Source: Deltaproteobacteria bacterium (GTDB taxonomy: Bacteria; Desulfobacterota; BSN033; UBA1163). Taken from it: 51,117 bases of DNA. Location of the stretch: assembly GCA_016874935.1 (NCBI GenBank), contig VGSS01000005.1, positions 1 through 51,117 of the forward strand. The letters are read 5' to 3'. The stretch's first letter is position 1; each line of letters begins with the position of its first letter. The notes beneath the pieces were generated by a model that made no database searches, had not been told where the DNA came from, and was given only the letters and a program-made list of their open reading frames with translations. The position numbers and the translations under genes were made by a program. This document shows positions 1 to 51,117 of this stretch, piece by piece.

Positions 1-159
1 GCTGGAGGACCTTTACAGCGGCACCTTTAAAAGTTGGGCTACTCTGTTTTCAAGCAAAACCCAAAGGCCACTTCAAGTGACATCGTCTGTTCCCCATAAA
101 AGATAAAATAATCCGCAATTGTAAAGGGTTGCAAGCACACTTGCCTCCCTTTTTGTGCA

Positions 160-1083
160 ATGTTAAGATTTAAATCTCCGATGGAAGAAGAGATCATAAA
201 CCTCATCACCGCCCGTGGGCCACTGACGGGATCAGAGATAAAAAAAATCATCAGTGGCGACAACCTTCTTCTGTGGCAAACATGTAAAACCTCGAACAAT
301 CTGCGGGTTAAGTCCGTAGGAGTTAGATATCTCAGGTTCGATCGGCAGGTGAACGGCTTTGCGCGTCTTTCTCCATCTATCCTCAGGGAATTCCTCACTT
401 ACTCCGTGGTAGGATTGGCGGAAAAACCCATCCTCATTGAAAAAAGGGGCGAGGAAATATCTTCTCATATCGCACAGGTGAGTCGATCGAAAATGGAGAT
501 CGCTCGTAACCTTGTAGAGGTCGTGAAAGCACCGTTCGGAAATACCTGGCCCCATGAGCAAATCTGTTTCTTCTTGGCCGGTGACATTGTATACGATATG
601 GCCCATGATGTCCCCCGACCGGAACGAAGCACGGGAAGGATGGTCCGGGGATCCGATATCGATCTTGTCGTGATTCTGAAGGACAACGTGCCCGACGATT
701 TTATCACGAAACTGGATGGCGCCATCTATCAGGAGAAATATAAGTTCCTCAAATCACCCGCTATCAATGAAGAGGTTGATTACGTGGTCAAAAAAATGGA
801 GCGGGTTCGAGAGCAGGTCTGTTTTGATACGTTCAAAAACATGGTGGCGTGCAAAATTCTGCAGGAAGGCAAGCTCATCGGAGGGAGTGAGAAACTTTAT
901 CACGAAGTGATTAAGTTATTACAGGACAATGGAGTCATCGAGAAGCTGGATCGGCTGCAAGAGGCGGCAATCGTTTTCCGGAAACAGGAAGAAGAATTTC
1001 TAATGCAAAGCGATGCCAAAATAATCAACCGGGAAGACCTCTATTTCTTCTATCCTGCCGAGGAATCAGAGGAGTTCGAATAA
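160..1083 (+). CDS. Nucleotidyltransferase-fold protein, function unknown
   Basis: The 307-residue product has a GSDIDLVV motif at residues 164-171 (GS followed by DxD). This is the signature of the minimal nucleotidyltransferase / polymerase-beta fold, and EVDYVV further on could supply the third acidic residue. The first 60 residues (EEEIINLITARGPLTGSEIKK) resemble a small winged-helix domain, as in proteins that couple a DNA-binding head to a nucleotidyltransferase. No antitoxin partner is visible next to it, so an AbiEii-like toxin or a tRNA/antibiotic-modifying role are only possibilities. The start is uncertain: neither the ATG at 160 nor the one at 181 has a good Shine-Dalgarno. It stands apart from the catabolic genes. 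Confidence 0.6.
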   Translation: MLRFKSPMEEEIINLITARGPLTGSEIKKIISGDNLLLWQTCKTSNNLRVKSVGVRYLRFDRQVNGFARLSPSILREFLTYSVVGLAEKPILIEKRGEEISSHIAQVSRSKMEIARNLVEVVKAPFGNTWPHEQICFFLAGDIVYDMAHDVPRPERSTGRMVRGSDIDLVVILKDNVPDDFITKLDGAIYQEKYKFLKSPAINEEVDYVVKKMERVREQVCFDTFKNMVACKILQEGKLIGGSEKLYHEVIKLLQDNGVIEKLDRLQEAAIVFRKQEEEFLMQSDAKIINREDLYFFYPAEESEEFE

Positions 1084-1607
1084 GCGATGACATCTCGGAG
1101 AAGGCAAATGCAGCCGATGCGAAAACGCCACGTGGCTAATGTGTAGCGTTATGCCAAGTGAATACTATTTAAAAAGACTGATCCCAATCAAGCGTATGTG
1201 GATTTTCGCCAAACTGTTGTGTTTGCATATAGCCCATGTGTTAGTCGGCCTGACTGAGGAAGCTTTTTATATTACTAAAGGCAATTATCTTATAGACCTT
1301 CACTGGTTCCATAGGGCTATTTCAAATTATCAGAAGGCTCTGAGGGAAACTCAAAATTCCCGCGTTCATTTGGCACTCAGCTTCTGTTTGATGCGTGTAG
1401 GCAAATTTCAAGACTCTGTTGGACATGATCCGGATAAAGAAGGGCATTTCGATAAATGATGTCAGCCCAGGTTCCTATGGCATAGCGGCAAAATTCTTGT
1501 AGTAAAAGCTTTTCTTGCATGTTACTTCCTGTCACCGAAAATCATCTCCAAGCCTTTTCCCCTCTATTGACAGGATGCGCAATTTATCATCACTGTCGTT
1601 TTGGGGC
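1084..1607. other. Gene-poor stretch with one short possible reading frame
   Basis: Between the nucleotidyltransferase gene and the end of the methyltransferase gene the only candidate is the 106-residue frame at 1139-1459. The remaining DNA (1084-1138 and 1460-1607) shows no convincing gene, strong hairpin or RNA. The region probably marks the edge of the catabolic cluster. Confidence 0.4.
1139..1459 (+). pseudogene. TPR-like fragment, probably a gene remnant
   Basis: A 106-residue frame whose middle (residues about 55-95, RAISNYQKAL followed by HLALSFCLMRVGKF) reads like one and a half tetratricopeptide repeats: paired helices with A and L at repeat positions. The ends do not look like a complete protein, no ribosome binding site precedes the ATG, and the last residues lose TPR character. 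It may be the tail of a truncated TPR gene or a chance frame. No function can be given. Confidence 0.3.
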
Positions 1608-2468
1608 TCATCCTTCTTGTTTCTGCAGCCTCTGACGTTGGCGGTATGAATCAATATAGCGTCTCGCATGTTTGTCGCGCCCAAGAATCAGGTCGGCGGC
1701 CACAACAGCTGGACGTATCTTAGCCGCATCCACAATGAGACAAGTAACCCCTGCGGCAACAGCCATAACGACGAAGGCATTATTGAGCAAGGAACGATCA
1801 GGCAAGCCAAAAGAGACATTGCTTGCTCCCAGTGTCAGGTTTACTCCCAATTCGGCCTTAATCTTTCGAATCGTATCAATGACTGCCGTCCCAGACCCGG
1901 GATCGGCTCCAACGGCAAAAGCCAGGCAGTCTATGATGATGTCCTCTTGTGCAATACCAAATGCCGTAGCCTTCTCTACAAGCTTATGGGCAATGGCTAT
2001 CCTCCGCTCTGAATCCTTTGGGATTCCCTTCTCGTCTTGCACCAGGCCAATGACTGCCGCTCCATATTCCTTAACCAGAGGTAGAACCCTGGCTAAGGAG
2101 CGTTCTTCACCCGTGACCGAGTTAATGAGCGGCTTGCCCTTGTATACTTTAAGGGCTGCTTCTAAAGCCTCCGGCACAGCACTGTCAAGGCATAAAGGTA
2201 TATCTACGGTGTCCATCACTGTCTTGACTGCCTGAGGAAGCAACTTCACCTCATTCACGCCGAAGGTTCCCACGCTGACATCAAGTATGTCCGCACCGGC
2301 CTGCGCTTGAGCCAGGGCTTCCCTGTGGACAACCTCCAGGTTGCCTGCCTTTAAAGCCTCTGCCAGTTTTTTCTTGCCGGCAGGATTGATCCGCTCGCCA
2401 ATCAGTACTGTGGGATGGCCATCCCCAATAAAGACCTCTCTCGTGGGGCTTGACACTCTGGTCTCCAT
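1608..2468 (-). CDS. Pterin-binding methyltransferase (AcsE/MtgA-like, MT-II)
   Basis: A 286-residue single-domain protein of the dihydropteroate-synthase-like barrel, the length of methyltetrahydrofolate:corrinoid methyltransferases. Visible family features are GERINPAGKKK near residue 24, ILDVS with D63, CLDS with D95, NSVTGEE with N116, IIIDCLAF, and GASNVSFGLP, whose Asn matches the conserved folate-binding Asn of AcsE. It should move a methyl group between a corrinoid protein and tetrahydrofolate in the cytoplasm. GAAGGAG lies upstream of the ATG. As last gene of the minus-strand cluster with a corrinoid protein, a UroD-type methyltransferase and a MetH-activation-like protein, it fits the MT-II role of an O-demethylase system. 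The direction of transfer and final acceptor are inferred. Confidence 0.85.
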   Translation of the reverse strand: METRVSSPTREVFIGDGHPTVLIGERINPAGKKKLAEALKAGNLEVVHREALAQAQAGADILDVSVGTFGVNEVKLLPQAVKTVMDTVDIPLCLDSAVPEALEAALKVYKGKPLINSVTGEERSLARVLPLVKEYGAAVIGLVQDEKGIPKDSERRIAIAHKLVEKATAFGIAQEDIIIDCLAFAVGADPGSGTAVIDTIRKIKAELGVNLTLGASNVSFGLPDRSLLNNAFVVMAVAAGVTCLIVDAAKIRPAVVAADLILGRDKHARRYIDSYRQRQRLQKQEG

Positions 2469-2608
2469 CGGTCAATTTTCTCCTTCCTGCTATGCATGTG
2501 TGGCACATACCTTTGTCCCTGCATAGGCTGTTGATACCTACATCGAGTCTTCGATTACAGGTTAAAAGAGACTCGTTCCTCTCACATGTCCGATGTCGCC
2601 CTATTGGC

Positions 2609-3358
2609 TCAGCATGGATGCACAATCGGCGATTTTTTGCTGATCTTACCCCTCTTCTGTTTCTCCCCTTTTACACCTTTTCTATAAGGACAGGTTTTCC
2701 TGAGACCGCATTGGGCACAGACTTCGGCTCGCGTCCACGTTTTCATTTGCGGTCCTATCCCAATTATCATGGAAGTTGACTTCAGAGGAGACATGACTCC
2801 TGAAGAAGTCAGGCCTACTCCGATTTTCTGTGCCGGCGCCATTTTGAATAACCACCGCTGTTCTGTTATGGGCAAGCCCTGCATGCCCGGGCTTATAGGA
2901 CTGCCTGCCTGATACCCACGGGAGGATGCCCTCTCCGTCATCAACTTACAGGCCTCCTCGGCAAGCAAATCCACTGCTGCGCTCCCAATGCCATCCAAAA
3001 GCACACCTCGCAGAGGCTCGTCTTGTTTAAAGTAGTTTGTGACCTGTTTTTCCAGCCTGTGGCCGATCGTGCAGATCACCACGGCAAACTCATCAGCCCC
3101 TGAAAGGAGTGAAGGTAATAATGGGTCGTGAATCACTCCGTTATCCTCCAAAGGCAGTCGCCCACGGTTCATCTCAGTTAAAGGGTAAATTCCATAGGCA
3201 ATGGCCGGTTCCAGGAGAAAATCATTCTTCGCGCCGGCAAGCAGTTCATCAATTAAACTCTTTATCTCAGGCCTGAGGCTTGCCTGTTCCCTGAATCCCA
3301 CACGACGAAGCACTTCCTTCGTTTTCAAGCTTATGGGAATATCACGTATTACGGGCAT
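2609..3358 (-). CDS. Stand-alone MetH activation-domain-like protein
   Basis: A 249-residue protein resembling the C-terminal reactivation domain of cobalamin-dependent methionine synthase, but encoded alone. Matching elements are the central RGYQAGSPISPGMQGLPITE stretch, where MetH binds S-adenosylmethionine, and MSPLKSTSMIIGIG near residue 195. The tail adds CAQCGLRKTC (Cys 214, 217, 223) plus a final Cys, which could bind a metal or Fe-S cluster. In MetH this domain uses SAM plus an electron to rescue oxidised cob(II)alamin. Beside a corrinoid protein and two methyltransferases, it is likely the reactivator here, in place of an ATP-dependent RACE/RamA protein, which is absent. No strong Shine-Dalgarno precedes the ATG. 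Confidence 0.75.
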   Translation of the reverse strand: MPVIRDIPISLKTKEVLRRVGFREQASLRPEIKSLIDELLAGAKNDFLLEPAIAYGIYPLTEMNRGRLPLEDNGVIHDPLLPSLLSGADEFAVVICTIGHRLEKQVTNYFKQDEPLRGVLLDGIGSAAVDLLAEEACKLMTERASSRGYQAGSPISPGMQGLPITEQRWLFKMAPAQKIGVGLTSSGVMSPLKSTSMIIGIGPQMKTWTRAEVCAQCGLRKTCPYRKGVKGEKQKRGKISKKSPIVHPC

Positions 3359-3464
3359 GTCTCTATTTTAGAGGATCCTGTTGGGGGGCTGCAGGCCAAC
3401 AGGAAAACCCTGGCACGCTGTGCCCCCCTCTCTTCCAGTCTTACAACATCAGACCGTTAACGAT

Positions 3465-4817
3465 CTACTTATACACACCATATTCTTTGGTGAAGTCAGA
3501 CATGGCCTTGACATTTTCCGGCTTTGCCTCATCGAAGAACGCACCATTGCCCATGATGAAACCACCGCCCTTGCCGGCAGTGTCGATGAGTTTCTTGCAG
3601 TAAGCTTTTACGTCATCGGGCGTGCCTAAGTTCAACATGGAGGAGGACACATTGCCGATAAGGCAAGCATTCTTACCCAATGTTTCCTTGGCTTTCACCA
3701 TATCTGTCTGGTCAACCATCCATACCGTTTTACCTTTCGGTATGTCCTGGATAACTTTCAGACGCGAGCCCCAATGCCCCTCAAGCGCAGGAAAGGGTAT
3801 GCACCCCCCCTCAATTAGACCCAACATGACCTGTTTTAAGGTCGGCCAGTAGAATTTCTTGAACTGCGCGTCGGAGAGGAAGCTATCAGCGCCTTTATGG
3901 AGGGGTATGAATATTAAAGGATTTCCGGTCTGTTGTGCCGCGCCCAACCCCATGCCAATCATGATTGGCGTTATTGCTTCCAGGGCTTGGAGGAGTTTAT
4001 CCGGCTGCCGGTACATATCCATGATGATCCCCTTGGTGCCCCTGAGGGTGTCGCCGATCGTGTCAAATGGCGCCTTGGTAAATCCACCGAGGATATTCGG
4101 AAATCCTAATGATGCCAACTCACCATTTGAACCACCCATCACCATCGCCCATTTCAGGGCTTCAGCTCCGGCCTCGAAAAGGGCTTTATAGGTGGCTTGA
4201 ACAGGGGGAAGAGCATAAGGGATGAAATTAAAGGCAACCCCATACATTTCAAGTATGCCGGTAAGAGGGGGCAGCATCTGGAATCCCTGAAGCGCTCCGA
4301 ATACGCGCGGCAGGTAGAAATTTCTGAAGAAAAACGACGGGTCCATCAACAAGAGATCGTATTCCTCCGCTTTCATGTATTCTCCCTCATTGCACTGGTA
4401 GCTATGTTCAGGCGCGACCCCATGGCCCGGCCAGGAGTATAGCTTGTAGTCAAGGATCTCAAAGAACTTTCCCGGTCCCGGCGCTGCGGCGCCTATATGC
4501 ATATCCGGCTTAAATTCCAAGATGAATTTCTTAAAGGCCAAGGCGCATCGGTCGTAGTCATACATGGCCTCTTGAACGGTCATCCCGGCATGAGTAAAAG
4601 GAAACATGCTTGGAAGTATCGTGACCGGCACCCTGTCCGGAGTCTTTTTTAACTGAATGGCATCCTTAATTCTGGTGATGGCTGCTTTATAGTTAGCCTC
4701 AGCCTCCGGGCTTTGGAACGGGAGATCTTTCCCATCAGGGAGTTTCGGTGAAAGCAACTTTTGAAACTGCGCCTCTTGCTTTTCATCTGCCGTCATCTCT
4801 TGCCATTTTTTTTCCAT
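3465..4817 (-). CDS. UroD/MtaA-family methyltransferase (MT-I candidate)
   Basis: A 450-residue member of the uroporphyrinogen decarboxylase superfamily. Sitting directly beside a corrinoid protein, it belongs to the methyltransferase branch (MtaA, MtbA, aromatic O-demethylase MT-I) rather than heme synthesis. Typical blocks are LEGHWGSRL, where the barrel metal site lies, CLIGNVSSSMLNLGTPDDV near residue 385, and a C-terminal GGGFIMGNGAFF. In MtaA the last block carries a zinc-ligand Cys; here that position reads Ala, so zinc binding must differ. Its GGAGGG ribosome site lies in the last codons of the upstream corrinoid gene, implying translational coupling. The methyl donor is unknown; a methoxylated aromatic acid or methylated amine is plausible. 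Confidence 0.8.
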   Translation of the reverse strand: MEKKWQEMTADEKQEAQFQKLLSPKLPDGKDLPFQSPEAEANYKAAITRIKDAIQLKKTPDRVPVTILPSMFPFTHAGMTVQEAMYDYDRCALAFKKFILEFKPDMHIGAAAPGPGKFFEILDYKLYSWPGHGVAPEHSYQCNEGEYMKAEEYDLLLMDPSFFFRNFYLPRVFGALQGFQMLPPLTGILEMYGVAFNFIPYALPPVQATYKALFEAGAEALKWAMVMGGSNGELASLGFPNILGGFTKAPFDTIGDTLRGTKGIIMDMYRQPDKLLQALEAITPIMIGMGLGAAQQTGNPLIFIPLHKGADSFLSDAQFKKFYWPTLKQVMLGLIEGGCIPFPALEGHWGSRLKVIQDIPKGKTVWMVDQTDMVKAKETLGKNACLIGNVSSSMLNLGTPDDVKAYCKKLIDTAGKGGGFIMGNGAFFDEAKPENVKAMSDFTKEYGVYK

Positions 4818-4821
4818 TTTC

Positions 4822-5451
4822 TTACCCTCCTATCCAGCCTTTGGCCAATTTAACAGCATCCATGGCGTCTTTCCCATAGGCATCCGCTCCAGTGAAGCTC
4901 CTGACCTGATCGTCAATTTGGCCGCCTCCAATCATGATTTTTACCTCGTTCCGGAGTCCGGCTTTCTCGATCGCCCCTACGGTGTCCTTCATCGATTGAA
5001 ACGCTAAGGTCAGAAAACCGCTCAGCCCTACCACCCCGCTGCCGGTCTCTTTAATTTTATCAACGAATTTCTGCACCGGCACATCAATGCCAAGGTCGAA
5101 GACTTCAAAGCCATTGACATCAAGCATAAAGACGACAATATCCTTGCCGATGTCATGAATATCTCCGGCAACCGTGCCCACGATAACCTTACCCAGGCGT
5201 TTCACCTCCGCTGCCTTCGTTAGCTTCGGCTTAACCATATCGGTTATTTGCTTCAATATCTCGCCGGAGTAAACCAAGTCAGGGATAAAATACTCCTCAT
5301 CGGAAAAACGCTTGCCCACGATCTCCACCCCGCGTCTCGCATCATCGAGGATGCGCAGTGGGTCTTCGCCTGCGCTTAATCTTTCTTGCACAATCCCCAG
5401 CGCCTCTTTTTCCTTCAAATCTGCTAACGTGTTAACCAGATCTTTAGCCAT
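4822..5451 (-). CDS. Corrinoid (B12-binding) methyl-carrier protein
   Basis: A 209-residue protein with the two-part layout of MtaC/MtbC/OdmA. A four-helix cap spans residues about 1-85, followed by a Rossmann-like cobalamin domain. The B12 signature is clear: GDIHDIGKD with His99 as lower axial ligand, then GLSGFLTLA at about 142-150 and IGGGQ at 174-178. It would carry a methyl group on cobalt between the UroD-type methyltransferase, 4 bases downstream, and the pterin-binding methyltransferase. The start is supported by GAGGT in front of the ATG. Length and motifs are complete. Confidence 0.93.
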   Translation of the reverse strand: MAKDLVNTLADLKEKEALGIVQERLSAGEDPLRILDDARRGVEIVGKRFSDEEYFIPDLVYSGEILKQITDMVKPKLTKAAEVKRLGKVIVGTVAGDIHDIGKDIVVFMLDVNGFEVFDLGIDVPVQKFVDKIKETGSGVVGLSGFLTLAFQSMKDTVGAIEKAGLRNEVKIMIGGGQIDDQVRSFTGADAYGKDAMDAVKLAKGWIGG

Positions 5452-5592
5452 AGCATTTTACCTCCTTGACCAATATTCGGAACCCTACCCGTTCTGAGGT
5501 TAATCGATCAATCTCATTTTACACATCCCCTCCTGCACAACCCGCTCCCAAGCTCTTCGACCTCCTTTCTTGTACTCAAAACAAATATCGCT

Positions 5593-6222
5593 TCATTCCA
5601 GACTTTCAACAATAATCTCAGCGGCAAGCCTTGCCCCTATTCCGGGAAGCAGACTACACTTCTCAATTCCTTTCGCCTTTATAAAGGCCTCCATATTCTC
5701 GAGGCTCGCACCGGGGTCCATGTAGCGTCCGAAGACCACCTCTTCCTGTATCTTGGGGCACAGGACGGCGCCCACGGTCCCTTCAAATCGGGTCATAAAT
5801 TTACGGGCTGCCATGAACGTTGCGCCAGCAGCTTCAAAATCCAGTAGGTCATCCCTGCCAAAATAAAGCCCGAGGGCAATCAGTCCCCCGGTGACCCCCC
5901 CGCACATCCAGCCGGTCCCGCCGAAGCCTGGAAACGGAGTCAACGCTTTAATGATCTCCAGGTTGCCGAAACCAAACTCTTCCATCACGGCAAGAGCGGA
6001 ACTCCTTGCGCAATTACGGGCAATAAAATTATACTCCTCGGCCCGCCGCTGAACGCGATCGATGATTTGTTGCTTGTCGGCTAAAAGCTCTTTTGAGCTA
6101 AGCTTCTTCTTTGGAATCCCCTCAGTGGAGAGTTTTTTCACTCTGGCCTCAATGGCTGATCCATCCCAGACTCTTTCTGCCAACTCCTCCACTTTTTTCT
6201 TCAGAGCAGCATGGTCTGTCAT
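5593..6222 (-). CDS. C_GCAxxG_C_C family redox protein
   Basis: A 209-residue protein with the pattern of the C_GCAxxG_C_C family: NCARSSALAVMEEFG around Cys71, CGGVTGGLIALGLYFG from Cys107, Cys155 in VLCPKI and a late Cys in EKCSLLPG. The GCA part of the name motif is degenerate here (NCARSS). These small proteins are thought to bind a redox cofactor through the spaced cysteines, and some occur next to corrinoid or acetyl-CoA pathway genes. Because it sits directly upstream of the corrinoid protein, an electron-transfer or corrinoid-reducing role is a reasonable guess but unproven. A clear AAAGGAGGT precedes the start. Confidence 0.7.
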   Translation of the reverse strand: MTDHAALKKKVEELAERVWDGSAIEARVKKLSTEGIPKKKLSSKELLADKQQIIDRVQRRAEEYNFIARNCARSSALAVMEEFGFGNLEIIKALTPFPGFGGTGWMCGGVTGGLIALGLYFGRDDLLDFEAAGATFMAARKFMTRFEGTVGAVLCPKIQEEVVFGRYMDPGASLENMEAFIKAKGIEKCSLLPGIGARLAAEIIVESLE

Positions 6223-6309
6223 TGTATCTCTACCTCCTTTTCAGATAATCGCTTCGAAGAGTGCGGTTGATCTGTGATGCCCCTGACCGGACAAATCATT
6301 TGCCAAGCT

Positions 6310-7098
6310 TTATATCGGTTGCATGTCGAGGGGGTAAAAGGCCATTGACAACTTTTTGATGAGAGCGCCGGCAGGTGTATTGGCGAAGGCTCCGTCTTCG
6401 CCAATTGCAAAGAATTTGCCTGTTTCTCGCATCTGATCCCAGTTATGGAAAAACACAGTGGAGACGGGTAGTCCGAATTCGCGAAAACAAAAAATGTATT
6501 GATTGTCGTCGAACTTGTAGGTGGTATGGAAGTCAACATCGGCCTCACCGCGTAGTGGTCCCACGACGCAATGCCACGCATAGCGCTGTGAATTGAGATA
6601 GATGTGTTCGAAACATTGATTAGGGTTGTAAGTGTAAAGCGCGCGCAAACCGATCAGATCACGCGTCGGCGCCGGCTTACGCCCTGCCGGTGGAATGGCC
6701 GGATCACCGAGCACGCCAGGCGAGAACTGATGGACGGCCCGTGGCTCTTTGCCGACATCGCCTTCCCGCATGATGGTGCGGACTGCGAGCGCTTGCCGTG
6801 TTTCAGTGCTAACGATAAAGGTCTGCGACTGACGAGGCTGATGGGTAAAAGTCATGTCAATAAAATAGGTTTGCGACGCCACCTCCACCACCTCACACCA
6901 GTCCGTGCCGCACTCGCTGCCGCTTTCCCAGATGACCTTGTTGCGGTCTGCGAACTCAAGATCGAAGGATGTCCCCGAATCAAGCGTGATTTTCATCGTC
7001 TGGTTCAGCAGCGCCGCTGTCTGCGGAAGTCGATGGAAGGCCATTTCTGACGCATAGTCCTCATACTTGTAATTCGTTTTACCTTCCTGCTGTGGCAT
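6310..7098 (-). CDS. moaF: MoaF-like protein
   Basis: A 262-residue protein resembling MoaF over both halves, most clearly in the C-terminal half: NPNQCFEHIYLNSQRYAWHC, VGPLRGEADVDF and FCFREFGLPVSTVFF. MoaF was named in enteric bacteria from a locus linked to arylsulfatase and molybdopterin. Its fold is a lipocalin-like beta-barrel and its reaction is not established. Here it lies between an SDR and the corrinoid genes, with no other cofactor gene beside it. A substrate- or product-binding role in the pathway is therefore as likely as one in cofactor synthesis. AGGAGG in front of the ATG supports the start. Confidence 0.7.
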   Translation of the reverse strand: MPQQEGKTNYKYEDYASEMAFHRLPQTAALLNQTMKITLDSGTSFDLEFADRNKVIWESGSECGTDWCEVVEVASQTYFIDMTFTHQPRQSQTFIVSTETRQALAVRTIMREGDVGKEPRAVHQFSPGVLGDPAIPPAGRKPAPTRDLIGLRALYTYNPNQCFEHIYLNSQRYAWHCVVGPLRGEADVDFHTTYKFDDNQYIFCFREFGLPVSTVFFHNWDQMRETGKFFAIGEDGAFANTPAGALIKKLSMAFYPLDMQPI

Positions 7099-7122
7099 TG
7101 TGCGCCTCCTTATAGGTTTTTT

Positions 7123-7944
7123 TCACACCCCCCACTTCACACCGGCATGGGTCAGCGCGGCTCCTGCAACATCAACGATAGATGCGCCGCCATCGAGCAG
7201 AAGAACAGACCCCGTCATAAACGTGGAATCATCACTGGCGAGGTAACTGCAAATGCCGGCGATTTCACTCGGATTGGCAGTCCGCCTAAGAGGAACCATC
7301 GAAGAGATGCACTTAAAAACGCCTTCTACATCTGTCCCTAATACTTCTGCGAGAGGAGCCAGCGATTTTTCCAGCATTTCTGTCCTTGTTCCGCCAGGAC
7401 AAACCGCATTACAACGGATCTTGGCTGGACCAAAATCCAGCGCAACCTGTTGTGTGAGCATGATGAGCCCTGCTTTCGATGAGCAGTAGGCTGGCATCCC
7501 GGGCAGGCAGCGCAGACCTCCCAGGGAAGCAACGTTGATGATCGAACCACCTCCGCCCTTTATCATATGAGGAATGGATGCCTTCATCAGATACATAGGG
7601 CCGGTCAGGTTTGTTTCGAGAACCTGGCGCCAGAGCTCCGGATCGATGTCAACGACGGTCGTACCGCCCGGATCAATGGCAGCGTTGTTCACCAGCACAT
7701 CGAGTCTACCCGTGAATCCGAGCGCCGTCTCAACCATTCGTTTAGCGTCTCCGAAGTTGGTTACATCTCCGACATACGTTACCACCGCCTCTGCTGGCAA
7801 CGGTTTGGTCACTCCTTCAAGCATTGTCTTGCGGCGTCCGGTAATACATATCTGTGCTCCCTCTGCGACAAACCGCTCTGCGATGGCGGCGCCTATGCCT
7901 GTGCCTCCTCCGGTAATGAGTGCTACCTTTCCTTTCAGTTTCAT
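7123..7944 (-). CDS. Short-chain dehydrogenase/reductase
   Basis: A 273-residue classical SDR. The N-terminal TGGGTGIG binds NAD(P), NNAAIDPGG follows, Ser lies in NVASLGG, and the catalytic YCSSK is near residue 160. The TGRRK after the second beta strand carries basic residues, which hints at NADP(H). The C-terminal GSVLLLDGG is typical. It should interconvert an alcohol and a ketone on a pathway intermediate. It follows the LIV transporter on the same strand and precedes the MoaF-like gene, so its substrate is probably the compound imported or its demethylated product. The family alone does not reveal the substrate. Confidence 0.88.
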   Translation of the reverse strand: MKLKGKVALITGGGTGIGAAIAERFVAEGAQICITGRRKTMLEGVTKPLPAEAVVTYVGDVTNFGDAKRMVETALGFTGRLDVLVNNAAIDPGGTTVVDIDPELWRQVLETNLTGPMYLMKASIPHMIKGGGGSIINVASLGGLRCLPGMPAYCSSKAGLIMLTQQVALDFGPAKIRCNAVCPGGTRTEMLEKSLAPLAEVLGTDVEGVFKCISSMVPLRRTANPSEIAGICSYLASDDSTFMTGSVLLLDGGASIVDVAGAALTHAGVKWGV

Positions 7945-8055
7945 GTCGTTGTCTCCCCGTCTCTTATCTTTACGTCATCCTCCATCGGACTGCTTCCCAT
8001 CTTCCTGACCTCATCCCCGCCTCAGCCGTGCCTCAAACCATGCGAAAAAACAAAA

Positions 8056-8760
8056 TCAGAGTCCCAAATAGGCCTTTTTAATGTGATCGTTTTGCAGGAG
8101 CTCTTTACTTTTCCCTTCTGAGGTGATCCGGCCGTTTTCCATCACGTATGCCCGATCAGCTATTTCCAGGCTATGGCGAACATTTTGCTCAATCAGGAAG
8201 ACGGTGAGTCCCTGCTCACGCAGGGATTTTATGACCCGGAAAAGTTCTAACAATATGATCGGCGCCAAACCATACGACGGCTCATCAAAAAGGCACAGTC
8301 TCGGCTTTGACATTAAACCCCGCCCCATAGCCAACATTTGCTTTTCACCACCGCTTAATGTCCTGGCCAATTGCCTCTCCCTCTCTCTTAATCTGGGGAA
8401 AATGTGATAAACCTGTTTAAGCGTTTCTTCCTTTCGTGTCCAGGCGCGGTATGGATACGCCCCCATCTCTAAATTTTCACGCACGGACATATCGGGAAAA
8501 GGTTTGCCGCCCTCGGGTATATGAGCAATACCTGATTCCACAATGGCGGGAAGCGCAAGCCCAGCTATTTTCTTGCCAAGGAACATTACATTTCCTGACG
8601 CTGGGCGCAGCGAACCGCCTATTGTGTTAAGCAGTGTCGTCTTGCCGGCTCCGTTGGCGCCGATCAAAGCGACTATTTCTTCTTGATCGACCCTTAAAGA
8701 AACGCCCCACAGGGCCTGAATCTTGCCATAAAAAACATCTATGTTGCTAACTTCCAGCAT
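8056..8760 (-). CDS. livF: LIV-type ABC transporter ATPase LivF
   Basis: A 234-residue ATPase of the branched-chain amino acid (HAAT) importer family. It has Walker A GANGAGKTT, a complete signature LSGGEKQM, Walker B LCLFDEP and the switch His in LIEQNV context. The IPEGG and LGL ending are LivF features. It overlaps the end of livG by 14 bases, which implies coupled translation. With LivG it forms the cytoplasmic motor of the importer encoded at 8056-12694. In anaerobic catabolic clusters such importers often carry aromatic or other carboxylates rather than leucine. Confidence 0.93.
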   Translation of the reverse strand: MLEVSNIDVFYGKIQALWGVSLRVDQEEIVALIGANGAGKTTLLNTIGGSLRPASGNVMFLGKKIAGLALPAIVESGIAHIPEGGKPFPDMSVRENLEMGAYPYRAWTRKEETLKQVYHIFPRLRERERQLARTLSGGEKQMLAMGRGLMSKPRLCLFDEPSYGLAPIILLELFRVIKSLREQGLTVFLIEQNVRHSLEIADRAYVMENGRITSEGKSKELLQNDHIKKAYLGL

Positions 8761-9484
8761 AAGCCTGATCTCCTAAGTATACCTCAACAACTGTTTTGCT
8801 GGCGGTAATCTCCTGTGGCGTTCCTTCGGCAATTTTTTCACCGTGATGGAGCACAATAATTCGGTCACATATACTCATAATGGCTTTCATGACATGCTCG
8901 ATCATAAGTATGGTAATTCCTCTGTCCCGAATCCTGGTTACCAACTCCATAGCCTGGGCTGTCTCTGTAGGATTTAGACCCGCTATCAACTCATCGATCA
9001 ACAATAGGTCTGGTTGGGTTGCTAACGCTCTCGCCACTTCAAGTCGTTTCTGGTTGGCCAGGGTTAAGTCTTTAGCGGGGGTCGCTCTCATTGTTGACAA
9101 TCCGACAAACTCCAATGACTCCATCGCCTCTCTGGCGGCATCCGCTGACGACATACCGGTTGACGTCCCGAATAACGAGCCTAGCAATACATTCCCGAGA
9201 ACCGGGATGTTACCGAAAATCTTAACCGATTGAAAAGTCCTCGCCACGCCCGCTCTACAGACTTGATGGGGCTTTAAGCCGCTGATCTTTTCGCCTTTAA
9301 ATTTTATGACCCCTGAATTAAGAACAAGAGCGGCGGATATTAGATTGAACAGCGTTGTCTTACCCGCCCCATTGGGGCCAATCAGACCTACGATTTCCCC
9401 CTGATCCACATGGAAGCCGACATTTGATATTGCGGCTAACCCTCCAAAATACTTGGTCACTCCTTCACCTTCAAGTATTCGCAT
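8747..9484 (-). CDS. livG: LIV-type ABC transporter ATPase LivG
   Basis: A 245-residue ATPase with Walker A GPNGAGKTT, the long insertion typical of LivG before the signature, and Walker B LLLIDE. The signature region reads DLTLANQKRLEVARAL, so the LSGGQ core is degenerate. LivF keeps a canonical motif, so the dimer would have one non-standard ATP site. It overlaps livM at its start and livF at its end by 14 bases each. The IEHVMKAIM block is a normal LivG feature. Confidence 0.92.
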   Translation of the reverse strand: MRILEGEGVTKYFGGLAAISNVGFHVDQGEIVGLIGPNGAGKTTLFNLISAALVLNSGVIKFKGEKISGLKPHQVCRAGVARTFQSVKIFGNIPVLGNVLLGSLFGTSTGMSSADAAREAMESLEFVGLSTMRATPAKDLTLANQKRLEVARALATQPDLLLIDELIAGLNPTETAQAMELVTRIRDRGITILMIEHVMKAIMSICDRIIVLHHGEKIAEGTPQEITASKTVVEVYLGDQAYAGS

Positions 9485-10421
9485 GTTTTTCTGCTAAGTC
9501 TCCTTTCCGCCACTTTTGCAACAGACCTACCAGACCACCGGGGAGGTATAATATAACAACCACTAATATAATGCCGAATATCAACATATAGTAATATGGA
9601 AACCTTGTGATGAGCATTTCTTGTAAATAGGCAAAAATCACTGCGCCTATGATCGAACCATAAAACTGCCCCATGCCGCCAAAAATGGCCATTAAGACCG
9701 GCATAAAAGAAAAGAGCGGATTAAAGGCGATAAAGGGGTCAATATAGGTCCATCTTGTCGCCATAATGGCTCCTGCGGCCCCTGCGAATAAGGCGCTGAC
9801 GGCAAAGATGATTGTCTTTAAAACAGTTACATTGATACCCGTATGAGCGGAGGCTTCCTCGTCTTCGCCGATACTCTGCAAAGCTAACCCGTATTTAGAA
9901 CGGCTAATAAAGTAAGCGGTAAGTATGGTTGCCGCTAAAATGGCAAACATGACGTAATAAATAGTGGCATTATTTATGACGATAACGAATCTTCCACGCG
10001 TGTGCGTAATATTGACTTCATACCACAGGAGAAGTTGCTGGATGAGCAAAACGAGCCCAAAAGTAAACATGGAAAAATAGATGCCCCTCAGTCTCAGAGT
10101 CAAAGCGCCCACGAAAAGGGCAAGACAAAAACTGGTAAGAGCGCCGAAACAGATCACGATAGGCAAGGGGAATGTTTTCCCCAGTATCGCTGAAGTATAT
10201 ATGCCAACGCCAAAAAATGCCGCCGACGCCAATGAAATGTAACCTGTAGGACCGGAAAAAATAACCCAACTCACCGTCAGGACGATATGCATGAAGATGG
10301 CAGTCACTAATATGACACTATAAACCGAGCCGTAGAGGGGCAAAAACGCAAATAAGATAAAGAGCAGGAAAAGCAATCCCAGAAATAATGGCTTCTTTGA
10401 AAGAACGGTTGTCTTATCCAT
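9471..10421 (-). CDS. livM: LIV-type ABC transporter permease LivM
   Basis: A 316-residue, very hydrophobic protein with about eight to ten membrane segments. It carries the LivM loop GEDEEASAHTGINV, the EAA-like cytoplasmic loop that docks on the ATPase, followed by AGAAGAIMATRWTYIDP. It pairs with LivH to form the membrane channel. Its start lies 4 bases after livH ends, and its last 14 bases overlap livG. Confidence 0.93.
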   Translation of the reverse strand: MDKTTVLSKKPLFLGLLFLLFILFAFLPLYGSVYSVILVTAIFMHIVLTVSWVIFSGPTGYISLASAAFFGVGIYTSAILGKTFPLPIVICFGALTSFCLALFVGALTLRLRGIYFSMFTFGLVLLIQQLLLWYEVNITHTRGRFVIVINNATIYYVMFAILAATILTAYFISRSKYGLALQSIGEDEEASAHTGINVTVLKTIIFAVSALFAGAAGAIMATRWTYIDPFIAFNPLFSFMPVLMAIFGGMGQFYGSIIGAVIFAYLQEMLITRFPYYYMLIFGIILVVVILYLPGGLVGLLQKWRKGDLAEKHANT

Positions 10422-10425
10422 TTCT

Positions 10426-11304
10426 CTATTTCCCCAAAATGCCTGTTGGCCTTACCAGGAGCAGAAGCATAAAGAGCACATAATAGGCGGCCAGGGATAG
10501 GCCTGGTTCGAGATAGGTGACGATGCTGCCGATGAGACCCAATATAAACCCCCCGATAAAACTGCCCGGGATGCTGCCCAGTCCACCCAAGACAACCACG
10601 ATGATGGTAATGATGGTATACTCAAGGCCCATCGTCGTATTCACAGGATAGCATATGCTTATCAGTAAACCGGCAAAACCGGCCATCATAGCGCCAAGGC
10701 CAAAGCATAAGGCCAGCACCTGGTTGATGTTGACGCCCATGAGTCCGGCGGTTGCCGGGTCTTGAGCAGCCGCCCTGATCGCTTTTCCAAGACGGGTACG
10801 AACCAGAAAGAAATAAAAGACTAAACCTAAAAATACAGCAAACGCAAGAGCTACCAGGCGGTTGGCTGCAAATAGCGCCCCTCCCACATTGACTGGAAAA
10901 GCCAAATAAGTATACCCTTTGATCCCGCTCCCCCACGCTATTAAAGCTATACTTTGAATGATGAACAGGAGGCCAAAAGAGGCCAGCATAGAACTGCCCT
11001 CATAGGCGCCTATGGATGCTGAGGAGGTTCTAAGGCGCGTGAACACAGTTCTATAAAGTAAAAACCCTATGATGAATGTAACAGGCCCGCAAATAGCGAG
11101 AGAGACCAGGGGGTTAACCCCAAATCCAAACAGAAACCAGGCGCCTAAAGCCCCAAGCATAATAAACTCGCCGTGAGATATGTTCAGCACACGAGCCACA
11201 CCGTACTGTAAACTGAGCCCCATGGCGATCAGGGCATAAAGGCCGCCCAGCAGTAAACCGGCAATCACTATATCGAGGATTTCTACAATCATGATTTTAT
11301 CCAA
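10426..11304 (-). CDS. livH: LIV-type ABC transporter permease LivH
   Basis: A 292-residue integral membrane permease. Family marks are the N-terminal GLLLGGLYALIAMGLSLQYG, the ISHGEFIMLGA segment and the coupling loop AAAQDPATAGLMGVN. It forms the inner-membrane channel with LivM. Its start lies about 135 bases downstream of the binding-protein gene, behind a large hairpin at 11320-11409. That hairpin probably lowers permease expression relative to the binding protein. Confidence 0.93.
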   Translation of the reverse strand: MDKIMIVEILDIVIAGLLLGGLYALIAMGLSLQYGVARVLNISHGEFIMLGALGAWFLFGFGVNPLVSLAICGPVTFIIGFLLYRTVFTRLRTSSASIGAYEGSSMLASFGLLFIIQSIALIAWGSGIKGYTYLAFPVNVGGALFAANRLVALAFAVFLGLVFYFFLVRTRLGKAIRAAAQDPATAGLMGVNINQVLALCFGLGAMMAGFAGLLISICYPVNTTMGLEYTIITIIVVVLGGLGSIPGSFIGGFILGLIGSIVTYLEPGLSLAAYYVLFMLLLLVRPTGILGK

Positions 11305-11319
11305 CCATATTTAAAAATT

Positions 11320-11409
11320 CCCCCTTACCCTTCCCCTCTCTCTTTAGGCCTCCTTGCGCGAAGTCCCGCCCTGCGGGACGAAGGCAGGGGAGAGTGAAGG
11401 GCAAAGGGG
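11320..11409 (-). terminator. Large intercistronic hairpin between binding protein and livH
   Basis: A perfect inner stem GTCCCGC/GCGGGAC (11363-11369 with 11373-11379, loop of 3) sits inside an imperfect outer stem made of CCCCTTACCCTTC and GAAGGGCAAAGGGG. No long U tract follows on the minus strand. Partial termination or mRNA stabilisation of the binding-protein message is more likely than a full stop. It could also be a REP-like element. Confidence 0.5.
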
Positions 11410-11440
11410 AACATAATAATTAGAAATGACACTTTATTCT

Positions 11441-12694
11441 TTACTTTTTTGCCGGAGCAGGAACTGGCCACTTTGGCTTGGGATATACAAATGGTGCGGT
11501 AACTTTAGTGTTAGGCCATTTGCCTCCCCCAACAGTTTCAAACAATCCCTTTTGCCATTGACCAATCTCCCCTGTATGAGATTCTTTTGCCATAAGTCCG
11601 CCCTTAAAGCTCGTCGGTCCCAGCACAGTGTTAAACGTCTCAGCAACCATTACATCTTTTATCTTTTTCTGATCAAGGGTTCCCGCCTTCTCGATAGCCT
11701 GCTTCCAAAATTCATATCCGGCCCAATAGAGAGGATGTCCCCACCAATCGTTTGCTGCTTCGGGCTTGTTTTTATATAGCTTATCAAATAGCTCCTTCAT
11801 TGCGGGAGAGGTCTTACGGTTCGCCATAGAAAAACCTGAGACTCCCTCCGTCGCCGGACCAAATATTGCATGATAGAATCCGAAATTGACTCCGGGGCCG
11901 CCTAAGAAAGCCTTCGGGTTATAACCAATCTCCATGCTTTGCTTAGTAGCCAGTATGACTGCATCGGGATAAGCAAGAACCATTAAGGCATCGGCCTTAG
12001 TTTTCTGAGCCTCCTTCAATATGGTCGACAAGTCTTTAATGTCAGGTGGTACGCTCTTAATCCCAACGATATTAATTCCCCTCTTTGGAAGCTCTATGCT
12101 TGACACACCGGCATACTCGATGCCGAAGAGATCGGCCATAGAGATGATATATGCTGTCTTCGCGCCCTTTTCGGCAAGAAGGTCAGCCCAAACCGGTATC
12201 TGGTACCAGTCGGAAAAACTCAAGCTGATAAAAAGATAGGGCAGACTTTGGAGCATCGGTGTGATCGACGTAGCCCCCCCCTCGGCTGTCAACAGGATGT
12301 AACTGTATTTATTGGCTATAGGCGCTTGAGCAAAAATATTGTGGGTGCCGCAGGCGGGCCACAGAAAGTCAACCTTGTCCTCCAAAATCAATTTCTCCGT
12401 CAGCCTCGTCATTGTGCCCGTATCGCTCTTATCATCATATACCTTTAATTCGATGGGTAATTTCTTGTTGAACTCCTTTACAAAGATTCCGCCCTGGGCG
12501 TTGACCTCAGCAACGAATGTCTCATAGACCGGCCTGAAGGCCGAGTCACCGATCTTAGCCATCGGGCCCGAGAGAGGTCTTGACATGCCAACAACAATTT
12601 TATCTTTTGCTGGCGCCGTGGTAACTGTAGCAGAAAACAAGAACATGAGAACAAAAATCGCCATCAATAATGGAAGAAACACTTTCTTTTTCAT
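11441..12694 (-). CDS. LIV-type periplasmic substrate-binding protein
   Basis: A 417-residue binding protein of the type 1 periplasmic fold. Residues 1-29 form a signal peptide (KKK, hydrophobic stretch, then TTAPAKD). The mature part begins with KIVVGMSRPLSGPMAKIGDS, the usual first strand and ligand loop of LivK-like receptors. It would capture the ligand in the periplasm and deliver it to LivHM. AGAGGAGG precedes the ATG. As first gene of the transporter block, about 200 bases downstream of the alcohol dehydrogenase, it may have its own promoter. Ligand specificity cannot be read; neighbours suggest an aromatic or methylated acid. Confidence 0.9.
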   Translation of the reverse strand: MKKKVFLPLLMAIFVLMFLFSATVTTAPAKDKIVVGMSRPLSGPMAKIGDSAFRPVYETFVAEVNAQGGIFVKEFNKKLPIELKVYDDKSDTGTMTRLTEKLILEDKVDFLWPACGTHNIFAQAPIANKYSYILLTAEGGATSITPMLQSLPYLFISLSFSDWYQIPVWADLLAEKGAKTAYIISMADLFGIEYAGVSSIELPKRGINIVGIKSVPPDIKDLSTILKEAQKTKADALMVLAYPDAVILATKQSMEIGYNPKAFLGGPGVNFGFYHAIFGPATEGVSGFSMANRKTSPAMKELFDKLYKNKPEAANDWWGHPLYWAGYEFWKQAIEKAGTLDQKKIKDVMVAETFNTVLGPTSFKGGLMAKESHTGEIGQWQKGLFETVGGGKWPNTKVTAPFVYPKPKWPVPAPAKK

Positions 12695-12894
12695 GGAATA
12701 CCTCCTCTTTTTTTCATGTCGGTTCTGTCAAAATTGTTCGACACAAATCTACCGTGAAGTCTTTAAGTAATCCTTCATTCCTTCTCCCCACGTTCATCCC
12801 ACAACTTCCAAGATTATTAGCTATCATCACCCCCTCTCCTTGCCCATCATTTCACCCATAAACTGTTAGTCCCTACATTCCTGTCGCCTCTAAC

Positions 12895-14004
12895 TTAAGG
12901 ACGCAGAACCGGTTTGATCACTTTACCCTTTTCCATATCTCCCACCGCCTTGTTTATTTCGTCGAATGGATAGAAGGTAATCATTTGATCGAAAGGAAAC
13001 CGCCCCTGGCGATACAATTCAATGAGTACGGGGATAAACACATCCGGAACTGAATCGCCTGCAATGATCCCTTTCACCGTCCGGCCGTTCAGAAGTTTTT
13101 CCATATCCAACGCAACCTCAGTGCCCGGCGCTACAACCCCAAGCAGTCCGCAAACCCCACAGCGGGGTCCCCCGCGAATCAGGGAATCCACGGCCTGTCG
13201 TAACACCCTGGGATTGCCGACACACTCCAAGGTGAAATCTGCCCCCTCGCCGGTGATCTCCTGGATGGCCAAAACTGGATCCACTTTGTTAGAATTAATA
13301 ATGTGGTTGGCGCCGAATTTCTTAGCCATCTCAAGGCGGTCTGAATTGATATCTACAGCAATAATAGTGGTGCAACCGCATACGATCGCTGCAAGGAGTG
13401 CGCTCATCCCCACCGGACCAACACCGAATATTGCGATGGAAGAACCGGCCTTGGGGTGAAGCGAGATCATGACCGCGCCTGCGCCGGTCCGGATGCCGCA
13501 GCCCATGGGGCCAAGAATCTCGAGTGGGACATCTTCTCTCACCTTGACGACGTTCCGTTCGCTGACCAGCACAAAATTGGCAAAGGATGATTGGCCTAAA
13601 AAGGAGCTGTGGATGATTTGATTGCCCTTTCGCAAGGTCGTTGAACCGTCCATACGAGCGCCACCGAAATTGAGAGGGAAAAAATTCGCGCAATAGGGAT
13701 CATTCCCCGACCTACATGAGATACATTCCCCACAGGATTCCCAGCCCAATACCACGTGATCGCCCGGTTTGACCTTCCTCACCTGTTTTCCCACCTTTTC
13801 AACAACGCCCGCCCCTTCATGTCCGAAGACGCTGGGCGGCGGTGGGATCGGTAAATGCCCGTCCCGGGCGCCCAGATCCGTGCCGCAAATCCCAGAACCT
13901 ACAATACGGACCAACACCTCATCATCTCTTGGCTCATCGAGTTCTATATCTTCAATTTTAAAGGGACCTGATTTCTCGTGCACCACAGCGGCCTTGATTT
14001 TCAT
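12895..14004 (-). CDS. Zinc-dependent medium-chain alcohol dehydrogenase
   Basis: A 369-residue MDR-family dehydrogenase. Catalytic zinc ligands are visible as Cys40 (GSGICGTD) and His62-Glu63 (FGHEGAG). The structural zinc lobe is complete, with Cys91, 94, 97 and 105. The Rossmann motif FGVGPVG and following AVDIN point to NAD. The sequence has the flavour of aryl- or allyl-alcohol dehydrogenases. It lies 18 bases after the aldehyde:ferredoxin oxidoreductase gene, so the pair could oxidise an alcohol through its aldehyde to the acid, or run in reverse. AAAGGAGGT precedes the start. Confidence 0.9.
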   Translation of the reverse strand: MKIKAAVVHEKSGPFKIEDIELDEPRDDEVLVRIVGSGICGTDLGARDGHLPIPPPPSVFGHEGAGVVEKVGKQVRKVKPGDHVVLGWESCGECISCRSGNDPYCANFFPLNFGGARMDGSTTLRKGNQIIHSSFLGQSSFANFVLVSERNVVKVREDVPLEILGPMGCGIRTGAGAVMISLHPKAGSSIAIFGVGPVGMSALLAAIVCGCTTIIAVDINSDRLEMAKKFGANHIINSNKVDPVLAIQEITGEGADFTLECVGNPRVLRQAVDSLIRGGPRCGVCGLLGVVAPGTEVALDMEKLLNGRTVKGIIAGDSVPDVFIPVLIELYRQGRFPFDQMITFYPFDEINKAVGDMEKGKVIKPVLRP

Positions 14005-14022
14005 TTTGGACCTCCTTTGAAA

Positions 14023-15729
14023 CTAAAATTTATTAACGCTATCTATCTCTTCCTCCGGAACATCAAAAATATTTCCGCTCGGTGGAAGTTTTTCCTCCAC
14101 GAAAAATTTTGGCAACCGATCATCCTTCTCCGTAAAACCGGCGGCGTTATTGAACTTCCTTTCGGCTTTCAGCACGGGGGTTCCTAAATTGACTAAATAA
14201 TCCTCATTTAGAGATTCGCCGATAAATGCTGAAACACACGATATGAGAGTGGATTGCGGGACCGGATCAAGAAGCGGCATACCGGCCATCATGCAAAGAC
14301 CCAGAGTGTCGGCTGCGGCCATGAAGGACTGCATGAACTGTGAGGGACCTCCTTGTCCGGTAGGAGCCCCGGGGTTATATGAAGGGTTCCCAGGATTGGG
14401 CAGAACGAGACCTGCAGTGTGGTCTGCCCCCATCGGCGAGGTGGCATAGGTTACCCCTACGCCTTTCAGTCCCCTCGGGTCATACGCTGACAGACACTGA
14501 CCCTTCACATGTGGAATCCTTTTCACCCCTAACTTCTCCCCTGTGTATCTGCACCCGTTGCCAATCATGATTCCACGATCCGTCTTTCCTATCTCTTTGA
14601 CAAGACTGAGTGCAGCTTTTCCATCTCCCCATGCGAGCTGTCCTGCCTCCATGGCCACTGCAATCGCCCCTCCGATGTCCATCGTATCCACTCCGACATC
14701 ATTGCAAACCCGATTCATATGCGCAATGGTATCGAGATCGTCAATCATACAGTTTGAGCCCATTAACCCGATCGTTTCATACTCAATGCCGGAAACGATC
14801 ACCTTCCCTTTTTCATCTGTATAGACATTGGAACAACTGATAATACACCCCTCCATGCAACGATGACTCGGTTGAGCATTGGGCCGTTTCTTCATCAACT
14901 CTATCATGTATTCGCCAGAGACCTTCTCAGCGCCCTCAAACTGCCCGAGGGAGTAGTTTTTGGTCGGGAAACAACCAAAGGAATTGATCATCATCACCAA
15001 CACAGGGGTCCCTATATCTCTCATTCCCGGTCCCAAGGGATCCGCCAGAATGGCCTTGGAGAGTGCGGCAACGGCTTCTTTGAATTTGGCCTTATCCTTT
15101 GCCTCGACAGGATGACACCCGGTATCATCGATGATAACAGCTTTAAGATTTTTTGAACCCATCACGGCGCCCAGCCCGCCTCTCGCAGCCACCCGGATAT
15201 GAAAATCAGGCGTCGTCACCGTTACCGATGCAGCCTTCAATTTCATCTCGCCGGCCGGCCCTATTGAAATGATCGAGATTTTATTCCCATGCTCCTTCTT
15301 CATTCGTTCAATCAGCTCATAATTTCCAACTCCCTTTAGAGAAGAAGCAGGACTGAAGGTCGCTCCGCTCTGATCGACCTTCAGCATCGTGAGTTCTTTT
15401 GCACAGCCTTCAATAATGACAGCCTGAAACCCTAGCCTTGCTAATTTCTGGGCAACTGATCCTCCTGCATTGGCTTCCTTGATGCCGTTGGTCAACGGGC
15501 TTTTGGCTCCCACGGAGAGTCTGCCGGTATTTGGAGTTGCAGTTCCTGCAAGAATTCCTGCGGAAAAAATCAATTTGTTTTCCGGACCAAGAGGGTCGGC
15601 CTTAGGAGGCACTTCTCTTCCAATGATATTAGAGGACAATCCCCGGCCCCCCAATCCCTGATACTCTGTGGGCATCTCTTCTACTTTAAACTTCAACTCG
15701 GATAGATTAACCCGCATAATCTTTCCCAT
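14023..15729 (-). CDS. Aldehyde:ferredoxin oxidoreductase (AOR 1)
   Basis: A 568-residue member of the tungsten/molybdenum AOR family, shorter than the usual 600-640 residues. The N-terminal domain has the pterin-binding pattern (GGRGLSSNI, AGTATPNTGRLSVGAKSPLT, GGLGAVMGSKNLKAV). Fe-S ligands are Cys291, 295 and 299 in a CX3CX3C spacing, as in one AOR subfamily, instead of CX2CX3C. It should oxidise an aldehyde to a carboxylate with ferredoxin as acceptor, or reduce an acid. AAAGGAGGT lies before the ATG, and a sigma-54 promoter lies about 45 bases upstream (15771-15786). It heads the minus-strand cluster. Confidence 0.9.
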   Translation of the reverse strand: MGKIMRVNLSELKFKVEEMPTEYQGLGGRGLSSNIIGREVPPKADPLGPENKLIFSAGILAGTATPNTGRLSVGAKSPLTNGIKEANAGGSVAQKLARLGFQAVIIEGCAKELTMLKVDQSGATFSPASSLKGVGNYELIERMKKEHGNKISIISIGPAGEMKLKAASVTVTTPDFHIRVAARGGLGAVMGSKNLKAVIIDDTGCHPVEAKDKAKFKEAVAALSKAILADPLGPGMRDIGTPVLVMMINSFGCFPTKNYSLGQFEGAEKVSGEYMIELMKKRPNAQPSHRCMEGCIISCSNVYTDEKGKVIVSGIEYETIGLMGSNCMIDDLDTIAHMNRVCNDVGVDTMDIGGAIAVAMEAGQLAWGDGKAALSLVKEIGKTDRGIMIGNGCRYTGEKLGVKRIPHVKGQCLSAYDPRGLKGVGVTYATSPMGADHTAGLVLPNPGNPSYNPGAPTGQGGPSQFMQSFMAAADTLGLCMMAGMPLLDPVPQSTLISCVSAFIGESLNEDYLVNLGTPVLKAERKFNNAAGFTEKDDRLPKFFVEEKLPPSGNIFDVPEEEIDSVNKF

Positions 15730-15770
15730 GGTTTGTACCTCCTTTGTTATAATGGGATCTTCTTTTTTAC

Positions 15771-15786
15771 AGCAAGATAAGTGCCA
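15771..15786 (-). promoter_or_regulatory. Sigma-54 (-24/-12) promoter
   Basis: On the minus strand the sequence reads TGGCAC, five bases, TTGCT. This keeps the invariant GG and GC at the correct ten-base separation and nearly the whole consensus. The predicted start at about 15760 gives a 5' leader of about 30 bases that includes the AAAGGAGGT ribosome site of AOR 1. The neighbouring gene encodes a sigma-54 activator, so this is probably its target. Confidence 0.85.
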
Positions 15787-15809
15787 AAGAAAGTCGTTTT
15801 TATTCCTTG

Positions 15810-15853
15810 ACTCAACTATCCGATATTAATGAAAAATAAAAAATTGGTTGAGT
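15810..15853. promoter_or_regulatory. Candidate upstream activator site
   Basis: ACTCAAC at 15810-15816 and GTTGAGT at 15847-15853 form a 7-bp inverted repeat. It lies 25-70 bases upstream of the sigma-54 promoter, in an AT-rich stretch between the activator gene and its presumed target. Activators of this class bind dyads upstream of -24. The spacing of the half-sites is wider than usual, so the call is tentative. Confidence 0.3.
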
Positions 15854-15990
15854 TTTTAGGTGAAAGTCTACCCTATATTTTACCAAATTGAGAAAACCCT
15901 TTTTTCATTTTGATAAAATTCAGGTCTCTATTTATGAAGGATATGAAATGCAAGAAAGGAATTGAACCATCTTAAAAAATTAAATAAGAT

Positions 15991-17955
15991 TTAATCGTTT
16001 GGGAGCAGTGAGTCGAACTTTTTCATCTTTCTATAAAAAGTACTCTTGGGAATACCCAATGAATGGGCCGCTTCCCTCACATTGCCAAACCGGTTCAGCG
16101 ACTCGATCATCAGGTCTTCAGTGATACCATTGATCGTTTTTCCCACAATATCCTTTTTTTTCGATTCGAAGGACACGATGTATCCCAAATCATTCAAATT
16201 GATCACTTCCCCCGTGCAGAAATTGAAAGCGCTCTCTATGCAATTTCTCAATTCACGCACATTTCCAGGCCAGGGATATTGACACATCGCCTCTAACGCT
16301 TCAGGGGTCACTCCCCGTATGGAACGGTTGAATTTAAGGTTCATCTCACTAATAAAATAATCCACCAAAGACAGGATATCTTCTTTTCTCTCTCGAAGAC
16401 TGGGAATACTGAGTCTCACAACATTGAGCCTATAAAAAAGTGCTGGGATAAAAAGGCCTTTCTCGATTTTCTCCTCGAGATTTGTTGAGCTTGCAACAAT
16501 AATACGAATATTCAGAGGGATGGCATATTTTCCGCCAATTCTTGTGATCTGCCGATCTTCGATGACTCTTAAGATCTTCGTTTGTGCCGACAAGTCCATT
16601 GTATGAATCTCATCCAGAAAGATCGTTCCCCCGTTTGCCAATTCAAACTTGCCGGAATTGCCATCTTGGAGTGCACCAGTATAAGCCCCTTTTTCATAGC
16701 CGAATAGTTCGCTTTCAATCAACTCGGAAGGGATGGCGGCACAATTAAGTGCCACAAAAGGCCCTCTGCAATACGAGCTTTCATCGTGAATCGCATGGGC
16801 AAACAGCTCTTTTCCCGTACCGGTTTCCCCTTCAAGCAGGATAATTGATCCCCCCTTGGCAGCCTTCTTAGCTTTTTCAATGATGTTCAACATCTTAGCG
16901 CTTTTCCCAATGATCCCTCCGAAGGTGTATCGAGCTCTATAGGGGACTCCTCCGGGGATCACCTTTGGAGACTTTTCCCTCTCCAACTTAAGCAAAAAGG
17001 CAACCTCATTTCCAAATCGATCGAAAATAGGTATTGACTCGGTTGAATACAATCCTGACGCTCTGCCCCTAAAAGGTTTACCTCCACCAAAGTTTTTGAA
17101 AGAAAATTCACTATCCCACTGATCGCCTAATATGAAACGGATGTTTTTGCTCTTGACGTGCTCAGGATTTACATTAAAAGCCTCTTGAGCGTTTCTGTTG
17201 AGATCAATGATCCGACCTCCCCTATCTATCAGTATGAGGGGGTTACGCGAATAGTCAAAGGTAGAGCGATAATAGCAATGAAAGAGATCCAGTTGTTCTA
17301 ACTTCTTTTTTAAGGAAAGCTCGAACTGGATTGAATTGGCGGTGCTTAACAAAACAGGAATGAGTTGCTTCAGTTTTTCTCCATCCTCTACGGGGACGGT
17401 GAAATCCAGACAGCCCAAAAGATTCTGCTCTAAGTCAAATATGGGTGTTGCGATACAACTGGCCCAGTGAATTTCCCGAATATAATGTTCTTCGGCATGA
17501 ACTGTGGCAAATCGCTTTTCTTCAAGGCATATACCAGGGGCAGTGGTGCCTATAATCTCTTCTTTGATGGAGCTACCGACGATTTCCGTTTGCTGGTTCT
17601 TTCTTATCCGATCTAACACTCGATCATGGCCTGTGATGGATAGGATGTATCCGTCTCTGTCGGAAAAAAAGATGGCAAGAGGAAGGAAGGAAAAGTATTT
17701 TTCGACATTCTTATAATGCGCCAGGAGGAGTTGATGTAGATCAACATTCCCATCAATTCGTTTGCGAATAGAATTTTGGTCTATCCGCATAATATCTCTA
17801 TCTTTTTCTGGATCTACATTGGCTTCTCGGCAACGTTCCCAGGATTGCCTGACGTGTATCGGTACACAACTCATATCTCCTTTCAAAACAAATCTGTTCC
17901 ACACATCATAAAATGGAGTTCTCTGTGTCAGTTCTTTTAACATAATACAAACCAC
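15991..17955 (-). CDS. Sigma-54-dependent activator (GAF-PAS-AAA-Fis HTH)
   Basis: A 654-residue enhancer-binding protein of AcoR-like layout. A GAF-type sensor spans about residues 70-210, a PAS domain about 235-340 (IDRGGRIIDLNRNAQEAF), and the AAA+ domain about 345-580. The AAA+ part has Walker A GETGTGKE, the sigma-54 contact loop GAYTGA (Tyr in place of the common Phe), and Walker B TIFLDEI. A Fis-type helix-turn-helix ends the protein (GNVREAAHSLGIPKSTFYRK). The sensor probably binds a small molecule, perhaps the alcohol or aldehyde handled by the genes downstream. A near-perfect sigma-54 promoter lies just after the gene, before AOR 1. Confidence 0.93.
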   Translation of the reverse strand: MVCIMLKELTQRTPFYDVWNRFVLKGDMSCVPIHVRQSWERCREANVDPEKDRDIMRIDQNSIRKRIDGNVDLHQLLLAHYKNVEKYFSFLPLAIFFSDRDGYILSITGHDRVLDRIRKNQQTEIVGSSIKEEIIGTTAPGICLEEKRFATVHAEEHYIREIHWASCIATPIFDLEQNLLGCLDFTVPVEDGEKLKQLIPVLLSTANSIQFELSLKKKLEQLDLFHCYYRSTFDYSRNPLILIDRGGRIIDLNRNAQEAFNVNPEHVKSKNIRFILGDQWDSEFSFKNFGGGKPFRGRASGLYSTESIPIFDRFGNEVAFLLKLEREKSPKVIPGGVPYRARYTFGGIIGKSAKMLNIIEKAKKAAKGGSIILLEGETGTGKELFAHAIHDESSYCRGPFVALNCAAIPSELIESELFGYEKGAYTGALQDGNSGKFELANGGTIFLDEIHTMDLSAQTKILRVIEDRQITRIGGKYAIPLNIRIIVASSTNLEEKIEKGLFIPALFYRLNVVRLSIPSLRERKEDILSLVDYFISEMNLKFNRSIRGVTPEALEAMCQYPWPGNVRELRNCIESAFNFCTGEVINLNDLGYIVSFESKKKDIVGKTINGITEDLMIESLNRFGNVREAAHSLGIPKSTFYRKMKKFDSLLPND

Positions 17956-18028
17956 TTTGGCCGTTTTTTAAAGACTAAAGGAGTATGTCCTTGGTGTCTT
18001 TTTCTCATACTTAATCAGTGGTATAACC

Positions 18029-18055
18029 ATTATCAAAGTAAAATATTTTTGTCAA
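18029..18055 (-). promoter_or_regulatory. Possible sigma-70 promoter of the activator gene
   Basis: On the minus strand TTGACA (18055-18050) is followed after 15 bases by GATAAT (18034-18029), about 75 bases upstream of the activator start codon. The -35 is perfect and the -10 matches at five of six positions, but the 15-base spacer is short. The surrounding DNA is AT-rich. Confidence 0.35.
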
Positions 18056-18109
18056 ATGGAATATTGCAGGAATTCCAGTTTTATTATATTTTTACGGCCA
18101 TAAAACACT

Positions 18110-18366
18110 ATGCCAAACTTCAAACCGATAAAGCAATCCGGAGCCTAAAAAGATGTATGTGACCAGATCAGGCAATCTATCCTGGTAGGTCATTTCCGAC
18201 CGGGAGACAAACTGTTCTCAGAGCAGGAATAAGTTAAGGGGTTTCAAGTCAAACGCGCGGCAATCCGAGAAGCACTTAGGATTCTGGAGAGGTCAGGCTT
18301 TATTAAACCATAAAAGGGCGTAAACGACGGCATCTATGTGACGGAGCTCCCTTTTGGGCATAAATG
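18110..18366 (+). pseudogene. Decayed GntR/FadR-type regulator
   Basis: Read in one frame from the ATG at 18110, the DNA gives MPNFKPIKQ..., DVCDQIRQSILVGHFRPGDK, then KRAAIREALRILERSGFIKP and GIYVTE. This is the GntR winged-helix domain almost end to end. The frame is broken by TAA codons at 18146, 18230 and 18311, and the FCD ligand domain that should follow is missing. The order and spacing of the motifs leave little doubt about ancestry. It probably once regulated one of the flanking clusters. It lies in the divergent region between the sigma-54 activator and the PAP2 gene. Confidence 0.75.
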
Positions 18367-18472
18367 TAGGGCGCCCCAGCAAAACGCTACCGGAAGATTT
18401 GAGATGAAAATAGCGGTTCGTCAATTCGGCGATACTCTAATCAAAATGGAAAAGGTCTACCGAGAAAAAAAT

Positions 18473-18997
18473 TCACTTCTTCTCCCTTAAACCACGATAA
18501 AGAAGAAAGAGCCTGGTAATTCCATATCCCAATAAGGCTCCTGCAAAAACATCTGTCGGATAATGCAGCCCCAGATAAATTCGAGTCCATGCGGTGAATG
18601 AAGCGATCACATAAAAAATAATCCAATACCGAGGAAACCAATAAGCCAAGAGAGTTGCCATCATAAAAGAAAAGGCCGTATGAGCGCTGGGAAAACTAGG
18701 GTCAAGGATCTCCCCCGGCCCCTTGGAGAGCTTTGCAACCATTTCCTGCATAAAATGGAATGGTCTTTCCCGTTGAATGAGAAACTTAAGACCGTAAACG
18801 ATGGCAGATTGGATCCCATAGAGAAGGAGAAGGCGACGAAAAATTTTTCTTTGTCTGGTGATGATTAAAGCGAGAAGGATAAAGAGAATGACAGCAAAAT
18901 GACTCCCAAGATAAGTTATCCAAGGAATGGTATGATCAAGAACTGATGTGCTCCACCACCCATTGGCCCATCTCATAAATCTTAATTCCCAGTCCAT
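18473..18997 (-). CDS. PAP2-family membrane phosphatase
   Basis: A 174-residue membrane protein with all three phosphatase motifs of the PAP2 superfamily: KFLIQRERP (KX6RP, residues 71-79), PSAH at 103-106, and R139 X5 H145 X3 D149 in TRIYLGLHYPTD. Five or six hydrophobic segments are present. It likely removes phosphate from an isoprenoid or lipid phosphate, such as undecaprenyl or phosphatidylglycerol phosphate, at the outer face of the inner membrane. It is a housekeeping-type gene with no evident link to the neighbouring pathways. Confidence 0.9.
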   Translation of the reverse strand: MDWELRFMRWANGWWSTSVLDHTIPWITYLGSHFAVILFILLALIITRQRKIFRRLLLLYGIQSAIVYGLKFLIQRERPFHFMQEMVAKLSKGPGEILDPSFPSAHTAFSFMMATLLAYWFPRYWIIFYVIASFTAWTRIYLGLHYPTDVFAGALLGYGITRLFLLYRGLREKK

Positions 18998-19328
18998 TGA
19001 TCCCCCATTTGCGCATTTTTACTCACCGGGAAAATTTGATTCCATTTTCCCTAAATACTGATAAAATCAGCCATTTTTGTCAAGATTTTTTGTAAACCCT
19101 ATCTTACGGTTGCTATGGGGTTCAACCATTAAAGAGAACTCTGAGAGCTGCTTTTTGCTCCCTGATTAGAGATATCTTTTTTTTCAGAAATCTCATTTAA
19201 AAAAGACTTGACAAAGTTTCCTATTGGGTGTAGGAAGTGGTCTATTATGGAAACAAATTTACATTTTTAATAAATATGTTTACCAATAAGAAACTTTCAC
19301 ATTCGTTTGAAGTTAAGTGGAGGTAGAA
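18998..19328. promoter_or_regulatory. Divergent intergenic region with control elements
   Basis: These 331 bases separate the PAP2 gene from the second AOR operon. They are AT-rich. On the plus side they hold a TTGACA box (19208-19213), a TTCCTA/TAGGAA palindrome and the pair of inverted 15-base motifs described separately. No small gene or RNA was recognised in the left half. Confidence 0.55.
19213..19297. repeat. Inverted repeat pair, probable operator of the AOR 2 operon
   Basis: AAAGTTTCCTATTGG at 19213-19227 recurs in inverted form at 19283-19297 (14 of 15 bases), with a 55-base gap. The first copy overlaps a TTGACA box and a small palindrome TTCCTA-N7-TAGGAA (19218-19236). The second copy ends about 30 bases before the ATG of AOR 2. 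Two inverted sites flanking the presumed promoter suit a repressor that loops DNA. A long mRNA stem is the alternative. Confidence 0.5.
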
Positions 19329-21203
19329 ATGTATCAGGGCGGATACACAGGGAAAATTCTTCGAATTAACCTTACCGATAAAACGATTAAAGAAGAAAAA
19401 TTGCCCCTGGAAGTGGCAAAAGATTTTATTGGAGGAGCAGGCTTTGGCATTAAGTATCTTTTTGATGAGGTGAAGCCTGGGACAGATCCCTTAGGTCCGG
19501 GGAATAAACTCATTTTTGCTCCTGGGCCTTTTACTGGAACAACTATCCCTTGTGCAAGTCGTATCTCGGTTACAGGCAAATCTCCTTTGACCCATACTGT
19601 GGGAATGTGTTTGTCAGGCGGACATTTTCCAGCAGAAATGAAACATGCAGGGTATGATGTCCTCATCATTGAAGGAAAATCTGAAAAACCCACCTATATC
19701 TGGATAAAGGATGGAGAGGTCCAATTGCGGGATGGGAGTAAAGTCTGGGGAACCCGGACCTTCGATTGTCAACAGATTATCAAGGATGATCTGAATGACC
19801 AGAATGTGAGAGTGGCTTGTATCGGCCCCGCTGGTGAAAACCTTAGCAAGCTCGCTTGTATCATTAATGAAAGAAGGGCTGCAGGCCGTAAGGGACTTGG
19901 GGCTGTGATGGGTTCTAAGAATCTTAAGGCCATAGCCATTCGTGGAAATGGCACCTTAGAGATCGCTTCTAAAGAGAGATTTAAGATCGCCAGAGGTGAG
20001 ATGCTCAAGGCAATGAAGGAGAGCCCCGTTCTTTATCCACAATTTGCTCTAACGGGCACTCCCTCAAATGTTGACAACACCTGTGCATTGGGTATCTTCC
20101 CAGCCAAGAACTGGTCAGCCACAGGGAAGTTTACACCTGTTGAGAAAATTGGGGTAGAGGCTCTCGAAAGTCGAAACGTTGGCAAGGAACATTGTTATAT
20201 TTGTCCGGTTGGGTGCAGCTTGCTACGTTTGGCTCGGACAGGGCCTTATGCTGGGATTCTTTCAGAAGGCCCGGAATTTGAGACCCTTTACTCCTTTGGT
20301 GGCCAGACCGGCGTGGATAACATTGATAGCATTATTGCTGCTGACCGACTGTGTGACGAGTTAGGGCTGGATACCATATCAACCGGAGTAACGATCGGTT
20401 TTGCTATGGAGCTGTTTGAAAATGGAATCCTGACCATAACTGACACCGAGGGATTAGAACTTCATTTTGGGAACCATCAGGCCATGAACAGGCTCATCTA
20501 TCTAATGGCATTCCGTGATGGGCTTGGGGAACTCCTCGCTGATGGAGTGAAGATTGCCGCAGGGAAAATAGGCAGGGGGGCGGATCGGTATGCCATGCAT
20601 ATCAAAGGCCTTGAACTTCCCGGTTATGATGTGCGGGGAGCCAAGGCACATGGCCTGAGTTATGCGACCGCTTATACAGGAGGGGATCATAATCGGGGAT
20701 ACGCCTTCCAGGAAATATTCGGACTTCCTATTCCCTACGCCGTGGACAGATTGAGCATTGAAGGCAAAGGAAAGCTCACCAAATGGAATCAGGATGTGAG
20801 GACGGCCACGAGTGACTGCCCGACAATGTGTGTCTTCCTCCTGGATACAGCCATGGCCCCAATGGCTACAGAGAATACAGCCTCATTGATGGAGGCGGTC
20901 ACTGGCCTAACCTATAAACCGCAAGATATCGAAAAGGTGGGGGAGCGGATAAACAATCTTGCAAGAGCATTTAATGTTCAAGAAGGCTTTACAAGGGCAG
21001 AGGATACATTCCCCGAAAGACTGATGACAGAGCCCTTAGAAAGCGGGGCGTCCAAGGGACACTTCATCAGCAAAGAAGATCTTAAAGTGATGCTGGATGA
21101 ATATTATGCGGCAAGAGGTTGGGCCCTGGATACGGGCATCCCAACGAGAGAGAAACTCGTTGAACTTGGCCTTGGTTCTGTGGCGGACCAGTTAGGGGTT
21201 TAA
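19329..21203 (+). CDS. Aldehyde:ferredoxin oxidoreductase (AOR 2)
   Basis: A 624-residue AOR-family protein. The ATG at 19329 is chosen because GGAGG lies at the right distance; an in-frame GTG four codons earlier overlaps that site. The pterin-binding N-terminal domain is typical (YTGKILRINLTDKTI, GGAGFGIKYLFDE, GRKGLGAVMGSKNLKA). Fe-S ligands are Cys289, 292 and 296 plus Cys497 or 501, nearly the positions known for the Pyrococcus enzyme (288, 291, 295, 494). It is expected to carry a tungsten or molybdenum bis-pterin and to convert aldehydes to acids, or a less usual substrate. A MoaD-like gene follows in the same frame. Confidence 0.93.
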   Translation: MYQGGYTGKILRINLTDKTIKEEKLPLEVAKDFIGGAGFGIKYLFDEVKPGTDPLGPGNKLIFAPGPFTGTTIPCASRISVTGKSPLTHTVGMCLSGGHFPAEMKHAGYDVLIIEGKSEKPTYIWIKDGEVQLRDGSKVWGTRTFDCQQIIKDDLNDQNVRVACIGPAGENLSKLACIINERRAAGRKGLGAVMGSKNLKAIAIRGNGTLEIASKERFKIARGEMLKAMKESPVLYPQFALTGTPSNVDNTCALGIFPAKNWSATGKFTPVEKIGVEALESRNVGKEHCYICPVGCSLLRLARTGPYAGILSEGPEFETLYSFGGQTGVDNIDSIIAADRLCDELGLDTISTGVTIGFAMELFENGILTITDTEGLELHFGNHQAMNRLIYLMAFRDGLGELLADGVKIAAGKIGRGADRYAMHIKGLELPGYDVRGAKAHGLSYATAYTGGDHNRGYAFQEIFGLPIPYAVDRLSIEGKGKLTKWNQDVRTATSDCPTMCVFLLDTAMAPMATENTASLMEAVTGLTYKPQDIEKVGERINNLARAFNVQEGFTRAEDTFPERLMTEPLESGASKGHFISKEDLKVMLDEYYAARGWALDTGIPTREKLVELGLGSVADQLGV

Positions 21204-21251
21204 AAAATCAAGCCCGAAAGTGATTTAATTAAAGTAAAGATACACACCATT

Positions 21252-21515
21252 TTGGCTCTGAAAAAAATTATCGGTCAGAGAGAATTGGATGTCTCCATTC
21301 CTCAAGGGAGCACCGTCATGGACCTTCTGGTTTGGATGAAAGAGAGATGGGGAGATAAATTATGGTCCCATCTGTTTGAGTCAGAGAGTGATCGCTTGTT
21401 GCCACATATTCGATTGATGATCAATGGAAGGTCTATCGAATTCTTAAAGGGTCTGGATACGCTCCTTCAGGAAGGAGACGAGTTCTTAATACTTCCAATC
21501 GTCGCAGGCGGATAA
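21252..21515 (+). CDS. MoaD/ThiS-like ubiquitin-fold protein
   Basis: A small beta-grasp protein ending in AGG, the di-glycine tail that becomes a thiocarboxylate in MoaD and ThiS. Such genes often follow AOR genes and are thought to serve tungsto/molybdopterin synthesis. The coordinates use the TTG at 21252 (87 residues), but this start is unsatisfying. The open frame continues upstream without a stop to the AOR stop codon, and the missing residues (IKVKIHTIL) form the expected first beta strand. An AUU start at 21228 (95 residues) or unusual initiation is possible. No ATG or GTG exists in that stretch in frame. Confidence 0.7.
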   Translation: MALKKIIGQRELDVSIPQGSTVMDLLVWMKERWGDKLWSHLFESESDRLLPHIRLMINGRSIEFLKGLDTLLQEGDEFLILPIVAGG

Positions 21516-21549
21516 TATTTTGGATGATTCCGCTGAGACGAAAAAGGTA

Positions 21550-21572
21550 GCAATTTTTTAAGGAAAAATTGC
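21550..21572 (+). promoter_or_regulatory. AT-rich hairpin before the PhlG-like gene
   Basis: GCAATTTTT (21550-21558) pairs perfectly with AAAAATTGC (21564-21572) over a TAAGG loop. It stands a few bases upstream of the GGAGG ribosome site for the gene at 21592. With no U tract it is more likely an mRNA-stability or processing element than a terminator. Confidence 0.35.
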
Positions 21573-21591
21573 CCAGGAGAGGAGGGTCGTT

Positions 21592-22179
21592 ATGTTCATC
21601 GAAGAGGTCAACCAACTTTTGGAGCCAGGGTACCTACCCTTTGAGACAGGAAACCAGCGTTTGGCAAACGGCCATATCTACATCGCTGTTTTAACCAGGA
21701 TGCCTCAATGTAAAGGGAAGATGGTCAACTGGTGGTTTGGGTATGCGGGAGACACGGAGAAGTATCGGATGTGGCACCCCAAGGACCATATCATTGGAGA
21801 CTGGGATGACAAATGGAGGCCTGGTCACTACATCGGGGCAAGTCATCTCGTTCACGAATATATTGGCGGTGAATTGGTCAAATTGAAAATCACTTTCCGC
21901 GAGCCCTCTGAATTCTTTGATCCTTCGAAGTTTAAAGAGGCAAAGGTGGGGGCGGCCATCTGTGGTGATGTTGGGCTACTTGAGGAGGGTATAAAGATTG
22001 GTAACCTCATTCATTTCGTCAGAGATACGGACTTTGGCTGTGAAATGCGCAGCCGGTTCTGGCTATTCGGGGCCGATGAAAAAATTGGCCGGACGCTGAT
22101 GCAGCATTGTATTGAAGAGATGGGAAACCTGGCTGATCTTCTCCCCGGGCTTTACGCCAGGGAGACGGGAAACCAGTGA
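21592..22179 (+). CDS. PhlG-like (DAPG hydrolase family) protein
   Basis: A 195-residue protein resembling the metal-binding core of 2,4-diacetylphloroglucinol hydrolase. The family block KMVNWWFGY, then YRMWHPKDH (His62, His66), is followed by HLVHEYIGGE (His85, His88, Glu89) and MQHCIEEMGNL (His172, Glu176). The last matches the HX3E zinc pair of PhlG. PhlG cleaves a C-C bond of an acylated phloroglucinol in a zinc-dependent way. This protein is about 100 residues shorter, lacking much of the N-terminal region, so the substrate may be smaller or the reaction different. It is third in the AOR 2 operon, and a strong GGAGG precedes it. Confidence 0.72.
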   Translation: MFIEEVNQLLEPGYLPFETGNQRLANGHIYIAVLTRMPQCKGKMVNWWFGYAGDTEKYRMWHPKDHIIGDWDDKWRPGHYIGASHLVHEYIGGELVKLKITFREPSEFFDPSKFKEAKVGAAICGDVGLLEEGIKIGNLIHFVRDTDFGCEMRSRFWLFGADEKIGRTLMQHCIEEMGNLADLLPGLYARETGNQ

Positions 22180-22314
22180 GCCCCGATCAAATGCCCTGAG
22201 ACCCAGGGATAAAAAAATACCATTTTGTTTTTCACAGAAATTAGGGGATGTGTTTGTAGATTGGGAACGATTTTAAACCTACCTATTTAAAAAGAAAGAG
22301 AAAGGAGGAGGCAG

Positions 22315-23325
22315 ATGAGAAAACAAATATTTACCAAAATTTCAATTCTTTTAATGGTCAGCTTAATCATGGGTTATGCGACTTTTGCCCAAGCCCAGAC
22401 AACAAAACCTTCACCCATAAAGCTCTCTTTAGTCACTTATACCGTTGTGACGGATGCCCACTTTCAGCACTGGAAGCCACTTTTTATTGATGCGGTGAAT
22501 GCACAATCAAAAGGTGAACTGGTTATCGAAGTAAGAGGCGGACCCGAGGTGATGAGCATCGCGGATATGGCAAAGGCAACTGCATCTGGCGTAACGGATA
22601 TGGCTGTGGCATCAACAGCAAACTTTGCTGACTTTGTGCCCGGATGCGATTTAATAAAACTCTCAGAAATAGCCTGGCAGGATGAGATCACCCGGGGAGT
22701 TCCTGCGTATATGGAAGAGCTCTACGCTAAGGTTGGGCTCAAATTCATAAGCAGGAAAATGCCCATCAATACCAACTACTTTCGAATTTGCCTTAAGAAA
22801 AAGATAACGACCATAGAGGGGTTTAAAGGAATAAAATTAGGGGGACCACCTCCTATTCATGGCGCCTTTGCGGCCCTTGGTGCAGCGCCGGTTAGAGCTG
22901 TGATACCAGAATACTATACGGCCCTTGAAAGAGGTGTGGTTGATGGAACCATCTTTGGGGGCGGTGTCTATGATGAGAATGCCTTATTTGAGGTGGCCCC
23001 ATTTGTCGTCAATCACCCGTTCTTTAGACCCACGGCAATGCTCATGATGAATCTAAAGAGGTGGGAGGCCTTGCCCAAACATCTACAGGACTTAATCTTG
23101 CGGGTCCGTGACGATATGCAGAAGAAGTATGAGCCCGTATATCTCGATTGGGAAAGAGCCGTGATAGCGAAGGTTACAGCTAAGGGTTCCCAATACTACA
23201 CATTGCCGCCGGATGTGGCCAGCTGGTATTCGAGAACAATTTATGACGGGGCGTGGACAGCGGATGCGCCTAAAAACCCGCCGGACGTTGTGGCAAAAAT
23301 AAAGTCACTGGTAACAAAGAGGTGA
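22315..23325 (+). CDS. dctP: TRAP transporter solute-binding protein (system 1)
   Basis: A 336-residue DctP-type protein. A signal peptide ends near AQAQ (residues 25-30). The mature part has family blocks such as IEVRGGPEVMSIADMAKATA and IKLGGPPPIHGAFAALGAAPV, plus GVVDGTIFGG, the usual last part of the ligand-binding hinge. It binds a carboxylate in the periplasm and passes it to DctQM just downstream. AAGGAGGAGG precedes the ATG. The gap of 135 bases upstream could hold a promoter, but no clear box was found. Confidence 0.92.
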   Translation: MRKQIFTKISILLMVSLIMGYATFAQAQTTKPSPIKLSLVTYTVVTDAHFQHWKPLFIDAVNAQSKGELVIEVRGGPEVMSIADMAKATASGVTDMAVASTANFADFVPGCDLIKLSEIAWQDEITRGVPAYMEELYAKVGLKFISRKMPINTNYFRICLKKKITTIEGFKGIKLGGPPPIHGAFAALGAAPVRAVIPEYYTALERGVVDGTIFGGGVYDENALFEVAPFVVNHPFFRPTAMLMMNLKRWEALPKHLQDLILRVRDDMQKKYEPVYLDWERAVIAKVTAKGSQYYTLPPDVASWYSRTIYDGAWTADAPKNPPDVVAKIKSLVTKR

Positions 23326-23344
23326 TGCCTTCCATGATATGAAC

Positions 23345-23369
23345 AAGGGAGGGTTTAGATCCCTCCCTT
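23345..23369 (+). terminator. Perfect intercistronic hairpin between dctP and dctQ
   Basis: AAGGGAGGG (23345-23353) and CCCTCCCTT (23361-23369) form a nine-pair stem with a seven-base loop. It lies directly after the binding-protein gene. There is no U run, so it may protect the 3' end of a dctP mRNA or partly terminate. It also shows that the frame starting at ATG 23339 is unlikely to begin there. Confidence 0.55.
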
Positions 23370-23401
23370 CAAGGATAAAAAGAGGTGGGTTGTTTACGCC
23401 T

Positions 23402-23947
23402 ATGAATGAATCACCCCGAAGGCCAAGCCTTTTCGACCGCATCATTGATATCGCTGCAGTGATCGTAGGGATTCTTTTTGTCTATTCAACGGTGGGCACG
23501 TGCGTTGAAGTCGTCATGAGATATTTTTTCAACAAGCCAACCAATTGGATCTTAGAATCAAATGAGTACGTCCTGTATATTGCCCCTTTCTTAGCCGCTG
23601 CCTGGATATTGAAACACGATGGACATATCAAAATGGATCTCATCGTTAATGCTTTGAGCCCAAGGAATCAAGCCCTATTAAACGCAGCGACTTCTCTTGT
23701 GGGTCTTTTGGTCAGCCTCACGATAGCCTGGTTTGGCGTTATGGTCACCCTGGATTCATTTCGAACCGGCTATATCACTTCCAGCGGGCATATCAGGATT
23801 AACCGTGGCTATTTCATGGTCGTGGGGGCCCTCGGCTGTCTCTTGCTCTCCATTGAATTCTCCAGAAGGGCGATATCTTACTTCCGTCAGATGGGAACGG
23901 TTAAAAATCTGATTCCAGATCAAAACAAAACTCCGGACGGGGTATAG
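23402..23947 (+). CDS. dctQ: TRAP transporter small permease (system 1)
   Basis: A 181-residue protein with four hydrophobic segments and the DctQ pattern VEVVMRYFFNKPTNWILESN followed by FLAAAWILKHDGHIKMDL. The start is set at ATG 23402, because GAGGTGGG lies before it and the earlier ATG at 23339 is inside a hairpin. It anchors the membrane subunit DctM and links it to the binding protein. It ends 6 bases before dctM. Confidence 0.9.
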   Translation: MNESPRRPSLFDRIIDIAAVIVGILFVYSTVGTCVEVVMRYFFNKPTNWILESNEYVLYIAPFLAAAWILKHDGHIKMDLIVNALSPRNQALLNAATSLVGLLVSLTIAWFGVMVTLDSFRTGYITSSGHIRINRGYFMVVGALGCLLLSIEFSRRAISYFRQMGTVKNLIPDQNKTPDGV

Positions 23948-23953
23948 CAGGCC

Positions 23954-25276
23954 ATGGAATGGCAATACGTTATTCTCTTTATGTTTGTAAGCCTCATCGT
24001 ATTAATGCTAACCGGCTTACCGATCGCTTTCTGTTTTTTTGCTGTCAATATTTTTGCCGGGTATATCTTTTTTGGTGGCATGATTGGCTTAGAGCGATTC
24101 TACGGGAGTATGTACTCAACGTTGATCAGCTTTATCTTTCTTCCCATTCCTCTCTTTATCTTAATGGGCGAAGTCTTATTTTACTCTGGGTTAGCTCCCA
24201 TCTTAATAAAAACATTAGATAAATGGATGGGGCGTATGCCCGGAAGGTTAAGCTTATTAGCCGTTGGCGCCGGCACCCTATTTTCAACCTTGACAGGCAC
24301 CAGTATTGCCAGTGTGGCCATGTTGGGATCAGCCCTGGTTCCCGAGATGGAACAAAGAGGTTATAAAAAACCGATGACCATGGGCCCCATTATGGGAAGC
24401 GGGAATTTAGCCATGTTTATCCCTCCCAGCGGGCTCGCTGTTCTTTGCGGCGCATTGGCCCATGCCTCCATAGGACGACTTTTGATTGCCATCATCCTTC
24501 CCGGGCTTCTGCTCGCCGCTCTCATGGCAGCCTACATTATTATACGATGTTTGATTCAACCTGATCTGGCACCCTCATATGAAGTCTCCCGTACCTCTTT
24601 CTCCGTGAAGGTCAGGGAGTTTATTAAATACATATTGCCCCAGAGCATCGTCATCTTCCTTGTCATCGGCGTCATTTTTTTGGGCATTGCAGGCCCAGGA
24701 GAAGCGGCCGCTACCGGCGCAATGGGGGTGATTGTCTTGGCGCTCTGCTACAAAAAACTTAGCTGGCAAGCCTTTATGAATGCAGTCATGGGCACGGTGA
24801 AAGTGACAGGGATGCTTTTTCTGGTTATAGCGTCGGCAAGGTTTTTCAGCGAAGTCATGGCATTCAGCGGCGCCACTGCTGGCATGGCTGCAATTGTCAA
24901 AGATATTCAACTCTCCCCAATGATGATTATCATCATCATGCAACTCATCGTCCTCTTTCTGGGATGCTTTATGGATCCTCCCTCCATCATGATGATCACG
25001 ATCCCCATTTTTATCCCCATCGTAAAATTTTTAGGCTTTGATCTGATATGGTTCTGTGTGCTTCTGCTCATTAATATCGAGATAGCCATGATCACGCCCC
25101 CCTTTGGAGTAAGTCTATTTGTGATGAAAGGGGTTGCAACCAAGGATACCACCATGGTGGATGTGTATAAAGCAGGCTTTCCATTCGTACTGCTAAGCTT
25201 ACTCGCGATGGCTCTTATCATGATTTTCCCTAAGCTGGTCATGTGGCTTCCTGGCATCATGATGAGGTTTCGATAG
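23954..25276 (+). CDS. dctM: TRAP transporter large permease (system 1)
   Basis: A 440-residue polytopic protein with about twelve hydrophobic segments. Family marks are GLPIAFCFFAVN, PLFILMGE, MGSGNLAMFIPPSG and the later LGCFMDPPSIMMIT. It is the secondary-active, sodium-coupled channel of the TRAP system and works with DctQ and DctP. Confidence 0.93.
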   Translation: MEWQYVILFMFVSLIVLMLTGLPIAFCFFAVNIFAGYIFFGGMIGLERFYGSMYSTLISFIFLPIPLFILMGEVLFYSGLAPILIKTLDKWMGRMPGRLSLLAVGAGTLFSTLTGTSIASVAMLGSALVPEMEQRGYKKPMTMGPIMGSGNLAMFIPPSGLAVLCGALAHASIGRLLIAIILPGLLLAALMAAYIIIRCLIQPDLAPSYEVSRTSFSVKVREFIKYILPQSIVIFLVIGVIFLGIAGPGEAAATGAMGVIVLALCYKKLSWQAFMNAVMGTVKVTGMLFLVIASARFFSEVMAFSGATAGMAAIVKDIQLSPMMIIIIMQLIVLFLGCFMDPPSIMMITIPIFIPIVKFLGFDLIWFCVLLLINIEIAMITPPFGVSLFVMKGVATKDTTMVDVYKAGFPFVLLSLLAMALIMIFPKLVMWLPGIMMRFR

Positions 25277-25380
25277 ATCTTGAGTGACCTTACCATAGAG
25301 CCTCTCGATGAGCCTTTGATACCATCCTGATTTTTTGAAACATTTCATCTTTTAAAGAAAGGAGGTTGGGAGTAAATCCT

Positions 25381-25941
25381 ATGGTTGAAGAGGCGGATCT
25401 GGGAAAAAGAATCCAACAATTCCGAATAAATAAGGGATTGACTCTCCAAGAGTTAGCGGAGAAAACAGGCTATACCAAGGGCTATCTATCTAAAATTGAG
25501 AATACAGAAAAAGCCCCTCCGGTTTCCACACTCATCAATATCGCCAAAGCATTGAATATCAGTATTTCAGAGATCTTCGGAGAAATAGAAGAAAATAGTC
25601 CCATTTGTCTGGTGAAGAAGTTTGAAAGACGTATTATTGCGCGAGATGGATCGGTCTTTGGATATGCTTATGAAACATTGGCCCACAAATTTCATAGCAA
25701 GAAGATGGAACCCTATTTTTTAACTATTCCCTTAGCCCCTAAAGAAAATGCCCTTTTTCAGCATAAAGGGGAAGAGATACTATTCGTGCTTGAAGGGAAA
25801 ATGAAATTTTATCATGGGGAAAAGGAGTTCATCGTTGAAGAAGGAGATTGCATCTACTTTGATGGTAGTGTTCCCCATTATGGGGTTTGCGAAGGGAACA
25901 GAGAAGTCAAATGTCTGATGGTTATTTATACTCCAGAATAG
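25381..25941 (+). CDS. XRE-cupin transcriptional regulator
   Basis: A 186-residue protein with an N-terminal XRE helix-turn-helix (residues about 8-62: LGKRIQQFRINKGLTLQELA, TKGYLSKIEN) and a C-terminal cupin (about 105-185: GEEILFVLEGKMKFYHGEKE, GDCIYFDGSVPHYG). Such regulators sense a small metabolite in the cupin and control neighbouring catabolic genes. The ATG at 25381 is preferred to the TTG at 25366, since the TTG abuts the AAGGAGG site. Its position between the two TRAP systems makes it a candidate controller of this arm. Confidence 0.9.
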   Translation: MVEEADLGKRIQQFRINKGLTLQELAEKTGYTKGYLSKIENTEKAPPVSTLINIAKALNISISEIFGEIEENSPICLVKKFERRIIARDGSVFGYAYETLAHKFHSKKMEPYFLTIPLAPKENALFQHKGEEILFVLEGKMKFYHGEKEFIVEEGDCIYFDGSVPHYGVCEGNREVKCLMVIYTPE

Positions 25942-26034
25942 AGCAGCGATTGTTGCCCTAAGCAGTTTGGGTTGGCTTTTGCCCATCCGATCTTTTGCAA
26001 GAAAAAGAGATAGATAAAAAAGGAGGTTTAAGCC

Positions 26035-26796
26035 ATGGGAAAAGTAAAACTTTTTGATTTGAGTCATCCTTTTGGAGACAAGGTCCCTCTGTGGCCGTAT
26101 TTTGCCGATGTCAAGATTGAGCGCATGCATTACCATGCCAAATCAGGAGTGCTTTCTCAGGTCATCACCACCACCATGCATTGCACAACCCATGCAGATT
26201 CGCCGGCCCATGTGTTTGAAGGGGGTATGTTTACGGATGAGATTCCTTTGGAAAAGTATTACGGCACCGGAGTCGCTGTCTCAATTCCTAAGAAAAAATG
26301 GGAGAAGATCATGCCAGAGGACTTAGAGAAAGCCCGCCCAAAGATTGAAAAGGATGACATCGTCATGATTAATACAGGCTGGCACCATAAATACTCTGAC
26401 AGTGTCGAGTATTTCTGTTACTCCCCTGGTCTTTACAGAGAGGCTGGAGAGTGGTTAGTGGCAAAGGGGGTGAAGTGTGTTGGGGTTGATCAGCAGGCCC
26501 TGGACCATCCCCTGGCCACGGCCATTGGTCCTCATGGGTCTGGCCCACTCAGGCCAGACATATGTGCGGAGTATAAAAGAGCAACAGGGCGAGATGTGCT
26601 GGAAGATTTCCCTGAATGGGAACCTTGTCACAACCTTCTTCTCCGCAACGGCATCATGGGCTACGAGAACGTGGGGGGTGACCTTGACAAGGTAACCGGT
26701 AAGAGATGTACCTTTGCCGGTTTCCCGATCCGCTGGATGAAGGGCGATGGCTCTATCGTGAGATTGGTAGCTATTGTAGATGAAGGGGATCAATAG
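26035..26796 (+). CDS. Cyclase-family (PF04199) metal-dependent hydrolase
   Basis: A 253-residue protein of the kynurenine formamidase / isatin hydrolase family. The metal motif is HCTTHADSPAH (His49, His53, Asp55, His59), where the common Gly-Thr is Thr-Thr. FDLSHPFGD opens the protein and DQQALDHP follows later. Family members use zinc or manganese to open amide or carbon-carbon bonds of small rings or activated carbonyls. Here it follows the regulator gene and precedes TRAP 2. A ring-opening hydrolase of a cyclic 1,3-dione, comparable to dihydrophloroglucinol cyclohydrolase, is the proposed role; amide hydrolysis is the alternative. AAAGGAGG precedes the ATG. Confidence 0.85.
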   Translation: MGKVKLFDLSHPFGDKVPLWPYFADVKIERMHYHAKSGVLSQVITTTMHCTTHADSPAHVFEGGMFTDEIPLEKYYGTGVAVSIPKKKWEKIMPEDLEKARPKIEKDDIVMINTGWHHKYSDSVEYFCYSPGLYREAGEWLVAKGVKCVGVDQQALDHPLATAIGPHGSGPLRPDICAEYKRATGRDVLEDFPEWEPCHNLLLRNGIMGYENVGGDLDKVTGKRCTFAGFPIRWMKGDGSIVRLVAIVDEGDQ

Positions 26797-27007
26797 GTCC
26801 TGATTTGAACAGAGATGTGTAAAATGATGAAAGGGGGCTCGTTCATGAGAAGACAAAATACTCGAGTACGAAACATCAGGTTGGAATATTTGAGGGCAGA
26901 CTAAGGGAGCGAAGGAGAGAAAGGAAGGAGGTGGTGGGTGTAAGGGGATAATTCGGGCGAAAGAAAGAAGTGATAAAAACTTAAATGATGAAAGAGGAGG
27001 TGCAGAG
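26797..27007 (+). other. Purine-rich spacer before TRAP system 2
   Basis: A 211-base gap, strikingly purine-rich on the plus strand (AGGGAGCGAAGGAGAGAAAG and similar), with several GGAGG-like runs. It contains a possible 27-codon frame beginning at the ATGATG near 26824. No hairpin, promoter or recognised RNA was found. Confidence 0.3.
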
Positions 27008-28066
27008 ATGGAAAGCAAAAAATTCTTATTTTTTTTGGTGATTACTCTGATTTTATCCTTTACCAATTTTCCTGCGATTGCACAAGAAGTCATCAAACTC
27101 AAATTCAGTACAGGTTATCCTCCACCACCAGACTTGACCGCTGTGGACCATGTATGGTTTATGGACGAGGTTAAAAAGCGAACCAAAGGGCGGGTGACCT
27201 TTGACGTGTTCTGGGGAGGAGCCTTAGGCAAGCCTTTGGAGCATATTGATATGATCAAGAGAGGAGTGGCCGACATCGGGAGAGTGCCGCTGTTGTTCCA
27301 TCCTGACAGAGCGCCACTTTGGGCTTATGAGTTTGCGTTTCCCTTTGCTCCTGGAGATCCTGAGGATATTGCAAAAGTATGGTGGAAGCTTCACGATGAA
27401 TTTCCTATTATTCAGAAGCAGTTGGAAAAAGACAATCAGATTGCCCTCCAAGTGACCTTAATTGACGATTACCATTTGCTTTCAAGGGTACCCCTTAAAA
27501 CTCTGGCTGACTTAAAAGGCAAATTAGTGGGTGCTTCAGGTATTTACTTCCCAAAACAGTTAGAGGTTGTTGGATCAAAAGCTCATATTTCCCCTATGGG
27601 TGAGCGCTATATGCAGCTGAAGCTTGGCACGATTGATGCCAATCATGGCCCTATTGAGTATATACGGGGCTTTAAACTGTTTGAGGTGGGAAAGCATCTA
27701 TTAATTACCAACATCGGTGCTTGGGCCTCAGGTGCCGTCACCATGAATTTGGATGCTTGGAAGAAGATTCCTCCGGACATTCAAAAGGTTTTTGGGGAAG
27801 TTGGTAAGGAGGCAGGGGTTGTGCATGGAAAGCGTCTCAAAGAAGAGAGGGAAAAGGATATCAAATTTCTAAAGGAGCAGGGCGTTACCTTTTATACATT
27901 ATCTGAAGCAGAGAAAGAGAAGTGGGCGTCTATGGTGCCAGATCTTCCGGGGATACTGGTAAAAGACCTGGAAGGCAAGGGATTCCCTGCCGGAAAGTAT
28001 TTAAAACGCTGGTATGAAGAACATAAAAAGCTCGGACATAAATGGTATTATACACCGACCTGGTAG
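27008..28066 (+). CDS. dctP: TRAP transporter solute-binding protein (system 2)
   Basis: A 352-residue DctP-family protein. The signal peptide ends near AIAQ (residues 23-26), followed by EVIKLKFSTGYPP. Later blocks (VTFDVFWGGALGKPLEHIDM, LGTIDANHGPIEYI) are the usual ligand-site regions. It is clearly different from the system 1 binding protein, so the two TRAP systems probably import different carboxylates. GAGGAGG precedes the ATG. A 145-base gap without clear hairpin separates it from dctQ. Confidence 0.9.
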   Translation: MESKKFLFFLVITLILSFTNFPAIAQEVIKLKFSTGYPPPPDLTAVDHVWFMDEVKKRTKGRVTFDVFWGGALGKPLEHIDMIKRGVADIGRVPLLFHPDRAPLWAYEFAFPFAPGDPEDIAKVWWKLHDEFPIIQKQLEKDNQIALQVTLIDDYHLLSRVPLKTLADLKGKLVGASGIYFPKQLEVVGSKAHISPMGERYMQLKLGTIDANHGPIEYIRGFKLFEVGKHLLITNIGAWASGAVTMNLDAWKKIPPDIQKVFGEVGKEAGVVHGKRLKEEREKDIKFLKEQGVTFYTLSEAEKEKWASMVPDLPGILVKDLEGKGFPAGKYLKRWYEEHKKLGHKWYYTPTW

Positions 28067-28211
28067 ATCATTCGATCTTGGCAATATTGGGATTTCGTCC
28101 GCGAGAAGGCCCCGCTGCTTGCCTCGTGTGAAGCTTAGCTTCTATCGGAGTGCGCAGCGGGGATGGAGAGGGTTCCTTTTTGATGGTCATCCATAAATCA
28201 GGTATGAAGCC

Positions 28212-28727
28212 ATGTTCAATAGGATCCAACGCCTCAGTCAAAAAATAAATGAATATGCGGGAATTTCGAGCGGCATTTTGGTGTTTTTGGTATCCGGCAC
28301 TATCGTGATCTATGCGTTCGGTCGAAAATTTCATGATGTCGTCTGGTTCCATCTATACTATTATACCGAATTTGGGATGGCTTGGCTGATCTTTATTTCC
28401 CTTGCTTATGCATTAATTGTAGGGGCCCATGTAAGGGTGACATTCGTTCAAATGCGACTGCCACCACGAATGAGACAATGGTCGAACGTCCTTGTTCATG
28501 CCGTGGGTGTGGGCTTACTTGGATTATTTATTTTAGGAGCTTGGCCACTTATTGGGGAATCCATTCGGCTTAAGGAAAGAATGCTGGCACCTATGGGGAT
28601 TAACATCCCTATGTGGATCGCGAAGCTGAGTGCAGGAGTTGGCCTTACTCTATTGTTTATCCAATTTATCATTGAACTGATCCAGGCCTTGAGTGAGTCG
28701 TTGACGAAAGTGACGAAGAAAGAATAG
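28212..28727 (+). CDS. dctQ: TRAP transporter small permease (system 2)
   Basis: A 171-residue membrane protein with four hydrophobic stretches and the DctQ position motif YAFGRKFHDVVWFHLYYYTE, then AYALIVGAHVRV. It is the small membrane subunit of the second TRAP importer, and ends 11 bases before dctM. The ribosome site is weak, which is common inside TRAP operons. Confidence 0.88.
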   Translation: MFNRIQRLSQKINEYAGISSGILVFLVSGTIVIYAFGRKFHDVVWFHLYYYTEFGMAWLIFISLAYALIVGAHVRVTFVQMRLPPRMRQWSNVLVHAVGVGLLGLFILGAWPLIGESIRLKERMLAPMGINIPMWIAKLSAGVGLTLLFIQFIIELIQALSESLTKVTKKE

Positions 28728-28738
28728 GAGCGATCTCA

Positions 28739-30049
28739 ATGGAATCCCTTACCATCGGCATCATCGGTATCATTGCTTTCTTCGTTCTACTATTAATAGG
28801 CGTCCATATAGCATCCGCGTTAGCCATCGTGGGCGCGTTGGGTTTGATCGCTATCTTGGGTTGGGATAAATCAATAGAATTCATTTCGTTAACGGCCTTT
28901 TTCTCTGTGTTTAGGTTTGAGCTCATAGCATTGCCTCTCTTTATCATGGCGGGTGTGGTGGCAGCCCTGGGTGGTTTAAGTCGGGATATCTATGTTGCCT
29001 TGAGCAAATGGACCACTCGCTTCAGGGCAGGGTTGGGCATGGCCACCATTGCCAGTTGTACCTTGTTTGGCACAGTCTGCGGTTCAGCCCTTGTCACGGC
29101 TTCGGTATTTGCCAAAGTGAGTTCTCCCCAGCTTAGAGCTTTGGGCTATCCGAAAGGTTTGGCTTATGGGGTCGTAAGTGCTGGCGGGATGATCGGAATG
29201 CTTATTCCTCCGAGCATCCTCATTGTGTATTACGCCATACTCACCGAGGAATCGGTTGGGAAGCTTCTCATCGCTGGAATATCCCCTGGCCTTTTACTGA
29301 CCATTATTTTTTGGATCGGCCTCTGGGTGAAAGGCCGGCTAAATCCGGATTTGTTCGGCGCTCCTTCGATGACTCATCCCACATGGCGTGAGCGGATTGC
29401 CACCCTGCCACTGTTATGGCCAGTGACCCTTGTTGCAGTCATACTGGTCGGCGGTATCATTTCGGGCGTCTTTGACCCTAATGAAGCTGGGGCATTGGCC
29501 GTCATGGTCATACTGCTTTTGACCATACTCAGGATTCGTTCGATCAAAGGTCTGATTCCCTCTTTTAAGGAGGCGGCTGCTGTGACAGGGATGATCTTCT
29601 TTATATTTATTGGTGGCACGCTCTTTAGCCGCTTCCTCACCCTTTCAGGAATAACGCCGGTCATCATCAAATGGATCATAGGTTTAGAATTGTCTCAATT
29701 GGGGATGGTCATCGCCATGTGCGTGGTCTATCTGATTATGGGGTGCTTCCTCGACAGTATCTCGATGCTTTCCATTACCATTCCTCTCATCTACCCTGTG
29801 ATAAGAACCATGAAGATTGATCCCATATGGTTCGGTATGTCAGTCATCATGGCAATAGAGATTGGTCTTATCACTCCTCCATTTGGTCTCAATATTTTTG
29901 CAGTGAAAGGTATTGCCGAAAGAGATGTCAGTCTGGAAGACATCTTCCGTGGGGTTTTACCCTTTATTCTGATGTCGTTGGGAGTTTTAATCCTTATTAT
30001 TGCTTTTCCCACGTTGAGCACCATTCTACCCAACTTGATGATGAAATGA
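28739..30049 (+). CDS. dctM: TRAP transporter large permease (system 2)
   Basis: A 436-residue polytopic membrane protein of the DctM family, with GVHIASALAIVGALG, LPLFIMAGVVAALGG, AGGMIGMLIPPSI and MGCFLDSISMLSIT. It forms the transport channel with its DctQ and binding protein. GGAG lies before the ATG. It is followed after 57 bases by the small cupin gene. Confidence 0.93.
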   Translation: MESLTIGIIGIIAFFVLLLIGVHIASALAIVGALGLIAILGWDKSIEFISLTAFFSVFRFELIALPLFIMAGVVAALGGLSRDIYVALSKWTTRFRAGLGMATIASCTLFGTVCGSALVTASVFAKVSSPQLRALGYPKGLAYGVVSAGGMIGMLIPPSILIVYYAILTEESVGKLLIAGISPGLLLTIIFWIGLWVKGRLNPDLFGAPSMTHPTWRERIATLPLLWPVTLVAVILVGGIISGVFDPNEAGALAVMVILLLTILRIRSIKGLIPSFKEAAAVTGMIFFIFIGGTLFSRFLTLSGITPVIIKWIIGLELSQLGMVIAMCVVYLIMGCFLDSISMLSITIPLIYPVIRTMKIDPIWFGMSVIMAIEIGLITPPFGLNIFAVKGIAERDVSLEDIFRGVLPFILMSLGVLILIIAFPTLSTILPNLMMK

Positions 30050-30106
30050 CTTATTGGAAGAATCTACGAGATTCAACAAAAAGATTTAGCGAAGGGAGGC
30101 AGAGAA

Positions 30107-30445
30107 ATGAAAAAAGTAGAATTAAAAGATGTGAAGCCGTATCAAGCCCCAAAGCATTTTAATATGACAGCCCTGAGACTCCACGGGAGAGAGGAAACAG
30201 GGTCCCAGAGATTTTGGATGGGGCTATCCCACTTTCTTCCAGGGGGAGGGGCGGAGTTCGATTCCACACCTACTGAAAAGATCTATTTTGTACTTGAGGG
30301 AGAGGTCACTATCAAAACCACAAATGAAGAGATCGTGCTTCAGCCCTGGGATTCGATCTATATCGGCCCCAATGAAGGCAGAGAGATAATCAATCGAACC
30401 AATAGACCTGCCAGTATGCTGGTGGTGATCAACTATCCTGATTGA
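30107..30445 (+). CDS. Small single-domain cupin protein
   Basis: A 112-residue cupin with the two strands visible as KIYFVLEGEVTIKT and PWDSIYIGPNEGREI. The usual metal-binding histidines of the first cupin motif are absent, so a catalytic metal site is doubtful. It may bind a pathway intermediate or act as a regulator partner. It is followed closely by the SDR gene at 30460. Confidence 0.75.
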   Translation: MKKVELKDVKPYQAPKHFNMTALRLHGREETGSQRFWMGLSHFLPGGGAEFDSTPTEKIYFVLEGEVTIKTTNEEIVLQPWDSIYIGPNEGREIINRTNRPASMLVVINYPD

Positions 30446-30459
30446 ATAAGGAGCGCATC

Positions 30460-31239
30460 ATGAATAGAGAAGATATTTATCATCTTTTTGATGTGAACGG
30501 AAAGACCGCCCTGATCACAGGAGCGACCGGAGGCTTTGGCAAGGCAGCCGCCAAAGGGTTGGCCGCTGCTGGAGCGAAAGTGATGGCGACGGCGCGAACT
30601 TTATCGGCGCTTGAACAACTGGTCAAAGAAGTTGGTGATTCCGGGAGCCAGTCAGCCTTTTCCGTTGGGGATCCCGTTAACTACGAAGATGTAAAACGTG
30701 TTGTCAGGGATACGGTGGATACCTTTGGGGGTATAGACATATTGGTCACTGCGGCTGGCATCAACAAGGTCAGCCCTATTATCAAACAGCCTGTTGAGGA
30801 GTGGGAAGGGATCTTAAATGTCAACCTAAAGGGCACCTACCTCTTCTGCAAGGAGGTGGGCAAAGTGATGATTGAACAGGGCAGGGGGGGCAAGGTCATT
30901 CTCGTAGGATCAGCCCGTGGGCACCTGGGCTTGAGTAACTACAGCGCCTATTCTCCTTCGAAGGGTGCGGTCCATCTGCTGGCCAAGACACTGGCCTGTG
31001 AATGGGGCCCTCATAAAATCAATGTGAATGCGGTGGCCCCTACAGTCTTCAGAACCCCTCTCACGCAATGGATGTTTGATGACAATGCTTTTTACCTGAA
31101 CTTTCTTAAACGTATCCCCTTGGGGAAGTTGGGCGAGCCTGAGGACTTTATTGGGACGGTCATCTTTCTTTCGTCTAAGGCATCTGACTTTATGACCGGA
31201 GCCATTGTGGATGTAGATGGCGGATACACGGCAGGATAG
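30460..31239 (+). CDS. Short-chain dehydrogenase/reductase (ring-reductase candidate)
   Basis: A 259-residue classical SDR: TGATGGFG cofactor loop, TAAGINK, catalytic Ser in VGSARG and YSPSK near residue 160. ATARTLS after the second strand carries an Arg, consistent with NADPH. ATG 30460 is chosen because AAGGAG lies 7 bases before it; a TTG at 30442 would add six residues and overlap the cupin gene. It heads a tight run SDR, hydroxyacyl dehydrogenase, BKACE. Known phloroglucinol reductases are SDRs, so reduction of a phenolic or enolic ring is a candidate role, but most SDRs look alike. Confidence 0.9.
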   Translation: MNREDIYHLFDVNGKTALITGATGGFGKAAAKGLAAAGAKVMATARTLSALEQLVKEVGDSGSQSAFSVGDPVNYEDVKRVVRDTVDTFGGIDILVTAAGINKVSPIIKQPVEEWEGILNVNLKGTYLFCKEVGKVMIEQGRGGKVILVGSARGHLGLSNYSAYSPSKGAVHLLAKTLACEWGPHKINVNAVAPTVFRTPLTQWMFDDNAFYLNFLKRIPLGKLGEPEDFIGTVIFLSSKASDFMTGAIVDVDGGYTAG

Positions 31240-31254
31240 AGGGAGATGGGAGTC

Positions 31255-32196
31255 ATGCCTAATCTAAAAAACATTGCTGTCGTCGGTGCTGGAATGATGG
31301 GCCATGGAATTGCCCAGATCTTTGCGACTCATGGCCATAAGGTGATCCTGCTTGATGTGAGCGATGAGATTTTAACAAAAGCGATTGAGAACATTCGGGC
31401 CAACTTGATCCTTTTGGCTCGAAGTGGCATCGGAAGTGAAAAAGAGATCGAACCCTCGATTGAAAGAATCACGACTACCCGGAATATGGAAGAAGGCGTT
31501 TCGGGTGCCAGATTGGTGATTGAATCGATTCCTGAAGATTTGAATCTAAAGCAGAACCTTTTTCAAAAACTGGATGCGCTTTGCCCATTCGATACCATTC
31601 TGGCTACAAATACCTCTGTTATGAGCATCACGGAGATCGCATCCAAGGCTTCAAAGAGGGAACGAATCGTGGGAACCCATTTCTGGAACCCGCCCTATCT
31701 CATCCCTTTGGTCGAGGTGATCAAAGGGCAGGACACATCTGCCCAGACGATAGACGCCGTTTTTGATCTGTTGAAGTCTATAAAGAAATACCCGGTCCTG
31801 GTTAAGAAAGATGTCCCGGGTTTTGTAGGAAACAGGCTCCAACATGCCCTGTGGCGCGAGGCAATCTCTATTGTCGAGCAAGGGATTGCTGATCCTGCAA
31901 CCGTTGATGAGGTCATAAAAAAAGGGTTTGGGGTCAGATTGCCAGTGCTTGGGCCACTTGAGAATGCCGATATGGTGGGATTGGACCTAACCCTCCAGAT
32001 ACACCAATATATCCTCAAACATATTGAAAGATCGCCCGATCCCTCACCTCTTCTGAGGCAAAAAGTAGAACAACAAGAGCTTGGCTTTAAGACGGGTCGG
32101 GGATTTCAGGGCTGGACCACTGAGGCCATGGAACGATGTAGAAAACAACTTCTCAAACACCTTATCGCTTGGCATCAGAGGAGCGAAAAAGATTGA
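31255..32196 (+). CDS. 3-hydroxyacyl-CoA dehydrogenase-like protein
   Basis: A 313-residue protein with an N-terminal Rossmann domain (VVGAGMMGHGIAQIFATHGH) and the family block GTHFWNPPYLIPLVEVI containing the catalytic His. It ends with the C-terminal 3HCDH helical domain. It should oxidise a 3-hydroxy acid or its CoA thioester with NAD. The FWNPP form, instead of FFNP, also occurs in relatives acting on free 3-hydroxy acids. Immediately before a beta-keto acid cleavage enzyme, it would supply the keto acid. The ATG at 31255 is preferred because GAGGGAG lies about 9 bases before it, while it abuts the ATG at 31246. Confidence 0.88.
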   Translation: MPNLKNIAVVGAGMMGHGIAQIFATHGHKVILLDVSDEILTKAIENIRANLILLARSGIGSEKEIEPSIERITTTRNMEEGVSGARLVIESIPEDLNLKQNLFQKLDALCPFDTILATNTSVMSITEIASKASKRERIVGTHFWNPPYLIPLVEVIKGQDTSAQTIDAVFDLLKSIKKYPVLVKKDVPGFVGNRLQHALWREAISIVEQGIADPATVDEVIKKGFGVRLPVLGPLENADMVGLDLTLQIHQYILKHIERSPDPSPLLRQKVEQQELGFKTGRGFQGWTTEAMERCRKQLLKHLIAWHQRSEKD

Positions 32197-32221
32197 AACA
32201 AAACATGATAATGGAGCGATT

Positions 32222-33157
32222 ATGGATAAACTGATCATCACTGCGGCACTGACTGGAAACATTACCTTGCCAACACAGACACCGTATTTACCCCTTGCCC
32301 CGCAACAGATCATTGATGACGCAGTGCGAGCGGCAGATGCAGGAGCTGCCTCGGTACATATTCACGGCCGTGATCCAAAGACCGCAAAACCGACTACCGA
32401 TCCAGCCGTCTACAGAGAGATTGCCGCTGGCATTAAAGCCAGAAGCAATGTGATCGTCTGCATCACCACCGGCGGTACGGCCTATATGACCCCTGAAGAA
32501 AGAGCCCGGGTGGTGCCTGCCCTCAAACCGGAGCTGGCCACGTTTAATATGGGAACGATCAATTTTTCCATTCATCCCATCGCAGACCGTTACAAGGATG
32601 AAGACTACAAATATCCCTGGGAGAAGGAATTCGCGGTTAGCACTAAAGACTTTATCTTCAGAAATACCTTTGGCGATATCGAGAAGCTCATGCAGATGAT
32701 GAAAGAAAACAACACCAAGCCTGAGTTTGAGTTGTATGACGTGGGTCATCTCTACAATCTTAACTTCCTGGTTAAGAGAAACATCATCCACTTCCCCGTT
32801 TGGCTACAGTTCGTCACTGGGATTCTGGGTGGTATTGGGGCCAATGTAGATGAAGTCGTCCACATGAAACAGACGGCCGATCGCTTGCTTGGTATGGACA
32901 ATTATATCTGGTCCGTCATCGGTGCTGGGTACCCGGCAGAATTCAATCTGGCGACCTTAGCGATCATGATGGGGGGACACGCCAGAGTGGGCATGGAAGA
33001 TAATATTTTCGTCGCAAAGGGGGTCTTAGCCAAAAGCAATGCGGAGCTTGTGGAGAAGGTCGTTAGAATTGCCCGAGAATTGGGAAGAGAAATTGCTACT
33101 CCTGACGAAGCAAGAAAGATCCTTGGCTTAAAAGGGAAGGAACAGGTCAATTATTAA
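32222..33157 (+). CDS. BKACE-family beta-keto acid cleavage enzyme
   Basis: A 311-residue protein of the DUF849/BKACE family, which uses acetyl-CoA to cleave a beta-keto acid into acetoacetate and a new CoA ester. Predicted zinc ligands are His46 and His48 (SVHIHGRD) and Glu259 (GMEDN). The opening LIITAALTGN is the family start. One BKACE member, triacetate acetoacetate-lyase, ends the anaerobic phloroglucinol pathway, and others act on 3-keto-5-aminohexanoate or dehydrocarnitine. Its place just after a hydroxyacyl dehydrogenase supports a role in cleaving the oxidised product. The TAA stop shares an A with the next ATG. Confidence 0.92.
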   Translation: MDKLIITAALTGNITLPTQTPYLPLAPQQIIDDAVRAADAGAASVHIHGRDPKTAKPTTDPAVYREIAAGIKARSNVIVCITTGGTAYMTPEERARVVPALKPELATFNMGTINFSIHPIADRYKDEDYKYPWEKEFAVSTKDFIFRNTFGDIEKLMQMMKENNTKPEFELYDVGHLYNLNFLVKRNIIHFPVWLQFVTGILGGIGANVDEVVHMKQTADRLLGMDNYIWSVIGAGYPAEFNLATLAIMMGGHARVGMEDNIFVAKGVLAKSNAELVEKVVRIARELGREIATPDEARKILGLKGKEQVNY

Positions 33158-35280
33158 TGGATCGGCCTGAAAAGATCATAAAAAGTGTCTGTAAAAGTTG
33201 CCATGGGGGATGTGGCGTCCTAGTAAAGGTGAAGGAGGGAAAGATCGCCAAGATAAAAGGTAACCCCGACTCCTTTACCAGGGGGACGATGTGTCTCAAG
33301 GGTCTCTCAAGCTTGGAGGATGCGAACCATCCCCAGCGGGTCCTCTACCCGATGAAAAGAAAAGGAAAGAGGGGCGGTTGCGAATGGGAGAGGATAAGTT
33401 GGAACGAAGCGTTGGATACGATTGCAAATAGGATGAAAGAGGCCACGGTTCGGCATGGCGCTCGCTCGATTGCTGTATTGCAGGGAACCGGTCGTGGGTA
33501 TAATCGTTATACGTTCAGGTTTGCAAGATCGCTTGGCACACCGAACATTGGGTTGCCTGCACATTTCTGTTATGGGCCCAGACTATCCGTTTTTGGGATG
33601 ATGGTGGGCGGCAGACTCTACTGTGATTATCACGGATGGGGCGGAAGTTACCCGAAGACGCAAATCTCCTGGGGAAAACAGTTGGAGATCACGAATGCCG
33701 ATGGAGAGATGGCAGTCTGGTTTCTCGATTCGCTCAAGAAGGCAAAGCATCTCATTCTGATTGACCCAAGGGCAACTCGCTTAGCCCCCAAATCCGATCT
33801 CTGGTTAAAAATCAGGCCTGGAACGGACGGAGCTCTGGCCCTGGCCATGCTCCATGTCATCATCCATGAACAACTTTACGACAAAGATTTCGTCAGGGAT
33901 TGGACTTATGGATTTGATCAGCTATCGGAAAGGGTAAGAGATTACCCGCCTGAAAGAGCCGCAGAGATTACCTGGGTTCCAAAGGATAAGATCGTTGAGG
34001 CGGCGAGGATATTCGCCCTTGAAAAACCCGGCTGTATACAGATCGGGGAGGCCCTTGAGGCAAGCATCCATACCATTCATACCCTGATGGCCATTGTAAG
34101 CCTGATGGCCATCACAGGGAATATCGAACGGCCGGGAGGCATGGTGAACTGGATACCACCAGACACAGGGCCGATGGAAGATTTTGCCATGGAGGTTCCT
34201 CCTCCCCGGGAGACTCCTGTGGGAGCGGAGAGGTTTCGCCTCTTGAATCAGCCTCCTTTTGCCATGTGCCACCTGCCGACTGTTTTTAAAGAGCTCAGTG
34301 AGGATAAGGGCACGATCAAATTGATGCACATCGAAGGATCCAATCCTCTGGTGGCCTATGAGAACACAAAAGTGGTCATGAAAGGCCTATTAAATTTGGA
34401 ATTTCTATCCGTGGCTGACCTCTACATGTCACCCACTGCGGAATATGCGGACATCGTCTTGCCAGTTGCCCATTGGCTTGAGACAGATGACATCTATGAT
34501 ATGCATCCTCGCTTCTGGGTGGGAGCAATCAATAAAGCGAGAGAGCCAAGGGGAGAGGCTTGGCCTGACAATAAGATCTTTAACGAATTGGGCAAAAGGA
34601 TCGCTCCGGATTACTGGTTTCAGGATGTCGAAGAGATGCTCAACTATCAATTAAGAAAAGCAAAGATAGGCTGGAGTGAATTCTCTCAAAAGGGAGTGCT
34701 CGCAAAAACGGGAAGCGATCAGGTCTACTATAAATATAAGACAGATTACTGGCGTAAGGGAGGAGGCTTCAGGACGAAAACCGGGAAAGTAGAGCTTTAC
34801 TCCACCCTGATGGAGGAGTTAGGCTATGACCCCCTGCCCAATTACTGCGAGCCGGCTGAAAGTCCCTATTCCGCTCCTCAGCTTGAAGGGGAGTATCCTT
34901 TTATTCTTAGCACAGGAGGCCGCATTCCTTACTACTTTCACTCCCAATATCGTCAGATCCTTCGTTTGCGATCCAGACAGCCAAACCCTTTGGTCCAAAT
35001 CCACCCCAAGACAGCAGATCGTTTAGGGATCAAGAGTGGGGATTGGGTATGGATTGAAACGGAACGAGGAAGGATCAAACAGGTCGCTCAGCTCTTTGAA
35101 GGCATGGATGAACGATTGATCACCGTTCAGGCCTCCTGGTATTTCCCAGAGTTTCCAGCGCCCGATCATGGGCTTTGGGAAAGTAATGCAAATGTGCTCA
35201 CAAGCAATGGCCCTTCTTTCGACCCTGCGATTGGTGCCACGCCATTAAGATCGCTCTTTTGTAAAATTTATAAATACTGA
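33157..35280 (+). CDS. Bis-MGD molybdoenzyme with Cys ligand (Mo enzyme 1)
   Basis: A 707-residue DMSO-reductase-family catalytic subunit. A [4Fe-4S] site is formed by Cys12, 15, 19 and 46 (CX2CX3CX26C). Cys138 in AHFCYGPR is at the Mo/W ligand position, so this is a Cys-ligated enzyme like acetylene hydratase or nitrate reductase Nap. Length and internal blocks (IRPGTDGALALAMLHVIIHE) suit the single-subunit acetylene hydratase type. No twin-arginine signal and no Fe-S subunit beside it are seen, which implies cytoplasmic, possibly non-redox chemistry such as hydration or hydroxyl transfer. It overlaps the BKACE stop by one base. Confidence 0.88.
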   Translation: MDRPEKIIKSVCKSCHGGCGVLVKVKEGKIAKIKGNPDSFTRGTMCLKGLSSLEDANHPQRVLYPMKRKGKRGGCEWERISWNEALDTIANRMKEATVRHGARSIAVLQGTGRGYNRYTFRFARSLGTPNIGLPAHFCYGPRLSVFGMMVGGRLYCDYHGWGGSYPKTQISWGKQLEITNADGEMAVWFLDSLKKAKHLILIDPRATRLAPKSDLWLKIRPGTDGALALAMLHVIIHEQLYDKDFVRDWTYGFDQLSERVRDYPPERAAEITWVPKDKIVEAARIFALEKPGCIQIGEALEASIHTIHTLMAIVSLMAITGNIERPGGMVNWIPPDTGPMEDFAMEVPPPRETPVGAERFRLLNQPPFAMCHLPTVFKELSEDKGTIKLMHIEGSNPLVAYENTKVVMKGLLNLEFLSVADLYMSPTAEYADIVLPVAHWLETDDIYDMHPRFWVGAINKAREPRGEAWPDNKIFNELGKRIAPDYWFQDVEEMLNYQLRKAKIGWSEFSQKGVLAKTGSDQVYYKYKTDYWRKGGGFRTKTGKVELYSTLMEELGYDPLPNYCEPAESPYSAPQLEGEYPFILSTGGRIPYYFHSQYRQILRLRSRQPNPLVQIHPKTADRLGIKSGDWVWIETERGRIKQVAQLFEGMDERLITVQASWYFPEFPAPDHGLWESNANVLTSNGPSFDPAIGATPLRSLFCKIYKY

Positions 35281-35333
35281 GATGAGGAAGAATGAAGTAT
35301 TGATAAAAAATATACTTTGCAGGAGAGTGGAAA

Positions 35334-36311
35334 ATGATCATCGACATCTTAGCCCACCACGTATCAAAATCTGTGGCAGAAATGCTTGAGACCAAACCCT
35401 ATTATGGCGAGACCGCCACCTTTAGGGCTCATGGCAAGGAGCTTCCCTACCCGATCCGAAATGCGGATCCAGAAGTCCGATTGGGTCTCATGGAAAAGTA
35501 CGGGATTGATATGCAGGCCCTCAGCCAAACTGGATCAGTCCTCATCGGGTTTGATGCTGAAGATTCTGCAGAGATATGTAGACGTTCCAATACAGACAAT
35601 TACGCCCTGGTCAAGGCCTATCCCCAAAAATTTGTCAATATCTGTTTCATCTCACTACTGGATATGAAGAGCGCCATGGAAGAGCTAAAGCGTGCGATCA
35701 ACGAACTCGATTGTCGTGGAGTGACCGTCTGCACCAATCAGCAGGGAAAGGGTCTTGACTCATCGGAGTATTTTCCCTTTTATGAAAGGCTGGCGGAACA
35801 GGACTTGCCCCTCTTTTTACATCCCACCCATTGGGACTCTTACCCTTTAGTTGATATGAACAAGGGATGGAGAATGATGCAGATCCTTGGATGGCCTTTT
35901 GATACGACCCAAGCTGTCTGGCGGCTGATCTTAGGAGGCGTGATTGACCGTTTCCCTGGTCTGAAGATCGTCACTCACCATCTTGGAGCCATGCTTCCCT
36001 ACTTTGTAACCAGAATTGAAAAGAACGTGAGCACTTTCTTACGCGACAGGATCTCAAGGCCCATTTCGGAGTATTGGAAGAACCTCTATGGAGATACAGC
36101 CATGGATGGAACTGTCGCAGCCCTTCCCTGCGGGTATGCCTTTTTTGGGCCGGAAAGGATGATGTTTGGAACCGATTATCCTTTTGGCCCGGAGTTCGGT
36201 GAGGACTTTATACGAACAAACCTCGCAGCCTTAAAGGCAATGAATATCTCCGAGGAGGAGAAGAAAAAGATATTCGAGGAGAATGCCAAAAAAATCTTGA
36301 AGATAAAATAA
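35334..36311 (+). CDS. Amidohydrolase 2 / ACMSD-like hydrolase or decarboxylase
   Basis: A 325-residue TIM-barrel metal enzyme of the family that includes aminocarboxymuconate-semialdehyde and resorcylate decarboxylases. Conserved parts are LFLHPTHWDS, THHLGAMLPYF and MFGTDYPFGPE with the catalytic Asp. The N-terminal metal motif reads DILAHH, so the first His of HXH is Leu; this variant is seen in a subgroup of the family. It could decarboxylate an aromatic acid or hydrolyse a lactone or amide. AGGAG precedes the start, and the gene follows Mo enzyme 1 after 53 bases. Confidence 0.82.
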   Translation: MIIDILAHHVSKSVAEMLETKPYYGETATFRAHGKELPYPIRNADPEVRLGLMEKYGIDMQALSQTGSVLIGFDAEDSAEICRRSNTDNYALVKAYPQKFVNICFISLLDMKSAMEELKRAINELDCRGVTVCTNQQGKGLDSSEYFPFYERLAEQDLPLFLHPTHWDSYPLVDMNKGWRMMQILGWPFDTTQAVWRLILGGVIDRFPGLKIVTHHLGAMLPYFVTRIEKNVSTFLRDRISRPISEYWKNLYGDTAMDGTVAALPCGYAFFGPERMMFGTDYPFGPEFGEDFIRTNLAALKAMNISEEEKKKIFEENAKKILKIK

Positions 36312-36324
36312 AGGAGGACCTGAC

Positions 36325-37515
36325 ATGGAGGATCCAAGAGAGAGGCTGACGACGTCCATTTCGACGAGAGAATTGGAGCGAAGATGGACGGCTGCTCGTG
36401 AGGTCATGAGAGAAGAGAAGGTTGATTTTCTCCTCATGCGACAGGACGAAGAATTTTTGGGCGGATATGTGAAGTGGTTTACCGATATTCCTGCTCAGCA
36501 TCACTATCCTTTTACGGTTATCTTCCCTGCCGATGACGAGATGAGCACGATCTCTGTTGGAGGTCCTCCACCTGCGGAGCCCTTTCCTCCCCAATGGGCG
36601 GTCCGGGGCGTAAAAAAGAGGCTAAGCGCTGGTTATTTTCCTTCTGTTCATTATACCAGCGCCTACGATGCAGAGCTTGCCATAGGCGTTTTAAAGGAGA
36701 AGAAAGGGGCGACAATTGGGTGGGTAGGGAAGTCCTCTATCTCCCTTGCCTTTTATGAGCATTTAAGAGATCAGCTTGTCGGCTATAGATTTGTGGACAT
36801 GACAGATCGGATGGATCAGATCAAGGCGATCAAGAGTCTGGAAGAATTAGAGATGATCCAAAGGACTGCCGCTCTTCAGGATGCGGTCATAGAACATGTG
36901 AGCCAGGTCATCAGGCCAGGCCTCAGGGACTTTGAAATCCATGCCGAAGCCTTCTATTCAGCCATGAGGCTCGGAAGCGAACGTCAGCTCATTCTCGTTG
37001 GCTCTGGCCCTTCCGGCACCTCCATTCCATTCCAACACCGCCGTTTCCAAAACCGGGTTGTCAAGGAAGGGGATCAGATATCCCTTCTCATTGAAGTGAA
37101 TGGGCCCGGCGGATTCTATGCCGAAATTGCAAGAATCTTTTCGATTGGAAAGCCATCTCAGCAATTGCAGGACGCCTATGGGGTTGCACTGGAGGCCCAA
37201 AGATTGACCTTGAATGCATTAAAACCAGAAGCCGATCCAAAAGACCTTCTGGAGATTAACAATCAATTTCTCAAAAAGATGGGGTATCTTCCTGAGGGGA
37301 GGCTTTATGCCCATGGTCAGGGGTATGATCTGGTTGAGCGGCCATTGTTGCGGCAGGATGAACCGATGCGGATCAAGGCTGGAATGAACATCACGGTTCA
37401 TCCGGCTGCAACCAATCAAACAGTGTGGGCAACCGTTTGCGACAATTATCTTGTGACAGAAGAAGGCGTCGGCCCGTGCCTCCATCAAACTCCTAAAGAG
37501 ATCATCATCGTTTAA
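36325..37515 (+). CDS. M24/creatinase-fold protein with altered metal site
   Basis: A 396-residue protein with an N-terminal creatinase-like domain (about 1-170) and a C-terminal pita-bread domain (about 180-396). The usual five metal ligands D, D, H, E, E are largely replaced. LLIEVNGPGGFYAEIARIF carries Glu where the two Asp should be, ITVHPAATN has His for the first Glu, and only the His of YAHGQGYD appears kept. It is therefore probably not an aminopeptidase. A metal-free hydrolase like creatinase, or a lyase, is more likely. AAAGGAGG precedes the ATG. Confidence 0.82.
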   Translation: MEDPRERLTTSISTRELERRWTAAREVMREEKVDFLLMRQDEEFLGGYVKWFTDIPAQHHYPFTVIFPADDEMSTISVGGPPPAEPFPPQWAVRGVKKRLSAGYFPSVHYTSAYDAELAIGVLKEKKGATIGWVGKSSISLAFYEHLRDQLVGYRFVDMTDRMDQIKAIKSLEELEMIQRTAALQDAVIEHVSQVIRPGLRDFEIHAEAFYSAMRLGSERQLILVGSGPSGTSIPFQHRRFQNRVVKEGDQISLLIEVNGPGGFYAEIARIFSIGKPSQQLQDAYGVALEAQRLTLNALKPEADPKDLLEINNQFLKKMGYLPEGRLYAHGQGYDLVERPLLRQDEPMRIKAGMNITVHPAATNQTVWATVCDNYLVTEEGVGPCLHQTPKEIIIV

Positions 37516-37536
37516 AAATCATGGTAGGGAATCGAG

Positions 37537-38469
37537 ATGAATCTGCTCATTCTTGAACAGCGCGCAGAAGATTACAGGAAAGCCTTGAACTCTAAGTTTC
37601 CGGGCGTTGTCATTCAAGCAGCCACAAAAGAGGAGGAGGTTGGAAAATTTATTGAACAAGCGGATATCCTCGTGACCATACGAGTTTCAGACGATCTCAT
37701 CAGGAGGGCGACGAAGCTCCAGTGGATTCATGCTTTGACAACAGGAGTGGATTATATTGTTAACCTTCCTTCTCTTAGAAAGGGGGTGATCTTAACTTCA
37801 ACGCGTGGCATCCATGGTCCACAAGTTTCCGAAATGGCCTTTCTTCTCATGCTTGCATTAAACAGGAACCTACCCGAAGTGATCCGCAATCAGGACAGAA
37901 GGATTTGGGAACGCTGGCCGGGAAAACTGCTTTGGAAGAAAAACGTTGGAATTCTTGGCGTTGGAGTGATTGGTGAGGAGATCGCCCGAAAGTGTAAGGC
38001 TTTTGGAATGACGGTCTTCGGCATCTCCAGGACAAAAAAGAAGATCGATGCGGTGGACTATTTTCACGGACCGGAAGACCTTCTTCAAATAATAAAGAAG
38101 ATCGATTACCTCATCATCGTTGCCCCTAACACCCCCCAGACACGAATGATGATTGGGATAAAAGAACTGGCTTCGATGAAGCCCACGGCCTTTCTGATCA
38201 ATCTCGGAAGGGGGGAGATCGTTGATGAAGAAGCGTTGATCAATGCCCTGAAGTCAGGTCAGATAGCAGGCGCCGCTCTGGATACTTTTTGGGAGGAACC
38301 CCTGCCCCAGAATCATCCTTTTTGGGAGATGAAGAATGTGATCGTCATCCCCCATGTGTCCGGGATGAGCGACATTTATCCAGAGCAAGCTCTCGGGATT
38401 TTCGAGGAGAACCTCCGACGATTCCTTGGAGGAGAAAGGAAAAATCTGCTCAATCTTGTTAAGTGGTAG
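37537..38469 (+). CDS. D-2-hydroxyacid dehydrogenase family protein
   Basis: A 310-residue protein with the NAD-binding GVGVIGEEIA (from about 142) and the catalytic triad of the D-isomer-specific 2-hydroxyacid dehydrogenases: Arg in LINLGRGEIVDEEAL, Glu in FWEEPLP and His in VIPHVSG. It should interconvert a 2-hydroxy acid and a 2-keto acid. It lies 31 bases before tctC, so its product or substrate may be the acid imported by the Tct system. Confidence 0.9.
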   Translation: MNLLILEQRAEDYRKALNSKFPGVVIQAATKEEEVGKFIEQADILVTIRVSDDLIRRATKLQWIHALTTGVDYIVNLPSLRKGVILTSTRGIHGPQVSEMAFLLMLALNRNLPEVIRNQDRRIWERWPGKLLWKKNVGILGVGVIGEEIARKCKAFGMTVFGISRTKKKIDAVDYFHGPEDLLQIIKKIDYLIIVAPNTPQTRMMIGIKELASMKPTAFLINLGRGEIVDEEALINALKSGQIAGAALDTFWEEPLPQNHPFWEMKNVIVIPHVSGMSDIYPEQALGIFEENLRRFLGGERKNLLNLVKW

Positions 38470-38500
38470 GCAAACTCACTGCTTTGAAAGGAGGAAAATC

Positions 38501-39475
38501 ATGAAACGGTCAATCTTGGTTTTTGGTTTAGTTTTAATGGTATTCGGTTTGGGCACTGGAGTGTCGACGACCTCAGCACAGCCCTACCCCAGCCGGCCCA
38601 TTCAGCTTATCATTCCCGGCGCTGCAGGCTCCATTCTGGATATAGCCGGAAGGATTCTGGGTGAAGAATTAGGGAAAACTCTGGGAACCCAAATTGTTCC
38701 CATCGTCAAACCGGGCGCAGGGTTCACGCTGGGGACCGATTTTGTAGCGAGAAGTAAAAAGGATGGCTACACTTTGGCCTACACAAATTCTCCGGCTATT
38801 GTTTATTCACGAGTTCTAAATCCCGAAACCGTTCCTTACGATCCGGACAAAGATTTAGAGCCCTTGGGGTTTCACCTATTATTTCCGGGTGCCATTGCTG
38901 TGCAAGCAGACGCTCCGTGGAAAAATTTCGGGGAGCTATTGGACTTTGCCAAAAAGAATCCAAATAAAATTCGCGTCAGCACCACCGGCGTAGGAAGCAC
39001 CAACCACTTCAACCTGGAGATCATGGAGTCCCTCACCGGCGCCCAATTCAATCATATCCCTTTCAAAGGAGGGGAAGCTGTGATCACCGCTCTTTTAGGA
39101 GGACATGTGGAGATGACGTTTGATGCCGTCAATAAGATCACCCCTCATGTCGAAGCTGGAAAAATGAGGATTCTTCTATTGTCCGCAAAAATGAGGGCAT
39201 ACCCCAATGTGCCCACCTTTGTTGAATTAGGTTATAAACAGGACCTCTTCTCGAGCTGGTTTGGTATGTACGGGCCGGCTGGCCTGCCCGAGGAAGTAAA
39301 GAAGGTTTTAATACCGGCAATCGAAAAGTCGATCAAAAATCCCGAGACAGTTGAAAAACTTGAGAGACTGGAGTTTGCGGTCAGGTATAAATCTCCTTCG
39401 GAACAGAAGAGGTTTGCTGCCCAGGAGTACGACCTCGCCATGGAGGTAGCCAAGAAAGCAGGTCTCCGGAAATAA
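38501..39475 (+). CDS. tctC: Tripartite tricarboxylate transporter binding protein
   Basis: A 324-residue TctC/Bug-family periplasmic receptor. The signal peptide ends near TTSAQP (residues 24-29), followed by YPSRPIQLIIPGAAG. AAAGGAGG immediately before ATG 38501 fixes the start; an earlier in-frame ATG lies inside the previous gene. It binds a carboxylate, typically citrate, tricarballylate or an aromatic acid, and delivers it to TctAB. Confidence 0.92.
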   Translation: MKRSILVFGLVLMVFGLGTGVSTTSAQPYPSRPIQLIIPGAAGSILDIAGRILGEELGKTLGTQIVPIVKPGAGFTLGTDFVARSKKDGYTLAYTNSPAIVYSRVLNPETVPYDPDKDLEPLGFHLLFPGAIAVQADAPWKNFGELLDFAKKNPNKIRVSTTGVGSTNHFNLEIMESLTGAQFNHIPFKGGEAVITALLGGHVEMTFDAVNKITPHVEAGKMRILLLSAKMRAYPNVPTFVELGYKQDLFSSWFGMYGPAGLPEEVKKVLIPAIEKSIKNPETVEKLERLEFAVRYKSPSEQKRFAAQEYDLAMEVAKKAGLRK

Positions 39476-39511
39476 GGAAGGAAAAGTCGGACGAAGGGTG
39501 GATGCTTCCTC

Positions 39512-39964
39512 ATGAGAAACGCAGATCGGATCAGTGGAATCTTCTGGCTCTGTTTTGCACTTCTTTTTATTGCAAAATCTTATCAACTGGGTCCGGGAAC
39601 CCTTCGTCAACCCGGACCTGGCTTCCTTTTTCTCTGGATAAATATCGCCCTGGGGATGATGTCTCTGAGCGTCCTCATACGTGGGTGGTTGGGCAAGAAG
39701 TCGGAGGAATCCGCTGTCTTTGGAAGACAAAATCTAACAAGGGTTATCTTTGTCTTGATCTCCCTCTTTCTCTATGTCCTCCTTCTGGAAATCCTGGGGT
39801 TCATTTTGACCACTCTGCTACTGCTCATATTTCTTCTGGGAATCATTGAGAAGAAGGGATGGTTTTTTGCAGTCTCTGTGAGCGCCGTAGTAACAGCAAT
39901 TGCCTATTTGGTTTTTGAAGTATGGCTAATGTCACAACTGCCAAAGGGGTTTGGGGGAATTTGA
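39512..39964 (+). CDS. tctB: Tripartite tricarboxylate transporter small subunit
   Basis: A 150-residue membrane protein with four hydrophobic segments and the usual TctB start MRNADRISGIFWLCFAL. It ends 17 bases before tctA, and the three tct genes form one operon. The ribosome site is weak. Confidence 0.88.
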   Translation: MRNADRISGIFWLCFALLFIAKSYQLGPGTLRQPGPGFLFLWINIALGMMSLSVLIRGWLGKKSEESAVFGRQNLTRVIFVLISLFLYVLLLEILGFILTTLLLLIFLLGIIEKKGWFFAVSVSAVVTAIAYLVFEVWLMSQLPKGFGGI

Positions 39965-39981
39965 AGAAAGGTTACTAACAG

Positions 39982-41475
39982 ATGGATATCCTCCAGAGTG
40001 TGCTTTACGGGTTTCAGGTGGCGATGGAACCCATCAATTTAGTTTACTGTTTCTTTGGAGTCCTGATTGGAACTCTGGTGGGTGTTTTGCCGGGCCTTGG
40101 ACCGCCTGCCGCCATCGCATTGCTTCTTCCCTCAACCTTAAAAGCCACTCCAGTTTCGGCAATTATTATGCTGGCAGGGATCTATTATGGGGCCATGTAC
40201 GGCGGATCGACGACCTCCATTTTGGTCAATATCCCCGGCGAGGCGTCCTCAGTGGTGACCTGCCTGGATGGACACCAGATGGCAAAGAAAGGAAGGGCGG
40301 GACCAGCCTTGGGGATTGCGGCTTTTGGCTCTTTCATCGCCGGCACATTTGCGGTGGTTATGCTTACTTTAATAGGGCCTCTTTTGGCCGGCATTGCCCT
40401 TCGATTCGGGCCGCCGGAATTTTTTGGTCTGATGTTAGTGGGCATTGTGGTTTTGACCTTCCTGAGCAGCGGATCCATGCTCAAAGCCTTGATGATGGCT
40501 GCCGTTGGTTTAACCCTCAGTGGGATTGGAATGGATTCAATCACCGGGAAATATAGATTTACGTTTAATATTCGGTCCCTTTTGGATGGAGTGGGGCTTA
40601 TTCCCACGGTGATGGGCCTCTTTGGCGTCTCTGAAGTGCTGATGAATCTTGAAACCGGAATCAAGCGAGAAATTCTCAGAGCAAAGGTGAAGAATTTTTT
40701 TCCCACCCTCAAAGATTGGGCTGCCTCCATAGGGTCAATCGTCCGGGGCACGATCCTGGGCTTCTTTCTTGGAATCGTCCCTGGAGGCGGAGCTATTATT
40801 GCCTCCTTCGCCTCTTATGCCATTGAGAAAAAGGCCTCCAAGCATCCGGAGGAGTTCGGAACGGGAGCCATTCAGGGAGTGGCAGGTCCTGAGGCAGCCA
40901 ACAACGCGGCGGCAGGCAGCTCCTTTATCTCCCTTCTCACTCTCGGAATCCCTGCCAATGCAGTGATGGCCATCTTTTTGGGGGCCCTCATGATTCACGG
41001 AGTACAACCAGGTCCCCTTCTCATGACCAGGGCTCCTGATATCTTCTGGGGAACCATTGTAAGCATGTATATAGGCAATGGAATGCTTCTAATTCTAAAC
41101 CTTCCGCTGATCCCTCTATGGGTGATGGTATTGAGAATCCCTTATTACCTTCTTTATCCCCTGATTCTGCTGTTCTGCATCATCGGTTCTTACAGTATTG
41201 GCAATAACACTTCGGATGTGTTCGCCATGCTCACCTTCGGAATCGCAGGGTACCTCATGAAGAAGTTTCGCTATGAGGCTCCTGCATTGATCCTGGGATT
41301 GGTTCTGGGAGGTGAGTTGGAAGCATCTCTCAGACAGTCTTTGATGATGTCGCAAGGTGATTTTTCCATCTTCATCACTCGGCCCATCACGCTCGGTTTT
41401 CTGATTATCGCGGTAATGTTATTGGTTCTTCCTGTGATAACCCGGCGTAGAAGTCTCTCAACGTTAAAGGAGTAA
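39982..41475 (+). CDS. tctA: Tripartite tricarboxylate transporter large subunit
   Basis: A 497-residue membrane protein with about twelve hydrophobic segments and both signature repeats of TctA: GVLPGLGPPAAIALLLPSTL near residue 33 and GIVPGGGAIIASFASYAIEK near 270. It is the ion-coupled carboxylate channel. It is the last gene of the long plus-strand run and is followed by the RAYT element. Confidence 0.93.
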   Translation: MDILQSVLYGFQVAMEPINLVYCFFGVLIGTLVGVLPGLGPPAAIALLLPSTLKATPVSAIIMLAGIYYGAMYGGSTTSILVNIPGEASSVVTCLDGHQMAKKGRAGPALGIAAFGSFIAGTFAVVMLTLIGPLLAGIALRFGPPEFFGLMLVGIVVLTFLSSGSMLKALMMAAVGLTLSGIGMDSITGKYRFTFNIRSLLDGVGLIPTVMGLFGVSEVLMNLETGIKREILRAKVKNFFPTLKDWAASIGSIVRGTILGFFLGIVPGGGAIIASFASYAIEKKASKHPEEFGTGAIQGVAGPEAANNAAAGSSFISLLTLGIPANAVMAIFLGALMIHGVQPGPLLMTRAPDIFWGTIVSMYIGNGMLLILNLPLIPLWVMVLRIPYYLLYPLILLFCIIGSYSIGNNTSDVFAMLTFGIAGYLMKKFRYEAPALILGLVLGGELEASLRQSLMMSQGDFSIFITRPITLGFLIIAVMLLVLPVITRRRSLSTLKE

Positions 41476-41497
41476 ATTGTCATTGGAATAGGAATGA

Positions 41498-41543
41498 AAG
41501 GATAGGGACAAAGGATAGGAAAGGATAGGGGACGAAGGATAGG
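41498..41543 (+). repeat. Short tandem repeat AAGGATAGG (4 copies)
   Basis: AAGGATAGG starts at 41498, 41511, 41521 and 41535, each copy 10-14 bases from the next. It directly adjoins the left inverted motif of the RAYT element. The unit length is irregular, so it looks like locally expanded sequence rather than a designed site. Confidence 0.7.
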
Positions 41544-42365
41544 GGACGGTTCTCAAATAGCGGTGTGAAAATGAATGGTTACCGACCATTTATTATGCGG
41601 TAAGCCACAGATCACTATTAGGCTGAGGTAGGAAAGATAACAGGAAATGCCAAGGACAGCGCGAATTGCGTTCCCATCGATGGTCTATCACGTGATCAGC
41701 AGAGGAAATAATCGCGAGTGGGTGTTTAATGAGCGGGAAGACTTTGAAAAATACCTTGAGATCTGTGGAAGATACAAAGACAAATTTGGATTCAAGCTCT
41801 ACCATTGGGTCCTAATGAGTAACCACATCCATCTTGTCATGGAGACGACAGAAGAGAGTTCTCTATCCAAAATTATGCAGGGAATGAATTTGGCCTATAC
41901 GATTTGGTTTAACAGGAAGAATGGGAAAGTGGGTCATCTATGGCAGGACAGATTTAAGAGCGCTCTGGTGGAGAAGGATAATTATCTCCTTGAATGTGGG
42001 AGATATGTAGAGAGGAATCCATTGAGAGCAAGGTTAGTAAAAGATCCAAGAGAGTACCCTTGGAGCAGCTACAGGGTATATGCTTATGGGAAAGCAGATG
42101 GTGTAACAGATAGGCATGCTACTTATGAGGCGATGGGAAAAGAAGATCGTGCAAGACGTAAAGCATATCGAGAATATGTTTGTTGCAATAGAGACAAAGA
42201 GGAGCGGGAGATCAGAGAGAGGATGGCGCGAGGGGTAATCGGTGCAGAGGTATTTCAACAGCATATTGAGAAGAGGGTAATGGAGTTCTCCAGACCGAAG
42301 AGGGGTAGGCCAAGAAAATAGTTTGTATTTATTTGTTATCACAAATGAATATGAGAACCGTCCCC
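41542..42365 (+). mobile_element. RAYT element bounded by inverted 14-bp motifs
   Basis: GGGGACGGTTCTCA at 41542-41555 recurs as its exact inverse TGAGAACCGTCCCC at 42352-42365, enclosing the RAYT gene. Additional small palindromes lie nearby: AATGGT/ACCATT (41574-41590) and GGTTCTTGAGAACC (42369-42382). Such GC-rich imperfect palindromes next to a Y1-type transposase are the hallmark of REP/RAYT units. It separates the tct operon from the second LIV operon. Confidence 0.7.
41647..42321 (+). CDS. REP-associated tyrosine transposase (Y1 family)
   Basis: A 224-residue member of the Y1 single-strand transposase (IS200-like/RAYT) family. The HUH metal motif is NHIHLVME (His60, His62), and the probable catalytic Tyr120 lies in GRYVERNPLRARL. 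The family block YPWSSYRVY follows. RAYTs cut single-stranded hairpins of their cognate REP sequences and are often kept as domesticated single-copy genes. The frame is complete. Confidence 0.92.
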   Translation: MPRTARIAFPSMVYHVISRGNNREWVFNEREDFEKYLEICGRYKDKFGFKLYHWVLMSNHIHLVMETTEESSLSKIMQGMNLAYTIWFNRKNGKVGHLWQDRFKSALVEKDNYLLECGRYVERNPLRARLVKDPREYPWSSYRVYAYGKADGVTDRHATYEAMGKEDRARRKAYREYVCCNRDKEEREIRERMARGVIGAEVFQQHIEKRVMEFSRPKRGRPRK

Positions 42366-42496
42366 AATGGTTCTTGAGAACCTCAATGTTACCTATTGTT
42401 GCCGTGGATAAACAGTCTTGGGGAAAGGGGGTGATGGAAAGGGCAGAGGGATTGAGGGCGCAACAAAAAACAACAGGCAAAGGAGGTAAGGAACAG

Positions 42497-43810
42497 ATGA
42501 AAAAAACAATTTTTTTCATGGCATTATTGATTGTTGTCGGTGTTTTTAGCTTGATGGGGTGCGCTAAAAAAGAGGCAAAAGAGATCAAAATAGGTGTTAT
42601 TATGGGCCAGACCGGCATGTACGCCGCCTTTGGCCAGGGCGGTGTCTTCGGCATCAAGGCTGCCGTTGATGACATCAACAAGGATGGCGGGCTAAAGGTG
42701 GACGGTAAGAAGATACCCATCAAACTTGTTATTGTCAACAATGAGAGCGACCCGAATAAGGCAGGATCCCTGGCTGAAAGTCTCATTGTGCAGGACAAGG
42801 TCCACTTCATTGTCAGCGGTGACCAGCCTCCCCCCATGCATCCCGGTGTCTCCCATGTGGCGGAGAAGCACAAGAAAATCTATATCACCTCCACAGGACC
42901 GCAGGAGCCCTGGGTCGCGATGAGACAGGAAACGCCGAGCAAGTGGCAATACACCTGGGCGACCGGTTTATTCGCCATAGTAAGCCCGCCCCCGGCCGGG
43001 GACTTCCGCGCCAAACCGGGCTACACGATCGTGGATACATGGATGGCAATGCTCGATCTTTTTGGAGCGAAGACCAACAAAAAAGTCGGCATCATCTGCT
43101 CTGACGATCCGGATGGGAGAGGATGGTACACCCTATTTGGACCGGCACTGAAAAAAGCCGGCTACGAAGTAGTAGGTCTGGATAAGAACCTCGGCCTCAT
43201 TCCTCTTGAGACTACCGACTTTTCTTCTACCATCAAGGCTTGGAAAGACGCCAAGGTGGAAATACTGTGGGGGAATGCCCCCGGACCGTTCTTCGGGGCG
43301 GTATGGAAGCAGGCCAACGCACTCGGTTTCAAACCGAAGATGGTCTCCATCGGACGAGGCGCGCTCTTTTTCCAAGATGTATCAGCCTGGGGCGGTGATC
43401 TCCCCTGGGGTATCTGCACTGAGGTCTGGTGGGATCCGTCATTAAAAGACTCTCCTGGCATTGGCGGTACGACCCCCGCATCTCTTGCTGAGAGGTGGGC
43501 AAAGGAAACAAAGCAACCTCTTAACGCGGCAATAGGCCCTGGTTACCGTTCAGTTCAGGTTCTCGCCGATGCGATTCAGCGTGCAGGCACACTCGATTCG
43601 GAAAAGGTGAATGCCGCCCTAGCGAAGACCGACCTGCCGACCATCGGTCACCGGGTGAAGTTTGACGAAAACCAGTTTAGTCGCGGACCACTCGTATTCG
43701 GTCAGTGGTTCAAGACCGATAAGCCGGAGAAATGGGAATTGAAAGTGATCTTCACGAAGCACGATTTCATACCAGCAGCAGCCCAACCTATTTTCCCCAA
43801 ACCGTACTAG
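42497..43810 (+). CDS. ABC transporter substrate-binding lipoprotein (LIV type)
   Basis: A 437-residue type 1 periplasmic binding protein with a lipoprotein signal peptide. Hydrophobic residues 4-18 are followed by LMGCAKK, so Cys20 is the lipidated residue. The mature part begins IKIGVIMGQTGMYAAFGQGG, the typical ligand loop. AAAGGAGGTAAGG lies before ATG 42497, which is why this start is used rather than one further upstream. It feeds the LivGFHM genes that follow. It differs from the left-arm receptor, which has an ordinary signal peptide. Confidence 0.9.
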   Translation: MKKTIFFMALLIVVGVFSLMGCAKKEAKEIKIGVIMGQTGMYAAFGQGGVFGIKAAVDDINKDGGLKVDGKKIPIKLVIVNNESDPNKAGSLAESLIVQDKVHFIVSGDQPPPMHPGVSHVAEKHKKIYITSTGPQEPWVAMRQETPSKWQYTWATGLFAIVSPPPAGDFRAKPGYTIVDTWMAMLDLFGAKTNKKVGIICSDDPDGRGWYTLFGPALKKAGYEVVGLDKNLGLIPLETTDFSSTIKAWKDAKVEILWGNAPGPFFGAVWKQANALGFKPKMVSIGRGALFFQDVSAWGGDLPWGICTEVWWDPSLKDSPGIGGTTPASLAERWAKETKQPLNAAIGPGYRSVQVLADAIQRAGTLDSEKVNAALAKTDLPTIGHRVKFDENQFSRGPLVFGQWFKTDKPEKWELKVIFTKHDFIPAAAQPIFPKPY

Positions 43811-43821
43811 AAAGAAGGACG

Positions 43822-43860
43822 GACCGGTGGGCGAGAAGGACTTCGTTTCGCCCATCGGTC
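43822..43860 (+). terminator. Stem-loop between binding protein and livG
   Basis: GACCGGTGGGCG (43822-43833) pairs with CGCCCATCGGTC (43849-43860) through twelve pairs with one G-U wobble. A 15-base loop itself contains GAAG/CTTC. It lies 12 bases after the binding-protein stop and lacks a U run. It probably raises the binding-protein:permease ratio by mRNA protection or partial termination. Confidence 0.5.
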
Positions 43861-43938
43861 TGGCGAAGCGGTCGTTTCAGCGAGCACAATAAGTAGCTGT
43901 CCATCATATTTTTTAGGGGCTATTGGACGAACTGAAAT

Positions 43939-44658
43939 ATGGGCGATCCGATTCTTTCCATTAAGGGGGTCACCAAGTCGTTCGGTGGTTTGGTTGCCCT
44001 GAGGGACATCAGCTTCGATGTAGGAGAAGGTGAGGTGGTGGGACTGATGGGTCCCAATGGAGCGGGGAAGACGACCCTTCTGAATGTCGTTGCGGGTGAG
44101 TATGCGCCTAATACGGGGATGATTAAGTTCAAAGGCCAGGATATCACGAAGCTTCCTCCATACAGGGTGTGTCATTTGGGCGTCGGAAGGACATACCAGA
44201 TTCCGCAGCCCTTTGTGACCTTGACGGTAAGGGATAATCTCCTGGTATCCTCCGTCTATGGGAGGGGTATCAGGAAAAGTACTGCTGAGACGGAGAATGA
44301 TGAGATTCTCGCTCTCGTCGGCCTTACGGAGAAGAAGGATACTCCTGCCGGAAGCCTGCCCATCCAGTTGCTCAAGAAGCTCGAGTTGGCCCGGGCCCTG
44401 GCGCGGAAACCGAAACTTCTGTTGCTGGATGAAGTGGCAGCTGGCGCCACTGAGGCCGAGATCCCCAAGATAGTGGAGACCATTAGACATATACGCAATA
44501 TGGGCATGACGATCGTCATTATCGAGCATGTTATGAAGGTGCTCGTGAATGTAGCGGATAGGATTGTCGTCATCGACAAGGGCAGGAAGATATGCGAGGA
44601 AAGCCCTAACGCGGCCATGTGTGACCCCAAGGTCATAGAGGCATATTTTGGCGCGTGA
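43939..44658 (+). CDS. livG: LIV-type ABC transporter ATPase LivG (system 2)
   Basis: A 239-residue ATPase with Walker A GPNGAGKTT and Walker B LLLLDEVAAG. The ABC signature region reads LPIQLLKKLELARAL, so the LSGGQ core is lost, as in the left-arm LivG. IEHVMKVLV is the normal LivG ending block. No strong ribosome site precedes the ATG. It should pair with LivF at 44776 in the cytoplasm. Confidence 0.9.
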   Translation: MGDPILSIKGVTKSFGGLVALRDISFDVGEGEVVGLMGPNGAGKTTLLNVVAGEYAPNTGMIKFKGQDITKLPPYRVCHLGVGRTYQIPQPFVTLTVRDNLLVSSVYGRGIRKSTAETENDEILALVGLTEKKDTPAGSLPIQLLKKLELARALARKPKLLLLDEVAAGATEAEIPKIVETIRHIRNMGMTIVIIEHVMKVLVNVADRIVVIDKGRKICEESPNAAMCDPKVIEAYFGA

Positions 44659-44775
44659 GGATTGAAGGCCAAAATGGAATGTTGCTTGTCCCTCGGCTAC
44701 CAGAGAGCTTGCTTATTCACCTCCTGATAGGGAAGTTGGAGGAAGACTGAGATTTACCGGCTTCAGAGCAAGGTT

Positions 44776-45513
44776 ATGACTGACGAGACAATACTGAAAA
44801 TCGAAAATATTGATGTCTTTCATGGCACGTTCCAAGCCTTGTGGGACGTCTCTATCGAGGTGAAGCGAGGAGAGATGCTCGCCCTGATTGGGGCGAACAC
44901 CGCGGGCAAGACAACCCTTCTCGATGCCGTTTCAGGCCTTCGCCATCCGTCAAAAGGATCCATCCAGTTTGAAGGTGAGGAGATTGGATTTCTCGATCCA
45001 TACCAGATCGTAGAGTTGGGTATCACTCAGGTTCCGGAGGGCAGAAGTGTTTTTCCGGATATGACCGTCTTGGACAACCTGCTCATCGGGTCTTACGCAG
45101 CCAGCGCACGGAAGCGGAAGGCGGAAAATCTGGAGAAGGTATACGATCTTTTTCCCCGGTTGGAAGAACGGAAGCGACAGGTGGCCAAGACCCTAAGCGG
45201 AGGCGAACAGCAGATGCTCGCCATCGGCCGTGGTTTGATGGCGGATCCGAAGCTCATGCTGATCGACGAGATATCTCTTGGTCTGGCTCCTATTGTAATC
45301 GACGAGATTTTTAGGGCCCTCCACAAGATTAAAGCGACTGGCATTACCGTGCTCTTTGTGGAGCAGAATGTAAACAGAACCCTCAAGGAAGCGGACCGGG
45401 CCTACATCCTCGAAAGGGGCCGGATAGCCTTGAGCGGTGCCACAGCAGACCTGAGAGAAAACCAAGAGGTTAAAAGGGCCTACTTCGGCGTAGATACATG
45501 CGAGGTAAAGTGA
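44776..45513 (+). CDS. livF: LIV-type ABC transporter ATPase LivF (system 2)
   Basis: A 245-residue ATPase with Walker A GANTAGKTT (Thr for the more common Gly), intact signature LSGGEQQM, Walker B LMLIDEI, and VPEGRSVFPDM, which is characteristic of LivF. The stop TGA overlaps the ATG of livH (TGATG), giving translational coupling. Confidence 0.92.
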   Translation: MTDETILKIENIDVFHGTFQALWDVSIEVKRGEMLALIGANTAGKTTLLDAVSGLRHPSKGSIQFEGEEIGFLDPYQIVELGITQVPEGRSVFPDMTVLDNLLIGSYAASARKRKAENLEKVYDLFPRLEERKRQVAKTLSGGEQQMLAIGRGLMADPKLMLIDEISLGLAPIVIDEIFRALHKIKATGITVLFVEQNVNRTLKEADRAYILERGRIALSGATADLRENQEVKRAYFGVDTCEVK

Positions 45514-46376
45514 TGGGGTCAGTCGATGTCTTCACTCCAGTGCTCATGGGGATCATGTTGGGAGGACTGTACGCTCTAATCGCACTCGGTCTTTCCTTGG
45601 TATTTGGCGTCATGAGGCTCATCAACCTCGCCCATGGGGATCTGGTCATCCTGTCGAGCTATATTTCCTACGCCATTTTTACCTACCTCGCTGTCGATCC
45701 CATCCTGGGGCTTGTTATTACCATTCCGTTCATGCTCCTACTGGGTTTTCTCATCCAGAAATATATTTTGGGACGGGGTTTCGCCATCTCATCGGAGACA
45801 CCTTTGATTATCGCCTTCGGCATTTCCCTTGTCCTCCAGAACCTGAACCAGATTCTGTGGACGCCCCTGTCACGGGGTCTCAACACTTCTTACTCTCACA
45901 TGAGTTTCTTCATCGGAGAGCGCCAGTTCCCTGTTTCATACCTGCTGGCCTTCCTTGCCGGTATTGTGGTGATGGTTGGGCTTCGGGCATTCCTCACGAG
46001 GACTTACATGGGCCGGGCAATTACCGCAGCGTCTCAGGACAAACGGGCCGCTCAGTTGATGGGTATAAACACAAACCGTATCTATGGCTATGCTTTTGCC
46101 ATTGCCATGGGGGCCGCGGCGGTGGCCGGTGTTTTCCTGGGGATGACCTTTCCCTTCACGCCCACTTCGGGAATCTCCTTTCTCACCATAGCTTTCGGAA
46201 CGGTCGTTATTGGCGGCCTCGGCAGTATGCTGGGGACATTCCTGGCAGGGATCATTCTCGGTCTGTCTCAGACCCTTGGAGGGTACCTTTTCGGCTCTGC
46301 CTCACAGATGCTCATTGTCTATGTACTTGTGTTGGCAATACTTGCCATCCGGCCGCATGGCCTTTTGGGACGATAG
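45513..46376 (+). CDS. livH: LIV-type ABC transporter permease LivH (system 2)
   Basis: A 287-residue membrane permease with GGLYALIALGLSLVFGVMRL, NLAHGDLVILSSY and the coupling loop ASQDKRAAQLMGIN. ATG 45513 is chosen over ATG 45498 because GAGGT lies just before it and it overlaps the livF stop by one base. It is followed after 7 bases by livM. Confidence 0.92.
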   Translation: MGSVDVFTPVLMGIMLGGLYALIALGLSLVFGVMRLINLAHGDLVILSSYISYAIFTYLAVDPILGLVITIPFMLLLGFLIQKYILGRGFAISSETPLIIAFGISLVLQNLNQILWTPLSRGLNTSYSHMSFFIGERQFPVSYLLAFLAGIVVMVGLRAFLTRTYMGRAITAASQDKRAAQLMGINTNRIYGYAFAIAMGAAAVAGVFLGMTFPFTPTSGISFLTIAFGTVVIGGLGSMLGTFLAGIILGLSQTLGGYLFGSASQMLIVYVLVLAILAIRPHGLLGR

Positions 46377-46383
46377 TAGTTTT

Positions 46384-47343
46384 ATGATATTTTCAAAAAG
46401 AGAACCATTACTGATTTTTGCCGGTTTCGTGGCGCTAATCCTGGCCTCCCTTCCCGTGGTAGGTGCGCCTGAGAGTTGGCTGGTCTATCTGTTCCTGTTT
46501 TTCATCTATCTGGCGATGGCCAATATGTGGAACCTCCTCGCTGGCTATGCGGGATTGATTTCTCTCTGCCAGCCCGCATTCCTCGGTCTGGCGGGCTATG
46601 CCATGACAGTAGGGACATGGGTCGGCATTCCCTGGTGGATCGGGCTTATCGGCGGAGGTATTGTGGCGGCTGTTTTTGCGCTTGCCATATCCACTGCTGT
46701 CTTCCGGCTCAGCGGAGTCTACTTCGCCATCGGTACTCTCGTCGTACCGGAGGCATTGAGAATGGTCTTCTATCTCTGGAGGCCCGTGGGGGGACAGATG
46801 CACGGCGCCGGTGCGGGCTACATGGTGAAAGGCATCGGAGATCTCTCCGGAGATGTCATTTATTGGCTGGCCCTTGTCGTAGCACTGAGTTCGGTGGTGC
46901 TGATGAGATTGATTCTAAGATCGGAATTGGGTCTGGGCCTGGCGGCTATTCGCGACAATGAGCGATCGGCCGCCAGTTCGGGGATCAATATTTTCAAGTT
47001 GAAACTCTATACCTTCATCATTGCCGCTGCCGTGACAGGACTTGCCGGTGGCGTCTTCTATCTCAATCAGGGCTACGTTGAGCCTACGGCAACCTTTAAC
47101 GTCAAATGGACGATGACCTTATTATTGGCTACTGTTATGGGTGGTTTGCGAACAGAAGAAGGGCCTATCCTTGGTACCATTGTCGTTGTTGTTTTGTATT
47201 TCCTGCTGGCTCGATACGGTGGCTACAGCTTCTTGATACAGGGCCTCATACTGATCGGCATCATGTTACTCTCACCTCAAGGCATCATCGGTTTATTACG
47301 CCGTTTGCACCTGCCTGCCGCGGGGAGGGTTCGTGGCTTTTAA
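46384..47343 (+). CDS. livM: LIV-type ABC transporter permease LivM (system 2)
   Basis: A 319-residue membrane permease with the coupling loop AIRDNERSAASSGIN and NMWNLLAGYAGLISLCQPAF near the N-terminus. ATG 46384 begins a normal LivM N-terminus; a longer frame runs back into livH but adds sequence without membrane character. The gene ends with four bases overlapping the convergent HAD gene. Confidence 0.92.
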   Translation: MIFSKREPLLIFAGFVALILASLPVVGAPESWLVYLFLFFIYLAMANMWNLLAGYAGLISLCQPAFLGLAGYAMTVGTWVGIPWWIGLIGGGIVAAVFALAISTAVFRLSGVYFAIGTLVVPEALRMVFYLWRPVGGQMHGAGAGYMVKGIGDLSGDVIYWLALVVALSSVVLMRLILRSELGLGLAAIRDNERSAASSGINIFKLKLYTFIIAAAVTGLAGGVFYLNQGYVEPTATFNVKWTMTLLLATVMGGLRTEEGPILGTIVVVVLYFLLARYGGYSFLIQGLILIGIMLLSPQGIIGLLRRLHLPAAGRVRGF

Positions 47344-47996
47344 AGGAGAAGCTTCGGGATGATATCCGCGAGATGATTACTCTGAATGCAAACGCTGGCA
47401 ATTTTATCAAGTTCAGAGCAGGAAGAGTTAAAAGAAATAGAAAATCCGGCCATCTGAAACATATCGATATCGCCTTTGCTATCCCCGATGGCAATCGCCT
47501 CTTCAGGTGTTGCCCCGAATTGTTTTAGAATCTTCTCCACCCATTCGGCCTTCTTATCATAATGGACCTGGATTCTCACCTTTCCGCTTAAAACTCCATT
47601 TTCATGGAGAAGGTCATTGGAAACGGAATAATCAAACCCATATCTCTGATGAACCCAATCGGAAAGAACAGAAAGGCCGGAGGAAACCATTGAAAGTTTC
47701 AGGCCTCTCTGTTTTAAATGGGAAATCAACTCGTCTGTTCCGGGATGAAATGGAACGGTCTGAACAATTTCCATCATCTCTTCCACCTTCATCCCCTTCC
47801 ACACCTCGGCATCGCGCTCACAAAATTCCTGGTAACAAATTTTGCCAGCCAAAAACTGTTTCTGGTATTCCTCTGCAAACCCATACCACTTTCCCAATCG
47901 GATATGGATATACTCCCAGATGGACCGCTCCTGAGTGAGCGTTCCGTCCAGATCAAAGATCACCAATTTGTAAGGCTGATTTTTCCCCATTGACAC
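47340..47996 (-). CDS. HAD-superfamily phosphatase (SerB-like)
   Basis: A 218-residue HAD hydrolase with all four motifs: FDLDGTLT (nucleophile and acid Asp), VSSGLS (motif II Ser), a Lys in the KVRIQVHYDKK region, and GDSKGDIDMF (motif IV acids). The small helical cap between motifs I and II resembles phosphoserine phosphatase. It hydrolyses a phosphomonoester whose identity is unknown. It is on the opposite strand to its neighbours and its 3' end overlaps livM by four bases, so it is transcribed separately. Confidence 0.88.
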   Translation of the reverse strand: MSMGKNQPYKLVIFDLDGTLTQERSIWEYIHIRLGKWYGFAEEYQKQFLAGKICYQEFCERDAEVWKGMKVEEMMEIVQTVPFHPGTDELISHLKQRGLKLSMVSSGLSVLSDWVHQRYGFDYSVSNDLLHENGVLSGKVRIQVHYDKKAEWVEKILKQFGATPEEAIAIGDSKGDIDMFQMAGFSISFNSSCSELDKIASVCIQSNHLADIIPKLLL

Positions 47997-48171
47997 TACG
48001 CTTCTTTATATAACAAAATACCCCGGTGGGCAATTCAATGGTGTGTTTTTTGTTATGGCCATATTTTCGGCAACAGTAGTCAAAAGATATACCTATAGGG
48101 TGGCAAAAGATCTCTCTTACCTCCCCAAAATTTTAACGGAAAGCATTTAACAACATCAGCAGGAGGCGAAG
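47997..48171. promoter_or_regulatory. Divergent spacer between HAD gene and Mo enzyme 2
   Basis: A 175-base region from which the HAD gene and Mo enzyme 2 diverge; promoters for both must lie here. It is AT-rich (for example CTTTATATAACAAAATA) but no confident -35/-10 pair or sigma-54 box was found. AGGAGG precedes the ATG at 48172. Confidence 0.4.
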
Positions 48172-50334
48172 ATGGGTGAGTTTCGATATTCGAACATAGA
48201 GCGCGAAATGAAAGTCTACGGATATGATTCGTTCGTCAAGAGCCACTGCCGTATGTGCCACGGCGGCTGCGGTGTGATCGTCTATGTCAAAGATGGCAGG
48301 GTCGCAAAGATTGCCGGCAATCCGGACTGTCCGATTGCTCATGGGACACTCTGCACCAAAGGCCTTGCCTCAGCACAGCTTGCCTATCATAAGGACAGGC
48401 TCACCTACCCTGTCAAAAGGATCGGTCCCAAGGCGAGCGGGAAATGGGAACGAATCACATGGGATGAAGCCCTCGACACCATCGCCAAGCGAATCCTGAC
48501 CTATAAGGAAAAACATGGGCCTGAATCAGTTGTGTTCGGTTATGGAACAGGCAGAGAAAATGAGTCTGTGATCTATCGTATCGCCAATCTCCTCGGCTCG
48601 CCGAACGTATTGACCGCAGGCCATTTCTGTTACGGGCCCCGCATCTCCACAAGCATCATCACCTGTGGAACAAATCCCATTGTTGATTATGAGAATTTTC
48701 CCAGGTGCATCATCCTGTGGGGAAACAACTTGACCATCAGTAACCCAGATGAATACAAGGGAGAACCCTTCTCCGTCGCTTTCGACAAAGGAGCCAAGCT
48801 CATCGTCGTTGATCCCAGGCTCACCCGTCCAGCTGCACGGGCCAATGTCTGGCTTCAGCTCCGGCCCGGCACAGACGCTGCTCTTGCCCTGGGGATGCTC
48901 AATGTCATTATCCATGAGGAACTCTATGACAAAGAATTCGTTGAAAAATTTACTCATGGCTGGGAACCATTCGTCAAAAGAGTGAATGAATATCCCATCG
49001 AGAGAGTTGAAGAGATCACCTGGGTTCCGAAGGAAAAGATCAGAGAGGCCGCAAGGCTCTTTGCGACCACAAAACCCGCAGCCATTCAATGGGGTGTGGC
49101 GATAGAGCAGCAGACGAGCTGTGTGGATAACGATCGCCTGCTCATGTCCCTGATGGGAATAACCGGCAACATCGATGTCCCCGGCGGTCAGGTCCTCAAC
49201 CGGCAACCGAATGTTGTCAACGTGGGCCAATTTGGCGCCCATGGCCTGCTTTCCAGGGACCAGTTCGCAAAACGGTTGGGAGGAGACCGTTTTCGTCTGG
49301 CCTCTCGATTCGCCATCCTTCAACCGAAATGTGTCTGGGATGCCATTCTTGAAGAAAAACCTTATCCAGTCAAAATGCTCTTCCTTATCAGCACCAACCC
49401 TCTGGTCACCGCTGCTAATGCGAGAGAAGTTTACCGGGCCCTTGAGAAAGTTGAGTTTATGACTGTGGCTGACTTCTTTCTGACTCCAACCGCAGAACTC
49501 GCAGACATTGTTTTACCGGCTGCGACCTGGCTTGAGATGGACTATGTGGGCGATTACTGGAAACGCCATGGCTATATCTTGCCGCGGCGAAAGGTCATCC
49601 AGGTGGGCGAATGCCGTTCTGACCACGAAATGCTTAACGACCTCGCCCACCGGATCGGCCAGGGAGAGTACTGGTGGAGCAACTACGAAGAGGCCCTCGA
49701 TTACATCCTTCATCCGATGAACATCACCTGGAATGATTTCAAGAAGATGAATTACCTCAGGGGAGAAGTGAAATACTACAAATATAAAGAGGGAGGGTTC
49801 TCCACTCCAACGAGAAAGTTCGAACTTTATTCAACAGTCCTTGAAAAGATGGGTTATGATCCGCTCCCTCAACACCGGGAACCTTCTGAAAGTCCGGTGA
49901 GTGCTCCGGGACTTTATAAGGAATATCCCTACATCCTGATTACCGGAGCACGAATGCCTGGATTCTTTCATACGGAAAACAGACAGATCGGAAGCCTGAG
50001 AGAATTACACAGAGATCCGATCGTGGAGATTCACCCCGAGGCAGCGGCAAAGGAAGGGATCAAAGAGGGCGATTGGGTGATCATTGAATCCCGTCGAGGC
50101 AAGATCAGACAACGGGCAAGGCTCGTTCTCGGACGCGATCCTCGAGTCGTTGCCGCTCAGCATGCCTGGTGGTTTCCCGAGAAAAAAGACCCGGGCCACG
50201 GCTGGCAGGAATCCAACATTAATATCCTCACTGACAATGCCTTAGAAAGCTGTGACCCCGCAATGGGTGCATCGAATATCAGGACGCTTCTGTGCAGGAT
50301 ATATCCAGAGACACAGGGGGCCAGCCATGAATAA
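48172..50334 (+). CDS. Bis-MGD molybdoenzyme catalytic subunit (Mo enzyme 2)
   Basis: A 720-residue DMSO-reductase-family protein, clearly a paralogue of Mo enzyme 1 (both share HFCYGPR, RPGTDAALALGMLNVIIHEE-type and DPLPQHREP-type blocks). The [4Fe-4S] ligands are Cys26, 29, 33 and 61 (CX2CX3CX27C), and Cys153 is the predicted Mo/W ligand. No twin-arginine signal is present, so it should be cytoplasmic. Unlike Mo enzyme 1 it is followed, with an 8-base overlap, by a four-cluster ferredoxin subunit, so it likely does redox chemistry. The substrate is unknown. Confidence 0.9.
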   Translation: MGEFRYSNIEREMKVYGYDSFVKSHCRMCHGGCGVIVYVKDGRVAKIAGNPDCPIAHGTLCTKGLASAQLAYHKDRLTYPVKRIGPKASGKWERITWDEALDTIAKRILTYKEKHGPESVVFGYGTGRENESVIYRIANLLGSPNVLTAGHFCYGPRISTSIITCGTNPIVDYENFPRCIILWGNNLTISNPDEYKGEPFSVAFDKGAKLIVVDPRLTRPAARANVWLQLRPGTDAALALGMLNVIIHEELYDKEFVEKFTHGWEPFVKRVNEYPIERVEEITWVPKEKIREAARLFATTKPAAIQWGVAIEQQTSCVDNDRLLMSLMGITGNIDVPGGQVLNRQPNVVNVGQFGAHGLLSRDQFAKRLGGDRFRLASRFAILQPKCVWDAILEEKPYPVKMLFLISTNPLVTAANAREVYRALEKVEFMTVADFFLTPTAELADIVLPAATWLEMDYVGDYWKRHGYILPRRKVIQVGECRSDHEMLNDLAHRIGQGEYWWSNYEEALDYILHPMNITWNDFKKMNYLRGEVKYYKYKEGGFSTPTRKFELYSTVLEKMGYDPLPQHREPSESPVSAPGLYKEYPYILITGARMPGFFHTENRQIGSLRELHRDPIVEIHPEAAAKEGIKEGDWVIIESRRGKIRQRARLVLGRDPRVVAAQHAWWFPEKKDPGHGWQESNINILTDNALESCDPAMGASNIRTLLCRIYPETQGASHE

Positions 50335-50830
50335 GCACGCACTTATTATCGAAGAGTTTGCCTGCTGGGGATGCAAAGCCTGTGAAGTGGCTTGCAAGCA
50401 GGAGTACAATCCCGTCGATGCAGGCAATGGGATCAAGTATCTGTCTGTTTGGTCGGACGGCCCCAAACGGATGAACGAAAAGCTCGATTTCATGTGGTGT
50501 GTGAGCGTGTGCAAGCACTGCGAGGAACCTCCCTGTGCACGAGCCTGTCCGGCCGATGCCATCACAAAAAGGAAAGACAGTATTGTCATCCTTGATGAAA
50601 AGAAATGCACCGGATGTCAGCTTTGTATCGACGAATGCCCTTATCATGCGATTGGCTTTGACGAAGAGAAAAAGACCGCGGCCAAGTGCAATCTCTGCCA
50701 TCACCGTGTTGACCAAGGCCTCTATCCGGCCTGCGCCGATAATATCTGTCTCGCCCACTGCATCTACTTCGGCGACCCCGCCGAGATTGAACAAAAGATT
50801 CTGGAGAAGAGAAAGGCAAGAGGCGGCTAG
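50327..50830 (+). CDS. Four-cluster ferredoxin-type electron-transfer subunit
   Basis: A 167-residue protein with four cysteine groups typical of DmsB/NrfC-like subunits: CWGCKACEVAC, CKHCEEPPCARAC, CTGCQLCIDEC and CNLCHHR with late Cys in ACADNICLAHC. It should carry four [4Fe-4S] clusters and pass electrons between the molybdoenzyme and a soluble or membrane partner. The ATG at 50327 overlaps the Mo enzyme 2 stop; a longer in-frame start at 50252 lies inside that gene and adds unrelated residues. No membrane anchor gene follows before the window ends. Confidence 0.92.
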   Translation: MNKHALIIEEFACWGCKACEVACKQEYNPVDAGNGIKYLSVWSDGPKRMNEKLDFMWCVSVCKHCEEPPCARACPADAITKRKDSIVILDEKKCTGCQLCIDECPYHAIGFDEEKKTAAKCNLCHHRVDQGLYPACADNICLAHCIYFGDPAEIEQKILEKRKARGG

Positions 50831-51117
50831 GGGGAGATCATCCCCAAGGCAATGTCGATTTTGAAAGGGTAAAGAAAATGGGTGATGAATGCCTACATCA
50901 TCGCAGAATGTGTGCCAGAAGCTTTTAATATCTCAGAACGCCCGGTAAAAGCGATCAAAAAACCCACTTCACTTATCCGTCCCGAACGACACTCAAGCTC
51001 GCAGATACTATCAACCAAAGTCCTGGCTAACGAGTCCACCGACTACAATTCACATTGATATAGTCCTGGAAGTTGATGATTACTGATTGGAATGTGAGTT
51101 CAACACCAAAGCTCACC
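50831..51117 (+). other. Terminal stretch without a confident gene
   Basis: A short stem GGGGA/TCCCC (50831-50835 with 50841-50845) follows the ferredoxin subunit, without a U run, so at best it is a weak terminator. A 57-codon frame starting ATGAATGCC (50885-51058) has no recognisable motif. Nothing else was seen up to the window edge. Confidence 0.35.

Follow-up and report, generated by a model that had tools for sequence, protein, structure and literature searches.

A probable anaerobic phloroglucinol degradation island with candidate funnelling enzymes in a member of the Desulfobacterota

Anaerobic phloroglucinol degradation and the locus

Phloroglucinol (1,3,5-trihydroxybenzene) is a building block of plant polyphenols. 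In the anaerobic breakdown of flavonoids and tannins it is a key intermediate (PMC10470551), and genes of phloroglucinol breakdown serve to recognise polyphenol degradation in MAGs (PMC12203004). The anaerobic pathway of Clostridium scatologenes, made up of PGR, DPGC, TfD and TAL, was described in mBio in 2023; phloroglucinol degradation is reported there for Rubrivivax gelatinosus as well and, for Mycobacterium, a DAPG_hydrolase gene beside the module (PMC10470551).

The window analysed here is a stretch of 51,117 nucleotides from a contig (VGSS01000005.1) of an uncultured, oxygen-avoiding deltaproteobacterium. The genes which an initial annotation had placed in tight succession are all real open reading frames, found at the places given and consecutive on one strand; together with the small cupin, which it had not listed, the order is as follows.

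19329..21203, + strand: AOR-family (tungsten-type) oxidoreductase, possible entry-step enzyme (PF01314/PF02730)
~21225..21515, + strand: MoaD/ubiquitin-like protein with C-terminal GG (TIGR01687, 52.5 bits, cut-off 49.5)
21592..22179, + strand: short PhlG/phloretin-hydrolase-like metalloenzyme, putative C-acylphloroglucinol hydrolase (PF18089, E 2.7e-48)
22315..25276, + strand: TRAP transporter 1, DctP, DctQ, DctM (PF03480, PF04290, PF06808)
25381..25941, + strand: HTH-cupin transcriptional regulator (PF01381 and PF07883)
26035..26796, + strand: dihydrophloroglucinol cyclohydrolase candidate (PF04199, W20/Y22, H-x3-H-x-D-x3-H metal motif)
27008..30049, + strand: TRAP transporter 2, DctP, DctQ, DctM (family matches)
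30107..30445, + strand: small cupin, kept with the phloroglucinol module
30460..31239, + strand: phloroglucinol reductase candidate, SDR (best PDB match and clade 5g4k)
31246..32196, + strand: (S)-3-hydroxy-5-oxohexanoate dehydrogenase candidate, TfD type (PF02737/PF00725)
32222..33157, + strand: long-type BKACE, putative triacetate (3,5-dioxohexanoate) cleaving enzyme (NF053538)
33157..35280, + strand: MopB (Mo/W) enzyme of the acetylene-hydratase branch (best PDB match 2e7z, 347 bits)
35334..36311, + strand: amidohydrolase/decarboxylase-like protein, possible aromatic acid decarboxylase (PF04909)

Position 31255, first taken as the start of the dehydrogenase gene, is an internal ATG of the frame that begins at 31246, and the Mo enzyme and amidohydrolase genes sit just beyond the block as first delimited (19329-33157). 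Where the MoaD-like frame should begin there is no standard start codon, and the start of the Mo enzyme gene overlaps the BKACE stop by one base. A promoter and terminator scan gave no excess over shuffled sequences; the sigma-54 pattern matched once on the plus strand, within the cyclase gene, and four times on the minus strand.

Judged from its sequence, the block is quite probably an anaerobic phloroglucinol degradation island with upstream funnelling enzymes. Common to it and the C. scatologenes pathway are the co-location of the four enzyme families, the SDR clade, W20/Y22 of the cyclase and the S/H/N residues of the dehydrogenase; the window differs in a BKACE that lacks the TAL Trp and belongs to a different clade, in the small cupin, the MoaD-linked AOR, the acetylene-hydratase-branch enzyme and the TRAP importers, and in that there is no thiolase or CoA-transferase among the annotated island genes. 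The initial view that the combination was not yet described holds in part: the core pathway, with a DAPG_hydrolase gene beside the module, has been known since 2023, but the words "cupin", "aldehyde" and "TRAP" are absent from that paper's main text (PMC10470551). What sets the block apart from the known core is the BKACE clade, the short phloretin-hydrolase homolog, the MoaD-linked tungsten-type AOR and the acetylene-hydratase-branch Mo/W enzyme.

SDR, cyclase and dehydrogenase

The SDR has 5g4k as its best PDB match (226.7 bits versus 182.0 for the next molecule) and falls with it, at 42.6% identity, into one supported group (100/97) of a tree that has a midpoint root only; a second core-linked SDR type falls in the other group. 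This tree excludes the window's SDR2 and the SDRs of seven loci, which are generic and long-branched; the wider 39-row set has them all. The PDB match itself names only an SDR oxidoreductase; we take 5g4k to be the solved Clostridium phloroglucinol reductase (PGR). A PGR structure is cited, without code, in PMC10470551.

Alignment of the cyclase revealed W20, Y22 and the metal motif H49-x3-H53-x-D55-x3-H59. A Trp20/Tyr22 signature is described for CsDPGC, and isatin hydrolase has Ile/Leu there (PMC10470551); among the sequences compared, W20/Y22 is present in 22/22 core-locus cyclases versus 3/10 others. No close cyclase was found in nine other genomes of the genus examined. S124, H145 and N196 of the dehydrogenase correspond to S122, H143 and N194 of CsTfD (PMC10470551), residues common also to ordinary 3-hydroxyacyl-CoA dehydrogenases; TfD as known keeps the catalytic Ser/His/Asn and has lost the CoA-binding Lys56/Asn221 of the CoA dehydrogenases. 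The window dehydrogenase is 46-74% identical to those of core loci.

The clostridial-type reaction sequence initially proposed is supported by the SDR clade and the cyclase signature. Its core steps are strongly supported by homology: the SDR would form dihydrophloroglucinol by reducing phloroglucinol, and the ring would be hydrolysed to 3-hydroxy-5-oxohexanoate by the cyclase, which in C. scatologenes depends on Mn; the dehydrogenase would then form triacetate.

The BKACE

In canonical TAL, Trp16 replaces Glu14 of KCE; the window BKACE has Ile at this position of the alignment and lies, in the tree, outside the canonical TAL clade in a separate long-type clade. The closest curated model is NF053538, named 3,5-dioxohexanoate:acetyl-CoA acetone transferase, for which the score is 404 bits, under the cut-off of 430; a literature search on dioxohexanoate found no experiment behind this model. 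An ordinary KCE was rejected (268 bits versus 404 for NF053538). Relatives at 89-95% identity are encoded in three genomes (G001, G009 and G016) that have no cyclase match. Of the initial reading of SDR, cyclase and BKACE as PGR, DPGC and TAL, which phylogeny was to be able to refute, the BKACE part is spoken against to some extent by the clade, the absent Trp and the close relatives in cyclase-free genomes; the analysis turned up no clade, however, whose proven substrate is a different one.

Nine loci have long-type BKACEs on contigs with core genes (the window, L030, L036, L119, L120, L121, L124, L125 and L126), the L119 one some 14 kb away from the core and that of L124 accompanied by the cyclase alone. 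The BKACE tree left out rows below 255 or above 330 aa, that of L125 included; the eight placed fall into two subclades, as if the BKACE slot of the module had been refilled more than once. The BKACE findings suggest that the lineage would be overlooked in screens for canonical TAL. The ORF caller missed genes in L061 and L097; read by hand, the L061 BKACE has the TAL Trp.

Probably, the long-type BKACE would convert triacetate and acetyl-CoA to acetoacetyl-CoA and acetoacetate, the latter then being activated by an acetoacetate-CoA ligase encoded elsewhere in the genome. Such a ligase has a match at 70% in the window's genome; in L120 and L036 its gene is a neighbor of the core, and in L121 the distance is about 5 kb. 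The window's genome has no type I CoA-transferase at E 1e-3 and 14 thiolase matches, all unassigned (10 over the family cut-off).

The divergent lyase might also mean that the island serves a related cyclic 1,3-dicarbonyl compound or a phloroglucinol that carries a substituent, such as methyl or acyl, and keeps it past ring opening, the BKACE acting on a 3,5-dioxo acid other than triacetate. Ile in place of Trp, the different clade and the relatives in genomes without the cyclase are in line with this, as are paralogous modules with a "WF" cyclase in G304, G011, G223, G265 and G054, the existence of which makes it probable that the scaffold has been retuned before. Since cyclase and SDR are of the phloroglucinol types, long-type BKACEs share contigs with core genes in nine loci and two subclades, and the closest curated model is named for 3,5-dioxohexanoate, we regard such a substrate as unlikely.

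The PhlG-like hydrolase

By sequence, the best PDB matches of the PhlG-like enzyme are 5xey and 5xe5, phloretin hydrolase. Its predicted structure (pLDDT 84.3) superposes on 5xey_D with a TM of 0.86 at 34% identity, and the top six PDB chains all come from 5xey, 5xe5 and 3hwp (TM 0.80-0.88 on the query). H66, E89, H172 and E176 are invariant in seven aligned proteins and in 11/11 rows of a second alignment; we take these two His and two Glu to bind the metal, as in PhlG. Fold and the four metal-binding residues are thus shared with phloretin hydrolase and the 2,4-diacetylphloroglucinol hydrolase PhlG (5xe5, 5xey, 3hwp), but the enzyme has 195 aa versus ~280-300 there and lacks the N-terminal 57-70 residues; with 67.5 bits it does not reach the cut-off (600) of the PhlG equivalog NF047887. 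Its initial naming as PhlG-like stands, as a PhlG/phloretin-hydrolase homolog with the metal site. It may remove the C-acyl group from compounds of the phloretin or acylphloroglucinol type, which would yield phloroglucinol.

Recurrence of the core and of its neighbors

The core, that is, cupin, SDR, hydroxyacyl dehydrogenase, cyclase and BKACE, recurs across several phyla, for example in Clostridium intestinale, Moorella, Desulfosporosinus and Fusibacter; as the module is found in Clostridium, Moorella, Desulfosporosinus and others, the pathway itself is already known. Rubrivivax gelatinosus has all core genes except the dehydrogenase in the stretch examined. The scan covered 96 loci, duplicates and short search loci left out, with cupin plus SDR as core definition. 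Three Comamonadaceae loci counted as core there (L069, L072, L075) have no cyclase, SDRs of 26-28% and BKACEs without the TAL Trp. Because this definition required the cupin, its frequency was taken from a separate scan without that requirement, in which the small cupin is present in 29/31 module loci. It has no usual HxH metal motif, its nearest relatives in a fold search are tm1459 cupins, and beta-D-galactosidase, the name of its only NCBIfam match (92.6 of 175 bits), was rejected as a functional assignment. The small cupin is an overlooked conserved partner of the module; it goes unmentioned in the main text of PMC10470551, and a term search of PMC7873859 gave no mention of the genes neighboring the mycobacterial cupin. 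Relatives of the HTH-cupin regulator are found in L032 (92%) and, beside the core, in L119 (80 and 82%).

A genome from a different family (G019, cluster L126) keeps the extended set: AOR, PhlG, MoaD, core and Mo enzyme are together in largely the same order, with identities to the window genes of 64-85% (BKACE 54%, AOR 77%), a swap of MoaD and PhlG, which adjoin there too, and BKACE before SDR; an ABC importer takes the place of TRAP, the type of system by which, in the initial proposal, the acid would enter. Co-occurrence in other genomes, one of the checks initially suggested, was found for the core in several phyla and for the extended set in G019, where the linkage of AOR and Mo enzyme to the block is retained as well; both findings together indicate clustering beyond chance.

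AOR matches at E 1e-200 occur in 10/297 genomes of the phylum, the window's included, and are enriched among cyclase carriers. With the window's genome excluded, the W/Y cyclase is found in 5/9 carriers of AOR orthologs versus 5/287 others (p 1.6e-6), four of these five genomes belonging to one family (G054, G223, G265, G304) and the G054 cyclase being a fragment (p 4.7e-5 without it). For PhlG carriers the numbers, counted likewise, are 4/10 versus 6/286 (p 1.3e-4); the looser count of any PF04199 match at E 1e-30 gives 6/9 versus 8/287 for AOR and 5/10 versus 9/286 for PhlG. AOR and PhlG co-occur in only two other genomes (p 0.03).

It might be argued that two or three unrelated operons happen to adjoin one another. 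One would be the phloroglucinol core and another an AOR/PhlG block acting on a substrate of its own; the Mo enzyme, amidohydrolase, peptidase and Tct genes would form the third. Gaps of 76-211 bases set the sub-blocks apart, none of the nine other AOR orthologs has a core gene in the 5-20 kb around it, other core clusters are without AOR and Mo enzyme, and the amidohydrolase is just 30% identical to its counterpart in L126. Yet in G019, too, AOR, PhlG/MoaD, transporter, cyclase, cupin, SDR/dehydrogenase/BKACE and Mo enzyme follow one another, despite local swaps and the exchanged transporter, and among 23 genomes of the class a Mo enzyme ortholog (E 1e-205) is confined to G019 and the window's genome; such a juxtaposition is unlikely, a shade less probable still than a substituted substrate.

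Mo/W enzyme and amidohydrolase

The nearest solved relative of the Mo enzyme is acetylene hydratase (2e7z); it retains the Fe-S cysteines (motif CxxCHGGC) as well as the Cys that aligns to the metal-ligand segment. The Asp following the second cluster Cys of 2e7z is, presumably, the essential Asp13; it is His in 20/20 acetylene-hydratase-like rows, the window's two included. The enzyme is 71% identical to its ortholog in L126 and 53-54% to those in G223 and G265, in a comparison that scored the three best first-look candidates per genome; the Fe-S partner that it has in L126 is missing from the window, where no Fe-S gene adjoins it. Closeness to acetylene hydratase is a trait shared with the catechol dehydroxylases, which are bis-MGD enzymes (eLife 2020, PMC7028382). 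Pyrogallol-phloroglucinol transhydroxylase (4v4c) is likewise a Mo enzyme near the phloroglucinol core, related only at the superfamily level; the window's genome has no match to it at E 1e-80, and G019 shows none either.

Acetylene hydratase proper and pyrogallol transhydroxylase were rejected as names for the enzyme, and both are very improbable. In their favor, 2e7z is its best PDB match, and six other loci have transhydroxylase homologs close to the core; against them, the Asp is absent, and the enzyme scores 25.7 bits to 4v4c and is 25% identical to the L089 transhydroxylase. G012, G068 and G067 have the W/Y cyclase without a transhydroxylase and, among the three candidates scored per genome, without a Mo enzyme ortholog above 50%, so the core needs neither. 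The amidohydrolase has ACMS, carboxyvanillate and related decarboxylases as best PDB matches.

Implications

The block most likely serves a syntrophic lineage of the Desulfobacterota as an island for acyl-phloroglucinol/polyphenol degradation; the compounds handled by the AOR, the Mo enzyme and the transporters are inferred. Speculatively, the MoaD-linked AOR might act on an acid or an aldehyde belonging to this class of compounds. The acetylene-hydratase-branch enzyme, equally speculatively, might add or remove ring hydroxyls and so convert further polyphenols to phloroglucinol. Only tentatively can this be extended to a lineage that mineralises acylated or decorated phloroglucinols by an undescribed funnel. 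This would consist of a tungsten AOR that has a MoaD of its own, a phloretin hydrolase of minimal size and a new class of acetylene-hydratase-branch enzyme, (de)hydroxylating polyphenols as pyrogallol transhydroxylase does elsewhere, and would lead into a core with an independently recruited final lyase. The three less familiar metal enzymes beside the core may feed other polyphenols into phloroglucinol breakdown. For entry steps still without an assigned enzyme, the conserved genes of the AOR and of the acetylene-hydratase-branch enzyme offer concrete candidates.

The island and its core

All genes named in the initial annotation were found in the window. Features referred to below are:

1608–5451 (−): pterin-binding methyltransferase, UroD-like protein and B12-binding protein
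14023–17955 (−): second AOR and a sigma-54-dependent regulator, divergent from the island
19329–36311 (+): island genes from AOR to amidohydrolase
21225–21515 (+): MoaD-like frame
30107–30445 (+): small cupin
41647–42321: IS200-type transposase
48172–50334: second MopB enzyme

The island begins with genes for an AOR, a MoaD-like protein, a PhlG-like hydrolase, a TRAP importer, an HTH-cupin regulator, a cyclase and a second TRAP importer, and continues with the small cupin, an SDR, a hydroxyacyl dehydrogenase, a BKACE and a molybdopterin enzyme (Mo enzyme); an amidohydrolase, an M24 peptidase-like protein, a 2-hydroxyacid dehydrogenase, TctC and TctB follow, the neighboring TctA being assigned by position alone. 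The transposase, a possible border of the island, separates the Tct genes from a branched-chain-type ABC importer.

In the published phloroglucinol pathway, PGR is an SDR, DPGC a Mn-dependent cyclase, TfD a dehydrogenase and TAL a BKACE (PMC10470551); the core of the island is, judged by its sequences, such a phloroglucinol module. Of 96 scanned loci, 31 encode two or all three of the SDR, dehydrogenase and cyclase at set identities. Among solved structures, the SDR is closest to 5g4k (226.7 bits; 182.0 for the runner-up), which the PDB listing names merely an SDR and which we take to be the Clostridium PGR; in a tree of 32 rows the two share one group (support 100/97), in agreement with the suggested likeness to clostridial PGR, while a second, separate group of core-linked SDRs includes Rubrivivax and Moorella. 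PMC10470551 gives no code for the PGR crystal structure to which it refers, that of Clostridium sp. ATCC BAA-442.

The window cyclase contains the metal motif as well as Trp20 and Tyr22, the residues highlighted in the Clostridium scatologenes enzyme (PMC10470551), as do all 22 core-locus cyclases, which bears out its comparison with the clostridial cyclohydrolase. Outside core loci, three of ten cyclases have both residues (L121, L124, L122) and seven do not; those of L121 and L124 have other core genes or a BKACE nearby, that of L122 does not. About 330 bases from this W/Y cyclase of L122, near a contig end, an HgcA-like mercury methylation corrinoid protein is encoded (L122:3227–4267, −; 420.8 bits, cut-off 275). 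L110, L111, L116, L117 and L118 hold a parallel module whose cyclase is of a “WF” type (LWPFPGPRQD, 35–48% to that of the window); this cyclase adjoins an SDR in five genomes (G304, G011, G054, G265, G223), several also with cupin, BKACE or dehydrogenase, and the module perhaps performs the same chemistry on another cyclic diketone. The window dehydrogenase keeps S124, H145 and N196, which are also kept in ordinary hydroxyacyl-CoA dehydrogenases.

The small cupin is present in 29 of the 31 loci; it lacks HxH and has invariant Y12, H17, E57, K58, Y60, E90 and R92. At E 1e-10 it matches a single NCBIfam family, which owes its name, beta-D-galactosidase, to a mycobacterial protein that is probably the cupin Rv1717 described in PMC7873859; this name may mislead, because PMC5894108 ties Rv1714–Rv1716 to the Clostridium polyphenol cluster.

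The lyase step

The BKACE had been proposed to act as TAL. TGAWP is shared by the short-type BKACEs of 18 core loci and by the BKACE of Rubrivivax L061; the window enzyme has TGNIT at this site, without Trp. It scores 404 bits against NF053538 (3,5-dioxohexanoate:acetyl-CoA acetone transferase; cut-off 430), and four canonical TAL candidates (L041, L061, L089, L091) score 225–252, the KCE model fitting them better. Its closest solved protein is 3lot (389 bits). In a tree of 63 rows the label “near core” has to change 11 times, with starred branches forcing 9 of these changes, and core-linked enzymes fall into the canonical clade, one formed by G019, G054, G068 and G272 (which shares its N-terminal motif with 3lot), the window's own clade and a Comamonadaceae clade, core-linked but without cyclase. 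Relatives at 89–95% occur in G001, G009 and G016, genomes without a cyclase match at E 1e-10, a pattern which counts against a strict TAL role. Given motif, tree placement and this distribution, the lyase slot seems to be filled by different BKACE lineages; triacetate is still the probable substrate, although the TAL Trp is absent, the enzyme lies outside the canonical clade and relatives occur without cyclase. Acetoacetate from this step could be activated by acetoacetate-CoA ligase, whose gene adjoins the core in L120 and L036 and lies about 5 kb away in L121; the window's own genome encodes one (70% identity) on another contig, and no type I CoA-transferase was found there.

PhlG, AOR and the conserved front end

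By sequence, the best PDB matches of the PhlG-like enzyme are phloretin hydrolase (5xey/5xe5) and PhlG (3hwp), and these also provide the top six chains for its model (pLDDT 84.3; TM 0.80–0.88). H66, E89, H172 and E176 are invariant in the alignments; the N-terminal segment is missing, and relatives are also short (L126, 204 aa; L182, 216 aa). The likeness behind the proposed acyl removal is thus upheld, and it is natural to infer for the removal itself that the enzyme frees phloroglucinol from a C-acyl precursor.

Co-occurrence of AOR, PhlG, MoaD, core and Mo enzyme in another genome was found in G019, which belongs to another family of the same class and is the one genome with the island's arrangement. 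There, in one direction, lie AOR (77%), an isochorismatase-like hydrolase, PhlG (75%), MoaD, an amidohydrolase, an IclR-type regulator, a branched-chain-type ABC importer, cyclase (85%), cupin (73%), BKACE (54%), SDR (72%), dehydrogenase (64%), Mo enzyme (71%) and an Fe-S protein. The order in the window is largely the same, but TRAP importers replace the ABC genes, MoaD precedes PhlG and BKACE follows the dehydrogenase.

Among 296 genomes of the phylum, the window's own excluded, AOR orthologues (E 1e-200) occur in nine, five of them also with a W/Y cyclase or a cut-off core (G054), against 5 of the 287 genomes without AOR orthologue (p 1.6e-6; 4.7e-5 without G054); for PhlG, the W/Y cyclase is found in 4 of 10 carriers against 6 of 286 others (p 1.3e-4), these p-values ignoring relatedness, with four of the five AOR and cyclase genomes from one family. 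AOR and PhlG coincide in two genomes only (p 0.03), and no core genes lie within the stretches fetched around nine other AOR orthologues. Where homologues of the MoaD-like frame start, the window has TTA ATT and no ATG, GTG or TTG, which is a rare start codon or a sequence error. A sigma-54-like site, TGGCACTTATCTTGC, begins 57 bases upstream of the second AOR.

The Mo enzyme

At 347 bits, the Mo enzyme falls within the acetylene-hydratase branch, to which catechol dehydroxylases are closest (PMC7028382), and lacks the acetylene hydratase Asp. Orthologues above 50% occur in G019, G223 and G265 (three candidates scored per genome); family members at 44–47% are common. A ferredoxin-like Fe-S gene close to it in G019 and G223, and by position in G265, points to redox chemistry; none lies beside the window enzyme. 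By position, it is a candidate polyphenol-funnelling enzyme. Homologues of pyrogallol transhydroxylase lie near the core in six loci (L036, L041, L059, L064, L089, and L125 with two copies), that of L089 reaching 1295 bits to 4v4c and the others 57–70% to L089's. At E 1e-80 this enzyme is absent from 7 of 15 genomes tested (the window's own, G019, G001, G012, G011, G068, G067); its absence does not predict the Mo enzyme, because three genomes with a W/Y cyclase (G012, G068, G067) have neither transhydroxylase nor a close Mo enzyme.

The second MopB enzyme shares the CxxCHGGC branch with the first, to which it is 46% identical; this is a large enzyme family of anaerobes with a member at E 1e-150 in 42 of 297 phylum genomes. 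The genes at 1608–5451 are a corrinoid methyl-transfer set, which may serve demethylation of methoxy compounds.

Host and novelty

The draft genome (window on contig C5) comprises 3.05 Mb in 206 contigs (completeness 91%, contamination 4.8%). The host very probably belongs to a syntrophic Desulfobacterota lineage, since the seven named BKACE relatives at 76–95% stem from Syntrophaceae, Syntrophobacterales, Syntrophorhabdaceae and other deltaproteobacterial or proteobacterial MAGs. No close cyclase was found in nine other genomes of the genus: five gave no match at E 1e-30, and in the other four and two rechecked, matches were absent or weak (E about 1e-11, G002 and G003); the island is therefore accessory, or lost elsewhere. 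Bin contamination is an unlikely source, because regulator and BKACE on the same contig have 92–95% relatives in G001 of this genus.

The pathway, its occurrence across many lineages and a neighboring DAPG_hydrolase are all published (PMC10470551), and in a catechin microcosm study 57 MAGs, from 13 phyla, expressed phloroglucinol transformation genes (PMC12203004). Titles and abstract openings of the literature on phloroglucinol with AOR and, among the matches listed, with cupin or cyclohydrolase hold no description of the island's combination. What is new here is that a known core is joined to a lyase that was recruited differently and to a conserved AOR/Mo-enzyme front end of putative role.
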